A DNA stretch of 64,000 bases from Acidovorax sp. Leaf160. GTDB taxonomy: Bacteria; Pseudomonadota; Gammaproteobacteria; Burkholderiales; Burkholderiaceae_C. Numbering within the stretch: position 1 is the stretch's first letter; the number at the start of each line of letters is the position of its first letter. A model generated the notes under the pieces. It was not told the DNA's origin. It worked only from the letters and a program-made list of their open reading frames with translations, and ran no database searches. The stretch spans positions 425,416-489,415 of the forward strand of contig NZ_LMOV01000023.1 of the NCBI RefSeq assembly GCF_001424265.1. Reading direction: 5' to 3'. The translations under genes were made by a program, and so were the position numbers. This document shows, one piece after another, positions 1 to 64,000 of this stretch.

Positions 1-202
1 CGTCGGCCAGCGCGGGCAGCCCGGTGTGCTGGGCGGCAAAGCGCGCCTTGGCCAGCGCGTTCTCGACGAAAGTGTGGAAGGGCTCCTCGGCCTCGCCCAC
101 GCCCAGGTCGGCTTGCCGCACCAGCTCCACGCCCAGCGGCGCCAGCATGGACTGCAGTTCGGCCAGTTTGCCGCGGTTGTTGGATGCAAGAACTAGTTTC
201 AT
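1..202 (-). CDS. rdgB: XTP/dITP diphosphatase RdgB, N-terminal part (runs off left edge)
   Basis: Only the first 67 codons are present; the gene reads leftward out of the window. RdgB hydrolyses XTP, dITP and similar non-canonical purine triphosphates to monophosphates and so keeps them out of DNA. The visible start reads MKLVLASNNRGKLAEL, the family's SxNxxK substrate-binding signature, and is followed by the conserved TFVENALAKA. The ATG is at 200-202, 45 bp after the rph stop, and that spacer is filled by a dispersed 54-bp element (207-260). Adjacent rph-rdgB is the usual order in Betaproteobacteria, so co-transcription with rph is likely. Confidence 0.93.
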   Translation of the reverse strand, partial: MKLVLASNNRGKLAELQSMLAPLGVELVRQADLGVGEAEEPFHTFVENALAKARFAAQHTGLPALAD

Positions 203-206
203 CGTC

Positions 207-260
207 AAAAGTGCCTTTCGCGCTTAATCAACAAGGGGATAGCGCTATTAATTTGATAGC
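207..260 (-). repeat. Copy A of a 54-bp dispersed palindromic element (GCTAT-N7-ATAGC-N20-GCGC)
   Basis: Read on the minus strand it has GCTAT at 260-256, ATAGC at 248-244, GCGC at 223-220, GGC at 214-212 and TTTT at 210-207. It overlaps the last codons and stop of rph (TAA at 250-248) and ends five bases before the rdgB start codon, so it makes up the whole rph-rdgB spacer. The first two blocks can form a 5-bp hairpin with a 7-base loop. Confidence 0.85.
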
Positions 261-994
261 GAATGCCGCTGCAGCGCCACCAGCTCGCCGACACCTTTCT
301 CGGCCAGCGCCAGCAGGCGGTCCATCTCCTGGCGCGTGAACGCGGCGCCCTCGGCCGTGCCCTGCACTTCCACGTAGTGGGCCGCGCCTTCACCGTTCAC
401 CGTCATGACGACGTTCATGTCGGTGTCGCAGGCCACGTCTTCCACATATTCCAGGTCGAGCACGGGGGTGCCGTTCACGATGCCCACCGAGATGGCCGCG
501 AGGGGCGCGGTGATCGGCGAGGCCGCCAGCTTGCCGCTGGCGATCAGCGTGGCGACCGCATCCTGCGCGGCCACCCAGGCGCCCGTGATGGCCGCCGTGC
601 GGGTGCCGCCGTCGGCCTGGATCACGTCGCAGTCGAGTTGCAGGGTGCGCTCGCCCAGCGCCTTCAGGTCGAACACCGCACGCAGGCTGCGGCCGATCAG
701 CCGCTGGATCTCCTGGGTACGGCCGTTCTGCTTGCCGCGCGCGGCCTCCCGGTCGCTGCGCGTGTGGGTGGAGCGCGGCAGCATGCCGTATTCAGCCGTC
801 ACCCAGCCTTCGCCACTGCCGCGCTTGTGCGGGGGCACGCGCTCTTCGACCGACGCGGTGCACAGCACCTTGGTGTTGCCGAATTCGATCAGCACCGAGC
901 CTTCGGCATGCATGGTGTAGTGGCGCGTGATGCGCACCGGACGCAACTGGTCGACGGCGCGGGCGCCAGGGCGGGTGAAGGCAGCGGTGATCAT
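248..994 (-). CDS. rph: Ribonuclease PH
   Basis: RNase PH is the phosphate-dependent 3' exoribonuclease that trims tRNA 3' ends. The 248-residue product is about family length (usually near 240). Visible family motifs are [20 protein letters not shown] (phosphate and RNA binding), [14 protein letters not shown], and [18 protein letters not shown] with the conserved acidic residues. I chose the ATG at 994; the frame stays open to a TTG at 1018 but those extra residues (LTTEHHF) do not look like the family. The last residues LSN and the stop codon come from repeat copy A, so the C-terminal end is probably strain-variable. It likely forms an operon with rdgB downstream. Confidence 0.95.
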
Positions 995-1099
995 GAAGTG
1001 ATGTTCGGTGGTCAGCAAAATAGGGCAGTCGCTGGGCGCGGAGCCACGGATGGAAAGACCAGCGTGGCAAGGCCGGCGCGGCGGGGCCCGCTGCGGCCT

Positions 1100-2002
1100 T
1101 CAGGCCTTGCGGGCAGCAGATCGGCGGATCGCTTCGTTGATCTCGGCAATGGAACGCTCGATGGCTTCGTCGTCCAGATCGTCGTCGAAACCCTCCGGCG
1201 GGCCGCCCTGGATGGTGGAGGCGAACACACCGTCGCTGATGCTTTCGGTGCTGATGCCCTGCGTGGAATCGAAGGTGTCCGGCGTTTCCCACTCCATTGC
1301 CACGACGGTGACGTTGTCGCTGAAACTGCCGGCCTTGCGCAATGCGTCCTCGACCAGGTCAGGCACCGCGACGGACACCGGCTGGCGGCCGATCTGGCGC
1401 GCGATGTCGGCGTCTTCCAGTGTGCCCCAGAGGCCATCGGAACAGAGCAGCAGACGGTCGCCCTGCTCCAGCACCAGCGGCCCGGCCAGGTCGTAGATGG
1501 GCTTGGAGGGTGAGCCCAGGCAGGTGAAGAGCACGTTGCGGTTGACGTGTTCCGGCCCGGACTGCGGGTTGTTGCGCAGTTCCAGGTACGAATGGTCGCG
1601 CGTGCGGGCCAGCACCTCACCGCCGCGCACCAGATAGAGCCGTGAGTCGCCGCAATGCACCCAGCAGGCCCGGCCGTTCTGCACCACGGCGGCGACCAGC
1701 GTGGTGCGGGGCGTGTCGAGCATGCCGCGGTCGCTGGCATGGCGCAGCACCTGCTGGTGCGCCGCGAGCAGCGCAGTGGACAGGAATTCCCGCAGGTCGT
1801 TCAGTGCCGGCTTGGCCTCGCGCTGAAACCATGCCGACACGGTCTGGATGGCGATCTGCGCGGCCACTTCGCCATCGGGATGGCCGCCCATGCCGTCGGC
1901 CAGCACGAACAGGCACGCCTCCCGCGTGTAGCAGTAACCCATCCGGTCTTCGTTCTTGTCGCGGCCGCCGCGCCGGCTGACCTGGAATACCGAGAACTTC
2001 AT
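1100..2002 (-). CDS. PP2C/PPM-family serine/threonine phosphatase
   Basis: A 300-residue metal-dependent protein phosphatase. The PPM motifs are complete and in order: GRDKNEDRMG (metal-binding Asp), LADGMGGHPDGEVAA, GDSRLYLVRGGE, DHSYLELR, LLLCSDGLWG and SDNVTVVAMEW near residue 250. An acidic, Ile-rich C-terminal tail of about 45 residues (DDDLDDEAIERSIAEINEAI) lies outside the catalytic domain. Its ATG overlaps the stop of the upstream kinase by 4 bp (1999-2002), so the two are translationally coupled and should act as a kinase/phosphatase pair on shared substrates, which the sequence does not name. No signal peptide or membrane segment is seen, so it is cytoplasmic. Confidence 0.9.
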   Translation of the reverse strand: MKFSVFQVSRRGGRDKNEDRMGYCYTREACLFVLADGMGGHPDGEVAAQIAIQTVSAWFQREAKPALNDLREFLSTALLAAHQQVLRHASDRGMLDTPRTTLVAAVVQNGRACWVHCGDSRLYLVRGGEVLARTRDHSYLELRNNPQSGPEHVNRNVLFTCLGSPSKPIYDLAGPLVLEQGDRLLLCSDGLWGTLEDADIARQIGRQPVSVAVPDLVEDALRKAGSFSDNVTVVAMEWETPDTFDSTQGISTESISDGVFASTIQGGPPEGFDDDLDDEAIERSIAEINEAIRRSAARKA

Positions 2003-3015
2003 TTCGGCTTTCCGCCGAACCGGGTTGCCTCGCCCATCTTCTGCACGTTCTTCTTGGTGTCGGCCACCAGCGTGTCGAGCTGCAGCCGCATCTTTTCGCC
2101 CATCGTCAGCTTGGTGTAGCGGCGCTCGCCCTCGCGGCTGAGTTCCTTTTGCAGCGCGAAGACGGACTGCGGCCGAGACAGCGGATCGAGCGCCATGCAC
2201 CACTCCACCACTTCGATCAGGTTGTCGGAATAGACACCCCGCAACTTGGTGAGCGCCAACGCCAGCCGGTCCTTGTCGGTCCGCTGGGGCGCCTCGTTCG
2301 GTGGAAAGCCCTGCATGCAGGCGTAGATGCAGGCACCGATGGCATAGATGTCGGTCCACGGCCCCATCTGCGCATCGCGCCGGTACATCTCCGGGGCCGC
2401 GAAGCCGGGGGTGTACATGGGACGGATGAAATTGCCTTCCTTGGACAGCACCTCGCGCGCCGCGCCGAAGTCGATCAGCACCGCCTTGTTGTCGTCGGTG
2501 ATGAAGATGTTGGCCGGCTTGATGTCCAGGTGCAGCATCTTGTGCTGGTGCACGATGCGCAGGCCCCGCAGCACCTCGTCGAAGAGCGAGCGGATGGTGG
2601 ATTCCCGGAACACCTTCTGGGTCTTCAGGTCGCGCGCGGTGATGATGAAGTCCTGCAGGGTCGCGCCCTCCAGGTAGTTCATCACCATGTAGACGGTTTC
2701 GTTCTCGCGGAAGAAATTCAGCACGCTCACGACCGAGGCGTGCGAGATCTGCGCGAGCGACCGGCCCTCTTCGAAAAAGCTCTTGAGGCCCAGCCGGTAG
2801 AGCGACAGCTTCTCGGGCGGCACCTTGGGCAGCAGCTCGCCGGGTTCGCGCGTGGCGAGCGATGAAGGGAGGTATTCCTTGATGGCGACCTGCTGGCCGT
2901 CGGGCCCGGTGGCGAGGTACACCACGCCGAAGCCGCCTGCGGACACACGCCGGATGACGCGGTAACCGCCAATGAGGGTTTCGGGAGGCAAAGGTGCCGG
3001 CTTGATCTTGGACAT
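1999..3015 (-). CDS. Eukaryotic-like serine/threonine protein kinase
   Basis: A 338-residue soluble kinase. Visible parts are the glycine-rich loop SAGGFGVVY (residues 25-33), the ATP-binding lysine in VAIKEYLP (K46), the catalytic loop HLDIKPANIF, in which the usual HRD is HLD, then LIDFGAAR (DFG) and the GFAAPEMY activation-segment end. There is no PASTA, transmembrane or other sensor domain; about 60 residues after the kinase core are of unknown role. The ATG at 3015 is favoured because it begins shortly before the domain and leaves a 75-bp divergent gap to yicC that must hold both promoters. The 4-bp overlap with the PP2C gene indicates one transcript. Confidence 0.9.
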   Translation of the reverse strand: MSKIKPAPLPPETLIGGYRVIRRVSAGGFGVVYLATGPDGQQVAIKEYLPSSLATREPGELLPKVPPEKLSLYRLGLKSFFEEGRSLAQISHASVVSVLNFFRENETVYMVMNYLEGATLQDFIITARDLKTQKVFRESTIRSLFDEVLRGLRIVHQHKMLHLDIKPANIFITDDNKAVLIDFGAAREVLSKEGNFIRPMYTPGFAAPEMYRRDAQMGPWTDIYAIGACIYACMQGFPPNEAPQRTDKDRLALALTKLRGVYSDNLIEVVEWCMALDPLSRPQSVFALQKELSREGERRYTKLTMGEKMRLQLDTLVADTKKNVQKMGEATRFGGKPK

Positions 3016-3090
3016 ATTCTGCGAAGAAGACTCGGGCACGAATCGGAACCGGGATAATCGCCTGTTTTGCAAGCAACCACCGAAAGTCCC

Positions 3091-3999
3091 ATGGCAGTTT
3101 ACAGCATGACCGGATACGCCAGCGCCCAGCACGGCGCCTCCGCGGCGGACACCGAATCCGAGGCGCCGACGCGCCGTCTGGGGCTGGAAATCCGCTCGGT
3201 CAACAGCCGCTTTCTGGATCTGTCGTTCCGCCTGTCCGACGAGTTGCGGTCGCAGGAGCCCGCGCTGCGCACCTTGCTCACCGCCAAGCTCAAGCGCGGC
3301 AAGGTCGAGGTGCGCGCCTTCATCGAGAACGCCGACACCGGCGCCCTGCCCGACCCCGCGCCACGCCTGCTGCAGCGCCTGAACAGCCTGCAGGACGCCG
3401 TCAAGGCCTGGTTGCCCCAGGCCGCGCCCCTGAGCGTGGCCGATGCGCTGCGCCTGTGCGGCAACATCTCCGGCCCGGCAGAAGACTGGAGCGAGGCCGT
3501 CCCGGCGCTGGCCGAAAAGGCCTTGAAGGACCTGCTGGCCGCCCGGGAGCGGGAAGGCAAGCGCCTGGTCGCCATGCTGCAGGACCGACTGGGCCAGTTG
3601 CGCGCCCTGGCCGCGCAGGCCGTGCCGCTGGTGCCGCAGCTGGTGGAGCAGCACCGGCAACGCTTTCTGGAGCGCTGGAACGAGGCGCTCAGCGCGGGCG
3701 AAGGCACGGTCAACGCCGACGCCGCGCGCGACCGCGCCCTGACCGAGGCCACCGCCTTCGCCATTCGCATCGACGTGGCGGAAGAGGTCACACGGCTGCA
3801 ATCGCATCTGGATGAAATCGAGCGGCTGCTGAAAAAGGGCGGCGAAATCGGCAAGCGCCTCGACTTCCTCATTCAGGAGTTGCACCGCGAGGCGAACACG
3901 CTGGGCTCGAAATCTGCGGCGCTCGATCTCACACGCATCAGCGTGGACATGAAAGTGCTGATCGAGCAGATGCGCGAGCAGGTGCAGAACATCGAGTGA
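3091..3999 (+). CDS. yicC: YicC-family endoribonuclease
   Basis: A 302-residue member of the YicC/YloC family. The N-terminus MAVYSMTGYASA is the family hallmark, and the C-terminal DUF1732 block is seen as EEVTRLQSHLDEIERLLKK followed by GKRLDFLIQELHREANTLGS, holding the conserved acidic and His residues. E. coli YicC is a stress-linked RNA-degrading endoribonuclease; that role is transferred from the family. The frame opens earlier, but the ATG at 3091 gives the family N-terminus. It starts the yicC-gmk-rpoZ-spoT run, the standard betaproteobacterial order, and is divergent from the kinase gene. Confidence 0.92.
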   Translation: MAVYSMTGYASAQHGASAADTESEAPTRRLGLEIRSVNSRFLDLSFRLSDELRSQEPALRTLLTAKLKRGKVEVRAFIENADTGALPDPAPRLLQRLNSLQDAVKAWLPQAAPLSVADALRLCGNISGPAEDWSEAVPALAEKALKDLLAAREREGKRLVAMLQDRLGQLRALAAQAVPLVPQLVEQHRQRFLERWNEALSAGEGTVNADAARDRALTEATAFAIRIDVAEEVTRLQSHLDEIERLLKKGGEIGKRLDFLIQELHREANTLGSKSAALDLTRISVDMKVLIEQMREQVQNIE

Positions 4000-4000
4000 T

Positions 4001-4034
4001 AATTCAATTTTGATAGCAGCTAGCGCAGACGCCG
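4001..4034 (+). repeat. Copy B, degraded form of the GCTAT/ATAGC element
   Basis: The 36-bp yicC-gmk spacer contains ATTTTGATAGC (ATAGC at 4013-4017) and then AGCTAGCGCAG, which matches the middle of the better copies. The left GCTAT arm is lost (AATTC instead) and the GCGC block at its expected position is absent. It is listed as a relic; on its own it would not be called. Confidence 0.45.
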
Positions 4035-4035
4035 T

Positions 4036-4656
4036 ATGGACTATCCCGGAAATCTCTTTGTAGTGGCAGCACCCAGCGGTGCCGGCAAGTCGAGCCTGGT
4101 CAAGGCCCTTCTGGAGCTCGACTCCCACGTTCAGCCTTCGGTGTCGCACACCACCCGCGCACCGCGCGGCCAGGAAAAGCACGGACGTGAGTACTTCTTC
4201 ACGTCGGACCAGGAATTCGACGCGATGGTCGCGTCCAACGGTTTCGTCGAATGGGCGCACGTGCACGGCCGGCGCTACGGCACGTCCCGCAAGGCCATCG
4301 AAGAACGCGTTGCCGAAGGTGCCGACGTGGTGCTGGAGATCGACTTCCAGGGCGCCATCCTGATCAAGGAAGCCTTTGCCAACGCGGTGCTGATCTTCAT
4401 CCTGCCCCCCAGCTGGGAAGAGTTGCGGTCACGCCTGGAGCGGCGGGGCGAAGACGCGCCCGACGTCATTGAGATGCGGCTGCAGAATGCGGCCGGCGAG
4501 ATGGCACAGGCGTGCAAATTCGACTTCGTTATAATCAACGAGTTATTTGAGCGTGCGCTTTTCGACTTGAAAACCATCGTTCACGCACAGCGCCTGAAGT
4601 TCGCGGCCCAGCGCCGCACCCGCGCCGACACTTTCGAGTCGCTCAACATCTCCTGA
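4036..4656 (+). CDS. gmk: Guanylate kinase
   Basis: Phosphorylates GMP or dGMP to the diphosphate with ATP, an essential step of guanine nucleotide supply. The 206-residue product has the P-loop [11 protein letters not shown] (about residues 12-22), the GMP-binding [21 protein letters not shown] and the lid-region [17 protein letters not shown]. It lies between yicC and rpoZ with short spacers and feeds the GDP/GTP pool used by SpoT encoded just downstream. Confidence 0.96.
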
Positions 4657-4677
4657 TCCCTTTTCCAGAGAACCATC

Positions 4678-4881
4678 ATGGCCCGCATCACCGTCGAAGA
4701 CTGCCTTGAAAAGATCCCCAACCGCTTTCAGCTGGTGCTGGCCGCGACCTACCGCGCCCGCATGCTGAGCCAGGGCCATGCCGCCAAGATCGAAAGCCGC
4801 AACAAGCCCGCGGTGACGGCACTGCGCGAAATCGCCGACGGCAAGGTCGGCCTGGAAATGCTCAAGAAGGTTCCAGGCTGA
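4678..4881 (+). CDS. rpoZ: RNA polymerase omega subunit
   Basis: The 67-residue omega subunit binds the beta-prime C-terminus, helps RNA polymerase assembly and forms part of a ppGpp-binding site. The sequence [20 protein letters not shown] and [16 protein letters not shown] is typical, and the length matches short betaproteobacterial forms. The gene follows gmk by 21 bp with a purine-rich GAGAACC before the ATG. A strong terminator follows at 4917-4946, so spoT is probably transcribed separately or by read-through. Confidence 0.95.
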
Positions 4882-4916
4882 TCGCAGTCCGCAGTCCGGC
4901 CAGCCGCCGAATTGTC

Positions 4917-4946
4917 AAAAAGCACCGCGCTGCGGTGCTTTTTTTT
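4917..4946 (+). terminator. Rho-independent terminator after rpoZ
   Basis: A perfect 8-bp stem, AGCACCGC (4921-4928) with GCGGTGCT (4932-4939), has a 3-base loop and is followed by T at 4940-4946. The preceding AAAA lets it pair in the reverse direction too. It ends the yicC-gmk-rpoZ transcript before spoT. Confidence 0.9.
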
Positions 4947-4988
4947 GCCTGAAATGTCGGTTTGCCGATCGCAGGCTACATTTGAGGG

Positions 4989-7259
4989 ATGACAGTGGTG
5001 TTGAACAAGCCCTCCGTTTCCGATGGACTTCCCGGCCATGCCCCGCGCGGCGCCAGCACGTCTGCGGCCGCCGCCAACGCTGCGGCAGCGAGCTTCGCAG
5101 CCCTGCTGGAGAACCTGGACTACCTGGATGCCGCCAGCATCGAGCAGATCCGGCAGGCCTATCGCTTTGCGGACGAGGCCCACCTGGGTCAGCTGCGCAG
5201 CAGCGGCGAACCCTACATCACCCATCCGATCGCGGTCGCCGCGCAGTGCGCCACCTGGAAACTCGACGCACAGGCCCTGATGGCCGCCCTGCTCCACGAC
5301 GCCATGGAAGACTGCGGCGTCACCAAGGCCGACCTGATCGACCGCTTCGGCGCACCGGTGGCGGAACTGGTCGATGGACTGACCAAGCTCGACAAGCTGC
5401 AGTTCGACACCCGCGAAGAGAATCAGGCCGAGTCCTTCCGCAAGATGCTGCTGGCCATGGCACGCGACGTGCGCGTCATCCTGATCAAGCTGGCGGACAG
5501 AACGCACAACATGCGCACCCTGTCCGACATGCCCCGCAGCAAGTGGGGCCGCATCTCGTCCGAGACGCTCGAAATCTATGCGCCCATTGCGCACCGCCTG
5601 GGCCTGAACCAGACCTATCGCGAGCTGCAGGACCTGTCGTTCCGCCACCTCCACCCCTGGCGGTATGCCACCCTGTCGAAAGCCGTCAACAAGGCCCGCA
5701 ACCGCCGGCGCGACATCGTTCAGCGCGTGCAGACCGAAGTGGACGCCGCGTTTGCGCGCATCCACATGAACGTGCGGCTGGCAGGGCGTGAAAAGACGCT
5801 CTACGCCATCTACCAGAAGATGGACACCAAGCACCTGAGCTTCGCCCAGGTGACCGACATCTACGGCTTCCGTGTGATCGTGCCCACGGTCACCGATTGC
5901 TACACCGCGCTGGGTGTGCTGCACCAGATGTACAAACCGGTGCCTGGCCGGTTCAAGGACCACATTGCCATCTCGAAGCTCAATGGCTACCAGTCGCTAC
6001 ACACGACGCTGGTCGGCCCGTCGGGCGTGAATATCGAGTTCCAGATGCGCACCGAGGAAATGCACGTCGTCGCCGAAGCGGGTGTGGCGGCGCATTGGCT
6101 CTACAAAGCGCACGACTCGGACGGCACGGCCGCCGAGCGCATGGGCACGAAGTGGCTGCAGTCGCTGCTCGACATCCAGAACGAAACCCGGGACGCGGCG
6201 GAGTTCTGGGACCACGTCAAGGTCGATCTCTTCCCTGATGCGGTGTACGTGTTCACCCCCAAGAGCCAGATCATGGCCCTGCCCAGGGGCGCCACCGTGG
6301 TGGATTTCGCCTACGCCATCCACAGCAACGTGGGCGATCGCACCACGGCCGCCAAGATCAACAACGAGCAGGTGCCGCTGCGCACCGAACTCAAGAACGG
6401 CGACGTGGTGGAAATCATCACGGCACCCGTGTCGACACCCAACCCCGCCTGGCTGGGGTTCGTGCGCACCGGCCGTGCGCGCTCCAAGATTCGGCACTAC
6501 CTGAAGACACTGGCCCACACCGAATCGGCGGGGCTGGGCGAGAAGCTGCTCACCCAGGCGCTGCGCGCCGAAGGCCTGGAACAACTGCCTGACGAAGAGA
6601 GCAATCACGCCCTCTGGGAGAAGTTGTTGCGCTTCACGGGCAACCGCAGCCGGGTGGAGCTGATGACCGACATCGGCCTGGGCAAGCGCATCGCCGGCAT
6701 CGTCGCCAAGCGGCTGGTGGTGCTGATGTCGGAACACGGCCACCGGCCCGACGCCCTGCTGCTCACGCGCGAGCGCTACAGCTCGCATGAAAACCTCTCG
6801 CAGGGTGGCGTGACGCTGGACGGCAGCGAAAACGCATCGGTGCAATACGCCCACTGCTGCCGCCCCGTGCCCGGCGACCCGATCGTGGGCTACCTGGGCA
6901 AAGGTGAAGGGCTCGTCGTTCACAACAGTGCCTGCAGCGCCGCGAAGAAGCTGCAGCACCGCGACAGCGAACGCTTCATTGCCGTAGACTGGGCTGACGA
7001 GCCGACCCGCATGTTCGAAACCGGCGTGGTGGTGACGGTGTCGAACGGCAAGGGTGTGCTGGCCCGGGTGGCTGCGGAACTGGCGAGTTCGGAAGCGGAT
7101 ATCGTGCACGTGGAGATGGACGATGCCGCTGCGATGGACACCACGGATCTGCGCCTGATCGTGGCTGTCCGTGATCAGGCCCACATGGAGTCTGCGCTAC
7201 GCAACCTGCGCCGCACGAATGCGGTGTTGAGAGCCTTCAGGGTACTGCCGCAGACCTGA
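4989..7259 (+). CDS. spoT: Bifunctional (p)ppGpp synthetase/hydrolase (SpoT/Rel type)
   Basis: Makes and degrades the alarmone (p)ppGpp. The 756-residue protein has a Rel-type layout: HD hydrolase domain with intact LLHDAMEDCGV (about residue 105), synthetase domain with YQKMDTKHLSFAQVTDIYGF and NGYQSLHTTL (about 250-360), TGS domain beginning DLFPDAVYVFTPKSQIM, and a C-terminal ACT domain. Retention of HDxxED argues for an active hydrolase, so SpoT is preferred over RelA, and the rpoZ-spoT order agrees. The start at 4989 is the first ATG after the terminator; the first 35 or so residues are Ala/Ser-rich and poorly constrained, so the true start could be slightly inside. The stop lies within an 8-bp tandem repeat. 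Confidence 0.93.
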   Translation: MTVVLNKPSVSDGLPGHAPRGASTSAAAANAAAASFAALLENLDYLDAASIEQIRQAYRFADEAHLGQLRSSGEPYITHPIAVAAQCATWKLDAQALMAALLHDAMEDCGVTKADLIDRFGAPVAELVDGLTKLDKLQFDTREENQAESFRKMLLAMARDVRVILIKLADRTHNMRTLSDMPRSKWGRISSETLEIYAPIAHRLGLNQTYRELQDLSFRHLHPWRYATLSKAVNKARNRRRDIVQRVQTEVDAAFARIHMNVRLAGREKTLYAIYQKMDTKHLSFAQVTDIYGFRVIVPTVTDCYTALGVLHQMYKPVPGRFKDHIAISKLNGYQSLHTTLVGPSGVNIEFQMRTEEMHVVAEAGVAAHWLYKAHDSDGTAAERMGTKWLQSLLDIQNETRDAAEFWDHVKVDLFPDAVYVFTPKSQIMALPRGATVVDFAYAIHSNVGDRTTAAKINNEQVPLRTELKNGDVVEIITAPVSTPNPAWLGFVRTGRARSKIRHYLKTLAHTESAGLGEKLLTQALRAEGLEQLPDEESNHALWEKLLRFTGNRSRVELMTDIGLGKRIAGIVAKRLVVLMSEHGHRPDALLLTRERYSSHENLSQGGVTLDGSENASVQYAHCCRPVPGDPIVGYLGKGEGLVVHNSACSAAKKLQHRDSERFIAVDWADEPTRMFETGVVVTVSNGKGVLARVAAELASSEADIVHVEMDDAAAMDTTDLRLIVAVRDQAHMESALRNLRRTNAVLRAFRVLPQT

Positions 7260-7290
7260 GGACCTGAGGACCTGAGGACCTGAGGACCTA
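7253..7290. repeat. 8-bp tandem repeat (GACCTGAG x4) at the spoT stop codon
   Basis: GACCTGAG occurs at 7253-7260, 7261-7268, 7269-7276 and 7277-7284, followed by a partial GACCTA. The first copy contains the spoT stop (TGA 7257-7259). Eight-base units placed after the stop would not change the protein if their number varied. Confidence 0.9.
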
Positions 7291-7336
7291 ACGAGCTGCC
7301 TTTCGCAGCCGAGGCTTCAGCCCGGCGGGCAACGAG

Positions 7337-7915
7337 TCAAGTGGCTGCGGCCTGCCGCACCGGATAGCGGACTTTCATCACCTCCAGCGTGCGCAGTCCG
7401 CCTGGGGTCTGCAACGATACCGCGTCCCCCTCGCGGGCCTTGAGCAATGCCCGCGCGACGGGCGAAATCCAGCTCACCTGGCCCCGTGCGTTGTCCGCTT
7501 CGTCCACCCCCATGATGGTGATGGTGCGCTCTTCGCCTTCGTCGTCCGCATAGGTCACCGTGGCGCCGAAGAAGATCTGGTCGCTGCCATCGTGGACGCT
7601 CGGGTCTACCACCTCTGCAATCTCCAGGCGCTTGGTCAGAAACCGGATGCGGCGATCAATCTCCCGCAGACGCTTTTTCCCGTAGAGGTAGTCGCCATTT
7701 TCCGACCGGTCGCCGTTGCTCGCGGCCCAGTGCACGACGTCCACGATCTTGGGGCGTTCGGTGTCCATCAGTTCCAGCAGTTCCGAGCGCAGTCGCTCGT
7801 ACCCTGCAGGCGTGACATAGTTCTTGCTGCCTTGCGGCAACGCTGGAGCGGGCAAGCCGCCAGCGTCGTCATCGTCTTCGGCCGCGTCGTTTTCTTTGGT
7901 GAAAGCTTTACTCAT
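7337..7915 (-). CDS. greB: Transcript cleavage factor GreB
   Basis: GreB rescues backtracked RNA polymerase by stimulating cleavage of the extruded RNA. The 192-residue product has the family coiled coil with ASNGDRSENGDYLYGKKRLR (acidic loop at the tip) and C-terminal FKBP-like domain ending in GQVSWISPVARALLKAREGD. The N-terminus carries an extra acidic stretch (ENDAAEDDDDAGG) and about 25 residues before the usual start, longer than E. coli GreB. The ATG at 7915 is preferred; upstream in-frame sequence is arginine-rich and not family-like. It converges on spoT. Confidence 0.92.
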   Translation of the reverse strand: MSKAFTKENDAAEDDDDAGGLPAPALPQGSKNYVTPAGYERLRSELLELMDTERPKIVDVVHWAASNGDRSENGDYLYGKKRLREIDRRIRFLTKRLEIAEVVDPSVHDGSDQIFFGATVTYADDEGEERTITIMGVDEADNARGQVSWISPVARALLKAREGDAVSLQTPGGLRTLEVMKVRYPVRQAAAT

Positions 7916-8013
7916 TGCATCGCAGTTGTAGCCGGGTCGGAGCGTTCCGGTTCCCCCCCTTAAAGCGCCAAAAGGCCGCCGGATTCTGGCAGCCTGCCGA
8001 ACGAGCCCACGAC

Positions 8014-8247
8014 TCAATGGTGGGCAGGTGGGTCTTGCACCGGCTGGTCGCCTCCCGGTTGCGCTGGCGGGTCATCGACTTCCGGCTGGGGCACCCATTG
8101 GGGTGACGGAGGCGTGTCCAGCGGCGGCACAGGTTGCGGCTGTGGGCCACCGGGTTGGGGTGACGGAGGCGTGTCCAGCGGCGGCACGGGTTGCGGCTGT
8201 GGGCCACCGGGTTGGGGAATGGACTGGAACGAGGAAGGCTGGAGCAT
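8014..8247 (-). CDS. Small proline-rich protein built from a tandem repeat
   Basis: A 77-residue protein of unknown function. After MLQPSSFQSI come two nearly identical 20-residue units, each starting PQPGGPQPQPVPP and ending in LDTPPSP, then a Pro/Asp/Gln-rich tail to VQDPPAHH. The DNA repeat is close to perfect. A good ribosome site (AAAGGA) sits about 7 bases before the ATG at 8247, which is the main reason to accept it as a gene. No signal peptide, Cys or hydrophobic segment is present, so it should be soluble and disordered. It opens a gene-poor stretch downstream of greB. Confidence 0.55.
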   Translation of the reverse strand: MLQPSSFQSIPQPGGPQPQPVPPLDTPPSPQPGGPQPQPVPPLDTPPSPQWVPQPEVDDPPAQPGGDQPVQDPPAHH

Positions 8248-8952
8248 GGAGATCCTTTCGTTGCGGACCCTTGAGCCTAGCGAAGCAGGGATTTCGTGCG
8301 TGCCAGCCAATGCCGCATTCAGCCCTGGATTGAAGCCTGCGACAACGGGACACTGAGGGTGATCGAATGGACAGGCATTCTTTCGAATCAGGCGGTCGCA
8401 TCGCCCTCATGAGAGGAGTAGGATCTACGGCGGGTGGCATTTCGGCTGGTTCTGCGATCCATTTTTCGTCAGACGCCGACGGTCTCTGAAGCGAACTGCT
8501 TGACGCTCGCCTGCCCAGGGGCGTTCAAAATCGTCCAACTCAATCCCACGGTTTTTCGAACCCAATCAGCTGCTGCAGGCCCAGCCGGTAGCGGGTGACT
8601 GCCCTCACAGTGATGGCGGTTTCTCTCGGACCTGCCTGCAGGCTCCCGATTATTTCTCACCCGCTTGATTGCATCGAACATGAGCGGGTGAGATCCCGCT
8701 CATCGATTCGATTGACATACACCTGCTATTTAGACAAGTAGCCGGCTTGAATACCATTCAGATGGATGGGTGCCACGCGTTCTGATGGGCGCGCAACGGG
8801 AGAATTTCTAGCATCACACGACGCAATAGGCTCAAGGAAGACAACCGCCATTCCCGACGGCTTCCCCTCCGCCAAGTGGGCGACACGGTTTTCGTACTGT
8901 CCGCAGCCCCAACTTTCGGAGAATTCGGCATTGCGCGGATTTTCAGTGCCTA
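8248..8952. other. Gene-poor stretch, no confident gene
   Basis: About 700 bp upstream of the proline-rich gene. Short open frames exist on both strands, but none has family-like sequence or a good ribosome site. A minus-strand frame reading TRYRLGLQQLIGFEKPWD before a stop near 8540 looks protein-like and may be a gene relic. Two overlapping inverted repeats lie at 8655-8702. Base composition is visibly more AT-rich than the flanking housekeeping genes. Confidence 0.5.
8655..8702. repeat. Overlapping inverted repeats (two mutually exclusive hairpins)
   Basis: TCTCACCCGCT (8655-8665) is the exact reverse complement of AGCGGGTGAGA (8683-8693), an 11-bp stem with a 17-base loop. The right arm also pairs with the sequence to its right: GAGCGGG (8682-8688) with CCCGCTC (8695-8701), a 7-bp stem with a 6-base loop. 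Only one can form at a time. No T run follows on either strand, so it is not a normal terminator. Confidence 0.6.
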
Positions 8953-9774
8953 CTAGCCTGCGATACGGCGGCGGGCGAACCAGCCACCCAATCCGACCAT
9001 CGACAAGATCATCGTCATGAGCCCTGCGCCTGAAAGAGAAGGTACGGATCTTGCCGATTTCTGCGCATCAGGCACGACGCCGGCGCCGATCTGCATGCCT
9101 ATCCCATCCGCCCCTGTGACATCGAAGGTGATTTCGTCATACACACCTGTGAATTGAACGACCCCGCAAGCCCGGGCCGTGTCGATCCTGCACCCCTCGT
9201 CACCGTCTGGTTGGGTGGTGGTGGCAGCGGGATTCTTTGTCACTGACTTACCGGTGACCAGCGCCGGAGGATTGGTCGTCATCGTCAACTCGGCAGCCGC
9301 CCCCGATGCCGTGACCGCCGAGGAAAAATCCAGAGTGCTGGTATCGATGCTGAAAAACAGCAATGTCGGGTTGACGACGGGCGAGCCAAAACTCATCCTC
9401 ACCCGATGCGGATCAGCCGGCGTGGATCTGGACTGCGTCAGCAGCACGATATCCCGCGTAGCATTGACCGCAGCCGCAGGGTAGAGCTTGGCATTGTTCT
9501 GCGGGATGTTGTTACCCCAGATGTTGTATCCGGGCGCTGTATTCGTTTGGATATTGAAAGCCACGCCTGGGGCTCTCGTTCCCGAGGGGTAATACGATGA
9601 CAACTTGACCGGCACAGAGCCAAGCGTTCCGTTGACCACTTCGGACGTCACGAGCGGCGCGTCAATCCATTCTTGAGCGAATGCGGGGGCGCTGACTGCG
9701 GCACTCACGATCAGCCCCGCGAGCCACCCTGTCCGTTGGAATATCCAGAGGGGGGTTTTCTTCTCAGTCATCAT
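8953..9774 (-). CDS. Exported protein with IPTL-CTERM-like C-terminal sorting tail
   Basis: A protein of about 273 residues of unknown function. It has a signal peptide (basic start, hydrophobic LAGLIVSAAVSAPAFA, probable cleavage after AFA) and a C-terminal tail SVPSLSGAGLMTMILSMVG ending in FARRRIAG. That tail follows the IPTL-CTERM plan: a VPxLS-type motif, a hydrophobic helix and a final Arg cluster, which in other bacteria marks surface proteins for exosortase-like sorting. The middle is Thr/Ser/Asn-rich, beta-sheet-like, with one Cys pair (EGCRIDTARACGV). Starts at GTG 9786, ATG 9774 or ATG 9771 are possible; ribosome sites are weak. It stands alone, so it may be an adhesin or surface decoration. 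Confidence 0.75.
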   Translation of the reverse strand: MMTEKKTPLWIFQRTGWLAGLIVSAAVSAPAFAQEWIDAPLVTSEVVNGTLGSVPVKLSSYYPSGTRAPGVAFNIQTNTAPGYNIWGNNIPQNNAKLYPAAAVNATRDIVLLTQSRSTPADPHRVRMSFGSPVVNPTLLFFSIDTSTLDFSSAVTASGAAAELTMTTNPPALVTGKSVTKNPAATTTQPDGDEGCRIDTARACGVVQFTGVYDEITFDVTGADGIGMQIGAGVVPDAQKSARSVPSLSGAGLMTMILSMVGLGGWFARRRIAG

Positions 9775-10808
9775 TTCAGCGCTCACTAGTCATGGATAAA
9801 GGTGACTGCCTCGCGCAAGATCGCCGCCAATCCTCACAGAGCAGTTGGATAAATCGTAACCACCGCCAGTGCCGCTCGCTTGCATATTCCGGAAGCCGTT
9901 CACCTCCAACCGTCAACAATTGTCAAACATTGTCTCCATTTGATTAACTGACTTATTTTCATAACTTAGCGTAGCGCAACTGCGCTCATGCCATCGGCTT
10001 GATACCGAAGAGCCGGATTATTCTGTAGACAGCTAAAGAAAGCGGCTAAAGAAAGCGGCTGAGTTGCTCTAGCCTGAAATGTCCATACCAGGTTCGCCCG
10101 CTCAGCTGATTGATTGCAGCGGCAGCCTGCAAACCTCGATTTCTCACCGAGGGCTTGTCGCGGAGCAGAGTGCGGAGCCGGTGGCGCCTGAAATTCTCTT
10201 GGTCACGTCGTCGGGTGTAACCGCAGCGCGCCAGCCTGAACGCTACGCTGGCTTGTGCGGTGCAGCGTCTCACATGCCTATGCCGGCACGCACGCCAAAG
10301 CTCATGGCGGGAAAGGTGGAAAAGTGGGAGCTGGGCCGACAGCGTCCTGCACCCAAAACGCCCTGCTGGGCAGAGCTTGCAATCTCACCCATTCAGCAGA
10401 AACCGTGCGAGCCGTCCTGGAGGCGTGGTGCGAACCTGCAGAGTGAGTAAGGCCCCGCGGACAGCGGGGTTTGGCAACCGGCACTTTCATCATCCGGGCA
10501 TCTGCCATCAAAGGCTGGAGTAGGCGAGCCCAGTGTGTCGGGCGACAGATGATGCTTCCCGAAGACCGTGCGTTCGGCACCGTGGGCATGAAGCAGATCG
10601 TGCAACAGCGTGCTGTGTTGCAGAAGCTCATGAAGGATTCAGGCTGAAGCAAAAAGAGGCTGACTACCTTGCGCGCGAAGCACCAGGCGCGGTTGGCTGG
10701 TGCCACTCCCCCCCAAAGTCCCCAAGGACTGCTAGAGCGGGTCATGTGAGAACGCGATCCACAAAGGAAAAAGCCCTGCAAGATCAAGATCTTGCAGGGC
10801 TTACCGTA
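9775..10808. other. Long gene-poor stretch upstream of tRNA-Arg
   Basis: About 1 kb between the IPTL-CTERM-like gene and tRNA-Arg. It holds the likely upstream region of that gene, with the motif TTGACAATTGTTGAC (near 9905-9925 on the minus strand) and an ACAATTGT palindrome, but no matching -10 is clear. Several open frames of 60-160 codons exist, without family-like sequence. A plus-strand stretch ending near 10647 (GRQMMLPEDRAFGTVGMKQI and then VQQRAVLQKLMKDSG) reads like the end of a real protein but has a stop 60 codons before and no start, so it may be a decayed gene. No integrase or transposase sequence was recognised. Confidence 0.5.
10766..10801 (-). terminator. Rho-independent terminator after tRNA-Arg
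   Basis: On the minus strand AGCCCTGCAAGATC pairs with GATCTTGCAGGGCT (stem arms 10772-10785 and 10788-10801 on the plus strand) and is followed by TTTTTCC. It lies 8 bp after the tRNA-Arg 3' end and is the clear end of that transcript. Confidence 0.9.
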
Positions 10809-10885
10809 TGGTGCGGCTGGCAGGAATCGAACCCACGACCCCTTGGTTCGTAGCCAAGTACTCTATCCAGCTGAGCTACAGCCGC
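10809..10885 (-). tRNA. tRNA-Arg (anticodon ACG)
   Basis: A 77-base tRNA with encoded CCA. The minus strand starts GCGGCTGTAGCTCAGCTGGA, the anticodon loop is CTACGAA giving ACG (A34 is normally deaminated to inosine to read CGU/CGC/CGA), and the T arm has GGTTCGAATCC. The acceptor arms GCGGCTG/CAGCCGC pair fully. It has its own promoter and terminator. Confidence 0.97.
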
Positions 10886-10895
10886 TAAGCTTTGA

Positions 10896-10925
10896 ATTCT
10901 AGCATGAAATTACATGCCTCTTCAA
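10896..10925 (-). promoter_or_regulatory. Promoter of tRNA-Arg
   Basis: On the minus strand TTGAAG (10925-10920) is followed after 18 bases by TAGAAT (10901-10896), preceded by TGC as an extended -10. The start point would fall near 10889, a few bases before the tRNA 5' end. Confidence 0.6.
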
Positions 10926-10975
10926 AAAATCGTCTTTTTTTTAATTGCCTTGCTGGGCAGTCATTGAAAGACGAT
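10924..10975 (-). terminator. Terminator-like hairpin between the two tRNA genes
   Basis: On the minus strand ATCGTCTTT (10975-10967) pairs with AAAGACGAT (10937-10929), followed by TTTTTT (10929-10924). The 29-base loop can fold an inner TGCC/GGCA stem. A TACAAT box at 10986-10981 lies just upstream, so this may end either tRNA-Ile2 read-through or a short transcript of its own. Confidence 0.55.
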
Positions 10976-11040
10976 GAAGAATTGTACCGCAGCTGCGGCG
11001 CCTGTTTTGAAGATCGGTGCAGTTTTTTGCATCTACCTCC

Positions 11041-11079
11041 AAAGAAGCACGGGCTGCGACGAAAACATCGCAGCCCGTG
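11041..11079 (-). terminator. Hairpin downstream of the CAU tRNA
   Basis: CACGGGCTGCGA (11048-11059) is the exact reverse complement of TCGCAGCCCGTG (11068-11079), a 12-bp stem with an 8-base loop. It begins 9 bp after the tRNA 3' end. On the minus strand it is followed by CTTCTTTGG, a poor T run, so termination may be partial and completed at 10924-10975. Confidence 0.6.
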
Positions 11080-11087
11080 GCTGTAGT

Positions 11088-11164
<77 letters not shown>

Positions 11165-11199
11165 TTGCGCCAGCGCCGCAGTCGGCAAGACACCCGGCG

Positions 11200-11229
11200 A
11201 TTGTATGTGGTTACTTGCGGTGGCTCAGC
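11200..11229 (-). promoter_or_regulatory. Possible promoter of the CAU tRNA
   Basis: A TACAAT box (11205-11200, minus strand) lies about 35 bases before the tRNA 5' end at a suitable distance. No good -35 is seen (the 17-bp position falls inside the hrcA 3' end), so this is a weak call. Confidence 0.35.
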
Positions 11230-12215
11230 GCGTTGCTGACGAGGCGCGAGGTGATGTCGACGATCTGGATCATCTTGTCGTAGGGCATGCGCGTCGGGCC
11301 GATGACGCCCAGCGTGCCCACGACCTGCCCGTCCACGGCATAGGGCGCGCTGACGACGGAGAGTTCCTCGAAAGGCACGACATGGCTCTCGCCCCCGATG
11401 AAGATGCGCACGCCCTCCGCCTTGCTGGAGATGTCCAGCAGGCGAAGGATCTGCGTCTTCTGCTCGAACAGATCGAACGCCCGGCGCAGATGGCCCATGT
11501 CGCTGGAAAAGTCGCTCACCGCCAGCAGGTTGCGTTCACCCGAGAAGACGACCTCGTCCTGCGACTGCGTCATGGCTTCGGTGCCGGCGCTCACCGCCGC
11601 CTGCATCAGGTCGGCGATCTCGCCGCGCAGCTGGTCGACCTCGCTTTTGAGCCGCTCACGGACCTGCTCCATGGTGAGGCCGGAATAGTGGGCGTTCAGG
11701 AAGTTCGCCGCCTCGACCAGCTGCGACTGCGAATAGTCGGCGTCGGTGAAGATCACACGGTTCTGCACGTCTCCCTCGGGCGACACGATGATCACCAGGA
11801 AACGCCGCTCGGACAGGCGCAGGAACTCGATGTGCCGGAACACGGATGCTCGGCGCGGCGCCATGACCACGCCGACGAACTGCGAGAGGTTGGACAGCAG
11901 ATGGGCCGCATTGGCGATCACCTTCTGCGGCTGCTCCGGCATCAGCTCGGGTGTCATCAACTGGCCACGCTGCACGGTCAGCATGGTGTCCACGAACAGG
12001 CGATAGCCCTTGGCGGTGGGCACCCGGCCGGCGGACGTGTGCGGGCTCGCGATGAGGCCCAGCCCCTCGAGGTCCGCCATGACGTTGCGGATGGTGGCCG
12101 GCGAGAGATCGAGCCCCGACGCCTGCGAGAGCGTGCGCGACCCCACGGGCTGGCCGTCGGCGATGTAACGCTCTACGAGCGCTTTCAGCAACAACTTGGA
12201 CCGGTCATCGAGCAT
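11211..12215 (-). CDS. hrcA: Heat-inducible transcription repressor HrcA
   Basis: HrcA represses chaperone genes (groESL, sometimes dnaK) by binding CIRCE operators and needs GroEL for activity. The 334-residue product has the N-terminal winged helix ([20 protein letters not shown], then [20 protein letters not shown]) and the GAF-like HrcA domain ([20 protein letters not shown] at about 295-315). No CIRCE inverted repeat is visible in this window, so its targets, and any autoregulation site, lie elsewhere. It is divergent from nadK with only 28 bp between starts. Confidence 0.95.
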
Positions 12216-12243
12216 TGACTCATTTTAGTGATGTAATTTCTGA

Positions 12244-13140
12244 ATGAAGTCCACTTTCCGGCGCGTTGCGCTCATCGGCAAATACCAGGCCAGCCAAGCG
12301 GCAGCGGCGTCCGACAGTTCGCGCCAGGCCATCGACGCCATCGTGCGTTTCCTGGACGGCATGGATTGCGAAGTGGTGCTGGAGGCGGAGACGGCGGCCA
12401 ACACCGGCATTACCGGCCCGGTGGTGCTGGATGTGGACGCGATCGGTGCGCAGTGCGACCTGGGGCTGGTGGTGGGTGGCGACGGCACCATGCTGGGCGT
12501 CGGCCGCCGGCTGGCCAGCTATGGCACGCCGCTCATCGGCATCAACCAGGGCCGCCTGGGCTTCATCACCGACATTCCGCTGGAAGGATTCGAAGCCACG
12601 CTGACGCCCATGTTGGCGGGCGAGTACGAGGAAGACCTGCGCCCGCTGATGCAGGCGCGCGTAATGCGGGGCAGCGACTGCGTGTTCGAGGCGCTGGCGC
12701 TCAACGATGTGGTGGTGAACCGCGGATCGACCTCGGGCATGGTGGAGCTGCGTGTGGAGGTGGACGGGCATTTCGTCTCCAACCAGCGCGCCGACGGATT
12801 GATCGTCGCCTCGCCGACCGGCTCGACGGCCTACTCCCTGTCCGCAGGGGGGCCGATGTTGCACCCTTCTATTCCCGGCTGGGTGCTGGTGCCGATTGCA
12901 CCGCACACACTCTCCAACCGTCCGATCGTGCTGTCCGACGCGACCGAAGTGGCCGTGGAGGTGGTGGGCGGCCGCGACATCAGTGCCAACTTCGACATGC
13001 AGTCGCTCGCTTCGGTGCTGCACGGCGACCGCATTCTGGTGCGGCGCTCCGAACACAGCGTGCGGTTTCTGCACCCCCGCGGCTGGAACTACTTCGCCAC
13101 GCTGCGCAAGAAGCTGCGCTGGAACGAAGGGGGCTCCTGA
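12244..13140 (+). CDS. nadK: NAD kinase
   Basis: Phosphorylates NAD to NADP, the only route to NADP. The 298-residue product has the GGDGTML motif with its catalytic Asp (about residue 80), [28 protein letters not shown] and the substrate-binding [20 protein letters not shown]. It starts 28 bp from the divergent hrcA start and is followed 2 bp later by recN. Confidence 0.96.
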
Positions 13141-13142
13141 CC

Positions 13143-14828
13143 ATGGCCCTCAAGCGAATCGAGCTTCGCGATTTCGTCATCGTCGAAGCGCTGGAGCTGG
13201 ACCTGCATGCGGGCTTCACGGTGCTGACGGGCGAAACCGGCGCCGGCAAGTCCATCTTGATCGACGCGCTCCAGATGCTGTTGGGCGGCCGCGCCGATAC
13301 CGGCGTCATCCGTGAAGGTGCCCAACGTACCGACATGGCGGCCGAATTCGACGCCCAGGCCTCGCTCGCCCCCTGGCTGGAGGAAGCCGGCATTCCGCCG
13401 GACGACTCGCTGCTGCTGCGCCGCACGATCGACGTGCAGGGCAAGAGCCGCGCGTGGATCAATGGCGTGCCGGTGACAGCCACGCAGATGCGCGTGGTGG
13501 GCGGCCAGCTGTTGGACATCCACGGCCAGCATGCCTGGCAGAGCCTGACGCGGCAGGATGCCGTGCGCGGCCTGCTCGACGCCTATGCCGGGCTGCAGCC
13601 CGGCCCGCTGGCCGCGCTGTGGACGACCTGGCGCGATGCGCAGAAAGCACTGGCGCAGGCCCGGGCGGCGCAAGACACGCTGCAGCAGGAACGCGAACGC
13701 CTGCAGTGGCAGATCGGTGAAGTCGGCAAGCTGGCCCCGGGCCCGGACGAATGGGACGAGCTGAATGCACAGCACAGCCGGCTGTCGAACGCTCAGGCGC
13801 TGCTCGACAGCGCCCAGGGCGCGCTGGCCGCGCTCGAAGACGACGACAGCGGCGCACTCGGGCGGCTGTCGCAGGCGCAGAACCTGCTGCAGGACTATGA
13901 GCAGGTGGACGAAGCGTTTCGTTCGATGAACGAGGTGCTTACCTCCTGCCTGGCACAGGCCAGCGACGTGGCGCATTCGCTGCAAGGCTATCTGCGCCAT
14001 ACCGAACTCGACCCCGATCGCCTGCAGGAGCTGGACGCGCGCCTGTCGCAATGGGTGTCGCTGTCGCGCCGCTACAAGCGTGCGCCGGCCGACCTGCCCG
14101 CCCTGCTGCAGGGCTGGACGACCGAGCTGCAGCAGCTCGATTCTGCGGCGGACCTGGCCAAGCTGGAGGCCGCGGAACGCGCCGCCGCGGCCGCCTACGA
14201 CAAGGCTGCGCGCAGCCTGTCGCAGCGCCGCGCCAAGGCCGCGCCGCGCCTGGCGCAGTCCATCACGCAGGCCATGCAGGGCCTGGGGATGACGGGCGGC
14301 CGGTTCGAAGTGGCCGTGGATTCGGCCGCCGAACCCGGACCACACGGCACCGATGCGATCAGCTTCCTGGTCAGCAGCCATCCCGGCATGACGCCCAAAC
14401 CCATCGGCAAGGTGGCCTCGGGAGGCGAGCTGTCGCGGATCTCGCTCGCCATCTCGGTCACCACCAGCGAGCTGGGCGAGGCGCCGACGCTGATCTTCGA
14501 CGAGGTCGATTCCGGCGTGGGCGGCGCGGTGGCGGAAACCGTGGGCCGGCTCATGCAGCAGCTCGGCCGCGACCGGCAGGTGCTGGCCGTCACCCACCTG
14601 CCGCAGGTCGCCGCCTGCGCCGACCACCATCTGGTGGTCGCCAAGCACAAGCGCGCTGGCGGCACCACCAGCTCGGTGCAGCCTGCCGAGGGCGATGCGC
14701 GTGCCGGCGAAGTGGCTCGCATGCTGGGCGGCGAGCGCGTGTCGGCCACCACGCTGGCCCATGCGCGCGAGATGCTGGGCGATGCGCGCCCGGCAGCAGC
14801 ACCCGCAGCAACGACGGAGCGCGGCTGA
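13143..14828 (+). CDS. recN: DNA repair protein RecN
   Basis: An SMC-like ATPase of double-strand break repair that promotes cohesion of sister DNA for RecA-dependent recombination. The 561-residue product has Walker A LTGETGAGKSILIDAL near residue 30, a long helical middle rich in Leu/Gln/Ala (coiled coil), the signature VASGGELSRISLAI and Walker B TLIFDEVDSGVGG. The ATG at 13143 follows the nadK stop by 2 bp and gives the family N-terminus; the same frame is open upstream across nadK without meaning. The C-terminal tail is Ala-rich and less conserved. Confidence 0.96.
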   Translation: MALKRIELRDFVIVEALELDLHAGFTVLTGETGAGKSILIDALQMLLGGRADTGVIREGAQRTDMAAEFDAQASLAPWLEEAGIPPDDSLLLRRTIDVQGKSRAWINGVPVTATQMRVVGGQLLDIHGQHAWQSLTRQDAVRGLLDAYAGLQPGPLAALWTTWRDAQKALAQARAAQDTLQQERERLQWQIGEVGKLAPGPDEWDELNAQHSRLSNAQALLDSAQGALAALEDDDSGALGRLSQAQNLLQDYEQVDEAFRSMNEVLTSCLAQASDVAHSLQGYLRHTELDPDRLQELDARLSQWVSLSRRYKRAPADLPALLQGWTTELQQLDSAADLAKLEAAERAAAAAYDKAARSLSQRRAKAAPRLAQSITQAMQGLGMTGGRFEVAVDSAAEPGPHGTDAISFLVSSHPGMTPKPIGKVASGGELSRISLAISVTTSELGEAPTLIFDEVDSGVGGAVAETVGRLMQQLGRDRQVLAVTHLPQVAACADHHLVVAKHKRAGGTTSSVQPAEGDARAGEVARMLGGERVSATTLAHAREMLGDARPAAAPAATTERG

Positions 14829-14831
14829 CCG

Positions 14832-15695
14832 ATGGCACTCGAAATCGTCCTTATCACCGGCATGTCCGGCTCCGGCAAGTCGGTAGCGCTGCATGCGCTG
14901 GAAGACGCCGGCTACTACTGCGTGGACAATCTGCCGCCGGAGCTGCTGGCGTCGTTCGTGGCGCTGGAACACGAACACCATGGCAACCGGCTGGCGATTG
15001 CCATGGATGTGCGCAGCGCCACCGCCCTGCCGCTGGTGCCCCAGCAGCTGGAGCAGATGCGGGCGCAGGGTGTGCACGTGCAGTCGCTGTTCCTGGATGC
15101 CACCACCGACACGCTGGTGCGGAGGTTCTCGGAGACGCGGCGCCGCCACCCGCTCTCCAAGGACGAGCTGCGCGAGGGCCAGCGCGCGCTCTTGCAGACG
15201 ATCGAGCTGGAGCGCGAACTGCTGGCCGACCTGCGCGAGCATTCGCACGTGATCGACACCAGCGCGATCCGATCGTCCCAGCTGCAGAGCTATGTGAAGA
15301 GCCTGATGGCCACGCCGCCCGGCCGGCTCACGCTGGTGTTCCAGTCGTTCGCCTTCAAGCGCGGCGTACCGGTGGATGCGGACTACGTCTTCGACGTGCG
15401 CATGCTGCCCAACCCGCATTACGAACCGGGCCTGCGGGACCTGACGGGCCGCGACCAGCCGGTGATCGACTACCTGCTGCAGCAGCCGGAAGTGGAGCTG
15501 ATGCGCTCCCACATCGGCCACTTCCTCGGCCACTGGCTGAAGGCGCTGGCCCAGAACCACCGCAGCTACGTGACGGTGGCCATCGGCTGCACGGGCGGGC
15601 AGCACCGCTCGGTGTACCTGGTGGAGGAGTTGGCCCACCAGTTCAGCCCCGTCTGGACCACGCTGCGGCGCCACCGCGAACTGGACGCTCGCTGA
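14832..15695 (+). CDS. rapZ: RNase adapter protein / nucleotide-binding protein RapZ
   Basis: In E. coli RapZ binds GlmZ sRNA and presents it to RNase E, tuning glucosamine-6-phosphate synthesis. The 287-residue product has Walker [19 protein letters not shown], the [12 protein letters not shown] motif, the Walker B-like [20 protein letters not shown] and the C-terminal [18 protein letters not shown]. It follows recN by 3 bp, so nadK-recN-rapZ is one operon. Whether the GlmZ role holds in this group is unknown; the protein could act mainly as a nucleotide-binding regulator. Confidence 0.94.
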
Positions 15696-15765
15696 GCGGG
15701 CCCAGCCGGCGGCCCGCCACCGCCAGCGGGCAGAGGGCCGCGACCCGCCGATCACCCACCCGCTT

Positions 15766-15808
15766 GCTATCAGGACAATAGCTGGTTGCGCTTATTCAGC
15801 GGCCTTTT
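15766..15808 (+). repeat. Copy C of the GCTAT/ATAGC element, with an internal deletion
   Basis: GCTAT (15766-15770), seven bases, ATAGC (15778-15782), then TGGTTGCGCTTATTCAGCGG, which fits positions 18-37 of the template. The expected GCGC block is missing and GGCCTTTT (15801-15808) follows directly, as if about ten bases were deleted. It lies between the converging rapZ and mutY ends. Confidence 0.75.
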
Positions 15809-15896
15809 CAGGTCGATTCCTGCTCAACCCCTTGTGATACGGGCGCAACCAGCTATGAAAAGAAGAGCAACTGCGTGTACTGCACCGTGTTGCCGG

Positions 15897-17057
15897 TCAG
15901 GGGGAAGGCAAGGCATCCAGCAGCTTGCGGATGGGCGCCGGTAGCCCCAGCGCCGCCCACGCGGAAGGACTGAACCAGCCGCTGCCTGCAGCAGTGGGCT
16001 CTGGTTCCCGCGCCAGGACGCTGCCGCCGGCCCAGGCGCCATCGCCGCCCGTCGCCAGCACCGGATGCAGGTGCAGGTCGCGGTGGGTCAGCACATGGAG
16101 CGAAACAGGCAAGTCGCGCAGCGTGTAGCCGCTGCCCGGCGCGGCGGCAGGCGCTGCCAGGCCTGCGCCGTGCGGCCCCATCGAATCCATCGCCGCTGGC
16201 GGCTGCCCCACCACCAGGGCCTGCTCCAGCGCATCGCGATCCTCGAACACCGGCGGGCAATACAGCCCGGCCCAGATGCCCGTCTGCGGACGCCGCTGCA
16301 GCCACAGGCGGCCCTCGGCATCGCGCTGCAGCAGCAGCCACCACGCCTGCGCGCTGCGGGTGAGCTTGCGCGTGCGAACGGGGTAGTCCTCGGGGTTGCC
16401 TTCACGGCGTGCCACGCAGCGCGCATGCAGCGGACAGACGATGCAGGCCGGTTTGCGGGGCGAGCACAGGCTGGCGCCCAGATCCATCAGTCCCTGGGTG
16501 TAGCGCGGCATGGTCTCGGCCAGGTCGTGCGTGGGCAACAGCGCTTCCGCCTTGTCCCACAGCAGCCGTTCGTTCCTGGCCACCGCCAGGTCGGCGTCGA
16601 AGCCCAGTACGCGGGTCAGCACGCGGCGCACATTGGCGTCGAGGATGGCTGCCCGCACGCCGAAGCAGAACGAGGCGATGGCGCCAGCGGTCGAGCGACC
16701 GATACCGGGCAGCGATGCCAGCTCGTCGACCGTGCGGGGGAACTGGCCGCCGAAGCGCTCCACCACCTGGCGCGCGCAGGCGTGCAGGTTGCGCGCGCGG
16801 CTGTAGTAACCCAGCCCGCTCCAGAGTGCCAGGACATCGTCCTGCGGCGCCTCGGCCAGCGCGCGCACATCGGGAAACCGATCCAGGAAGCGCGCGTAGT
16901 AGTCCAGCACGGTCGCCACCTGCGTCTGCTGCAGCATCACTTCCGACAGCCACACCCGGTAAGGGTCACGCGTGTTCTGCCAGGGCAGATGGTTGCGCCC
17001 ATGCTCCTTCTGCCACCGCACCACCAGCGCGGCGATATCGTCCTCTGGCAGCGTCAT
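15897..17057 (-). CDS. mutY: A/G-specific adenine glycosylase MutY
   Basis: Removes adenine mispaired with 8-oxoguanine. The 386-residue product has the catalytic region WLSEVMLQQTQVATVLDYYA (Glu), the helix-hairpin-helix LPGIGRSTAGAIASFCFG with the catalytic Asp in ILDANVRRVL, the [4Fe-4S] cysteines in CSPRKPACIVCPLHARC (spacing 6-2-5) and a C-terminal Nudix-like 8-oxoG recognition domain. The ATG at 17057 overlaps the stop of the dynamin-like gene by 4 bp, so they are translationally coupled. The C-terminal domain has a Gly/Ala-rich loop (about residues 290-315) that looks variable. Confidence 0.95.
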   Translation of the reverse strand: MTLPEDDIAALVVRWQKEHGRNHLPWQNTRDPYRVWLSEVMLQQTQVATVLDYYARFLDRFPDVRALAEAPQDDVLALWSGLGYYSRARNLHACARQVVERFGGQFPRTVDELASLPGIGRSTAGAIASFCFGVRAAILDANVRRVLTRVLGFDADLAVARNERLLWDKAEALLPTHDLAETMPRYTQGLMDLGASLCSPRKPACIVCPLHARCVARREGNPEDYPVRTRKLTRSAQAWWLLLQRDAEGRLWLQRRPQTGIWAGLYCPPVFEDRDALEQALVVGQPPAAMDSMGPHGAGLAAPAAAPGSGYTLRDLPVSLHVLTHRDLHLHPVLATGGDGAWAGGSVLAREPEPTAAGSGWFSPSAWAALGLPAPIRKLLDALPSP

Positions 17058-19021
17058 GCGGAGAGGGCCTGGGGCGCGGTGTCGCTGGCGTCGTCGTCCG
17101 CCATGGGCAGCGCCACCAGCTGACGCGTCAGGTCGCGCAAGCGCCCCTCCAGCTCGGCCAGCGCGCGTTCGGCGTGTTCGATCTCTGCGATGCGCTCGAC
17201 CAGGCCGCTGGCGGCTTGCTGGATCCGGTCCACCGCTTCGATGCGGCGCGCGAAACTGCGCTTGCGCTCGCGCAGTTGCGCATCGAGTTGCGCCGTGGCC
17301 GACTTGCTCCACAACTCCAGGTCGTTGGCGGCGGACTCGAACACGGTGCGCAGCCGCATCCCGAGGGCGCGCACCAGCCGCTGGGCGAACTCGGGCTGCG
17401 CCAGGCGCAACGCATTGCCCATGCCGAGGTACTGCAGATGGCGTTCCTCGATCTGCGTGATGCTCTGCACGGAAGCCGCCAGCTGTACCGGCGCGGGCGG
17501 CTGCAGGGAGAAGCCGAACTCGGCATTCAGCTGGCGGAAGGTTCCACCGAGCATTTCGTGGATCTCGGTGCCGGCCCGCTGGGCGTTGTCCATCAGCGCG
17601 CGCAGGCGGCCGAAAGTCTCTGCATAGGTCTTGCGCACGCCGAGCTTGAGGCCACGGGCCTGGAGCGCCTCAGCCAGCGGCGTCAATTCAGAGCGCAGCG
17701 AACGGGAGCCCAGCTGCTGGAACACCTCGCGCAGCAGCCGCAGGTGCACCGCGCGCACCGCCTGGATGCGCGCCGCGCTGGACTCAAAGTCGTGCTGCTC
17801 CTGCTCGATGCGGCTGCGCATGGAGTCGATCACCGACGCGTTCTTGCCGCGCAGGCTGCGCAGTTCCAGCATCTGGTCGTCCAGATCGCGCTGCCGGATG
17901 TTAATGGTCCGGGTGGCCTCGGCCTGCAGCTGGACCACGCCGGCCGCCACCGCGGACCGCAAAATGGCCTGCCGCCGGCCCATGATGCCCTCGGCCAGCG
18001 CGGCTTCCAGCTGCGGCAGGCCGCTCGCGGCCAGCAACCCGCCGTCGCCCTGGATCTTGGCAATCAGCCCCTTCTGGGCCGATACCGGCAACACCTGCGT
18101 CAGCGGCACGCCCAGCATGTCGGCCGATCCGCGGCACTGCCTTTGCAGCTGTGTGCTCAGTTGGTCGGAAGTGCTCAGCGTGTCCCAGAGCGTGTCGATC
18201 TTGTTGAGCACCACCAGTCGCGCGTCGCTCGACTGGCCGGGCGCCGCGAGATGCTCGCGCCAGATGGCGAGGTCGGACCGGGTCACGCCCGTGTCGGCGC
18301 CCAGAATGAACACCACGGCATGGGCCTGGGGAATCAGGTTGATGGTCAGTTCCGGCTCGGCACCCACGGCATTCAGCCCCGGGGTGTCGAGAATCACCAG
18401 ACCCTGTTTCAGCAGTGGATGCGGAATGTTGATCAGCGCGTGGCGCCAGCGAGGCACCTCGACCCTGCCTTCTGCGTCGGGCAGGGGGTTGTCGGCCGGC
18501 TCGTCGTCGCTCCAGAAGCCCAGGGCCCTCGCCTCCTCCACCGGAACGCGCCGCACCTCCGACACTTTCTCGAACGAGCGGGCCAGCTGCTCGGCGTCCT
18601 TCACGTCGAGCGCCACTTCCTCCCACTGGTCCGGCCGCAGCCGCCAGTCGGCCAGACCCTGGGGCTGCAGGCGCGTGTCGATGGGCAGCAGCCGCAGGCT
18701 GGGCGCGCCGGCCGGGTCGTAGCCCAGCTCGGTCGGGCACATGGTCGTGCGGCCGGCGCTGGCCGGCATGATGCGCCGGCCGTAGCCCGCGAAGAAGACG
18801 GCGTTGATCAGTTCGGACTTGCCGCGCGAGAACTCGGCGACGAAGGCCACCATCACCTTGTCGGTACGCACCTGCTCTTCCAGCCGCTGCAGGCGCTCCT
18901 GCACCGCGGCGTCCATCAAGTCGTGCGAACCCATCCAGTCGGCCAGGTGCTTGAGCTGCAAGGCGAAAGCCCGCCTCCATGCGCCATGCTGGTCGAACTG
19001 TTCGTTGAAAGAGGGTCCCAC
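17054..19021 (-). CDS. Dynamin-family GTPase
   Basis: A 655-residue large GTPase. G1 is VAEFSRGKSELINAVFF (about residue 65), G3 is ILDTPGLNAVG, and G4 is VVLNKIDTLWD, followed by long helical segments rich in Leu/Arg/Glu typical of dynamin stalks. Bacterial dynamin-like proteins remodel or protect membranes; the substrate here is unknown. No transmembrane segment stands out. It lies between mutM and mutY on the same strand, overlapping mutY by 4 bp, so a link with oxidative stress or DNA damage is possible from context only. The start at 19021 is the first ATG and leaves 126 bp to mutM. Confidence 0.85.
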   Translation of the reverse strand: MGPSFNEQFDQHGAWRRAFALQLKHLADWMGSHDLMDAAVQERLQRLEEQVRTDKVMVAFVAEFSRGKSELINAVFFAGYGRRIMPASAGRTTMCPTELGYDPAGAPSLRLLPIDTRLQPQGLADWRLRPDQWEEVALDVKDAEQLARSFEKVSEVRRVPVEEARALGFWSDDEPADNPLPDAEGRVEVPRWRHALINIPHPLLKQGLVILDTPGLNAVGAEPELTINLIPQAHAVVFILGADTGVTRSDLAIWREHLAAPGQSSDARLVVLNKIDTLWDTLSTSDQLSTQLQRQCRGSADMLGVPLTQVLPVSAQKGLIAKIQGDGGLLAASGLPQLEAALAEGIMGRRQAILRSAVAAGVVQLQAEATRTINIRQRDLDDQMLELRSLRGKNASVIDSMRSRIEQEQHDFESSAARIQAVRAVHLRLLREVFQQLGSRSLRSELTPLAEALQARGLKLGVRKTYAETFGRLRALMDNAQRAGTEIHEMLGGTFRQLNAEFGFSLQPPAPVQLAASVQSITQIEERHLQYLGMGNALRLAQPEFAQRLVRALGMRLRTVFESAANDLELWSKSATAQLDAQLRERKRSFARRIEAVDRIQQAASGLVERIAEIEHAERALAELEGRLRDLTRQLVALPMADDDASDTAPQALSA

Positions 19022-19147
19022 TGTGCTCCCGGGATAGCGTGCGTCAACCAGCCCGTGCGGGCGATGTGTGGATCAAAATATAGCATCGCGGCCGTGAGCC
19101 AACCGCGGGAGGGCGGGCCGCCGTGTGGCCATTCGCCGCAGCCGCCT

Positions 19148-19966
19148 TCAGCTGCGCTGGCACCGCATGCAGTAGAAGGTGCTGCGCTGGCCCTGTCGCA
19201 ACAGGCGGATCGGGCTGCCGCACACGCGGCAGGGCTGCTGGTCGCGGCCATACACATTGGCCTCGACCTGGAAGTGACCGGCGTTGCCGTCCGCGCTGGA
19301 GAAGTCCCGCAACGTGCTGCCGCCCCGCTCCACCGCGCGGGCCAGCACCTGCTGGATGGCGGCATGCAGCCGCCGCGCCCGGATCGGCCCGATGCTGCTG
19401 GCGCGCGCGGTGGGCCGGATGCCGGCCAGGAACAGCACTTCGGACGCATAGATGTTGCCGACGCCGACGACGATCTTGCCGCTGAGCAGCAGCAGCTTGA
19501 TGGGCGCGCGGCTGGCCTGCAGGCCGGCGAAGAAGGCGTCGAACGAGAACAGTCCGTCGAGCGGCTCCGGCCCCAGGTTCTTCAACAGCTTGTGGGCGGC
19601 CGGATCGTCCTCGCTCGCGGCCCAGACGACCGCGCCGAACCGGCGCGGGTCGTGCAGGCGCAACACGCCCCGGTCGGTCACCATGTCGAAATGGTCGTGC
19701 ACGCCCGGCGGCGGCAGGTCATGGGCGAAGCGCAGGCTGCCGGACATGCCCAGGTGCACCAGCAGCAGGCTGCCGTCGTCCAGGTCCACCAGCAGGTACT
19801 TGCCCCGGCGTCTGACCCCCTGCACGCGCCGGCCGGCCAGGCCGGCCGGGTTTCGGCCCAGCGGCCAGCGCAGCGGCTTTCCCAGGGTCGCGGAACGGAT
19901 TTCGGCGCCGGCGATGCGGTCGGCAAAACTGCGCCGCGTGACCTCCACCTCGGGCAACTCAGGCAT
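19148..19966 (-). CDS. mutM: Formamidopyrimidine-DNA glycosylase MutM (Fpg)
   Basis: Excises 8-oxoguanine and formamidopyrimidines from DNA with AP-lyase activity. The 272-residue product begins [12 protein letters not shown], with the catalytic Pro and Glu after Met removal, has the conserved Lys in [33 protein letters not shown], and the C-terminal zinc finger CRVCGS...CMRCQR. The family start MPELPE fixes the ATG at 19966; the frame stays open to 20035. It heads the mutM-dynamin-mutY run and is divergent from the TPR gene 29 bp away. Confidence 0.97.
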
Positions 19967-19995
19967 ATCGGCACTCGTCAATCGGTATAAGGGGC

Positions 19996-21792
19996 ATGGA
20001 TTATTATGAGTTGATGGTGCAAACACTTCGCTCAAGGGCCATTACGCTGGCCTGCATACTGGCTGCAGGCGCCAGCACGGTCCAGGCGCAACCTGTTCCT
20101 GCCGAACCCTTGCCTCCCACGGCGGCCGAAACCGAGGCGGCCATCTCATCGGAAGAGGCGACGGCCGCGCTCAACGCGGAGCTGTTCTACGAACTGCTGC
20201 TGAGCGAGATCACCGCCAGCAACGGCGACCCCGGCACGGCTTACGCCCTGATGCTGGAGGCCGCCCGACGCAGCCGGGATGGCCAGCTCTACCGCCGCGC
20301 GACCGACATCGCATTGCAGTCGCGATCGGCGGAATATGCCCTGGTCGCGGCCAAGGCCTGGAAGGAAGCCCTGCCGCAATCGCGCGACGCCAACCGCTAC
20401 CTGCTGCAGATCTTGATAGCGCTCAACCGCATCGGCGAAACCCCCGACCTGTTGCAGCAGGAGCTGAGCAATTCCTCCGCCCGCACCCGCGTCGGCACCG
20501 TGCAGGCCCTGCCCCAGCTCTATGGCCGCGCCAGCGACAAGGCGCAGGCCGCCGCCGTGGTCGAGAAGGCGCTGGCGCTGGAATTGACCAACCCCGCCGT
20601 CGCACCCACGGCCTGGGTGACGATCGGCCGCATGCGGCTGGCCGCGGGCGACAAGCCGGGTGCGCTGGATGCCGCCCGGCGAGTTGGCACGCTGGAACCG
20701 ACGAACGACGGCGCCGCCTTGCTGGCCTTGCAGTTGATGGAAGAAGGCGTGAAGGACGCCGAGGCGTTGCTGGCGCCCTATCTGGCCGGCAAACCGCTGG
20801 CCGAAATCCGCATGACCTATGCCCGCGCCCTGCTGGAGGCGCAGCGCTTTGCCGATGCGCGCACGCAGATCGAAGCCGTCACGCGCGAGAAACCCGACAT
20901 GCCCGAGGCCTGGCTGGTCCAGGCCTCGCTGGACCTGCAGGCCGACCAGCTGCCGCAGGCCGAAGCGTCGCTGCAGAAATTTCTGGCGCTGCTGGAGCCG
21001 CTACCCCCCAGCGAGCCGCGCAGCAATGCCCGCACGCAGGCCTACCTGATGCTGTCGCAGATTGCTGAAAAGCGTGGCGACGTCGACCAGGCGGAAGCCT
21101 GGCTGACCCGCATCGACAGTCCCTCGGGGCTGCTCACGGCGCAAAGCCGCCGGGCCGGTCTGCTGGCGCGCCAGGGCAAGGTGACCGAAGCGCGGGCCAT
21201 CCTGCGTGCCCTGCCCACCAAGACTGCCGAGGAAGAACGCCAGAAGCTGATCGCCGAAGTGCAGTTGCTGCGCGAGGTGAAAGACTTCCAGGCCGCCTAC
21301 GACCTGCAGGCGCAAGCAGCCGCCAAGCACCCGGACGACATCGACCTGGCCTACGACCAAGCCATGCTGGCCGAGCGCCTGGGCAAGCTCGACGTGATGG
21401 AGCGCCAGCTGCGCCAGATCATCGCCCGCCAGCCGGACTACCACCACGCCTACAACGCGCTGGGCTATTCCTTCGCTGAACGCGGCATTCGCCTGCCCGA
21501 AGCCAAGACGCTGATCGCCAAGGCGCTGGAACTGTCGCCGGGCGACCCCTTCATCACCGACAGCCTGGGCTGGGTGGAATTCAAGCTGGGCCGCCGCGAG
21601 GAAGCCGCGCGCCTGCTGGAGCAGGCTTTCAAGAAGCAGCCCGACGCCGAGATCGCCGCGCACTGGGGCGAGGTGCTCTGGAGCCTGGGCCAGCGCGACC
21701 AGGCCCTGAGCGTCTGGCGTGACGCGCTCAAGATCAATGCCGACAACGACACCTTGAAAGAAACCCTCAAGCGCCTGGGGGCCAAGCCGTGA
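19996..21792 (+). CDS. Exported tetratricopeptide-repeat protein
   Basis: A 598-residue TPR protein. An N-terminal hydrophobic segment ([20 protein letters not shown]) looks like a signal peptide with cleavage after VQA, so it acts in the periplasm or at the outer membrane. Many TPR-like helical pairs follow, clearest at the C-terminus ([20 protein letters not shown], then [20 protein letters not shown]). Such a protein upstream of lolB-ispE is a common betaproteobacterial arrangement, suggesting a scaffolding role in envelope assembly, but no specific partner is known. Its stop overlaps the lolB GTG. A later ATG at 20014 is an equally good start for the signal peptide. Confidence 0.8.
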
Positions 21793-22295
21793 CGCCTGCG
21801 AACGCTCGCCGTCCGCGCGCCTGGCTGGCCTGCGCATCGCTGTGCCTGCTGGCGGCTTGCGCGCAGCCTCCCGCGCCCAAGGCCAGCACCGACCCGGCCA
21901 TGGGCGCGTGGAGCGGCCGCCTGTCGCTGCAGGTGGACGACGCCGCCGCGCAGTCGTTCAGTGCGGGCTTCGAGCTGAACGGCCGCCCCGAGCAGGGGCA
22001 GCTCACCGTGCTGAACCCGCTCGGCAACGTCATGGCCACCATCGACTGGTCGCCCGGCAAGGCGGTGCTGGTGGAGGGCGGCCAGCGGCGCGAGTCGGAT
22101 TCGCTGGACGCCCTGGTCCAGGAAACGACGGGCAGCGCCCTGCCCGTCGCTGCGCTGTTCGGCTGGCTGCGTGGCGAAGCGGTGCAGGCCACCGGCTGGC
22201 AGGCGGACCTGAGCCGCATCGACGAGGGCCGGCTGGTGGCCCAGCGCCTGGCGCCTCCGCCCCAGGCCACGCTGCGCGTCGTGTTGAGCCGCTGA
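21789..22295 (+). CDS. lolB: Outer membrane lipoprotein LolB
   Basis: LolB accepts lipoproteins from LolA and inserts them in the outer membrane. The 168-residue product has a signal peptide with lipobox LLAAC (Cys24), then WSGRLSLQVDDAAAQSFSAG, FELNGRPEQGQLTVLNPLGN and LPVAALFGWLRGEAVQATGW, matching the LolB fold. It is weakly conserved, as usual for LolB, so the call rests on motif pattern and the lolB-ispE order. The GTG start overlaps the preceding TGA (GTGA), indicating coupled translation; ispE follows 2 bp after the stop. Confidence 0.85.
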   Translation: MTPANARRPRAWLACASLCLLAACAQPPAPKASTDPAMGAWSGRLSLQVDDAAAQSFSAGFELNGRPEQGQLTVLNPLGNVMATIDWSPGKAVLVEGGQRRESDSLDALVQETTGSALPVAALFGWLRGEAVQATGWQADLSRIDEGRLVAQRLAPPPQATLRVVLSR

Positions 22296-22297
22296 CG

Positions 22298-23149
22298 ATG
22301 CGCGCGCTCTACGACGTACCGGCCCCGGCCAAGCTCAACCTCTTTCTGCACATCACCGGGCAGCGCAGCGACGGCTATCACCTGCTGCAGTCGGTGTTCA
22401 TGCTGATCGACTGGTGCGACACCCTGCATTTCGACCTGCGCAGCGATGGCCGGATCACGCGGGAAGACCTTGCCACGCCGCTGCCGCCGGACGACCTCAC
22501 GCTGCGCGCGGCGCATGCGCTGCAGGCCGCGGCCGGCGGCTCGCTGGGCGCGCACATCGGCGTGCACAAGCGCGTGCCTGCGCAAGCGGGCATGGGTGGC
22601 GGCTCGTCCGATGCGGCGACGGCGCTCCTGGCCTTGAACCGGCTGTGGGGGCTGAACCTGCCCCGGACGCAGCTGGAAACCATCGGTTTGCAGCTCGGCG
22701 CTGACGTGCCGTTTTTTTTACGCGGCAGGAACGCTTGGGTGGAAGGAATTGGTGACATAATTCGGCCTCTTGAGTTGGAGCAAGAACTGCCGCGAAGTAG
22801 ATTCGCAGTGGTGAAGCCGGAAGCCGGGCTGGATACGAAATCAATTTTTTCGCATCAAGCACTTAAACGCGATTCGGCATGTGCTACAATCTCAGGCTTT
22901 GCTGCAGCACACTACCAGTTTGGTAAAAACGACTTGCAGCCAGTTGCTCAGGCACTTTGCCCCGAGATCGAGCAAGCCCTCCAGTGGCTTGAATCGAAGG
23001 GTTTGAAGTCCAGAATGACCGGCTCTGGAAGTGCAGTGTTCGCACCAATGCCGCATGCGGTTGATTTGCAGGACGCGCCCAGCGCCTGGCAGGTCCGGTC
23101 ATGTGAGAATCTCGCGGTTCATCCTCTGGAAGGATGGGCAGCAGATTGA
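22298..23149 (+). CDS. ispE: 4-diphosphocytidyl-2-C-methyl-D-erythritol kinase
   Basis: Phosphorylates CDP-ME in the MEP isoprenoid pathway. The 283-residue GHMP kinase has [20 protein letters not shown] at the start, the ATP loop [20 protein letters not shown] and the C-terminal [12 protein letters not shown]. From about base 22700 onward the gene is clearly richer in A and T than its first half (for instance TTTTTTTTACG, GACATAATTC, GAAATCAATTTTTTCGC), an odd composition that may reflect an embedded promoter for tRNA-Gln/prs. The reading frame is intact. Confidence 0.95.
22862..22890 (+). promoter_or_regulatory. Possible promoter inside ispE for tRNA-Gln and prs
   Basis: TGCTACAAT (22882-22890) is an extended -10 with consensus-like TACAAT; CTTAAA at 22862-22867 gives a 17-bp spacing but is a weak -35. 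The tRNA lies about 290 bp downstream, so a long leader would result. Confidence 0.4.
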
Positions 23150-23186
23150 AAGTTTCGGTTGATTGCCCTCGGCAATCGACCTGTGT

Positions 23187-23263
23187 AGGGGAGTCGCCAA
23201 GTTGGTTAAGGCACCGGATTTTGATTCCGGCATGCGAAGGTTCGAATCCTTCTTCCCCTGCCA
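23187..23263 (+). tRNA. tRNA-Gln (anticodon TTG)
   Basis: A 77-base tRNA with encoded CCA. It begins AGGGGAGTCGCCAAGTTGGT, has the anticodon loop TTTTGAT with TTG, and the T arm GGTTCGAATCC. Acceptor arms AGGGGAG/CTTCCCCT pair with one G-U. It lies between ispE and prs, a conserved position in Betaproteobacteria. Confidence 0.96.
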
Positions 23264-23310
23264 AATTCTTTTTGCATTCAGGCTTTTTTCTTCAGACTGC
23301 TGGGTCGCTC

Positions 23311-24285
23311 ATGCAAGCCAATCACCCCGATTTCATGGTTTTCACGGGCAATGCCAACCCGGGCATGGCAGCTGAAATCGCCCAGCACCTGGGCACCACG
23401 CTGGGTTCTGCCGACGTGGGCCGATTCTCCGACGGCGAAGTCACCGTCGAAATCAAGCAAAACGTCCGCGCCCGCGACGTCTTCGTCGTGCAGTCCACCT
23501 GCGCGCCGACCAACGAAAACCTGATGGAACTGCTGATCATGGTCGATGCGCTCAAGCGCGCCTCGGCCGAACGCATCAGCGCCGTGATCCCCTACTTCGG
23601 CTATGCCCGCCAGGACCGCCGTCCGCGTTCCAGCCGTGTGCCGATCACCGCCAAGGTGGTGGCCAACATGCTGCAGGCGGTGGGCGTGGCCCGCGTGCTG
23701 ACCATGGACCTGCATGCCGACCAGATCCAGGGCTTCTTCGACATCCCGGTGGACAACATCTACGCCTCGCCGGTGCTGCTGGGCGACCTGCGGCAAAAGC
23801 AGTACGACGACCTGATCGTCGTGTCGCCCGACGTCGGCGGCGTGGTGCGCGCACGGGCGCTTGCCAAGCAGCTGAACTGCGACCTGGCCATCATCGACAA
23901 GCGCCGTCCCAAGGCCAACGTGTCCGAAGTGATGCACGTGATCGGTGAGATCGAAGGCCGCAACTGCGTGATCATGGACGACATGATCGACACCGCCGGC
24001 ACGCTGGTGAAAGCGGCCGAAGTGCTGAAGGAACGTGGCGCAAAGAAGGTGTATGCCTATTGCACGCACCCCATCTTCTCGGGCCCGGCCATCGAGCGCA
24101 TCGCCAAGGGCACGGCGCTCGACGAAGTCGTCGTGACCAACACCATTCCCCTGAGCGATTCCGCCGGGGCGTGCACCAAGATTCGCCAACTCTCCGTGGC
24201 CCCGCTGATCGCCGAGACGATCCAGCGCATCGCCAAGGGTGAGTCGGTCATGAGTTTGTTCTCGGACCAGGAAAACCTTTTCTGA
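23311..24285 (+). CDS. prs: Ribose-phosphate pyrophosphokinase
   Basis: Makes PRPP from ribose-5-phosphate and ATP, feeding purine, pyrimidine, His, Trp and NAD synthesis. The 324-residue product has [18 protein letters not shown], the flexible-loop [39 protein letters not shown] and the PRPP-binding [17 protein letters not shown]. The ATG at 23311 gives the family start; the open frame upstream runs through the tRNA and is not coding. Hairpins at 24290-24334 follow the stop. Confidence 0.97.
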
Positions 24286-24289
24286 TCCA

Positions 24290-24386
24290 GCCGCCTTCGG
24301 GCGGTGACCGTCACAGGCCTCCTTCGGGAGGCCTGCGCGTTCGGGAACACAAAGCAGGCTCGCCACCGTGTCGGTGCGGGTCTTTT
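24290..24386 (+). promoter_or_regulatory. Hairpin-rich leader between prs and rplY
   Basis: Three short stems lie in the 148-bp spacer: CCGCC-TTCG-GGCGG (24291-24304), AGGCCTCC-TTCG-GGAGGCCT (24315-24334) and CACCG-TGT-CGGTG (24364-24376), the last followed closely by TTTTT at 24382-24386. The UUCG tetraloops make the first two very stable. They could attenuate transcription into rplY or protect the prs 3' end. Confidence 0.45.
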
Positions 24387-24433
24387 TCAACAGGGCACAG
24401 GCTGGTCGCGGCCTGCCCTATCAGGAGCCAACT

Positions 24434-25072
24434 ATGAACTTCGTCGCTTTTGAGCGCGCCAAGCAAGGTACGGGTGCGAGCCGCCGTCTGCGCAACACGG
24501 GCAAGACGCCCGGCATCGTCTACGGCGGTGCAGCTGAACCCCAACTGATCGAGATCGATCACAACGCCCTGTGGCACGCCCTCAAGAAGGAAGCGTTCCA
24601 CTCCAGCGTGCTGGACATGGAAATCGCCGGCGCCACCAGCAAGGTCCTGCTGCGCGACGTGCAATACCACCCCTACAAGCAGCTCGTGCTGCACATCGAC
24701 TTCCAGCGCGTGGATGCCAAGACCCGCCTGCACGTGAAGGTGCCTCTGCACTTCAGCGGCGCTGAAGAGTCCGACGCCGTCAAGGTCGACAAGTGCCTGG
24801 TCAACCCCGTCGTGAACGAACTCGACGTGACCTGCATGCCTTCCGAGCTGCCCGAGTTCATCTCCGTGGACCTGAGCAAGCTGAAGAAGGGCGAGTCCCT
24901 CAAGCTCAAGGACATCAAGCTGCCCCGCGGCCTGCGTCCCGTGATCCGCGGCGGCCAGAACAACCCCGTTCTGGTGTCCGTGACCAACCCCGTCGTGGAA
25001 GAAGAAGCACCAGCAGCCGACGCGGCCGCTCCTGCTGCCGAACCCGCCAAGGGCAAGGGCAAGAAGAAGTAA
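24434..25072 (+). CDS. rplY: 50S ribosomal protein L25/general stress protein Ctc
   Basis: Binds 5S rRNA in the large subunit. The 212-residue product is the long Ctc form: N-terminal L25 domain ([20 protein letters not shown], then [10 protein letters not shown]) and a C-terminal beta domain ([20 protein letters not shown]), ending in an acidic/Ala linker and KGKGKKK. An AGGAG lies 8 bases before the ATG. The position between prs and pth is standard. Confidence 0.96.
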
Positions 25073-25215
25073 TCCAGCGTTTTCGCTGACCGAATGCAGG
25101 ATGCGCGCTCGCCGCTCCTGCGCTCGGGCAGGTCGCCCCAGGGCGATGCTGCCCTCCACGGCCCACCTCTGCGTGGGCCGTTGCTTTTGGTGCCGCACGG
25201 ATAATCGCGCAGATC

Positions 25216-25854
25216 ATGATCAAACTGTTTGTGGGCCTGGGCAATCCCGGCCCGGAATACGAAGCCACCCGTCACAACGCGGGTTTCTGGTGGATCGACG
25301 CGCTGGCGCGTGAGCTGAAGGCCACGCTGGTGCCCGAGCGCAGCTACTGGGGCCTGGCCGCCCGCGTCAACGTGCAGGGCCAGAGCGTCTGGCTGCTGGA
25401 GCCGCAGACCTTCATGAACCTGTCGGGCAAATCGGTGGCCGCGCTGGCGCGGTTCTTCAAGATCCAGCCCGAAGAGATCCTGGTGGCGCACGACGAGCTG
25501 GACATCGCAACCGGCCAGGTCAAGCTCAAGCGTGGCGGCAGCCATGCCGGACACAATGGCCTGCGCGACATCCATGCGCAGCTGGGGTCGTCCGACTACT
25601 GGCGCCTGCGCATCGGCGTCGGGCACCCGGGCGTGAAGGCCGAGGTGGTGAACTGGGTGCTCAAGAAGCCCTCGCCGGATCAGCGCGTGTTGATCGAGGA
25701 CAGCATCGTGCATTCGCTCAAGGCGCACACCGCCATGCTGGCCGGCGACATGGAAAAAGCCACCTTGCTGGTGCACACCACCAAGCCCCCGCGTCCGAAG
25801 CCGCCCCGCCCTGCGGCCATGCCCCCGGCGGAGCCCCGCCCCACGGGCGACTGA
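25216..25854 (+). CDS. pth: Peptidyl-tRNA hydrolase
   Basis: Releases tRNA from prematurely dropped peptidyl-tRNA. The 212-residue product has [19 protein letters not shown] with the catalytic His, the tRNA-binding [36 protein letters not shown] and [10 protein letters not shown]. After the catalytic domain it carries a basic, proline-rich tail of about 20 residues ([17 protein letters not shown]), not part of the E. coli enzyme. Repeat copy D starts 6 bp after the stop. Confidence 0.96.
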
Positions 25855-25860
25855 GCATCT

Positions 25861-25914
25861 GCTATTGATTCGATAGCGAGAGGCGCTTAATGCGCGGGCG
25901 CCCGCGCCTGAAAA
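25861..25914 (+). repeat. Copy D of the 54-bp GCTAT/ATAGC element
   Basis: GCTAT 25861-25865, seven bases, ATAGC 25873-25877, twenty bases, GCGC 25898-25901, GCC 25906-25908, AAAA 25911-25914. It fits the 54-base template without gaps and fills the spacer between the converging pth and ferredoxin genes. It has an extra GC-rich palindrome (GCGCGGGCGCCCGCGC) around the GCGC block. Confidence 0.85.
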
Positions 25915-25923
25915 CGCCGCGAT

Positions 25924-26253
<330 letters not shown>

Positions 26254-26458
26254 TTATCCCAGCCGCAGCAAGCCCCTGGCCCCGACGTGACCAACGCGAC
26301 CGCCGCCGCTGCCTGCGGACGGGTGCCCGTTGCTGCCGGCCAGCGCAGCCTGCGCCACCGACGCTTCTCCCCGCAAGCCGGTCGCCCACCGCAGCGCGTG
26401 GCCGGCCGGGCGCGCTTTTGCCGCTATCCTGCGCCACCATGCCACACCCGATCCGCCC

Positions 26459-27421
26459 ATGGGCCTGTTCGTTCTCAGGCGTTTGCTGACGCTCGCCGCC
26501 ACGCTGGCGGGGGCCTCCCTGGTCGTGTTCCTGGTGCTGGAGATCCTGCCCGGCAACGCGGCCCAGGTGCTGCTCGGGCCCGATGCGGCGCCCGAGGCCG
26601 TGGCCGAGCTGGCCAGCCAGCTGGGCCTGGACCAGCCGGCGCTGCAGCGCTACGCGCAGTGGATCACCGGCCTGTTCTCGGGCGACATGGGCACCAGCGC
26701 CGCCTACGGCACGCCGGTGGCCGAGCTGGTCTGGGAACGCCTGGCGCTGACCGTGCCGCTCGCCGTCATGGCGATGCTGCTCACCACCGTGCTGGCGCTG
26801 GCGGCCGGGCTCTACGCCGCGTCGCACCACCGGCGCTGGGGCGACGTGGGCGTGATGGGGCTGGCGCAACTGGGCATCGCCATCCCCAACTTCTGGTTCG
26901 CCATCCTGCTGATCCTGCTGTTTTCGGTGAAGCTGCAGTGGTTCTCCGCGGGCGGCTTTCCGGGCTGGACGGAGGCGGCGGGCGGCGGCGTGCTGCCCGC
27001 GCTGCAGGCCCTGCTGCTGCCGGCCATCGCGCTGGCGGTGGTGCAGGCAGCCATCCTGGCGCGCATCACGCGCTCGGCCGTGCTCGACGTGCTGCGGGAA
27101 GACTTCGTGCGCACCGCGCGCGCCAAGGGCCTGTCGCGCCGTGCCGCCCTCTGGGGCCACGTGCTGCGCAACGCGATGATCCCGGTCGTCACCGTGATGG
27201 GGCTGCAGTTCGCCAACCTGCTGGCGGGCACCATCGTGGTCGAAAACGTCTTCTACCTGCCGGGCCTGGGCCGGCTCATCTTCCAGTCCATTGCCAACCG
27301 CGACCTGATCGTGGTGCGCAACTGCGTGATGCTGCTGGCCGCGCTGGTGGTCATCGTCAACGCCGTGGTCGACCTGCTGTATGCGGTGATCGACCCGCGC
27401 GTGAAGGCGGGCGCGGCGTGA
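26459..27421 (+). CDS. Peptide-type ABC transporter permease (DppB/OppB family)
   Basis: First inner-membrane subunit of a dipeptide/oligopeptide-class importer. The 320-residue product begins MGLFVLRRLLTLAATLAG, the DppB-type first helix, has about six hydrophobic segments, and the EAA loop RTARAKGLSRRAALWGHVLR that contacts the ATPases. The family N-terminus fixes the ATG at 26459; an ATG 20 bp earlier is in another frame. Its stop overlaps the GTG of the second permease. The transported substrate is not evident from sequence; the amidase at the end of the operon suggests amide-containing compounds. Confidence 0.93.
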   Translation: MGLFVLRRLLTLAATLAGASLVVFLVLEILPGNAAQVLLGPDAAPEAVAELASQLGLDQPALQRYAQWITGLFSGDMGTSAAYGTPVAELVWERLALTVPLAVMAMLLTTVLALAAGLYAASHHRRWGDVGVMGLAQLGIAIPNFWFAILLILLFSVKLQWFSAGGFPGWTEAAGGGVLPALQALLLPAIALAVVQAAILARITRSAVLDVLREDFVRTARAKGLSRRAALWGHVLRNAMIPVVTVMGLQFANLLAGTIVVENVFYLPGLGRLIFQSIANRDLIVVRNCVMLLAALVVIVNAVVDLLYAVIDPRVKAGAA

Positions 27422-28269
27422 CGGCGCGGGTGCCAGGCCACGCGGCAGCCCGCCTGCTGCGCCACCCGAGCTTCGCGCTGGGCGCGGCGCTCACCACGCT
27501 GCTCGTCGCCGCCGCGCTGCTGTCGCTGGTGTGGACGCCCGCGCCCCCGCTCGCCATGGACCTGGCCGCCAAGCTCCAGCCCCCGGGCGCAGCCCACTGG
27601 CTCGGCACCGACGCCTTCGGGCGCGACGTGGCCTCGCTGCTGCTGGTGGGGGCGCGCTCGTCGCTGCTGGTGGGCGCAGTGGCGGTGGGCATCGGGGCAG
27701 GAATCGGCATCGCGCTCGGCCTGCTGGCCGCCGCGCGGCGCGGCTGGGTCGAAGAGCTGGTGATGCGGCTGGCCGACTTCACCTTCGCCTTCCCGGCGCT
27801 GCTGCTCGCGATCATGCTGGCGGCAGTGTTCGGCGCGGGCATGGTGAATGCCATCGTGGCCATCGGCGTGTTCTACATACCCACCTTCGCGCGGGTCGCC
27901 CGGGCGTCGGCCGTGGCCGTCTGGTCGCGCGACTTCGTGCTGGCGGCGCGGGCCTGCGGCAAGGGCCGCTGGCGCATCACCTGGGAACATGTGCTGCCGA
28001 ACATCCTGCCCGTGCTGATCGTGCAGGCGACCACGCATTTCGCGCTGGCCATCCTGGCCGAGGCGGCGCTCTCGTACCTGGGCCTGGGCACCCAGCCGCC
28101 GCAGCCTTCGTGGGGCCGCATGCTCAGCGAGGCGCAGACGCTGATGTTCCAGGCACCGCTGCTGGCCGTGTGGCCGGGCCTCGCCATCGCCCTGGCGGTG
28201 CTGGGGCTGAACCTGCTGGGCGACGGCCTGCGCGACGGGCTCGACCCCCGGCTGGCGAGGCAGCGTTGA
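27418..28269 (+). CDS. Peptide-type ABC transporter permease (DppC/OppC family)
   Basis: Second permease subunit, 283 residues. It has the DppC hallmark GTDAFGRDVASLLLVGARSS after a first helix and periplasmic region, five or so further hydrophobic segments, and the EAA loop ARACGKGRWRITWEHVLPNI. The start is taken as GTG at 27418, overlapping the previous stop by 4 bp; the next in-frame ATG (in LAMDLAAK) would delete the first helix, so it is rejected. Confidence 0.92.
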   Translation: MTARVPGHAAARLLRHPSFALGAALTTLLVAAALLSLVWTPAPPLAMDLAAKLQPPGAAHWLGTDAFGRDVASLLLVGARSSLLVGAVAVGIGAGIGIALGLLAAARRGWVEELVMRLADFTFAFPALLLAIMLAAVFGAGMVNAIVAIGVFYIPTFARVARASAVAVWSRDFVLAARACGKGRWRITWEHVLPNILPVLIVQATTHFALAILAEAALSYLGLGTQPPQPSWGRMLSEAQTLMFQAPLLAVWPGLAIALAVLGLNLLGDGLRDGLDPRLARQR

Positions 28270-28274
28270 GCACC

Positions 28275-29356
28275 ATGCCGCCCCCGTCAGCCCCACCGCT
28301 GCTGGAGGTCGATGACCTCCACGTCCGCCTGCCTGTGGCCGGCGGCATGGCGACCGCCGTGCGGCAGGCGTCCTTCACCCTGCGGCGTGGCGAGACGCTG
28401 GGCATCGTCGGCGAATCGGGCAGCGGCAAGTCGCTCACGGCGCTGGCGCTGATGGGCCTGCTGCCGGAAGGAGCCGCCGTCACCGGCAGCCTGCGCCTGG
28501 ACGGCGACGAACTGCTGGGCCGGCCCGACGCGGACTGGTGCCGGCTGCGCGGCAACCGCATCGGCATGGTGTTCCAGGAGCCCATGACCGCCCTCAACCC
28601 CGTGCACCCCATCGGTCGCCAGGTCGCAGAGCCGCTGCGCCTGCATCGGGCGCTGAGTGCCCGCGCGGCGCGCAGCGAGGCCATCGACCTGCTGGAGCGC
28701 GTGGGCATTCCCCAGGCGGCGCGGCGCCTCGAGGCCTATCCGCACGAATTTTCGGGTGGGCAGCGCCAGCGCATCACCATCGCCATGGCGCTGGCCTGCG
28801 GGCCGGACCTGCTGATCGCCGACGAGCCCACCACGGCGCTGGATGTAACGCTGCAGCAGCAGATCCTCGACCTCATCGGCGGGCTGGTGGACGAGCGCGG
28901 CATGGCCCTGCTGCTGATCTCGCACGACCTGGGCGTGATCTCCCAGAACGTGGACCGGGTGCTGGTGATGTATGGCGGCAGCATCGTCGAGAGCGGCAGC
29001 ACCGAGGCAGTGTTCGACCACCGTGCCCATCCCTACACCCAGGGCCTGTTCGCCGCCCGGCCGCAGTGGCTGGGGCCCCGGGGTCCGGGAACGCGCCTGC
29101 CGACCATACCGGGCACAGTGCCGGCCCTGGCCGACCTGCCGCCCGGCTGCCCTTTCGCGGGCCGCTGCGCTTTCACCATCGACGACTGCCATGCCGGCCT
29201 GCCGCCCGCGCTGCGGGTGCATGCAGCGCGGGCGCAGGCCCGCGGCGCGATCGACCTGCGGCACGGCGGCCCAGTGCCCGGCCATGACACCGACCCGGAC
29301 CACCTCGCGCGCTGCATCCGGCTCGGCGCGGTGGCAGCGGCGCGAAAGGCAGCTGC

Positions 29357-29360
<4 letters not shown>
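28275..29360 (+). CDS. Peptide-type ABC transporter ATP-binding protein (DppD/OppD family)
   Basis: First ATPase subunit, 361 residues. Walker [21 protein letters not shown]-loop [12 protein letters not shown], signature [20 protein letters not shown] and Walker [13 protein letters not shown] are intact, followed by the oligopeptide-specific C-terminal region (HPYTQGLF) and a Cys motif [17 protein letters not shown] plus a later RCI, as in OppD proteins thought to hold an Fe-S cluster. The tail of some 35 residues after that is Ala/His/Asp-rich. The ATG at 28275 lies 5 bp past the previous stop; a TTG two codons upstream is possible. Confidence 0.93.
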
Positions 29361-30295
<935 letters not shown>

Positions 30296-30327
30296 CACCC
30301 GAAGGCCTGGGCGCGCGAGCAATCCGT

Positions 30328-30349
30328 CCGGGCTGAGCTTGTCGAAGCC
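30328..30349. repeat. Short GCTGAGCTTGTCGAAGCC dispersed motif
   Basis: CCGGGCTGAGCTTGTCGAAG, continuing to CC, lies in the 215-bp gap between the ABC ATPase and the binding-protein gene. This TTCGACAAGCTCAGC core is a very common interspersed motif in many proteobacterial and actinobacterial genomes. Only one copy was noticed in this window. Confidence 0.5.
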
Positions 30350-30510
30350 GGGGCACGGGCCACGATGCGCGCCGGCAGGCTGCGGGCAAACGCAGGCGCG
30401 GACTGGCATCATGCGGTGGATGCGGGCGCCCCGCCGTCGCCCATGAAGACCTTGGCGACCCTGGCGACTGCCATTGCCACCGTACAACGAACCACAGGAG
30501 ACCCGCCCCC

Positions 30511-32004
30511 ATGCCCGACCGCCGTTCCGTCCTTGCCACCGGCGCCCTCGCTTCCGCCGCGCTGTGTGCGCCCTTTGGCGCCGCATTGGCGCAGACCCGC
30601 AAGGACGCGGTGACGCTGGCCATGACGCTGGAGCCGCCAGGGCTGGACCCGACGGCCGGCGCGGCGTCATCCATCGGCGAGGTCGTGCTCTACAACGTGC
30701 TGGAGCCACTCACCAAGATCAATGCCGACGGCAGCGTCTCGCCCCTGCTGGCCGAAAGCTGGGAGGTGTCGCCCGACCTGAAGACCACCACCTTCCGGCT
30801 GCGCCGGGGCGTCACGTTCCAGAACGGCGAGCCGTTCAACGCCGCCGCCGTGAAGTTCTCGTTCGACCGGGCCGGCAGCGACAAGAGCACCAACAAGGAC
30901 AAACGCACCTTCGCCACCTTGACCACGCAGGTGGTGGACGAGCACACGGTGGTCGTCATCAACAAGGACATCGAGCCGGACCTGCTGTTCCTGCTGGGCC
31001 AGGCCACCGCCGTCATCGTGGAGCCCAAGAGTGCGGCCGGCAACGCCACCCGCCCGGTGGGCACGGGGCCCTACCAGCTCGGCCAGTGGAGTCGGGGCGC
31101 CTCCATCACGCTCACCGCCTGGCCGGGCTACCGGTCGGCCGGCAACGTGAAGATCCGCCGCGCCACCTTCCGCTTCATCCCCGACCCGGCAGCCCAGGTG
31201 GCGGCGCTGCTGGCGGGCGACGTGGACGTGTTCCCGCGCGTCACACCGCGCAGCCTGACGCAGTTCAAGTCCAACGCCCGCTTCCAGGTGGTGGTGAGCG
31301 GCTCGCGCGCCAAGACCATCCTGGCCATGAACCACGCCCGAAAGCCGCTGCAGGATGTGCGCGTGCGCCGCGCCATCGCCGCGGCGATCGACCGCAAGGC
31401 CGTGATCGAAGGCGCGGGCGACGGGCTGGGAGTGCCGATCGGCAGCCATTACGTTCCCGGCGCGTTCGGCTACATCGATACCACCGGCATCAACCCCCAT
31501 GACCCCGACAAGGCCCGCAAGCTGCTGGCCGAGGCCGGCGTGAAGACGCCCCTCACCCTCACCATGACGCTGCCGCCCACGCCCTACGCCCGCCAGGGCG
31601 GCGAGGTGATCGCCGCGCAGCTGGCGCAGGTGGGCATCACGGCACGGCTGCAGAACGTGGAATGGGCGCAGTGGCTGAGCGGCACCTACGGCAGCAAGAA
31701 CTACGACCTGACGCTGATCTCGCATGTCGAGCCGTTCGACCTGGGCAACTTCGCCAAGCCCGACTACTACTGGGGCTACCAGTCGCAGAAATTCAACGCG
31801 CTCTACGAGCAGATCAAGAACGCCACCCGCCCGGCCGACCGCGCCCGCCTGCTGGGCGACGCGCAGCGCCTGCTGGCCGAAGACAGCGTGCATGCCTTTC
31901 TCTACCAGCCGCAGTGGGTGACGGTGGCGCAGAAGAACCTGCGCGGGCTGTGGAAGGACATGCCGGTCTTCGTCAACGACCTGGCGGCCCTGTCCTGGGC
32001 CTGA
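30511..32004 (+). CDS. Peptide-type ABC transporter substrate-binding protein (SBP family 5)
   Basis: Periplasmic receptor of the importer, 497 residues. The N-terminus MPDRRSVLATGALASAALC ending in GAALAQ is a signal peptide; the RRSVL context fits a twin-arginine signal, so it may be exported folded by Tat. The family 5 hallmark TFRLRRGVTFQNGEPFNAAA follows, with VKFSFDRA, and the C-terminal lobe has AVDRK-like AAAIDRKAVIEGA. AGGAG precedes the ATG. The gene order permease-permease-ATPase-ATPase-receptor-amidase suggests that ligands are handed to the amidase after uptake. Confidence 0.93.
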   Translation: MPDRRSVLATGALASAALCAPFGAALAQTRKDAVTLAMTLEPPGLDPTAGAASSIGEVVLYNVLEPLTKINADGSVSPLLAESWEVSPDLKTTTFRLRRGVTFQNGEPFNAAAVKFSFDRAGSDKSTNKDKRTFATLTTQVVDEHTVVVINKDIEPDLLFLLGQATAVIVEPKSAAGNATRPVGTGPYQLGQWSRGASITLTAWPGYRSAGNVKIRRATFRFIPDPAAQVAALLAGDVDVFPRVTPRSLTQFKSNARFQVVVSGSRAKTILAMNHARKPLQDVRVRRAIAAAIDRKAVIEGAGDGLGVPIGSHYVPGAFGYIDTTGINPHDPDKARKLLAEAGVKTPLTLTMTLPPTPYARQGGEVIAAQLAQVGITARLQNVEWAQWLSGTYGSKNYDLTLISHVEPFDLGNFAKPDYYWGYQSQKFNALYEQIKNATRPADRARLLGDAQRLLAEDSVHAFLYQPQWVTVAQKNLRGLWKDMPVFVNDLAALSWA

Positions 32005-32021
32005 CGACGGGAGGCCGCACC

Positions 32022-33437
32022 ATGACCGACCCCGCCCTGCCCCTGCACGACTGGCCCGCCCACGCGCTGCTGGCCGCCTACCGCCAGCGCGCGCTCTCGC
32101 CCGTCGAGGTCACCCAGGCCGTGCTGGCCCGCATCGACCGCTGGGAGCCGCACCTGCACGCCACCTACCTGCTGCGGCCCGAGGCCGCGCTGGAGCAGGC
32201 CCGCGCCAGCGAGGCGCGCTGGCTGCGCGGCACGCCGCAGGGCCTGCTGGACGGCGTGCCGGTGACCATCAAGGAGAACATCGCCACCCGGGGCGATCCC
32301 ACGCCGCTCGGCACCGCCGCCACCGTGCTGGCGCCGGCCCCGGAAGACGCCCCACCCGCCGCCCGACTGCGCGAAGCCGGCGCGGTGCTCATCGCCAAGA
32401 CCACCATGCCCGACTACGGCATGCTGTCCTCGGGCCTGTCGTCGTTCCACGCGCTGGCGCGCAACCCGTGGGACCTGTCGCGTGGGCCGGGCGGCTCCAG
32501 CGCTGGGGCGGCGGCCGCGGCCGCGGCCGGCTACGGGCCGCTGCATGTGGGCACCGACATCGGCGGCTCGCTGCGGCTGCCGGCGGGCTGGTGCGGCATC
32601 TTCAGCCTCAAGCCCAGCCTGGGCCGCGTCCCGATCGACCCGCCGACCACCGGCCGCGCCGCCGGCCCCATGACACGGTCGGTGCGCGACGCCGCGCTGA
32701 TGATGCAGGTGCTGTCGCAGCCCGATGCGCGCGACAGCATGGCGCTGCCGCCCGCCGCCATCGCCTGGGACACCTTCGAGGCCGGCCCGGAGCGCGTGCG
32801 CGGCCTGCGCCTGGGCCTGCTGCTCGACGCAGGCTGCGGCCTGGCCGTGGAGCCCGAAGTGCGCGCGGCCATCGAACAGGCCGCCCGGCTGTTCGAGCAG
32901 GCCGGCGCCACCATCGTGCCGATGCGCCCCTTCCTCACCCCGGCCATGCTGGCGGGCATGGACCATTTCTGGCGCATGCGCTCGTTGGCCGATCTGCGCA
33001 CCCTGCCACCCGAACGCCGTGCGCAGGTGCTGCCTTACATCCAGGCCTGGGCCGACAGCGCGGCCGGCATGACGGGGGCCGAAGTCTTCGATGCCAGCCA
33101 GCAGTTCCACGCCACCAGGGTGGCCACCGTGCGCGCCTATAGCGCGGTGGACTACGTGCTGTCCCCCGTCGCGCCCATGCCGGCCTTCGCGGCCGAGGCG
33201 GCCTCGCCCACGGGCGACCCGCTCCGGCCCCTGGAGCACATCGCCTTCACCGTGCCCTACAACATGTCGGAGCAGCCTGCGGCGTCGGTGCCCTGCGCCC
33301 ACACGCAGGCTGGCCTGCCCATCGGGCTGCAGATCGCCGGGCCGCGCTTCGACGACCTGGGCGTGCTGCGGCTGGCGCGGGCCTTCGAGCAGTTGCGGCC
33401 GGCGCTGCCGCCCTGGCCGGCGCCGCCTGCCCCCTGA
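32022..33437 (+). CDS. Amidase signature family enzyme
   Basis: A 471-residue hydrolase of amide bonds. The Ser-cisSer-Lys triad is visible: Lys in DGVPVTIKENIATRGD, the glycine-serine block RGPGGSSAGAAAAAAAGYG, and the nucleophile Ser in VGTDIGGSLRLPAGWCGI. It may be a GatA paralogue, but it is not beside gatB or gatC and is in an uptake operon, so a catabolic amidase is more likely. GGGAGG lies 10 bp before the ATG. No signal peptide is present, so it acts in the cytoplasm. The exact substrate is unknown. Confidence 0.9.
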   Translation: MTDPALPLHDWPAHALLAAYRQRALSPVEVTQAVLARIDRWEPHLHATYLLRPEAALEQARASEARWLRGTPQGLLDGVPVTIKENIATRGDPTPLGTAATVLAPAPEDAPPAARLREAGAVLIAKTTMPDYGMLSSGLSSFHALARNPWDLSRGPGGSSAGAAAAAAAGYGPLHVGTDIGGSLRLPAGWCGIFSLKPSLGRVPIDPPTTGRAAGPMTRSVRDAALMMQVLSQPDARDSMALPPAAIAWDTFEAGPERVRGLRLGLLLDAGCGLAVEPEVRAAIEQAARLFEQAGATIVPMRPFLTPAMLAGMDHFWRMRSLADLRTLPPERRAQVLPYIQAWADSAAGMTGAEVFDASQQFHATRVATVRAYSAVDYVLSPVAPMPAFAAEAASPTGDPLRPLEHIAFTVPYNMSEQPAASVPCAHTQAGLPIGLQIAGPRFDDLGVLRLARAFEQLRPALPPWPAPPAP

Positions 33438-33556
33438 GAGCGACCTGCGCCAGGCTGGGGGCCCGGCCGCGCGCACAATGCGGGGTTCGCCGGGCCGGCG
33501 GGCGTCACTGCGCCGCCTGCCGCCTGCCGCGTCCGCCAGTTCGTGCCCGTCCCGTC

Positions 33557-33575
33557 TCCCTCCCTCCCTCCCTCC
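33557..33575. repeat. TCCC tetranucleotide tract
   Basis: Four and three-quarter copies of TCCC lie 24-42 bp before the ATG of the next gene. A change in copy number would shift promoter or ribosome-site spacing but not a reading frame. Confidence 0.85.
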
Positions 33576-33598
33576 GTTCCGCTGCGACCCCCGACCCC

Positions 33599-34204
33599 AT
33601 GGACCTTCTTCTCCTCGCGCTGCTGCTGTCCACCGGCGGCTATGCCGTCACCTCCCAGCAGCAGCGCAAGCGCATCGCCTTGCTGGGCGCCCACCTTGGC
33701 CACTACCAGATCGAAAAGCTGCTGGAAACGCTGACCCAGGGCTACCTGCGCGCCCTGGGCGAGCAGGATGCCGAACGCCGCAGCCAGATCTGGGCGCTGC
33801 TGGAGAGCACCGAATCGCAGCTGAGCGACCAGTTCAGCCGCTTCGCCGCCGAATTCGCCCGCGTCGACGCGCCGCTGGCGCGGGTCAGCCGCCTGCCGGT
33901 GGGCCTGCCGTTCGCCCTGCAGCTCTTTCCCGCCGCATCGTTCGACATGCGCCAGGCGCTGGCCGTGCACGCCCAGGGCATCGCCCGCGTGGCCCGCAAC
34001 GAAGCCGGCCGCACCCCGCGCGACAAAGCCTTCATGATGACCGCCGAGCTGTTCCTGATGCAGCACACCTGCCACTGGTTCTGCAAGTCGCGCACCGTGG
34101 CCTCCGCCCGCATGGCGGCCCGCCACCAGACGCCGCATGCCCAGCTCGTGGCGTCGGTGTCGCCCGAGACGCGGGCCGCCTACACCGCGTTGGTGGGCGA
34201 CTGA
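33599..34204 (+). CDS. Hypothetical membrane-anchored protein
   Basis: A 201-residue protein that I do not recognise. It begins with one hydrophobic segment (MDLLLLALLLSTGGYAV), probably an uncleaved anchor or weak signal, then Gln/Arg-rich QQQRKRIALLGAHLGHYQIE, helical sequence, and a Cys/His/Trp cluster MQHTCHWFCKSRTVASARMA near residue 160 that could bind a metal or heme. Codon use matches its neighbours, so it is a real gene. It stands alone between the amidase and the phytochrome operon; repeat copy F follows its stop. Confidence 0.7.
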   Translation: MDLLLLALLLSTGGYAVTSQQQRKRIALLGAHLGHYQIEKLLETLTQGYLRALGEQDAERRSQIWALLESTESQLSDQFSRFAAEFARVDAPLARVSRLPVGLPFALQLFPAASFDMRQALAVHAQGIARVARNEAGRTPRDKAFMMTAELFLMQHTCHWFCKSRTVASARMAARHQTPHAQLVASVSPETRAAYTALVGD

Positions 34205-34228
34205 TCGCCAAGCCACCAACTTTCGGCC

Positions 34229-34282
34229 AAACGGGCTTCCCGCGACCTACCCATAAGGCGATACAGCTATAAATACCATAGC
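34229..34282 (-). repeat. Copy F of the 54-bp GCTAT/ATAGC element
   Basis: On the minus strand GCTAT 34282-34278, ATAGC 34270-34266, TCGC in place of GCGC at 34245-34242, GCCC near 34236-34233, TTT 34231-34229. Block distances equal the template. It lies in the spacer after the hypothetical gene. Confidence 0.8.
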
Positions 34283-34454
34283 AATACCGACGTCATCGAC
34301 CGCACCGGAACGGAGCGCCGCACTGGCGCGGATGCCACTGCGGGGCTCCGGGGGCATCCCGCAGCGCGCCCAAGGTGCTGCGCCTAGAATGCGGCCATTG
34401 CGCCCCGCCAGGCCGTTCCTGGCACCCGCGCCCGATCTTCCAACGCATTCATCC

Positions 34455-35114
34455 GTGTCCCTGCGCCCGTCCGACGCTTTCTCGCCCACCGCATCCGCCC
34501 CGGGCACGGCCGACCCGTTGACGGCCCTGCGCCGGGCCACGCAGACGCGCCATGCCCGGCTGGACGCCCACCTGCCCCTGGCCCAGCCCGACGCCAGCCT
34601 GCGCGACTACGCTCTGCACGCCCAGGCCCTGAGCGGCTGGCTGGCGGCCCTGGCGCCCGAGCTGCAGGCGCTCCAGTCCCAGGCCCCCGGCTTCACTTTT
34701 GACGACCCGGCGCGTCTGGCGGCCCTGCAGGCCGACCTGCGCGACACCGGCCTGCCCCTGGCGCCGCCCGCGCCCAGCGCCGCCACCCAGCAGGCGCTGC
34801 GGCAGGCCCGGCCGGCCGCCCCGGACCGGCACGCGGCCTTCCGCTGGGGTCTGGCCTATGTCGTGGAAGGCTCGCAGCTGGGCGGCCAGGTGCTGCATCG
34901 CCGGCTGGCACCCCGTCTCGCCCCCCACCCGCTGCGCTACCTGCAAGGCAGCGGCGGCAGCGGTGCGGGCGTTCGCTGGCGTGAATTCGTCGAACGGCTG
35001 CGTGGCGAGTTCGCCGCCGTTCCGCCCGAAGCCATGGAGGCCGCCTGCGCCGGTGCCTGCGCCGCATTCGACGGCCTGGAAAGCGACCTGCGGGCCGCCG
35101 GAGCGCCCCTGTGA
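34455..35114 (+). CDS. Heme oxygenase (BphO-type)
   Basis: Opens heme to biliverdin, the chromophore of the phytochrome encoded next. The 219-residue product has the proximal-His region LRRATQTRHARLDAHLP (His33) and the distal helix AYVVEGSQLGGQVLHRRLA, which together fit the heme oxygenase fold. The sequence is Ala/Pro-rich and diverged. The GTG at 34455 is chosen because it gives the usual size; an ATG at 34389 would add 22 residues. Its TGA overlaps the GTG of the phytochrome gene, so chromophore and apoprotein synthesis are coupled. Confidence 0.82.
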   Translation: MSLRPSDAFSPTASAPGTADPLTALRRATQTRHARLDAHLPLAQPDASLRDYALHAQALSGWLAALAPELQALQSQAPGFTFDDPARLAALQADLRDTGLPLAPPAPSAATQQALRQARPAAPDRHAAFRWGLAYVVEGSQLGGQVLHRRLAPRLAPHPLRYLQGSGGSGAGVRWREFVERLRGEFAAVPPEAMEAACAGACAAFDGLESDLRAAGAPL

Positions 35115-37339
35115 CGCCCGTGACGCCGCCCGGCCGTCCGCCGCACTACCAGGGGCTGCTGCCCCCCGCCACGCTCGACAACTGCGACCGTGAGCCGATC
35201 CACATCCCGGGCGCCATCCAGAACCACGGCGCGTTGCTGGCCCTGGACGCCGAAGGCCTGGTGCGCTACGCCAGTGCCAACACGGGCGACATGCTGGGCC
35301 ACGCCATCGAGCCAGGCACCCGCTGGACGCCCGAACTGCTGGGCGATGACGACCGCCTCAACGCATTGATCACCGAGGGCCTGGCGGCCGTGCGCGGCCG
35401 CGGCGACATGCCCATGCCGGCCGAATGCCACCTCGCGGGCCGCACTTTCGACGTCGTGCTGCACACGGTGCAGTCGCTGCTGGTGGTGGAATTCGAAAGC
35501 CGCCGCCAATCGGCCGACGAACTGACGGGCTTTGCCCTCCAGGCGCACCGCACCATGGAAAAGCTGCGCCGCCCGCGCGCCATCGACGACCTGCTGCAGC
35601 TGGCGACCGACGAGCTTCGCGCCCTGACCGGCTTCGATCGCGTGATGGCCTACCGCTTCCGGCACGACGCCAGCGGCGACGTGGTGGCCGAAGCCTGCGC
35701 CGACACGCTCGACCCCTATCTGGGCCGCCGCTACCCGGCAGGTGACATTCCCGCCCAGGCACGGCGCCTGTACGTGGCCAACACGCTGCGCATGATCGCC
35801 GACATCGCCTCGCCCCCGGTGCCGCTGCTGCAGCTCAACGCCGAGCCGCTCGACCTGAGCGCCGGCGTGCTGCGCAGCGTCTCGCCGATCCACATCGAAT
35901 ACCTGACCAATATGGGCGTGGGCGCGTCGATGAGCGTGTCCATCGTCATCAACGACCAGCTCTGGGGGCTGCTCGCCTGCCACCACATGGCGCCGCGCCA
36001 AGTGCCCTACAGCGTGCGCATGGCCTGCGACGTGATCGCCCAGATGCTGGCCGCGAACATCCAGACCGCGCTCACCCGCGCGCAGGCCGAGCGGCTGCAG
36101 GAAGTGGCCGCGCTGCGCACGCACGTGATGGAAAACGTGCTGCATTCCGACGACGAATTCGCCACGCTCTGTGAATTCGCCGCGCCGCTGGCTCGGGCGC
36201 TGAACGCCGACGGCGCCATCGTGGCGGAGCGCAGCAAGTTCTGCCAGGAAGGCCCGATCCCGCTGGCCGTGGCGCGCATCCTGGTGCAGTGGCTGCAGAC
36301 CACCCAGCCCGACCAGGGCCAGGCCATCTACCAGACGCACGCCCTGCCGCTCGAATCGCCCGCCATCGCCGCGGCGGTGGCGCCCTGGTGCGGCGTGCTG
36401 GGGCTGCCGCTGGACCGCAGCACCGGCAGCTGGCTGATCTTCCTGCGCAAGGAGCAGGTGGAGACCATCCACTGGGGCGGCAAGCCCGACAAGGAAACCC
36501 GCTTCGGCCCGCTGGGGCCCCGGCTCACCCCGCGCGGCTCCTTCGATCTGTGGAAGGAAACCGTGCGCTCCACCGCAGTGCCCTGGAGCACCGAGGACCT
36601 GAAGATCGCGCAGCAGATGCTCGACGAACTGGTGCGCTCGCAAAACGGCCGCAACGCCGAGCTCAACCGCGCCCGCAACCAGCTGATGGCCGTGCTGGGG
36701 CACGACCTGCGCGACCCGCTGCATTCCATCAGCATGGCCGCGCGCGTGCTGGAAAAGACCGAGGACGCCGGCAGCCGCACCGGCCGCATCGGCCAGCGCA
36801 TCCAGTCGTCCAGCAGCCGCATGCAGCGGCTGGTCAGCCAGGTGATGGACATGTCGCGCCTGCAGAACAAGCTGGGCCTGGACGTGCACCCCGAGCCGCT
36901 CGACCTGGTGCCGCTGGTGGCCGACCTGCTGGACGAGTCCCGCACCGCGCATCCGCACCTGGCGCTGACCTTCGACGGGCCCGCGTCCCTGATGGCCTTC
37001 GCCGACCCGGACCGCATCGCCCAGGTGATCGTCAACCTGGTCAGCAACGCGCGGCACCATGGGCAGGTGGACGAAGCCATCGAGGTGCGAGCGTTCAGCC
37101 ATGAGCGAGGCCCCACCCTGCAGGTGAGCAACGTGGCGCCGGAGATCCCGCAGGAGGTGGCCGAGGCGCTCTTCAAGCCCTTCAAGCCCACCTCCCTCAA
37201 CAACCCCCGCAACCGGGGCGGCATGGGGCTGGGGCTCTACATCGCGCACCAGATCGTGATGGAGCATGGCGGGGACCTGCGCTACCACTACGCTGCGCCC
37301 CGCGTGGTCTTCACCCTGCAGCTGCGCGACGTGCTCTGA
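35111..37339 (+). CDS. bphP: Bacteriophytochrome histidine kinase
   Basis: A red/far-red light sensor kinase of 742 residues. The N-terminal PAS domain has the biliverdin-attaching Cys25 in TLDNCDREPIHIPGAIQNHG, the GAF domain has RRYPAGDIPAQARRLY (variant of PASDIP) and the PHY domain the tongue TPRGSFDLWKETVRSTAVPW. The kinase has H531 in VLGHDLRDPLHSISMAARVL, the N box VNLVSNARHHG and G2 GGMGLGLYIAHQIVMEHGG. The usual DxGxG G1 box is replaced by SNVAPEIPQEV, as in several phytochrome kinases. The GTG start overlaps the heme oxygenase stop. Cytoplasmic; output goes presumably to the regulator at 37611. Confidence 0.95.
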   Translation: MTPVTPPGRPPHYQGLLPPATLDNCDREPIHIPGAIQNHGALLALDAEGLVRYASANTGDMLGHAIEPGTRWTPELLGDDDRLNALITEGLAAVRGRGDMPMPAECHLAGRTFDVVLHTVQSLLVVEFESRRQSADELTGFALQAHRTMEKLRRPRAIDDLLQLATDELRALTGFDRVMAYRFRHDASGDVVAEACADTLDPYLGRRYPAGDIPAQARRLYVANTLRMIADIASPPVPLLQLNAEPLDLSAGVLRSVSPIHIEYLTNMGVGASMSVSIVINDQLWGLLACHHMAPRQVPYSVRMACDVIAQMLAANIQTALTRAQAERLQEVAALRTHVMENVLHSDDEFATLCEFAAPLARALNADGAIVAERSKFCQEGPIPLAVARILVQWLQTTQPDQGQAIYQTHALPLESPAIAAAVAPWCGVLGLPLDRSTGSWLIFLRKEQVETIHWGGKPDKETRFGPLGPRLTPRGSFDLWKETVRSTAVPWSTEDLKIAQQMLDELVRSQNGRNAELNRARNQLMAVLGHDLRDPLHSISMAARVLEKTEDAGSRTGRIGQRIQSSSSRMQRLVSQVMDMSRLQNKLGLDVHPEPLDLVPLVADLLDESRTAHPHLALTFDGPASLMAFADPDRIAQVIVNLVSNARHHGQVDEAIEVRAFSHERGPTLQVSNVAPEIPQEVAEALFKPFKPTSLNNPRNRGGMGLGLYIAHQIVMEHGGDLRYHYAAPRVVFTLQLRDVL

Positions 37340-37610
37340 CCCGGCTGCCACCACGCGATGGCAGCCGTGGCAGCCGGGGCCCAGCGCCGGCATCCAGGCG
37401 GGCGCGGATGCAGGTAGCGGCGGTGTCCTACCGCAGCGGCACGGCCCAGTCCCGCGAAATTGGACACAATGGGACCGGCGGCAGAACCGACCCGGCGGTT
37501 GCCGGCCCGTCCCCTCCCACCGAGGTCTCTGCGTCGATTCCGCACCCCACGGTGATCCAATCTTCCAGCGCCACCGTACCCCCCAGACCCTTCGTTCGAC
37601 ACTGGCCCCT

Positions 37611-37997
37611 ATGCAACCCGAGATTCTGATCATCGACGACAACCTGGATGCCACCGAGCTGCTGCGGGAGCTGCTGGAGATGCAGGATTTCCCCGTGCGA
37701 ACGGCCCTGAGCGGCCAGGCCGCCCTGGAAGCCATGCGCGAGCGGCCTGCCCAGTTGCTGCTGGTGGACCAGAACCTGCCGGACGTGCAGGGCTCGGTGC
37801 TGACGCCCCAGTTGCGCGAAATCGCCACGCAGGCCGGCCTGCCCTGCATCGCCATCTCGATCACCGGGATGGCGTCGGGAACCGGCGCCGCCACCCCGAT
37901 TTTTGACCACGTGCTGGGCAAGCCGCTCGACTTCGAAGCCTTCGACGCGCTGGTGGCCCGCTGCGTCAGCGAACTGCAGGCCCGATCGCCGCAGTAA
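37611..37997 (+). CDS. Single-domain response regulator
   Basis: A 128-residue CheY-like receiver with no output domain. Acidic pair D9/D10 (IIDDNLDATELL), phospho-acceptor D53 in LLLVDQNLPDVQG, the Ser/Thr switch position in AISITGMA and K104 in LGKPLDFEAF are all present, so it can be phosphorylated. It follows bphP by 271 bp on the same strand and is the most likely target of BphP or of the kinase-like protein at 38062. Such stand-alone regulators commonly follow bacteriophytochromes. Confidence 0.9.
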   Translation: MQPEILIIDDNLDATELLRELLEMQDFPVRTALSGQAALEAMRERPAQLLLVDQNLPDVQGSVLTPQLREIATQAGLPCIAISITGMASGTGAATPIFDHVLGKPLDFEAFDALVARCVSELQARSPQ

Positions 37998-38061
37998 CGG
38001 ACCGACCACCGTTTCGCTTCTCGCCTTCGACCTCCACCGCCCCGACTGAATCCCCCGTGCC

Positions 38062-38742
38062 ATGACCAGCCTTGACCACCCGAACTCCCGCATGTGGATG
38101 GCCGCGGGCGTGCAACACGCTGTGCTGATGCGCGCCCTGCCTGCCATGCGCCACGATCTGGCCAGCCCGCTGTCGGTGCTGCGCATGGGCATGACCGTGC
38201 TCAAGCGCCGCGTCGCCCCCGGCAACGACACGCCCGCCGAACAGGCGGTCGAGCGGGTAGAGCAGCTGGAAGGCCAGCTGACCACCCTGGGCGAGCATGT
38301 GCGGCGCCTGCGCAACTGGGACGTGCAGATCACCGACCGCCAGCCGGCGCGCACCACGCTGCTCGAAGCGATCGAGCTGGCCCGTCCGCTGCTGGCGCTG
38401 CGCGGCGTCTTCATCCAGCCGCTGGCCGGGGCGTCGCCAGGCGACAGCGAAGCGCCCGTGCCGCACCATACGCTGCTCTACATCACCCTCGCGGCGATCT
38501 ATCACCTGGGCGAGTCGCCGGCCGAGCCGCCCGCGGAAATCCACATCGAGCCGCGCGCGGACGGCATCCGCGTCATCGCCCGGGGCAGCGTCTCTGCGGA
38601 TGCGCTGCCGCCCCTGGTGCCGGCCAGCGCACAGAACACGCTGCCCATCGACGCCGCCGCACTGCAGTGCCTGTCCGACCACCTCCAGGTGCCCATCACG
38701 CTGGGCCCGCGGCAGGTGGACATCGCCCTGGGCAGCAGCTGA
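38062..38742 (+). CDS. Degenerate histidine-kinase-like protein of the phytochrome module
   Basis: A 226-residue protein with a dimerisation/phosphoacceptor-like helix holding MRHDLASPLSVLRMGM (His31, an H-box resembling HDLxxPL) followed by a second helix (ERVEQLEGQLTTLGEHVRRL). The C-terminal half is about the size of an HK ATPase domain but shows no N, G1 or G2 box, so it should not bind ATP. This plan resembles phosphotransfer proteins of the ChpT type, which evolved from kinases. It starts 64 bp after the response regulator and may relay or remove phosphate. The family is unrecognised. Confidence 0.65.
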   Translation: MTSLDHPNSRMWMAAGVQHAVLMRALPAMRHDLASPLSVLRMGMTVLKRRVAPGNDTPAEQAVERVEQLEGQLTTLGEHVRRLRNWDVQITDRQPARTTLLEAIELARPLLALRGVFIQPLAGASPGDSEAPVPHHTLLYITLAAIYHLGESPAEPPAEIHIEPRADGIRVIARGSVSADALPPLVPASAQNTLPIDAAALQCLSDHLQVPITLGPRQVDIALGSS

Positions 38743-38811
38743 CCGCTCACCGCTGACGGCTGACCGTCCCGCCTCACGCCGGGAAGGCGCGGCAGCCCTC
38801 CTGCTCTCGCT

Positions 38812-39084
38812 TCACCGCATCGGCACGACGAACACCCGGGGTTTGGGCTGGCAGCCGGGTCCTTCGTACGGACCGCTATCCTGCGTCCAGCCCGCGCCCG
38901 GCGAGGTTTGCGAGCAGATCCGCTGGCCGTCGACCTTGCTGCGCCACCAGTGCCAGGGCGCGGGTGCCGAGGCCGCGGGCTGCGCGGCAGCCAGCATGGC
39001 CCACGCCGCCATCCCTGCCGCCACACGTACCGACGCGGCCAGCGACTGCCGCGCCGAGAGGGCCCGATATAGACCGGGGATCAT
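38812..39084 (-). CDS. Small exported protein, DUF4124-like plan
   Basis: A 90-residue protein of unknown function. The N-terminus (SVRVAAGMAAWAMLAAAQPA) is a signal peptide with a likely ASA cleavage. The mature part, beginning PWHWWRSKVDGQRICSQTS and ending GCQPKPRVFVVPMR, has a W-x-D/S-G-x-x-x-x-S layout like DUF4124 periplasmic proteins, with two Cys that could form a disulfide. The ATG at 39084 is the first that gives a clean signal peptide. It converges on the phytochrome operon and is followed upstream by the LysE-type gene. Confidence 0.6.
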   Translation of the reverse strand: MIPGLYRALSARQSLAASVRVAAGMAAWAMLAAAQPAASAPAPWHWWRSKVDGQRICSQTSPGAGWTQDSGPYEGPGCQPKPRVFVVPMR

Positions 39085-39100
39085 GCGGGTGCCAACGCTT

Positions 39101-39739
39101 TCAGCCGACCTTGTGCCGGGTCTGCAGCAGCGCCAGCCCCAGCCCGATGAAGGTGCCGCCCACGAGGCGGTTGAACAGCCGGGAGCGGGAGGCCACATAG
39201 TCGTTCACCAGCGCCATCAGCGCCACATAGAAGGCATGCGACACCAGCGCCAGCACGGCGAAGGTGGTGGTCAGCACCAGGTACTGGGTGAAGAGCGGCG
39301 CATCGGGCACGATGAACTGCGGAAACAGCGCCGAGAAGAAAAGAATCGCCTTGGGGTTGGTGAGCGACACGCCCAGCCCCTGCAGAACCAGCTGCCAGTT
39401 CTTGCGCTCCCGGCGCTGCCCGGTGGCCGCGCCCGCCTGGCGGCTGATGAGCGGGTCGGGGCTGCGCCAGCGCTTCACGCCCAGCCAGACCAGATAGATC
39501 GCGCCGGCGATCTTGAGCGCCAGAAAGGCATGGGCCGACACGCTCAGCACCGCGCCCATGCCCAGCATCGCCAGGCCCGACACCGTGAAGATGCCGATGG
39601 CGCTGCCCAGCGAGCTGAACGCCGTGCGACGCGCCCCCACGTCCACCGAGTTGGACACGGCCAGCAGCACGGCGGGGCCGGGGGTGAAGCACATCAGCAG
39701 CGAGACGCCGCAAAACAGCAGCCATTGGGCGAAGGTCAT
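39101..39739 (-). CDS. LysE/RhtB-family amino-acid exporter
   Basis: A 212-residue inner-membrane exporter. It has the family start WLLFCGVSLLMCFTPGPAVL (LysE motif with conserved Pro-Gly-Pro), LGSAIGIFTVSGLAMLGMGA, and GLGVSLTNPKAILFFSALFP. About six hydrophobic segments are visible. Family members export Lys, homoserine, threonine or related metabolites; the substrate here is unknown. Ends 16 bp upstream of the small exported gene, in the same direction. Confidence 0.92.
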   Translation of the reverse strand: MTFAQWLLFCGVSLLMCFTPGPAVLLAVSNSVDVGARRTAFSSLGSAIGIFTVSGLAMLGMGAVLSVSAHAFLALKIAGAIYLVWLGVKRWRSPDPLISRQAGAATGQRRERKNWQLVLQGLGVSLTNPKAILFFSALFPQFIVPDAPLFTQYLVLTTTFAVLALVSHAFYVALMALVNDYVASRSRLFNRLVGGTFIGLGLALLQTRHKVG

Positions 39740-39817
39740 GGTGCGAAAGCTCCCCGGTTGCCTGCGGTGCGCGGACTGCGCCCCGCCAGGCAGCGATGGT
39801 AGCGAAAGCCGGCCGTT

Positions 39818-40786
<969 letters not shown>

Positions 40787-40799
40787 GGCGGACAAGTCC

Positions 40800-41681
40800 C
40801 TAGCCCAGCGCCAGCGCCGTCACGCCGGCCGCGATCAGCACCGCCCCGGCGATGCGCGCCAGCCGGTCGCCTTCGCCCAGCAGGTGCCCGCCGATCAGCG
40901 CGGCGAACAGCATCGACACCTCGCGGGCCGGCGCGACGTGCGACAGCGGGGCCTCCTTCATCGCGTAGAGCACCAGCACATAGGCCACCGGGCTGACGGC
41001 GGCGACCAGCAGGGCGAAGCGCCACTGCAGCCGCCAGAGCCGCAGCGCGGTGGCGCGGTCGCGCAGCACGGTGGGCGCCAGCACGCCCACCCGCACGAAG
41101 TTGCCCATGTAGTCGATGAGGATGGGCGACATCAGCAGCATCTTGACGGCGTAGCCGTCCACCACCGTGTAGCTGGCGATGAAGACGCCCGTCAGCACGC
41201 CGTAGAAGATGCCCGCATGCACCCGCTGGCGTGCCGCCGGGTCGTGCGCGGCGCGCAGCAGCGCCGGCCCGCCCGCGATCAGGAACACCCCGCCGACCAC
41301 GCCCGCGATGCCGAATGCGCCCAGCGCCGAGATGCGCTCGCCCAGAAAGCTGATGGCGACCAGCGACGACAGCAGCGGCCCGGAGCCGCGTGCGAGCGGG
41401 TACACCACGGTCAGGTCCGCCTTCCGGTAGCCACGCAGCAAGATGACGTAGTAGCCCACGTGCAACAGCCCGCTGGCGACGACGAAACCCCATTCGGTGC
41501 GGCCCCAGCCGGGCACCACGTCGCGCCCCATCCACCAGCCCAGCGGAGCCCAGATGAACATCATCAGCGCCGAGGTGAAGAAGGCGAAGCGCGCATCGCC
41601 CCCGGCCTTCTTGGCCGCGATGTTCCAGCAGGCATGGATCAGCCCAGCCAGAATGATGAGTGCGAATGCCTGCAGCGACAT
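40800..41681 (-). CDS. EamA-family (drug/metabolite superfamily) transporter
   Basis: A 293-residue inner-membrane protein with about ten hydrophobic segments in two EamA halves. Typical parts are LAGLIHACWNIAAKKAGGD at the start and the end-of-half motifs PLARGSGPLLSSLVAISFLG with ERISALGAFGIAGVVGGVFL, repeated as REVSMLFAALIGGHLLGEGD. Substrate unknown; the family exports amino acids, nucleosides or drugs. It is followed by the DUF429 gene on the same strand. Confidence 0.9.
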   Translation of the reverse strand: MSLQAFALIILAGLIHACWNIAAKKAGGDARFAFFTSALMMFIWAPLGWWMGRDVVPGWGRTEWGFVVASGLLHVGYYVILLRGYRKADLTVVYPLARGSGPLLSSLVAISFLGERISALGAFGIAGVVGGVFLIAGGPALLRAAHDPAARQRVHAGIFYGVLTGVFIASYTVVDGYAVKMLLMSPILIDYMGNFVRVGVLAPTVLRDRATALRLWRLQWRFALLVAAVSPVAYVLVLYAMKEAPLSHVAPAREVSMLFAALIGGHLLGEGDRLARIAGAVLIAAGVTALALG

Positions 41682-41748
41682 GGATGGGAAGCGCGTCCCG
41701 GCCGCGCGGGCCGGGGCGAAGGCCGCTGGAGCGGGCGGCCCGCCAGGC

Positions 41749-42171
41749 TCAGTGGCGGCCGATGATGGACGCCGTGGCCATCAGCTCTTCGAGCAGCGCG
41801 TAGGACACCTTGCCCGAGACCGCGTACGGGTCGAGTTCGGGCTTCTCGGAATACTTCAGCAAGATGGAATGGTTGATGCGCGAGAGGTTGACCTGCCCCA
41901 TCGTCCAGCCGCCGAAGCGGCGCTCGTCGATTTCCTCGAAGTGCAGCAGCTCGACGTCCTTGTGGCGCGGGTCGCGCTGGATGTGCGCATAGAGCGCGCT
42001 GACGGCCGAGCGCCCGCCCTCGATGGCCTGCAGGAACACGCCGCCGCCGTAGCAGAGCACGCCGGTGATGCCGCTGGGCGGGTTGTGCGAGCGGGACTGC
42101 GCGAGGATGGCCTCGATGGCGGCGGGCGAGGTGTCGACCGCGCGGCTGGCGTAGAGCAGGCGAACCAGCAT
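41749..42171 (-). CDS. Short BLUF-domain blue-light sensor
   Basis: A 140-residue protein consisting of one BLUF domain, which binds FAD and senses blue light. The photocycle residues are present: Tyr7 in RLLYASRA, Asn30 in SHNPPSGITGVLCY, Gln48 in GVFLQAIEG, and Trp89/Met91 in FGGWTMGQ. About 40 residues after the domain form a helical tail (GKVSYALLEELMATASI) as in short BLUF proteins that signal by protein contact. There is no EAL or GGDEF output domain. Its ATG lies 3 bp from the folE stop, so it is translated from the folE message. Confidence 0.93.
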   Translation of the reverse strand: MLVRLLYASRAVDTSPAAIEAILAQSRSHNPPSGITGVLCYGGGVFLQAIEGGRSAVSALYAHIQRDPRHKDVELLHFEEIDERRFGGWTMGQVNLSRINHSILLKYSEKPELDPYAVSGKVSYALLEELMATASIIGRH

Positions 42172-42174
42172 GGG

Positions 42175-42900
42175 TCAGTTCCTTCCGGGGATGAGGGAGA
42201 GGAATTCGCGGCGCAGCGCCGGGTCCTTCAGGAAAACGCCGCGCATGACGGAATTGAGCATCTTGCTGTCCATCTCGCGCACGCCGCGCCAGGACATGCA
42301 GAAGTGGCTCGCCTCCATCACGATGGCCAGGCCGTCCGGCTGCGTCTTGTCCATGATGAGGTCGGCCAGCTGGACCACGGCCTCTTCCTGGATCTGCGGG
42401 CGGCCCATGACCCAGTCCACCAGCCGCGCGTACTTCGACAGGCCGATGACGTTGGTGTGTTCGTTGGGCAGCACACCGATCCAGATCTTGCCGATGACCG
42501 GGCAGAGGTGGTGGCTGCAGGCGCTGCGCACGGTGATCGGGCCGACGATCATCAGCTCGTTCAGGTGCTCGGCGTTGGGGAATTCGGTGATCGGCGGCTG
42601 CGGCACGTAGCGGCCCTTGAAGACCTCGTTCAGGTACATCTTGGCCACGCGCCGGGCAGTGTTGTGCGTGTTGTGGTCGGTGGCGGTGTCGATGACCATG
42701 CTGTCGAGCACGCCCTGCATCTTGGCTTCGACCTCGTCGAGCAGCAGCTCCAGCTCGCCCGGCTCGATGAACGGGGCGATGTTGTCGTTGGCGTTGAACC
42801 GCTTGCGGGCCGCTACCAGCCGTTCGCGGATCTTGACGGACACCGGCGTGCCCTCGGCGGACGACGCGGCGTTATCGGCGGCGATGAGTTCTTTCAGCAT
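42175..42900 (-). CDS. folE: GTP cyclohydrolase I
   Basis: Converts GTP to 7,8-dihydroneopterin triphosphate, first step of folate (and pterin) synthesis. The 241-residue product has the zinc ligands in RSACSHHLCPVIGKIWIGV (Cys, His) and EASHFCMSWRGVRE (Cys), plus VIGLSKYARLVDW. It is somewhat longer at the N-terminus than the E. coli enzyme. It is immediately followed by the BLUF gene. NudB, the likely next enzyme of the pathway, is encoded 4 kb away at 46617. Confidence 0.96.
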   Translation of the reverse strand: MLKELIAADNAASSAEGTPVSVKIRERLVAARKRFNANDNIAPFIEPGELELLLDEVEAKMQGVLDSMVIDTATDHNTHNTARRVAKMYLNEVFKGRYVPQPPITEFPNAEHLNELMIVGPITVRSACSHHLCPVIGKIWIGVLPNEHTNVIGLSKYARLVDWVMGRPQIQEEAVVQLADLIMDKTQPDGLAIVMEASHFCMSWRGVREMDSKMLNSVMRGVFLKDPALRREFLSLIPGRN

Positions 42901-42944
42901 GGCGGCGATGGTACCAGCGAAGCGGCAGCGCGGGAGTGCAAGGG

Positions 42945-42998
42945 TTTTTGGCCTGCTGCGCCCATAAACAAAGCACTTCTAGCTATTATTTTGATAGC
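42945..42998 (-). repeat. Copy G of the 54-bp GCTAT/ATAGC element
   Basis: On the minus strand GCTAT 42998-42994, ATAGC 42986-42982, GCGC 42961-42958, GGCC 42953-42950, AAAAA 42949-42945. Block distances equal the template. It lies in the folE upstream region, between folE and the cardiolipin synthase gene, so it is probably transcribed in any clsB-to-folE read-through. Confidence 0.85.
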
Positions 42999-43059
42999 AA
43001 AAGCCTGCCAACCCGGCGCAAGCGGTGCCGGCCGTGCTGCCCACCGGCCCGCCGCCGGC

Positions 43060-44331
43060 TCAGTAGCGATGGCCGGTCACCCAGAGGGCGGCCCGCATCA
43101 GCCCGAAGGCCACGCGGTCCAGCAGGCGCTGGCGCCAGGGCCGGCCGGCATAGCAGGCCGGGCCGAGCTGCTCGCCCGCGTGGTCCATCGCGTGCACCAG
43201 CCGGTCGCGCAGGTCCCTCGCGAAGGCCGCGTCCTCCACCACCACGTTGGCCTCGCGCGCCAGCAGCATGGAGAGCGGATCGAGGTTGGACGAACCCACC
43301 GTCGCCCAAGGCCGCTCGCCCCCGGCATCGACCACGGCCACCTTGGCGTGCAGGAAGCTGGGCGAGTATTCGTGGATCTCGACGCCGGCCTCCAGCAGCA
43401 CGCCGTAGACCGGCCGCGCCGCGTGGTATTGCATGAAGTATTCGTAGCGCCCCTGCAGCAGCAGCTGCACCCGCACGCCCCGCCGTGCGGCCCGCACCAG
43501 GGCGCGGCGCAGCCTGGCGCCCGGCATGAAATAGGCGTTGGCGATGATGATCTCGTGCCGGGCGGTACCGATGGCGCGCAGATAGGCCTGCTCGATGCGG
43601 GAGCGGTGCCGCACGTTGTCGCGCAGCACCAGCAGGGCCCGCATGCCCTGGGACTGGCGCGCCGCGTGCTCGGCCGCCAGCCGGGCGGCGCTGGCGGCCC
43701 GCAGGTCGGCCAGCGCGTCGCCCAGCCGGTGCCGGCGCGCGTCGCGCACGGCCTGCATGCGCCACCAGAGCTGCTCCATGGTGTCGCTGGCCTCGGCCAC
43801 CAGGCTGCCCACCACGCGCACGGCAAAGTCGAACCGGGGCGCCTGGAGCGCGCCGTGGTTGGGGTCGTGGAAGTCGTCGAGCACGTTGATGCCGCCGCAA
43901 TACAGCACGCAGCCGTCGATGACGCAGAGCTTGCGGTGCAGCCGGCGCCAGCGCTTGGGCCAGAGCAGGCCGAAGCGCCCCGGCGCCGAATACACCTGCC
44001 ACTGCACGCCGGCCTGGGTCATTCGCTCGGGCCAGGGCGAAGGCAGCCCACCCATGCAGCCCACGCCGTCCACCGCCACATGCACCCGCACGCCGCGCCG
44101 TGCCGCGCGGATGAAGGCTTCGGCCACCTCGGCGCCGGCGCCGGTGCAGTCGAAGATGTAGGTTTCGAACTGGATGTCGGACAGCGCGGCATCCATGTCG
44201 CGGATCAGCGCCTCGAAGTATTCGCCCGCGCCCTGAAGCAGGTCGATCCGGTGGTCATCGCACACCGGGGCGGCCTTGCGGCGCCGCCGGAACGGGTTGC
44301 CGCGCCGCGCGCCCCCCTCCGCCGCCGTCAC
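43060..44331 (-). CDS. clsB: Phospholipase D-family cardiolipin synthase (ClsB type)
   Basis: A 423-residue membrane phospholipid enzyme. Two HxKx4D motifs are present: RLHRKLCVIDGCVLYCGGIN (about residue 135) and SFLHAKVAVVDAGGERPW with ATVGSSNLDPLS (about 330). The N-terminus is basic and lacks the two leader helices of ClsA, which fits ClsB. Family members condense phosphatidylglycerol, or PG with PE, to cardiolipin. The first 20 residues (ARRGNPFRRRRKAAP) may help membrane binding. A hydrolytic PLD role cannot be excluded. Confidence 0.88.
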   Translation of the reverse strand: MTAAEGGARRGNPFRRRRKAAPVCDDHRIDLLQGAGEYFEALIRDMDAALSDIQFETYIFDCTGAGAEVAEAFIRAARRGVRVHVAVDGVGCMGGLPSPWPERMTQAGVQWQVYSAPGRFGLLWPKRWRRLHRKLCVIDGCVLYCGGINVLDDFHDPNHGALQAPRFDFAVRVVGSLVAEASDTMEQLWWRMQAVRDARRHRLGDALADLRAASAARLAAEHAARQSQGMRALLVLRDNVRHRSRIEQAYLRAIGTARHEIIIANAYFMPGARLRRALVRAARRGVRVQLLLQGRYEYFMQYHAARPVYGVLLEAGVEIHEYSPSFLHAKVAVVDAGGERPWATVGSSNLDPLSMLLAREANVVVEDAAFARDLRDRLVHAMDHAGEQLGPACYAGRPWRQRLLDRVAFGLMRAALWVTGHRY

Positions 44332-44667
44332 GCGCGGAACTCCGCTGCCCGCGGCCGGCCCGGGCAGGGTGACGGGCCTGCCTTCTGGCCGCCAAGGCGC
44401 CCCAGCCCACCTCGGCCGCCCAGGTCAGCCAGTCCCGCCAGGCCACCCGGCCGCGCGCGGACTTCCCCATGCCCATCGGCAGACGGGCGGCAGAGGGCAT
44501 GGCGGGGCGGCTGGGCGGGGGTGGGCATGGCCGCGATTGTGTCGCAGCCTCGTGGCGCCCCCGCGCGAGGCTTTTTCGGAACAGACGTATCCACCTGTAT
44601 CCGATTGCCCCGGCTTTCCCTACACTGCGCTATTCAACTTGCGGCACGCCCGCGCGCGCCGCCGTCC

Positions 44668-46437
44668 ATGAACCTCACCTACTCCGCCCAGCCAGGCCCA
44701 GAAACCCGGGCCCTGGTCATCGACGGCAACGCCACGTCGCGCAGCATCCTCGTGTCGCAGCTGCGCGAATACGGCGTGACGCGCGTGATGCAGTGCAGCC
44801 GCGTGCAGGATGCGCGCTCGCGGCTCGAGCACACGGTGTTCGACTACGTGCTGTGCGAGCAGTATTTTGCCGAGGGCCAGTCGGGCCAGACGCTGCTGGA
44901 CGATCTGCGCCGCGCGCAGCTGCTGCCCTTTTCCACCGTGTTCTTCATGGTCACGGCCGAGGCGTCCTACGCCGCCGTCGCCGAGGCCGCCGAATCGGCG
45001 CTGGACGGCTACCTGCTCAAGCCCTTCACCCCCAGCACGATGTTCGAGCGCCTGTCCAGCGCCCGGCTGCGCAAGACGCACCTGCAGCCGATCTTCGAGG
45101 CGATCGGGCGGGAGGACTTCGAGGGCGCGGCAGCGCTGTGCGTGGAGCGGTTCGAGCAGCGCAAACCCTACTGGCTGTACGCGGCGCGCATCGGCTCCGA
45201 GCTGCTGCTGCGGCTGGGCCGGCACGACGCCGCCCGCAAACTCTTCGAGGCGGTGATCGAAACCCGCGCCCTGCCCTGGGCGCGGCTGGGCGTGGCCCGC
45301 GCGCAGCTGGAATCGGGCCAGGCGCCCCGCTCCATCACCACCCTGCAGGGCCTGCTGGGCGAAGACGCATCGTTTGCCGACGCCTACGACGTGCTGGGCC
45401 GCGCGCAGGTGGAAACCGGCCAGTTCGACGAGGCGCTGGCCACCTACCGCCTGGCCAGCAGCGTCACGCCCGACTCCATCGCCCGGCTGCAAAAGCTGGG
45501 CATGATGGCCCACTACATGGGCGACCGCGAAACGGCCGCCAAGGCGCTGTCGCGCGCCGCCATCCTGGGCATCGACTCCAAGCTGTTCGACTACCAGTCG
45601 CTGGTGCTGCTGGCCTTCCAGTATTTCGCCGACAACGACCGCAAGGGGCTGGAGCGGTGCATGGCCGACTTCGTGCGCATCATCGAGCGGCACCCGGACA
45701 GCCCGCGCATCCTGCGCTTCCAGTCGGTGGTGCGGGCGCTGCAGCAGATCCAGCAGCGCCAGGTGGTGCAGGCGGTGGCCAGCGTGCGGATGCTGGGGCA
45801 GGACGTGCTGGACAGCGAATTCGACTTCGAGGCCGCCTGCAACATGGCCGCGCTGCTGTCGGTGCTGGCCGCCACCTCGATCTCGCTGCCGGAGGGGCCG
45901 GGCTGGGTGCTGGCCATCGGCCTGCGCTTCACCAACACCCGGGGCCTCACCGAACTGCTGGCCAATGCCTGCCAGATGTACTCCGAGAACGCGCAGACGC
46001 TGCGCGACTGCCTGCTGCAGGTCAACAAGTCGGCCGAGACCGCGGTGGCGCAGAGCCTGGGCGGCGACCAGGCCGGCGCCATCACGCTGCTGCTGGCCAG
46101 GGTGGAGGCCACGCTCAACACCAAGCTGCTGGACATTGCGCAGCAGATGCTGACCCGCCACGCCGCCCGCATCGCCGACGCGGAGGCCCACCAGGCCACC
46201 ATCGACCAGTTGCGGCAGGCCTGTGGCGCAGGTGCCGCCCGCGCCGTGCTGGGCGAAGGCGGCCAGCGCAAGGCGGGCGAACTGGTATTGCGCACCCGCA
46301 CGGCGCCGGAAGCGTCGTCACGCCGGGTGGCGCCGATCGCGGAAACGGCCGTGGCAGGCGATGGCGCCATGCCCCGTGCCGGGCCGGGCGACCCGCTGAC
46401 GGCACTGGCCGCGCTGCAGTTGCGGCCGGCTGCATGA
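44668..46437 (+). CDS. Receiver-TPR protein with Glu in place of the phospho-Asp
   Basis: A 589-residue protein. Residues 13-125 form a CheY-like receiver; D19 stands where the acidic pair should be, the phospho-acceptor position is Glu64 in YVLCEQYFAEG, while Thr96 (FMVTAEAS) and Lys118 (YLLKPFTPS) are kept. The remainder is a TPR/helical domain of about 400 residues (AYDVLGRAQVETGQFDEALA, AKALSRAAILGIDSKLFDYQ). Glu at this position mimics the phosphorylated state in some receivers, so the domain may be permanently on. Similar receiver-TPR proteins occur near chemotaxis or light-response genes; its partner is unknown. A 9-bp tandem repeat and repeat copy H follow. Confidence 0.85.
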   Translation: MNLTYSAQPGPETRALVIDGNATSRSILVSQLREYGVTRVMQCSRVQDARSRLEHTVFDYVLCEQYFAEGQSGQTLLDDLRRAQLLPFSTVFFMVTAEASYAAVAEAAESALDGYLLKPFTPSTMFERLSSARLRKTHLQPIFEAIGREDFEGAAALCVERFEQRKPYWLYAARIGSELLLRLGRHDAARKLFEAVIETRALPWARLGVARAQLESGQAPRSITTLQGLLGEDASFADAYDVLGRAQVETGQFDEALATYRLASSVTPDSIARLQKLGMMAHYMGDRETAAKALSRAAILGIDSKLFDYQSLVLLAFQYFADNDRKGLERCMADFVRIIERHPDSPRILRFQSVVRALQQIQQRQVVQAVASVRMLGQDVLDSEFDFEAACNMAALLSVLAATSISLPEGPGWVLAIGLRFTNTRGLTELLANACQMYSENAQTLRDCLLQVNKSAETAVAQSLGGDQAGAITLLLARVEATLNTKLLDIAQQMLTRHAARIADAEAHQATIDQLRQACGAGAARAVLGEGGQRKAGELVLRTRTAPEASSRRVAPIAETAVAGDGAMPRAGPGDPLTALAALQLRPAA

Positions 46438-46479
46438 CCGGGCGGCTGAACTGCCACCAACGCAGCAGCAGTTCCGGCA

Positions 46480-46524
46480 GGTCCAGCGGGTCAGGCGGGT
46501 CAAGCGGGTCCAGCAGTTCCACCA
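46480..46524. repeat. Period-9 tandem repeat after the receiver-TPR gene
   Basis: Units GGTCCAGCG, GGTCAGGCG, GGTCAAGCG, GGTCCAGCA and a diverged fifth lie between 46480 and 46524, just downstream of the stop at 46437. They are open in several frames but no gene is assigned. Confidence 0.75.
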
Positions 46525-46549
46525 GCCCCAGCGGCAACGCATCCGAATT

Positions 46550-46602
46550 GCTATTGTTTTTATAGCAACAAACCCATATGTATCAAGCGCAAATGCCCAA
46601 AA
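46550..46602 (+). repeat. Copy H of the GCTAT/ATAGC element (53 bp)
   Basis: GCTAT 46550-46554, ATAGC 46562-46566, GCGC 46587-46590, GCC 46595-46597, AAAA 46599-46602. It is one base shorter at the end than the other full copies. It lies in the spacer between the converging receiver-TPR and nudB genes. Confidence 0.85.
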
Positions 46603-46616
46603 CCGCCTGGAATCGG

Positions 46617-47114
46617 TCAACGCGCCAGGCCGGCGCCACCTCCGCCCATCGGTGGACTGAAGCGCGGCAGCATCAGGCAGGCCTCTGCGTTCGACGGCGA
46701 AAAGCAGGCATCCGCCGCTTCGCGCCAGGGCAGCCAGCGCCAGCGCAGGTGCTCGCGCGGGTTCAGCCGCACCGGCGTGCCCGGCGGAACGCGGAGGCCG
46801 AAGAGCCGTTCGCGGTTGCGCACCACGCCCGGCGCATAGCGGTGGCGCCACTGGGGCCAGATGTCGTAGACGTTCTCCAGCGCCCAGTCGGTCAGCAGAC
46901 AGCCGGGGGCCTGGGTGTCGATGCCGGTTTCCTCCATCACCTCGCGGCGGGCTGCGGCTTCGAAGGGCTCTTCGGGCCAGTCCTTGCTGCCGGTGACCGA
47001 CTGCCAGTGATCGTCATCACCCGCCCGGCGGATCAGCAGCACCTCCCACGCGGGCGTGTGGATCACCACCAGCACCGATTCGGGAATCTTGAAGGGCGCC
47101 GCGTAGCCGGTCAT
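46617..47114 (-). CDS. nudB: Dihydroneopterin triphosphate diphosphatase (Nudix)
   Basis: A 165-residue Nudix hydrolase. The Nudix box runs from GSKDWPEEPFEAAARREVME into ETGIDTQAPG, and the protein follows the NudB plan (MTGYAAPFKIPESVLVVIHT at the start, WQSVTGSKDW, DIWPQWRHRYAPGV). NudB removes pyrophosphate from the FolE product in folate synthesis. It lies downstream of the CsgG-like gene and aspS on the same strand; aspS-nudB linkage is usual in Betaproteobacteria and supports the assignment. Confidence 0.88.
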   Translation of the reverse strand: MTGYAAPFKIPESVLVVIHTPAWEVLLIRRAGDDDHWQSVTGSKDWPEEPFEAAARREVMEETGIDTQAPGCLLTDWALENVYDIWPQWRHRYAPGVVRNRERLFGLRVPPGTPVRLNPREHLRWRWLPWREAADACFSPSNAEACLMLPRFSPPMGGGGAGLAR

Positions 47115-47151
47115 CGCTGGGGCGTTTGCTGCCAGGCCGATGCTGCCGCGC

Positions 47152-47991
47152 TCAACCGCCCGCCGCTGCCGGCTGGCGGCCGTGCGTTGGCACCTGGGGC
47201 GGCAGCTCCTTCGCCTGCAGGGTGCGCACCTGGGCGACCAGCTGGTTGTGGGCGTCCAGGAAGGCGGCGGCGATCACCTTGCCTTCGTTGGTGTTGCTCC
47301 AGCCCGTGCCCGCCGCGCCGCCGAGCCTGCCGAACACCAGCCCGCCCACGCCCAGGTCGGTGGAGCGGGCGGCGCCGGTGGCGGCCGCCACCTGCTCGGT
47401 GGTTTCGTTGTCGGACAGCAGCAGGGCGGTCTGCGCTTCCTTGAACTTCACCTGCTCCACCAGCCCCGCCAGGCCGGCGATGTCGCGCAGCACCGGAATC
47501 ATGGCGATGACCCCGGCCAGTCCGCGGCCCGCGTCCTGCTCGCTGAAGGTCAAGCTGGGGGTGAGGGTGAACTGCGCCTCGTAGCCCCGGCCCTTCTTCA
47601 CCGTGGAATTGGGCCGCAGCACGCCGGCTTCCTTCAGGTCCTGCTCCTGCACGGTGCCGCGCAGGCCGGCCGCCCGGTCCACCACGCGAAAGCACCCGCT
47701 CTGCTGCGCCAGCAGCTTGACCAGCGGCACGGGCGACGGCGGCAGCTGGTATTGGGACGACATGATGTAGCCGTTCGGGTTCTCCGCCAGCGCCAGCGTG
47801 GCCACGGGCGCATCGCAGCGCACCAGTTCGCGCGATGCGTTCTGCGCGCCCTGGGGGCCGGCCGAGCCGGTGACGACGGAGCCGCCCTGGCCAAGCTCGG
47901 TCTTCTTTTCGCCGCAGCCGGCCAGCAGGGCCGCAGCGGCCAATACGGCCAGTGCCAGCGGCGCTGCCGGGAGTCGAGGGGTCGTCCGCAT
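47152..47991 (-). CDS. CsgG/HfaB-like outer-membrane lipoprotein
   Basis: A 279-residue lipoprotein with signal peptide and lipobox LLAGC (Cys26), followed by GEKKTELGQGG. The middle resembles the CsgG/HfaB fold: SPVPLVKLLAQQSGCFRVVD (helix with typical Arg-Val-Val-Asp), GYEAQFTLTPSLTFSEQDAG, then a strand region. CsgG is the pore for curli subunits and HfaB helps holdfast attachment, but no curli or holdfast genes are in this window, so a secretion role is only a family inference. It follows a strong terminator, so it has its own promoter, and is followed by nudB. Confidence 0.75.
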   Translation of the reverse strand: MRTTPRLPAAPLALAVLAAAALLAGCGEKKTELGQGGSVVTGSAGPQGAQNASRELVRCDAPVATLALAENPNGYIMSSQYQLPPSPVPLVKLLAQQSGCFRVVDRAAGLRGTVQEQDLKEAGVLRPNSTVKKGRGYEAQFTLTPSLTFSEQDAGRGLAGVIAMIPVLRDIAGLAGLVEQVKFKEAQTALLLSDNETTEQVAAATGAARSTDLGVGGLVFGRLGGAAGTGWSNTNEGKVIAAAFLDAHNQLVAQVRTLQAKELPPQVPTHGRQPAAAGG

Positions 47992-48033
47992 TCAGGTCAC
48001 CTTGGGATGGCTGGGAACAGCCTGGGAAGCATG

Positions 48034-48068
48034 AAAAAAGCGGCAGGAACATGGCGCTCCTGCCGCTT
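48034..48068 (-). terminator. Rho-independent terminator after aspS
   Basis: On the minus strand AAGCGGCAGGA (48068-48058) pairs with TCCTGCCGCTT (48048-48038), an 11-bp stem with a 9-base loop, and TTTTTT continues through 48034. It lies 40 bp after the aspS stop and separates aspS from the lipoprotein gene. Confidence 0.92.
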
Positions 48069-48107
48069 CGTGTCCGCCTGCCCGGCACACGGGCATGGGC
48101 GGCAGCG

Positions 48108-49922
48108 TCAGGCGGCCTTGGCGGCGTCGGGGTTGCGCAGGCGGATGTGCAGCTCGCGCAGCTGCTTTTCGTCCACCGGGCTCGGTGCCTGGGTCAGCAG
48201 GCACTGGGCACGCTGCGTCTTGGGGAAGGCGATCACGTCGCGGATGGATTCGGCGCCGGTCATCAGCGTGACGATGCGGTCCAGGCCGAACGCCAGGCCA
48301 CCGTGCGGCGGCGCGCCGTACTGCAGCGCGTCCAGCAGGAAGCCGAACTTCTGCTGCGCTTCCTCGGGCGTGATCTTCAGGGCGTCGAACACCTTCTGCT
48401 GCACGTCGGCGCGGTGGATGCGGACGGAGCCGCCGCCCATTTCCCAGCCGTTCAGCACCATGTCGTAGCCCTTGGAGATGCACTTCTCCGGCGCGGTGAC
48501 CATGTAGTCTTCGTGGCCGTCCTTGGGGGCGGTGAAGGGGTGGTGCACGGCGACCCAGCGGTCGTTTTCCTCGTCGTGCTCGAACATCGGGAAGTCCACC
48601 ACCCAGAGCGGCGCCCAACGGTCTTCGAAGAGGCCGTTCTTCTTGCCGAATTCGCTGTGGCCGATCTTGATGCGCAGCGCGCCGATGGCGTCGTTGACGA
48701 CCTTTTCCTTGTCGGCGCCGAAGAACAGCAGGTCGCCGTCCTGCGCGCCCGTGCGCTTGAGGATCTCGGCGATGGCCGCGTCGTGGATGTTCTTCACGAT
48801 GGGCGACTGCAGACCGTCACGGCCCTTGGCCAGCTCGTTCACCTTGATGTAGGCCAGGCCCTTGGCGCCGTAGATCTTCACGAACTCGGTGTAGCCGTCG
48901 ATCTCGCCGCGCGAGAGGCCGCCCGCTTCGCGCGCGCCACCGGGCACGCGCAGGGCCACCACGCGGCCGCCCTTCATGTTGGCGGCGCCGGAGAAGACCT
49001 TGAAGTCCACGTCCTTCATCACCTCGGTCAGTTCGGTGAATTCGAGCTTGACGCGCAGGTCGGGCTTGTCGGAGCCGTAGCGGTAGGCGGCGTCCTGGTA
49101 CGTCATGACCGGGAATTCGCCCAGATCCACGCCCAGCGTGTTCTGGAACACCGTCTTGATCATGCCCTGGAACATGTCGCGGATGTCCTGCTCTTCCATG
49201 AACGATGTCTCGATATCGATCTGGGTGAATTCAGGCTGACGGTCGGCGCGCAGGTCTTCGTCGCGGAAGCACTTGGTGATCTGGTAGTAGCGGTCGAAGC
49301 CGGCCACCATCAGCAGCTGCTTGAACAGCTGGGGCGACTGCGGCAGCGCGAAGAACTGCCCGTCGTGCACGCGGCTGGGCACCAGGTAATCGCGCGCGCC
49401 TTCGGGCGTGCTCTTGGTGAGCATGGGGGTCTCGATGTCCACGAAGCCGTTGGCGTCGAGGAACTTGCGCACCTCCATCGACACGCGGTAGCGCAGCATC
49501 AGGTTGTTCTGCATGTACGGACGGCGCAGGTCCAGCACGCGGTGGGTGAGGCGCGTGGTTTCCGACAGGTTCTCCTCGTCGATCTGGAAGGGTGGCGTGA
49601 CGGAGGGGTTGAGCACGTTCAGCTCGTGACACAGCACCTCGATCTTGCCGCTCTTGAGGTTGTCGTTGGTCGTGCCCTCGGGGCGGGCGCGCACCAGGCC
49701 CTTGATCTGCACGCAGAACTCGTTGCGCACGCCCTCGGCGGTCTTGAACATGTCGGCACGGTCGGGGTCGCACACCACCTGCACCGAGCCTTCGCGGTCG
49801 CGCAGGTCGATGAAGATCACGCCGCCGTGGTCGCGCCGGCGGTTCACCCAGCCTGCGAGGGTGACGGTTTGGCCCAGGAGGGCGTCGGTGACGAGACCGC
49901 AATAGTGGGAACGCATGGCCAT
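48108..49922 (-). CDS. aspS: Aspartate-tRNA ligase
   Basis: Charges tRNA-Asp. The 604-residue bacterial-type enzyme has an N-terminal OB fold ([20 protein letters not shown], then [20 protein letters not shown]), motif 2 [20 protein letters not shown], the GAD insertion domain and motif 3 [19 protein letters not shown]. Whether it is discriminating or also charges tRNA-Asn cannot be told by eye. DUF502 and fmdB genes lie just upstream, all minus strand, a conserved order. Confidence 0.97.
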
Positions 49923-50007
49923 GGGATTTCAGTCTTCCTGCGCCGGGATCGGCGCGACAAGGGTTTTTCCAGGCGCCCTCGGTCAGGGCGCACGGCAACA
50001 AAAGGGC

Positions 50008-50628
50008 TTACTTGGCTTCGGGCACGACCGGGTCCGGTGGCGCCACCACACCCATCGAGACGATGTATTTCAAGGCGGAGTCCACGCTCATGTCCAGCTC
50101 GATGCAGTCGCTCTTGCGCAGGATCACGAAGTAGCCGCCCGTGGGGTTGGGCGTGGTGGGCACGTACACGCTGACGAATTCATCGCGCAGGTAGGCAGCC
50201 ACCTCGCCGCTGGGCGTGCCGGTGACGAAAGCCACCGTCCACACCCCCTCGCGCGGCCACTGCACCAGCACCGCGGTGCGAAAGGCGTTGCCGCTCTCGG
50301 AGAACAGCGTATCGGAGACCTGCTTGACGCTGGAGTAGATCGAGCGCACCACCGGGATGCGGCTGACCAGCGAATCGCCCCACTCCACCAGCTTGCGGCC
50401 GGCGAAGTTGCTGGCGAGCGCCCCCACCACCAGCAGGATGGCGAGCGTGAGCAGCACGCCGAAGCCGGGAATGTGGAAGCCCAGCAGGCGGTCCGGCTGC
50501 CAGGAGATCGGCAGGATCTGCAAGGTCTGGTCGAGCGTGCTGACGATCCAGTTCAGGACCCAGGCGGTGATGACACCGGGCACGATGACCAGCAGGCCGG
50601 TCAGCAACCATTTGCGCAAAGCAGACAT
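50008..50628 (-). CDS. DUF502-family membrane protein
   Basis: A 206-residue protein with two hydrophobic segments: LLTGLLVIVPGVITAWVLNW at the start and FGVLLTLAILLVVGALASNF near residue 60, followed by RIPVVRSIYSSVKQVSDTLF, the family's conserved block. The remainder should be cytoplasmic or periplasmic beta-rich. The function of DUF502 is unknown; it is typically between fmdB and aspS in Betaproteobacteria, as here. Confidence 0.9.
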   Translation of the reverse strand: MSALRKWLLTGLLVIVPGVITAWVLNWIVSTLDQTLQILPISWQPDRLLGFHIPGFGVLLTLAILLVVGALASNFAGRKLVEWGDSLVSRIPVVRSIYSSVKQVSDTLFSESGNAFRTAVLVQWPREGVWTVAFVTGTPSGEVAAYLRDEFVSVYVPTTPNPTGGYFVILRKSDCIELDMSVDSALKYIVSMGVVAPPDPVVPEAK

Positions 50629-50671
50629 TCGGGCAGACGCAGTACGTGAAGTGGGGTGAAGGGAACGGGAG

Positions 50672-50989
50672 TCAGGCCGCAGGGGCGCTGGGCGCGGACG
50701 CGGCCGGCGCGGGGGCCGGCGCAGCCGCCGGCGTGGCGGCAGCTGCCGGGGCGGCGTCGCCCGCCGCAGCTGGGCTGCTGGCGGCCGGCGGCGTGGGCGC
50801 GCTACCGCTGTTCTTGAAGTCGGTCGCGTACCAGCCGGAGCCCTTGAGCTGGAAGCCTGCGGCCGTCAGCTGCTTGGAGAACGCCTCGGCGCCGCAGGCA
50901 GGGCACACCGTGAGGGGCTGGTCGGACATTTTTTGCAGCACGTCCTTGGCATGACCACAGGAGCCGCATTTGTAGGCATAAATTGGCAT
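50672..50989 (-). CDS. FmdB-type zinc-ribbon protein
   Basis: A 105-residue protein with the FmdB zinc ribbon: MPIYAYKCGSCGHAKDVLQK and VCPACGAEAFSKQLTAAGFQ, four cysteines in CxxC pairs, followed by the WYATDF motif. The last 40 or so residues are almost all Ala and Pro, a low-complexity tail. FmdB proteins are often described as regulatory, but their role is not proven. The ATG at 50989 matches the family start; the frame opens a little earlier. Confidence 0.9.
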   Translation of the reverse strand: MPIYAYKCGSCGHAKDVLQKMSDQPLTVCPACGAEAFSKQLTAAGFQLKGSGWYATDFKNSGSAPTPPAASSPAAAGDAAPAAAATPAAAPAPAPAASAPSAPAA

Positions 50990-51113
50990 CGGATGCTCGG
51001 CGCGGGGCGAGGAATGCAAAACCGGCGATTATAGGTGGCGCGGCCGGTGCACCACCCTCGCCCACCTGGCGCCCGGCCGCGCCGGACGTCGCCCGCCGGT
51101 CACCGGTCACCGT

Positions 51114-52562
51114 TCAGGCAGAGCCCTCGGGCACCAGCCGGTGCGGCGTGCGCGTATCGCCCAGCCACTGCGGCAGCAGCGAGCCGGCCACCATGCCCAG
51201 GCCCGCCCCCAGCACGCCTGCCAGCTGCGCCGGGAACACGGAACCCCAAGCCATGGTCAGCCCGGCGATCCAGACACCGATACCCATCACCACCGCGCAG
51301 ACGGCGCCCTGGGTGCTGGCGCGCTTCCAATAAAGCCCCGCCACCAGCGGCACGAAGGCGCCCACCAGCGGCACCTGGTAGGCACCCGAGACCAGCTCGT
51401 AGATGGGCGTGCCCTGCATGCGGATGGAGTAGGCCAGCACGGCGATGCTGAACACCAGCACGCTGATGCGCATGGTCAGCAGGTTCTCGCGGTCGCTGCC
51501 TGCCGGGCGGAACTGGCGCCAGATGTTCTCGGTGAAGGTGACGCTGGGTGCCAGCAGGGTGGCCGATGCGCACGACTTGATGGCCGACAGCAGCGCGCCG
51601 AAGAACAGCACCTGCATGACGAACGGCATCTTCTCCATCACCAGCGTGGGCAGCACCTTCTGCGGGTCTTCGGCCAGCAGGGCCTGGGCTCGCTCCGGCA
51701 TGATGATCAGCGCGCTCACCACCATGAACATGGGCACGAAGGCGAACAGAATGTAGGCGCTGCCGCCGATCACCGTGCCCCGGGTGGCCGCCTTGACCGA
51801 ATTGGCGGACATCACCCGCTGGAACACGTCCTGCTGCGGAATCGAGCCCAGCATGATGGTGATGGCCGCCGCGAAGAAGAACACGATGTCGTGGAAGGTG
51901 GGCTCGGGCAGGAACTTGAACAGATCGCGGCTCACCGCCAGGTCGATGACCTTGCCGGCACCGCCCGCCATGTCGCCGGCGAAGAAGGCCAGGATCAGCA
52001 GGCCCACCACCAGGATGATCATCTGCAGGAAATCGGTCACCGCCACCGACCACATGCCGCCGAAGAGCGTATAGGCCAGGATGGACACCACCCCGATGGT
52101 CATGCCCACGGGAATGCTCAGCGCCCCGCCCGACAGCAGGTTGAACACCAGCCCCAGCGCGGTGACCTGGGCCGAGACCCAGCCCAGGTAGCTCAGCATG
52201 ATGATCAGGGAGCAGGCCACCTCGATCACGCGGCCGTAGCGCTCGCGGTAGTAGTCGCTGATGGTCAGCAGCGTCATGCGGTAGAGCTTGCCCGCGAAGA
52301 ACAGCCCCACCAGGATCAGGCACATGCCCGCGCCGAACGGGTCTTCCACCACGTTGTGCAGCCCGCCCTCGATGAACTTCGCCGGCACCCCCAGCACGAT
52401 CTCGGAGCCGAACCAGGTGGCGAAGGTCGTGGTGATGATCATGAACATCGGCAGGTTGCGCCCGGCGATGGCGAAATCGGTCGTGTTGTTGACCCGGCGC
52501 GCGGCGACCAGGCCGATGGCGATGGTGATCAACAGGTAGGCAATGACCAGGGTCAACAGCAC
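51114..52562 (-). CDS. Sodium/solute symporter (SSS family)
   Basis: A 482-residue inner-membrane symporter with about 13 hydrophobic segments. Family parts are NNTTDFAIAGRNLPMFMIIT, TFATWFGSEIVLGVPAKFIE (start of the substrate region), LIIMLSYLGWVSAQVTALGL and GGMWSVAVTDFLQMIILVVG. The substrate (proline, pantothenate or another organic solute) is not clear. Start is a GTG at 52562 with GAGGAG 6 bp upstream; the reading frame is open further but only arginine-rich filler. It lies downstream of ubiB, same strand, by 100 bp. Confidence 0.88.
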   Translation of the reverse strand: MLLTLVIAYLLITIAIGLVAARRVNNTTDFAIAGRNLPMFMIITTTFATWFGSEIVLGVPAKFIEGGLHNVVEDPFGAGMCLILVGLFFAGKLYRMTLLTISDYYRERYGRVIEVACSLIIMLSYLGWVSAQVTALGLVFNLLSGGALSIPVGMTIGVVSILAYTLFGGMWSVAVTDFLQMIILVVGLLILAFFAGDMAGGAGKVIDLAVSRDLFKFLPEPTFHDIVFFFAAAITIMLGSIPQQDVFQRVMSANSVKAATRGTVIGGSAYILFAFVPMFMVVSALIIMPERAQALLAEDPQKVLPTLVMEKMPFVMQVLFFGALLSAIKSCASATLLAPSVTFTENIWRQFRPAGSDRENLLTMRISVLVFSIAVLAYSIRMQGTPIYELVSGAYQVPLVGAFVPLVAGLYWKRASTQGAVCAVVMGIGVWIAGLTMAWGSVFPAQLAGVLGAGLGMVAGSLLPQWLGDTRTPHRLVPEGSA

Positions 52563-52662
52563 GGCATGCTCCTCGATGTCGCGAAGTGGGTGGAGGGGGG
52601 TGGCGTCGAACGACGGAAACGGAAACGGAGAGGAAAACGCCGGAGCGCGTGCAGCGAATCCG

Positions 52663-54228
52663 TCAGAAGATCCGCACGCGCACCAGCAACTGCATGGCCA
52701 GCAGTCCCAATGCAAAACCCAGGCCACCGTAGACCAGCCCCTGCAGCAGCCGGTTGGTCTGCTTCTGGCTCTGCAGCAGCTCCTTGAGCTCGCGCTGGGT
52801 TTCATGCGGCCGGTGGCGCAGGTAGGCGTGCAGCAGCCGGGGCAGTTCGGGCAGCATCTTGGCGAAGTGGGGAGCCTCCGCCTTCAGTTCGTGCCACAGG
52901 CGCTGCGGGCCCATCTGCTCGAGCATCCACTTTTCCAGAAACGGCTTGGCGGTGCTCCACAGATCCAGTTCCGGATCGAGCTGGCGGCCCAGGCCCTCGA
53001 TGTTGAGCAGCGTCTTTTGCAGCAGCACCAGCTGCGGCTGGATCTCCACATGGAAGCGGCGCGAGGTCTGGAAGAGCCGCATCAGCACCATGCCCAGCGA
53101 GATTTCCTTGAGCGGGCGGTCGAAGTACGGCTCGCACACGGCGCGGATCGCGCCCTCCAGGTCGTTGACCCGCGTGGTCGCCGGCACCCAGCCGCTTTCG
53201 ATGTGCAGTTCGGCCACGCGCTTGTAGTCGCGGCGGAAGAAGGCCGTGAAGTTCTGCGCCAGGTATTCCTTGTCGAATTCGGTCAGCGTGCCGACGATGC
53301 CGAAGTCGAGCGAGATGTAGCGGCCGAAGGTCTCGGGCTCCAGGCTGACCTGGATGTTGCCCGGGTGCATGTCGGCGTGGAAGAACCCGTCGCGGAACAC
53401 CTGCGTGAAGAAGATGGTCACGCCGTCGCGCGCGAGCTTGGGAATGTCGACTCCGGCGGCGCGCAGGCGCTCGATCTGGTTGATCGGCACGCCCTTCATG
53501 CGCTGCATCACCAGCACGTCGGAATGGCAGAAGTCCCAGAAGATCTCCGGAATCTCGACCAGCTCCAACCCCTGCATGTTGCGGCGCAGCTGGGCGGCGT
53601 TCGAGGCCTCGCGCACCAGGTCCAGCTCGTCGTGCAGGTAGTTGTCGAACTCGGCCACCACCTGGCGGGGCTTGAGCCGCTTGCCGTCGGCCGACAGGCT
53701 CTCCACCCAGCCGGCCATCATACGCATCAGCGCCAGGTCGTTCTCGATGATGGGCAGCATGCCCGGGCGCAGCACCTTCACCGCCACCTCGCGCTCCTGC
53801 CCCTGGCGGTCGCGGATCACGGCGAAGTGCACCTGCGCGATGGACGCGCTGGCGATGGGCACCGGGTCGAACGCCACGAACACCTCGTCCACGCGGCGGC
53901 GGAAGGCCCGCTCGATGGTGGAGATGGCGATCTTCGAATCGAACGGCGGCACTCGGTCCTGCAGCAGTGCCAGTTCGTCGGCGATGTCGGGCGGCAGCAG
54001 GTCGCGGCGGGTGGACAGCACCTGGCCGAACTTCACGAAGATCGGCCCCAGGCTTTCCAGCGCCTCGCGCAGCCGCTGGCCGCGCGGCGCCCGCAGGTCG
54101 CGGCCGATGGAAATGGTGCGCGCCAGCAGGCGCAGCCAGGGCCGCTGGAAGCTGGTCAGCACCAGCTCGTCCAGGCCGTAGCGCAGCGCCACCCAGACGA
54201 TGGTGAGGCCGCGGAAATACCGGCTCAT
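52663..54228 (-). CDS. ubiB: Ubiquinone biosynthesis protein UbiB
   Basis: An ABC1-type atypical kinase needed for ubiquinone hydroxylation steps. The 521-residue product has the KxGQ motif [19 protein letters not shown], the Ala-rich loop [11 protein letters not shown], the ATP lysine in VAVKVLRPG, the catalytic [12 protein letters not shown] and [10 protein letters not shown], and C-terminal hydrophobic segments ([20 protein letters not shown]). Its ATG overlaps the ubiJ stop by 4 bp (54225-54228), so the two are coupled. Confidence 0.95.
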
Positions 54229-54818
54229 GGTGCGGCGCTGTCGCTGCCGGCCGATGCCGCCGGGCTGCCGGCGGCGCCGTTGCCTGCCGTGCCGGCCGCC
54301 ATGCGCGAACCGACGAAGTTGCGCAGCGCCTGCGCCACGCGGCGCGCCACCGAGCCCACCGCATGCGCGGGGGCATCGCCGATCAACCGCGCCAGGTCTT
54401 CCTCGACGTCCCAGCGCACGTGGTCCACCAGCCAGTTGATCTCGGCCGCCAGTTGCACGTCGCCTTCGATGCGGATGGTGGGCTTGTCACCCCGCAACGC
54501 GGTCTGCGCCAGCGACAGGGGAGAGGTTTCGGTGATCTCCAGCCGCAGGTCGGGCGTGGACCCAGCCGGGGCCAGGTCGAGCAGGCCGGCGGGCGTGATC
54601 AACAGCGCCACCGAGTAGGAGCGCCACTGCACATGGGCCACCCTTGCGCGCTGGCGGGCCAGCCGCTCCATCGCCTGGGGTTCCTGCATCAGCACATGGT
54701 TCAGAAACAGCACGGCGCGGTGCTGGACTTCGTGAACCAGCCACTGCGGCGGCTGCGGACCACTGACGAGGCGTTCGAAAAGACCGTCCAGGAACGAAAA
54801 AGGGGACTGTGTTGCCAT
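54225..54818 (-). CDS. ubiJ: Ubiquinone biosynthesis accessory factor UbiJ
   Basis: A 197-residue SCP2-like lipid-binding protein that, with UbiK, organises the ubiquinone complex. SCP2-type strand pattern is visible ([20 protein letters not shown], then [20 protein letters not shown]) and the C-terminus is Ala/Gly/Ser-rich. It is assigned mainly from its place between ubiE and ubiB and from the SCP2 pattern. The start codon at 54818-54816 is in the loop of a terminator-like hairpin (54797-54825), so expression may be controlled there. Confidence 0.87.
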
Positions 54819-54825
54819 AGTCCCC
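54797..54825 (-). promoter_or_regulatory. Terminator-like hairpin enclosing the ubiJ start codon
   Basis: On the minus strand GGGGACT (54825-54819) pairs with AGTCCCC (54808-54802) and TTTTT follows (54801-54797). The 10-base loop is ATGGCAACAC, starting with the ubiJ ATG. The structure can end transcription from the Tim44-like gene 95 bp upstream and, when formed in mRNA, would hide or present the start codon and a GGGGA that could act as ribosome site. Confidence 0.7.
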
Positions 54826-54919
54826 GATTATTCCCTGAACTGGCCGCAGTGCACGCGGGCTTTGACCCCACTGCCCCACGGCCATCGGGCGCCGCGCCGT
54901 GCGGCGCGCCCTCACAGGA

Positions 54920-55960
54920 TCACTGCAGCGCCTGCACGCCCGCCACCAGCCAGCCGCTCGAGCCGCTCTTGGGCTTGGTCATGTTCCAGACTTCGCGGAA
55001 CGGGCTCGGGCCGGCCGAGGCTTCCTCGCGGATCATGCCGGAGAACTCGACGCTGGCCATGTAGCCGTCGCCCAGGTCTTCGATGCCCAGCAATTGCGCC
55101 TCGAGCATGACCACCTCGGTGTAGTTGGGCTGATTGGCATCGCGGTGCGTCTCGCGCTCGCGCAGCTGGGTGCGGATCTCCTCCAGCATGCTGTCGGTCA
55201 TCATCGAGCGCAGCGTGCTGATGTCGGAGCTGTCCCATGCGGCCTGCAGCGTGGTGAAGTTGCGCTTGGCCGCAGCCAGGAAACCCTGCGTGTCGAAGCC
55301 TTCCGGCACGCCCCAGTTCTGCGAGCCCGCCAGGGCCGAGCCAATCACCACGCCGGAGGCACCGGCGGCGCCGGTTGCCGCTGCCTGGCGCGACGAGTCG
55401 AACGCCATTGTGCCGCGCTCCCAGGGGCGGGCGGACGCGTCGTTGCCGACGTTGGACGGGCTGTACTGGCGAGGCACCTGGGCGTCGGCGGGCGAGGTCG
55501 CGCCAGCGCCAGCCGCCGCGCCCTGGAAGGCGAAGGGCGACCGGGCCTGCGGCGCGCTGGCCGACTTGCGCGAGCGCATCACCAGGCCGATCACGACCGC
55601 CACCGCCGCCACCATCAGGGCGATCAAGAGGAACTGGCCGAAGGCCTCGCCCATGCCCAGCGAGTGGGCCAGCCAGGCCAGGCCCAGCCCGGCCGCCAGG
55701 CCGCCGAGCATGGCGCCCCAGGGCTTCTTGGCGGCAGCGGCAGGTGCGGCAGCCGCCGTGGCCGGCTTGGCCGCAGCGGCGTTGTTGGTGACGTTCTGCG
55801 CGGGCGCACCGGGCGTGGCGGGCGGCGTTGCGGACTCGCGCTGCGTGACATTGCTGGACTGCTTGCCCAGCGACTTGCCGCCGCCCATGCGCTTGGCGTC
55901 CGCATCGCCATGCGCGACGGCAAGCATCGCGACCAGAACCACGGACCAGAGTTTCATCAT
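54920..55960 (-). CDS. Tim44-like domain protein
   Basis: A 346-residue exported or membrane protein. It has a signal-like N-terminus (LWSVVLVAMLAVAHGDADAK), an Ala/Pro-rich linker, a central hydrophobic pair of segments (MLGGLAAGLGLAWLAHSLGM and FLLIALMVAAVAVVIGLVM), and a C-terminal Tim44-like domain (GFDTQGFLAAAKRNFTTLQA, YTEVVMLEAQLLGIEDLGDG). Function in bacteria is unproven; the C-terminal fold binds lipids or membranes. Its place between ubiE and ubiJ is a frequent betaproteobacterial arrangement, so it may help organise the ubiquinone enzymes. Confidence 0.87.
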   Translation of the reverse strand: MMKLWSVVLVAMLAVAHGDADAKRMGGGKSLGKQSSNVTQRESATPPATPGAPAQNVTNNAAAAKPATAAAAPAAAAKKPWGAMLGGLAAGLGLAWLAHSLGMGEAFGQFLLIALMVAAVAVVIGLVMRSRKSASAPQARSPFAFQGAAAGAGATSPADAQVPRQYSPSNVGNDASARPWERGTMAFDSSRQAAATGAAGASGVVIGSALAGSQNWGVPEGFDTQGFLAAAKRNFTTLQAAWDSSDISTLRSMMTDSMLEEIRTQLRERETHRDANQPNYTEVVMLEAQLLGIEDLGDGYMASVEFSGMIREEASAGPSPFREVWNMTKPKSGSSGWLVAGVQALQ

Positions 55961-56000
55961 GTCATCTCCTGTTGATCTTTATCGAGCCCGCGCGCGCGGG

Positions 56001-56732
56001 TCAGCACTTGATTCCAACATGCAGCGCCACCATTCCGCCAGTCATGTTGTGATAGTCCACATGTCCAAAGCCATTTTGCTGCATGAGGGATTTGAGCTCC
56101 TCCTGCCCCGGATGCATGCGGATCGACTCGGCCAGGTAACGGTAGCTGGCGTCGTCGCCTGCCACCAGCTTGCCCAGGCGCGGCAGCACCTTGAACGAAT
56201 ACCAGTCGTAGGCTTTTTCGAGCGGCTTGGCGACCTTGGAGAATTCCAGCACCAGCAGCCGGCCGCCGGGCTTGAGCACGCGGCACATCTCGGCGATGGC
56301 CACGTCCTTGTGGGTCATGTTGCGCAGGCCGAAGGCCACGCTCACCACGTCGAAATGCGCGTCGGGAAACGGCAGCCGCTCCGCATCGCAGACCAGCGTG
56401 GGCAGCACCAGGCCTTCGTCGATCAGGCGGTCGCGGCCGACGCGCAGCATGGACTCGTTGATGTCGGTGTGCACCACCCGGCCGGTGGTGCCGACCTTGC
56501 GGGCGAAGGCGCGTGCGAGGTCGCCCGTGCCGCCAGCAATGTCCAGCACCTGGCTTCCTTCGCGCAGGTTCGCGACCATGACCGTATAGGCCTTCCAGGC
56601 GCGATGCAGGCCTGCCGACATCAGGTCGTTCATGACGTCGTACTTGGAAGCGACCGAATCGAACACGCCGCGCACGTGGCGCGCCTTGTCCTGCTCGTCG
56701 ACCGATTGGAAACCGAAATGCGTGGTGCTCAT
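56001..56732 (-). CDS. ubiE: Ubiquinone/menaquinone biosynthesis methyltransferase UbiE
   Basis: C-methylates the quinone ring in ubiquinone synthesis. The 243-residue product has the family start [23 protein letters not shown]-binding motif [21 protein letters not shown], motif [22 protein letters not shown], and [20 protein letters not shown]. It heads the ubiE-Tim44-ubiJ-ubiB run on the minus strand. The DUF971 gene lies upstream, 272 bp away. Confidence 0.97.
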
Positions 56733-56860
56733 GCCCCGATGTTAGGCGCCGGCCCGGGGGGCGTACAGCGACAACCCCCTGGGGGCCTGGGGCATCTGTC
56801 GCTTGCAGGTTGAAAGATGCCCCTGGAACGTGCCGACGATGTGCCAGGAGGCCTGCCCAG

Positions 56861-56904
56861 GGACGTGCAAGGGACGTGCAAGGGACGTGCAAAGGACGTG
56901 CAGA
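56861..56904. repeat. 11-bp tandem repeat upstream of ubiE
   Basis: GGACGTGCAAG occurs at 56861-56871 and 56872-56882, GGACGTGCAAA at 56883-56893 and a partial GGACGTGCAG after it. A looser related ACGTGCC is at 56827. It lies in the 272-bp spacer between ubiE and the DUF971 gene, where the ubiE promoter should be. Confidence 0.85.
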
Positions 56905-57004
56905 CGTGTCGCCGGGATGGGCGGCAGCGCCCGGTGCGCGGGGCCCGGTGCGCACCGGGCCATGCGTTGCGCGCGGCGCGGTGATGCGCGCGTAGCTTGC
57001 TCGC

Positions 57005-57439
57005 TCAGTGCCCGCCGCCGCAGCCGTGGCCGTGGGCATGGCCGCCGGCCGGCTTGGCTGCCATGGGCGCATCGCGGTCCACGCCGGCCGCCGCGAGCCG
57101 CGCTGCGTAGTCGTTCCAGAGCGCCGCTTCTTCGCGGCCCAGCTGGTAGAGGTAGTCCCACGAGAAGATGCCGCTGTCGTGGCCGTCGGAGAACGTGGGC
57201 TTGACCGCGTAGTTGCCCACGGGCTCCAGCGACACCAGCGTCACGTCGCGCTTGCCGGTCTGCAGCACCTCCTGGCCGGGGCCATGGCCCTGCACCTCGG
57301 CCGAGGGCGAATACACGCGCATCAGCTCGAAGGGAATGCGGAAGGCCGCGCCGTCGGAGAATGTGACTTCCAGCACGCGCGAGGCGCCGTGCACCGTGAT
57401 TGCTTGCGGCGTGGGAGCGCCTGCGGTCAAACCTGCCAT
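57005..57439 (-). CDS. DUF971-family protein with His-rich C-terminus
   Basis: A 144-residue protein with one DUF971 domain (AITVHGASRVLEVTFSDGAA, KPTFSDGHDSGIFSWDYLYQ), the domain also found at the N-terminus of gamma-butyrobetaine hydroxylases. Its role when alone is unclear; it is usually upstream of ubiE, as here. The last residues, GGHAHGHGCGGGH, are a strong metal-binding type tail and are not part of the core domain. The ATG at 57439 gives a short Ala/Gly/Thr start before the domain. Confidence 0.88.
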   Translation of the reverse strand: MAGLTAGAPTPQAITVHGASRVLEVTFSDGAAFRIPFELMRVYSPSAEVQGHGPGQEVLQTGKRDVTLVSLEPVGNYAVKPTFSDGHDSGIFSWDYLYQLGREEAALWNDYAARLAAAGVDRDAPMAAKPAGGHAHGHGCGGGH

Positions 57440-57635
57440 GGAGATTGCACCTGTCCTTGCTGTGGAACTGACTGGGGGAAAGAGAACGGCCCGCATTGTC
57501 ACACCGCGCCCGCAAGATCGGCCACGCCGGCCGCGCCCAGCCCCAAGGGCAGGCGGCAGCGGCCCCTGCGGGCATTGACCCTCCCGACCATCGCGGTTAC
57601 CTTTGCTTGCAAGGCAAGCCCCACCCTCATCGTTC

Positions 57636-58700
57636 ATGCAAGCGACTTCCCCTCCGGCGACGCAACCCAGCCTCGCGCACAAGGCGTTCTGGATCATGTC
57701 GCGGCGCGTCACCGTGATGGCGGCCGGGGTGGACCTGGCGTTCCTGCCGCTGTTCCTGGCGTTGGGCTCGCCCCTGCTGGCCTGGCTCAACGTGCTCAGC
57801 ATGGCGCTCTACGCCACCGCCTACTGGCTGCTGCTGCGCCGAGCCAACAGCGCCGCCCTGCTGCTGATCTGGCTGGAGGTGACGGGCCATGCCGCGCTGG
57901 GCACCTGGCTCATCGGATGGGACAGCGGGTTTCACTACTACCTGCTGATGTTCATCCCCGCCATCACCGTCAGCGCCCGCCATCTGGCACGCCCCGCCCT
58001 GCTCCTGCTGGTGCTGTTCGGTTTCTATCTCGGGCTGCATGCGTTGTCGCACCATGCCGGCGCGCAGATGCCGCTCACCGACCATGGCCTGGCCGTGGTG
58101 CATGGCTTCAATGTGGCCGTGGTGTTCTGCATGGCGGCCTACACGGCCCGCTTCTACTACGCCACCGTGCGCCGGGCAGAGGCGCAGCTGCAGGCCCAGG
58201 CTGCCACCGATCCGTTGACGGGCCTGTCCAACCGCCGCAGCCTGATCGCCCGCGCCGAGCAGACCCTGGTGCGGGCGCGTGCCGCAGGCCGGCCCACGGC
58301 CCTCGTCATCGCGGACATTGACCACTTCAAGCAGATCAACGACCGCCATGGCCACGATGCCGGCGACCAGGTGCTGGTGAGTACGGCCGAGCTGCTGCGC
58401 GGCGCAAGCCGGGCTCAGGACATGGTGGCGCGGTGGGGCGGCGAGGAGTTCCTGGTGCTGCTGCCGGACACCTCCCTGGAGGACGCGCAATCGGTGGCCG
58501 AGCGCATCCGCTGCGCCGTGGCGGGCCATGCCACTCACCCAGCCGGCGCGCCGCTCACCGCGACACTCTCCCTGGGGGTGTGCGAGGTGCGGGGCGACGA
58601 GTCGCTGTCCGGCGCCATCGCCCGGGCCGACGGCGCGCTCTACCAAAGCAAGCAGGCCGGGCGCAACCGCGTGACGGTCGCCGGCAGCGGCGCCGGCTGA
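57636..58700 (+). CDS. Membrane-bound diguanylate cyclase (GGDEF)
   Basis: Makes c-di-GMP. The 354-residue product has about six hydrophobic N-terminal segments (AGVDLAFLPLFLALGSPLLA, AITVSARHLARPALLLLVLF, and others) of an undefined sensor type, then a GGDEF domain from TDPLTGLSNRRSLIARAEQT, with metal/GTP residues in VIADIDHFKQINDRHGHDAG and active-site GGEEF in MVARWGGEEFLVLLPDTSL. The inhibitory I-site RxxD is present as RAQD five residues before GGEEF, so it should be feedback-controlled. The ATG at 57636 is preferred over upstream sequence. It is convergent with the HIT gene. Confidence 0.92.
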   Translation: MQATSPPATQPSLAHKAFWIMSRRVTVMAAGVDLAFLPLFLALGSPLLAWLNVLSMALYATAYWLLLRRANSAALLLIWLEVTGHAALGTWLIGWDSGFHYYLLMFIPAITVSARHLARPALLLLVLFGFYLGLHALSHHAGAQMPLTDHGLAVVHGFNVAVVFCMAAYTARFYYATVRRAEAQLQAQAATDPLTGLSNRRSLIARAEQTLVRARAAGRPTALVIADIDHFKQINDRHGHDAGDQVLVSTAELLRGASRAQDMVARWGGEEFLVLLPDTSLEDAQSVAERIRCAVAGHATHPAGAPLTATLSLGVCEVRGDESLSGAIARADGALYQSKQAGRNRVTVAGSGAG

Positions 58701-58754
58701 ACGGCCGCCCTGGAGGGTGCGGTCGGTTTCGCAGGCAGACCGCCTGCCGCTGCC

Positions 58755-59186
58755 TCACACCAGGCGATCGAGCTGCTTGCGCAGGGCTTGCTCCACCGCC
58801 GGCAAACGCTCGGCCACCTGCGCCTCCAGCGCCGGATCGCGCTCGCGCTGGGGCGCTGCCCAGACGGGCGCGGGAAAGTGGCTGTCCCAGGCGAAACGGG
58901 CGATCACGTGCCAGTGCAGGTGCGGCACCATGTTGCCCAGCGCCGCCAGGTTGATCTTGCCTGGCTGCAGCTCGGCGCGCAGCACCTGCTCCACGACCGT
59001 CACGACCTCCATGCACAGCAGCCGCTCGGGTGCGGACAGATCGGAGAACTCCGCCACGTGCGCGTTCCAGACCACACGGTAGAAGGCGGGAAAGCCCGCT
59101 TCCTCGGCGCGGATGACGCGCAGCTTCTGCCCACGCCACACCAGCACGCCCCCGTCGCCGCCGCACAGCGGGCAGGCCGATGCCAT
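58755..59186 (-). CDS. HIT-family protein
   Basis: A 143-residue nucleotide-binding protein with the histidine triad HLHWHVIARF (HxHxH form) and the family strand RVIRAEEAGFPAFYRVVWNA. Substrate unknown; related proteins hydrolyse nucleoside phosphoramidates or Ap4A. A CPLCGG near the start could bind zinc. Its ATG shares one base with the stop of the large oxidoreductase (TGATG), so the two are translated together. Confidence 0.9.
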   Translation of the reverse strand: MASACPLCGGDGGVLVWRGQKLRVIRAEEAGFPAFYRVVWNAHVAEFSDLSAPERLLCMEVVTVVEQVLRAELQPGKINLAALGNMVPHLHWHVIARFAWDSHFPAPVWAAPQRERDPALEAQVAERLPAVEQALRKQLDRLV

Positions 59187-62100
59187 CAGACCAGCACCCG
59201 CTCGATGCCGCCCGCGTTGGCGCGCTGCACGTATTCGGGCATCCAGTTCTCGCCCAGGATCTCGCGCGCCATCTCGACGACGATGTAGTCGGCTTCGAGC
59301 AGGCCGTTCTGAAGGTCGTCCTGGTAGCGGTTCAGGCCCTGCAGGCAGCTGGGGCAGCTGGTCAGGATCTTCACGTTCTCCTGCGGGGCGACGGCGCCGC
59401 TGGCGCGCAGCTTGGCCTCGCCCTTGCGGATTTCTTCTTCCTTGCGGAAGCGCACCTGCGTGGAGATGTCCGGCCGGGTCACGCCCAGCGTGCCCGATTC
59501 GCCGCAGCAGCGCTCGCTCTTCAGCACCTGCTCGCCCACCAGCGCCTTGACGGTCTTCATCGAGTCCTGCTGCTTCATCGGGCTGTGGCAGGGCTCGTGA
59601 TAGAGGTAGGCGCCCTTGCCCTGCAGCGTGATGTCCTTTTCCAGCAGGTATTCGTGGATGTCGATGATGCGGCAGCCCGGGAAGATCTTGTCGAACTGGT
59701 AGCCCTGCAGCTGGTCGTAGCAGGTGCCGCAGCTGACCACCACCGTCTTGATGTCCAGGTAGTTCAGCGTGTTGGCCACGCGGTGGAACAGCACGCGGTT
59801 GTCGGTGATCATCTTCTCGGCCTTGTCGAACTGGCCGCTGCCCCGCTGGGGGTAGCCGCAGCACAGGTAACCGGGCGGCAGCACGGTCTGCACGCCCACA
59901 TGCCAGAGCATGGCCTGCGTCGCCAGACCGACCTGCGAGAACAGGCGCTCGGAACCGCAGCCGGGGAAGTAGAACACCGCCTCCGTCTCGGCCGTGGTGG
60001 CGGCCGGGTTGCGGATGATGGGCACGTAGTCCTTGTCCTCGATGTCCAGCAGCGCGCGCGCCGTCTTCTTGGGCAGGCCGCCCGGCAGCTTCTTGTTGAT
60101 GAAGTGGATGACCTGTTCCTTCACCGGCGCCGTGCCCACCGTGGCGGGCGGGTGCGCGGTCTGCTTGCGGCCAAAGCCGCGCAGCAGATCGACGGCCATG
60201 CGCTGGGCCTTGAAGCCCACGTCCACCATGGCGGTGCGCATCAGTTTGATGGTGTCCGGGTTGGTGGCGTTGAGCATGCCCATGGCCAGGGCGTTGCCCG
60301 GGCGGAAGGTCTTCTTGCCCATCTTGCGCAGCAGGTTGCGCATGTTCATGGTCACGTCGCCGAAGTCGATCTTGACCGGGCACGGCGTGTAGCACTTGTG
60401 ACAGACGGTGCAATGGTCGGCCACGTCTTCGAACTCCTGCCAGTGCTTGATGGACACGCCCCGGCGCGTCTGCTCTTCGTAGAGGAAGGCCTCGACCAGC
60501 AGCGACGTCGCCAGGATCTTGTTGCGCGGGCTGTAGAGCAGGCTGGCGCGCGGCACGTGGGTGGCGCACACCGGCTTGCACTTGCCGCAGCGCAGGCAGT
60601 CCTTGACCGAATCGGCGATGGCGCCGATGTCGCTCTGCTGCATGATGAGCGACTCGTGCCCCATCAGCCCGAAGCTGGGCGTGTAGGCATTGGTCAGGTC
60701 CGAATACATCAGCGATTCGCGGGTCGAAACGGCCGCTGGCGCTTTTCCTGCCTGGGCAGATTGCTCCGGATTACGTAGCAGCTTGCCCTTGTTGAAGCGG
60801 CCCTGCGGGTCCACGCGGCGCTTGTAGTCGGCGAAGGGGCGCAGTTCGTCGTCGGTCAAGAATTCGAGCTTGGTGATGCCGATGCCGTGCTCGCCCGAGA
60901 TCACGCCGTTCAGGCTGCGCGCCAGCACCATGATGCGCGCCACGGCCTCGTGCGCGGTCTGCAGCATGTCGTAGTCGTCGCTGTTGACCGGCAGGTTGGT
61001 GTGCACGTTGCCGTCGCCGGCATGCATGTGCAGCGCCACCCACACGCGGCCCTTGAGCACGCGCTGGTGGATGGCCTGTGCCTCGTCCATGATGGGTTTG
61101 AAGGCGGCGCCGGCGAAGATCTTGGCGAGCGGCTCGCGCAGCTGCGTCTTCCAGCTGGCGCGCAGGGTGTGGTCCTGCAGCTGCGGGAACAGCGTCTCCA
61201 CGTCACACAGCCAGCCGCTCCACTGCGCCCGCACCTCGCCGATCAGCGCCACGGCCTGGGCGACACGGTCTTCCAGCAGCTCGGCCGACGGAATCTCGTG
61301 CGCGTCGTCCTGGCGGCCCAGCGGCAGGTTGCCGCGCAGGAAGAAATCTTCCAGCGCATCGCACAGCTTGAGCTTGTTGCGCAGCGACAGTTCGATGTTG
61401 ATGCGCTCGATGCCGTCGGTGTATTCGGCCATGCGCGGCAGCGGGATCACCACGTCTTCGTTGATCTTGAAGGCGTTGGTGTGGCGGCTGATGGCAGCCG
61501 TGCGCTTGCGGTCCAGCCAGAACTTCTTGCGCGCCTCGGGGCTGATGGCGATGAAGCCCTCGCCCGCGCGCGAATTGGCGATGCGCACCACTTCGCTGGT
61601 CACGCGCGCCACCGCATCGGCGTCGTCGCCCGCGATGTCGCCGAACAGCACCATCTTGGGCAGGCCGCCGCCGTGCTTCTTGCTCTTGGTGGCGTAGCCC
61701 ACGGCTTTCAGGTAACGGTCGTCCAGATGCTCCAGGCCGGCCAGCAGCACGCCCGAGCGCTTCTGCTCGGCGAACATGAAGTCCTTGATCTCGACGATCG
61801 AGGGCACGGCGTCCTTGGCGTTGCCAAAGAACTCCAGGCACACGGTGCGGGTGTGCGCCGGCATGCGGTGCACCACCCAGCGCGCGCTGGTGATCAGGCC
61901 GTCGCAGCCTTCCTTCTGGATGCCCGGCAGGCCGGAGAGGAACTTGTCCGTCACGTCCTTGCCGAGGCCCTCCTTGCGGAAGGTGCGGCCGGGGATCGCC
62001 AGCTGCTCGGTGCGGATCGGCGTCCTGCCGTCGGCCTCGAAGTACTGCAGCTCGAACGTGGCCGTCTCCACGTCGTGGATCTTGCCCATGTTGTGGTCCA

Positions 62101-63100
62101 GGCGCGTGACTTCCAGCCACTGCGCCTCGGGCGTCACCATGCGCCAGCTGACCAGGTTGTCCAGCGCCGTGCCCCACAGCACGGCCTTCTTGCCGCCCGC
62201 GTTCATGGCGATGTTGCCGCCGATGCACGAAGCCTCGGCGCTGGTCGGATCGACCGCGAAGACGAAGCCCGCGCGCTCGGCCGCGTCGGCCACGCGCTGG
62301 GTGACGACGCCGGCTTCCGTCCAGATGGTGCCCACTTCGCCTTCGATGCCGGGCAGGCGGAGCATCTCCACCTCGGTCATGGCTTCGAGCTTCTCGGTGT
62401 TGATGACCACGCTGCGCCAGGTCAGCGGAATGGCGCCGCCGGTGTAGCCGGTGCCGCCGCCGCGCGGAATGATGGTCAGCTCCAGCTCGATACAGGCCTT
62501 GACCAGCGCGGCCATCTCGGCCTCGGTGTCGGGCGTGAGCACCACGAACGGATATTCGACGCGCCAGTCGGTCGCGTCGGTCACGTGCGACACGCGCGAG
62601 AGGCCGTCGAACTTGATGTTGTCCTTGGCCGTGTGGCGGCCCAGGCGCTTTTGCACCTGGCGGCGCAGCTGCGCGGCTTCCACGAAGGTGGCGTCGAACT
62701 CGGCGATGGCGCGGCGGGCCGCATCGACCAGCTGGCCGACCAGGCGGTCGCGCTCCTCGTCTTCACCGGGAGTGCGGCGCTTGCCGATCTCCGTCAGGCG
62801 GTGCTGCAGCGCCTCCACCAGGGCCTTGCGGCGGCCTTCGTTGTCCAGCAGGTCGTCCTGCAGATAAGGGTTGCGCTGCACCACCCAGATGTCGCCCAGC
62901 ACCTCGTAGAGCATGCGGGCGGAGCGGCCGGTGCGGCGCTCGCGGCGCAGCTGGTCCAGCACGTCCCAGGAGGCAGCACCCAACAGGCGGATGACGATTT
63001 CCCGGTCGGAAAACGAGGTGTAGTTGTAGGGAATCTCGCGCAGACGGGCGGGCTCGGCGGCCTGCGTCTGCAAGGCAGCCAACGCTATCGGAACATTCAT
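59186..63100 (-). CDS. Giant FAD-linked oxidase with Fe-S and CCG domains (DUF3683-type)
   Basis: A 1304-residue fused oxidoreductase. Order seen: an N-terminal DUF3683 region, a PCMH-type FAD domain ([20 protein letters not shown] and [15 protein letters not shown]), the FAD-linked oxidase C-terminal domain ([32 protein letters not shown]), two [4Fe-4S] motifs [17 protein letters not shown] and [14 protein letters not shown], and CCG-type blocks ([47 protein letters not shown]). The plan resembles D-lactate/D-2-hydroxyglutarate dehydrogenases such as YdiJ, extended. Adjacent serA suggests 2-hydroxyglutarate as substrate; this is inference. Electrons should go to the quinone pool. Confidence 0.85.
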
Positions 63101-63238
63101 GGGGTCAACCTGGGTAGGGCGCAGGGCGCGCCCGTCATGCCTCGGGGGACGGGATTTTAATCGCTGCCCGCCCTGCCCGCCCGCCGCCGCGCACGCCCGG
63201 CAGGCGCGCGCGGGCCGCCCGACCCCGATTTTTACGCC

Positions 63239-63292
63239 AAATCAGCCGCAAGCGCCCGTCATACGAGCACCTTTAGCTATCAAATATATAGC
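63239..63292 (-). repeat. Copy I of the 54-bp GCTAT/ATAGC element
   Basis: On the minus strand GCTAT 63292-63288, ATAGC 63280-63276, GCGC 63255-63252, GGC 63247-63245, TTT 63241-63239. Block distances equal the template. It starts one base after the serA stop codon (63296-63294), in the serA-oxidoreductase spacer. Confidence 0.85.
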
Positions 63293-63293
63293 A

Positions 63294-64000
63294 TCAGAAC
63301 AACACGCGGCTGCGGATGGTGCCGGGCACCTGGGCCAGCTTGTCCTGCGCCAGGTCGGAAGAGACGGCGTCGATGTCGATCACCACGTAGCCCACCTTTT
63401 CGTTGGTCTGCAGGTACTGCGCGGCGATGTTGATCTGGTTGTCGGCAAACACCTGGTTGATGGCCGACAGAACGCCCGGCACGTTGCGGTGGATGTGCAG
63501 CAGGCGGTGCTTGCCGGGGTGGGCGGGCAGCGCCACCTCGGGGAAGTTCACCGAGGTGATCGACGTGCCGTTGTCGCTGTACTTGACCAGCTTCTCCGCC
63601 ACTTCCAGGCCGATGTTGGCCTGCGCCTCCATCGTCGAGCCGCCGATGTGCGGCGTCAGGATGACGTTGTCCATGCCGCGCAGCGGGCTGACGAACTCGT
63701 CCTTGTTCGAGCGCGGCTCGACCGGGAACACGTCGATGGCGGCGCCCAGCAGCTTCTTGGCGCGCAGGGCCTCGGCCAGCGGATCGATGTCCACCACCGT
63801 GCCGCGCGAGGCATTGAGCAAGATGGCGCCGGGCTTCATCGCCGCGATCTCGGCGGCGCCGATCATCCACTGCGTGGAGGGCAGCTCCGGCACGTGCAGG
63901 CTGACGATGTCGCTCTGCGCCAGCAGCGCCTGCAGCGACGGCGCCTGCCGGGCGTTGCCCAGCGGCAGCTTGTTGATCACGTCGTGGAAGACGACATGCA
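63294..64000 (-). CDS. serA: D-3-phosphoglycerate dehydrogenase SerA, C-terminal part (runs off right edge)
   Basis: First enzyme of serine synthesis; oxidises 3-phosphoglycerate with NAD. Only the 3' part is in the window (235 codons plus stop). It has HVVFHDVINKLPLGNARQAP, the NAD-domain LLNASRGTVVDIDPLAEALR, catalytic Glu/His region VEPRSNKDEF with ILTPHIGGSTMEAQANIG, and a C-terminal ACT domain (HRNVPGVLSAINQVFADNQI, then NIAAQYLQTNEKVGYVVIDI), as in the E. coli-like serine-inhibited form. An internal GTG (in HDVINK) is not the start, since the homologous reading continues to the window edge. Confidence 0.95.
   Translation of the reverse strand, partial: HVVFHDVINKLPLGNARQAPSLQALLAQSDIVSLHVPELPSTQWMIGAAEIAAMKPGAILLNASRGTVVDIDPLAEALRAKKLLGAAIDVFPVEPRSNKDEFVSPLRGMDNVILTPHIGGSTMEAQANIGLEVAEKLVKYSDNGTSITSVNFPEVALPAHPGKHRLLHIHRNVPGVLSAINQVFADNQINIAAQYLQTNEKVGYVVIDIDAVSSDLAQDKLAQVPGTIRSRVLF

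Follow-up and report, generated by a model that had tools for sequence, protein, structure and literature searches.

A dispersed, modular DNA motif of about 62 to 64 bp in Acidovorax and its relatives: a putative uptake-type signal

The motif family in the window and in the genome

The window, by which we mean the whole 64-kb stretch of DNA analysed here, carries a repeated element whose copies are dispersed between and within its called genes (Table 1); a search of the window against Rfam returned three tRNAs and nothing else. The original prediction, made from the letters of this DNA, had listed nine copies of a 54-bp template. For the seven copies that it regarded as full (A, D, E, F, G, H, and I), both the coordinates and the block spacing were borne out, and their strands could now be assigned. 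The rest of the list needed revision. Copy C, described as a copy with an internal deletion, is in fact a pair of overlapping copies facing each other. Copy B, thought to have lost its left arm, indeed diverges there and is rated here as weak, its left arm being a different one, and the count of nine overlooked one copy lying within a gene.

Table 1. Copies of the motif in the 64-kb window, with their strand and weight-matrix score
Copy	Position	Strand	Score (bits)	Remarks
A	199..260	-	63	motif positions 1-62
B	4001..4062	+	25	weak; left arm differs
C, first copy	15766..15827	+	33	overlapping facing pair
C, second copy	15807..15868	-	45	overlapping facing pair
D	25861..25922	+	48	intergenic
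E	29378..29439	+	46	between or at start of called genes
F	34221..34282	-	50	intergenic
G	42937..42998	-	58	intergenic
H	46550..46611	+	64	intergenic
Overlooked earlier	60718..60779	-	48	sense strand within called 1296-aa gene
I	63231..63292	-	72	start adjoins stop codon of same-strand gene

Several of these sites can be recognized in other genomes. Site D holds a copy in the same orientation in G111 and G114 and none in G112; in G088 the copy lies in the opposite orientation, with the palindrome in common. Site E is also occupied in G111, G114, G108, and G088 and empty in G112, and site G has copies in G111, G114, G108, and G109, with G112 retaining the palindrome alone. At the site that was overlooked earlier, matches of 35-42 bits are found in G111, G114, G108, G109, and G112. 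Beside copy I, homology to the relatives restarts at 63293-63296.

The motif spans about 62-64 bp, with information from position -1 to about 64 and a total of 51 bits. Its conserved blocks are GCTAT (1-5), A/T (8-10), ATAGC (13-17), C at 24 and 26, GCGC (38-41), G(G/C)C (46-48, with GGCC at 46-49), and A/T at 51-54 and 61-64; as conserved A/T positions run on to 62-64, the template was drawn too short when it was made to end at 54. The left blocks form a palindrome with an A/T centre (1-17), followed by a middle block (24-41) of which GCGC forms the end. Because the left palindrome is symmetric, the orientation of a copy is read from the right part.

The repeat family is real. The original prediction had staked this on a genome-wide scan, and the 4.72-Mb genome contains 274 instances of the exact core GCTAT-N7-ATAGC versus 0 of the backwards pattern, with the spacing kept outside the window. 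A weight matrix, iterated from 20 aligned seeds, was run over the window and a 400-kb portion of either contig, C1 and C23, 864 kb in total, and gave 106 matches of at least 13.5 bits; in the reversed sequence, one match reached at least 14 bits and three at least 12 bits. As a working set we took the 82 copies of at least 28 bits in these 864 kb, after removal of one overlapping opposite-strand match; copy B, at 25 bits, falls outside it. Projected from these 82, a genome would hold about 450 copies, at a density of about one per 10-11 kb. Matrices trained on the intergenic copies of the other contigs yielded 79 matches of at least 25 bits (window 9, C1 36, C23 34) and none of at least 10 bits in 400 kb of control DNA, taken from five non-carriers whose GC content is similar (66.5% vs 68.6%). 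At the lower threshold of 8 bits, one of the three cross-trained matrices had 3 null matches in the non-carrier DNA. Copies lie on both strands (20 plus and 19 minus, 24 and 15, and 17 and 20 in three 400-kb stretches), and their spacing along the chromosome has no regularity and is like random (CV 0.84-1.17 vs a random mean of 0.96).

Copies inside genes and between genes

By our own gene calls, the 82 copies divide into 65 intergenic ones and 17 within genes in open frame (12 sense, 5 antisense), which amounts to 542 copies per Mb of non-coding DNA versus 23 per Mb of coding DNA, i.e., about 24 times denser outside genes. Judging from their sequences, we take the host genes to include MurD, AroE, Cca, MiaA, and subunits of xanthine dehydrogenase. 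Cca and XdhB align with solved homologues across the motif, without a gap of about 21 residues.

MurD and AroE were compared across the same 30 genomes. For MurD, 25 of the 30 loci were read (five were unread), with the motif in 8 (16-53 bits). The segment measures 55 residues in all 8 loci with the motif and in 11 of the 17 without it, the other 6 having 57. For AroE, 27 of the 30 loci were used, the lower-ranked L322-L324 being left out and one of the 27 being unread; the motif is present in 12 of the 26 loci read (23-53 bits), and the segment has 45 residues in 10 of these 12 (49 in the other two) and in 10 of the 14 loci without it. Some carriers have no motif at these places, namely G002 and G031 in MurD and G039 and G071 in AroE. 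Codons ending in A or T make up 49% over the motif versus 9% elsewhere in these genes and are more frequent in all 17 cases. Together with the mostly equal segment lengths, this excess shows that the motif is overlaid on native codons.

The in-gene sites of C1 point the same way. Six of the ten could be aligned in G109 (full alignment being absent for the other four), with no gap in five, a gap of 4 residues in one, and the motif at four. Four of the ten could be aligned in G106 (full alignment absent for six), with gaps of 0, 0, 0, and 1 residue and the motif kept at 212871. The G106 alignment at 158142 has 31% identity and may concern a paralogue. Since the same orthologous place occurs with or without the motif and without a length change of about 21 residues, it is well supported by these alignments that, within genes, in-place substitution both creates the motif and erodes it.

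Intergenic sites give a more mixed picture. Six C1 sites have a copy in G109 and none in G106 with both gaps measured, and at four of them the gap in G106 is shorter by 48-71 bp (11 vs 59 bp at 227383, 2 vs 73 at 246659, 29 vs 83 at 288368, and 3 vs 71 at 314091); at the other two it is not (104 vs 82 bp at 199034 and 226 vs 224 at 248135). Intergenic blocks come or go, and either an insertion or the deletion of a useless spacer would fit these lengths. Intergenic copies lie 3' of a same-strand gene in 45 of 65 cases (p 0.024), and gaps between divergent genes are underused (5 of 64 vs 21.8% expected, p 0.006). Across 15 orthologous G000/G109 pairs, identity increases from about 0.5 to 0.83 with rising information content; part of this rise is expected, as identity between unrelated copies sampled from the same matrix would climb from 0.29 to 0.68.

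Distribution and dialects

Among 100 genomes of the family (99 genera), 33 have at least 13 exact cores and 67 have 0-7, with 0-4 for the backwards pattern. In a set of 369 genomes drawn from across the class, of which three belong to this family, two contain a longer form of the pattern, namely the window's own genome and one more of the same family. Carrier genera among the matches listed include Acidovorax, Comamonas, Rhodoferax, Simplicispira, Giesbergeria, Ramlibacter, Diaphorobacter, and Paracidovorax. With the class-wide scan, they bear out the original prediction's mention of similar sequences in other Comamonadaceae. Also among the matches listed are a few other labels, e.g., Rubrivivax and Desulfobulbaceae (misbinning may account for some of these), and the longer pattern is present in 43 viral-contig stretches. 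The carriers among the matches listed include A. temperans DSM 7270, A. facilis DSM 649, and A. defluvii DSM 12644; the first two are presumably strains of the Davidson et al. transformation study under ATCC numbers.

Of the 17 genomes in the window's genus, 11 hold 78-274 cores and six hold 10-15, so the motif is nearly lost in these six. In matched 400-kb stretches, matches of at least 20 bits number 2 in G106 (one of the losers), 33 in G109, and 36 in C1; the training copies of this matrix, which also served for the strand numbers and chromosomal spacing given above, include those of C1, and its C1 figures are therefore not independent, whereas the G109 and G106 counts are.

By our own reading, genomes also differ in the middle block, which is like GCGCTTATNNATCAAGCGC in G000 and like GCCCTAGTGGAATATGCGC in G109 and G108; in several copies of G109 it is inverted. 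We compared such dialects in 14 orthologous pairs of G000 and G109, with copies found while the middle was masked and dialect matrices trained outside the test set (in mapping C1 to G109, 17 C1 copies were unmapped and for 7 the mapped site was empty). The dialect of the own genome was assigned to 13 of 14 G000 members and 13 of 14 G109 members, and leave-one-out rates were 44/49 and 32/36, respectively. One pair, 101773, is the opposite-orientation reading of site 101725, and without it the numbers are 13/13 and 12/13. The AroE copy is among the orthologous copies that differ in dialect. That orthologous copies in the two species conform to the dialect of the genome in which they lie, and that the dialects are concerted, is well supported by these assignments.

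Candidate functions and known systems

Three readings had been offered originally, namely a folded RNA, a protein-recognition site, and a small mobile element. Of these, the protein-recognition site fits best, given double-stranded DNA in which the rigid blocks occur on either strand. The mobile element fails for the in-gene copies, which add no stretch of about 21 residues, and may still apply to intergenic copies because of the four of six gaps that are shorter where the copy is missing. The folded RNA did not find support. If an RNA structure were kept, pairing between the 5' and 3' halves of one copy should be better than pairing between halves taken from different copies, and in a chimera test of the 82 copies this was hardly so, which argues against a structured RNA with co-varying stems: for three candidate hairpins, own versus shuffled halves gave z values of -1.3, -0.9, and +0.1, the real value being matched by 5, 9, and 28 of 60 shuffles.

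We propose that the motif is a genome-wide, double-stranded recognition motif of about 62-64 bp that acts as a putative uptake-type signal, a reading to which we give an even chance. The proposal builds on the in-place origin, the dialects, and the decay, which are marks of uptake sequences, and on the reported selectivity of A. temperans and Verminephrobacter. A type IV pilus or a competence receptor would bind DNA carrying the motif in the local dialect, and such DNA would be preferentially taken up and then recombined. The uptake bias would raise the motif at many loci, a change of receptor would shift loci together, and in lineages that dropped the specificity the copies would decay.

The literature provides parallels for several of these steps. 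The uptake signal sequences (USS) of Pasteurellaceae are described as not being insertions, by the same gap test (Redfield et al., PMC1626085), and dialects of the DNA uptake sequence (DUS) have likewise been described (Frye et al., PMC3630211). Natural transformation is reported for A. temperans, A. facilis, and V. eiseniae, with A. temperans transformed solely by conspecific DNA and V. eiseniae showing selective binding; salmon DNA cut V. eiseniae transformation at most about tenfold (Davidson et al., PMC4212676). Of these transformable species, A. temperans and A. facilis are motif carriers, in favour of the proposal. The portion of that paper available to us names no signal sequence for this selective transformation. 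The motif is a concrete, testable candidate signal for the selective transformation of Acidovorax and Verminephrobacter. Against the uptake reading, poor recombination can also make transformation across species fail.

The motif resembles the USS of Pasteurellaceae and the DUS of Neisseriaceae in several respects. It is highly over-represented, with many copies on both strands and both in and between genes. In-gene copies arise by substitution and not by insertion (MurD, AroE, Cca, XdhB, and the G109 and G106 orthologues), a dialect is common to the copies of a genome (14 orthologous pairs, two species), and copies decay in relatives. On the other hand, USS and DUS are short (9-12 bp) and occur about once per kb, whereas the motif is about 62 bp long, modular with a palindrome, strongly intergenic, and present about once per 10-11 kb; its role in uptake is putative. 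For DUS in particular, a length of 9-11 bp (PMC4212676) and thousands of copies per genome (PMC3630211) are given. The low density, the length, and the intergenic bias speak against the uptake reading, as do the 48-71-bp blocks missing at four of six intergenic sites in G106. So does A. defluvii, a carrier species (DSM 12644 has the motif) that, like A. delafieldii, yielded no detected transformants in the work described in the accessible part of PMC4212676.

More tentatively, and with somewhat less than even confidence, we suggest that the motif represents a third, independent family of uptake signals, in Comamonadaceae, which differs from the short signals known so far in having a long modular motif (palindrome, a middle block found inverted as well in G109, and A/T tracts), a composite receptor, and dialects that rewrite hundreds of loci in concert, among them genes of conserved enzymes. 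If the uptake reading is true, uptake specificity would extend to a further lineage, dialects would predict partners of DNA exchange, and a drive at the DNA level would alter conserved enzymes in stretches of about 20 codons.

A different protein may be involved. The motif could be the binding site of an intracellular DNA-organising protein (acting in the nucleoid, supercoiling, or segregation), selected site by site, with dialects tracking changes of the protein. Rigid blocks, occurrence on both strands, in-place evolution, and dialects would suit any strong DNA-binding protein, and the A/T content has a weak period of about 10.5 bp, which is matched by 4.7% of permutations while other periods are equally strong. 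However, the chromosomal spacing is like random, and it seems difficult to argue for site-by-site selection of a strength that would alter about 20 codons in conserved enzymes at many loci; we hold this reading to be rather unlikely, at roughly one chance in five.

Lower still, at around one chance in seven, we place a REP-like or MITE-like element that owes its copies to a RAYT/Y1 transposase or to some other enzyme, in which case the in-gene copies would have been overwritten and not inserted. Like REP/RAYT (TnpA-REP) systems, the motif is palindromic, dispersed, and mostly intergenic, with hundreds of copies per genome and a single-copy RAYT-like gene in most carriers. Among the 33 carrier genomes, 29 have a Y1_Tnp match, and at 9 of the first 20 RAYT loci of carriers the 3' end of the gene bears a degenerate antisense copy of the motif; the gap differences at four of six comparable intergenic sites and the facing pair at site C of the window would fit as well. 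Against this, Y1_Tnp also occurs in 45 of 67 non-carriers, G020 has 235 cores without a Y1_Tnp match, and the dialects are concerted. Unlike in REP/RAYT, where copies are transposase insertions, the in-gene copies add no length, the motif comprises multiple blocks over 62 bp, and its copy number is not linked to RAYT within the genus. REP elements carry GTAG or CGTC tags, and neither was seen in the motif. The RAYT transposase is excluded as the determinant, since its gene is present in all 17 same-genus genomes including the six losers, and mobilisation by RAYT was dropped because non-carriers and losers alike have it and the in-gene copies lack the added residues of about 21.

A transcribed element at the 3' ends of genes (a terminator or mRNA-stability structure) is very improbable, for although copies favour the 3' side of same-strand genes and avoid divergent gaps, there is no co-variation, 5 of 17 in-gene copies are antisense, and the Rfam result for the window offers nothing beyond the tRNAs.

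Going by its published description, the Beta-proteobacterial repeat element (BRE) also appears to differ from the motif. BRE is described from Bordetella and Comamonadaceae as usually intergenic, with some copies wholly within coding sequences, about 90 bp long, with a mean GC content of 69% in Bordetella, in tandem arrays, and with at most 29 copies per genome (PMC3110155, in the part available). The motif, by contrast, is dispersed, partly A/T-rich, and present in hundreds of copies. Open-paper searches aimed at this repeat or at uptake in its family listed two papers at most, and term searches within PMC2817692, PMC3733652, and PMC6006769 found no such element of Comamonadaceae; our claim of novelty holds within these literature searches only. 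Whatever its function, a 51-bit motif with in-place change at many loci and concerted dialects is not readily explained by transposons or the sites of an ordinary regulator.

ComEC was considered as a determinant of motif status and proved uninformative, and what was seen of it weighs against the uptake reading. It is present in 94 of 100 family genomes whatever their motif status and in all 17 same-genus genomes, where the six losers have a long open frame as the keepers do. In the window's own genome, the ComEC frame is short, at 573 aa.

Variation at individual motif copies

At site D, the palindrome GCTAT-N7-ATAGC is common to the window and relative G088 (L243-L244), but the G088 arms flank it on the opposite side; it looks as though the core was kept and the motif rebuilt around it. 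In relative G109, the middle block is found both ways round relative to its flanking blocks (L236-L239, L345-L364), occurring as GCCCTAG...TGCGC and as its reverse complement. Judged from sequence, the site E copy may be readable in frame directly after an ATG in relatives G111 and G114, and the gene behind it looks like an ABC-transporter ATPase.

Coordinates of the features discussed
Feature	Location	Positions	Strand
Site D	window	25861-25922	+
Site E	window	29378-29439	+
(GGTGGC)n run	window	40680-40780	
ComEC frame	C23	141117-142836	
Stretch with the RAYT-like gene (L045)	C25	230500-235200	

The RAYT-like gene and its surroundings

A single-copy RAYT-like gene of ~230-246 codons is found in both carriers and non-carriers of the motif (L045 in Acidovorax sp. 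Leaf160 itself; also L046-L104). Upstream there is often a GGGGTCAGATTCCAATTA-like sequence, and downstream often TGTCCC together with an inverted GAATCTGACCCC. By its sequence context, the gene looks like an old resident transposase having its own ends.

Further observations

The longer pattern, extending the exact core GCTATN7ATAGC, is also present in 43 viral-contig stretches (L382-L424), which may be phage DNA or the host flanks of proviruses. The low-complexity (GGTGGC)n run in the window has many short matches throughout the genus. Finally, the ComEC frame of Acidovorax sp. Leaf160 comprises 573 aa versus 852-1045 aa in the 16 other genomes of the same genus; it is without its N-terminal part, owing to either truncation or assembly.
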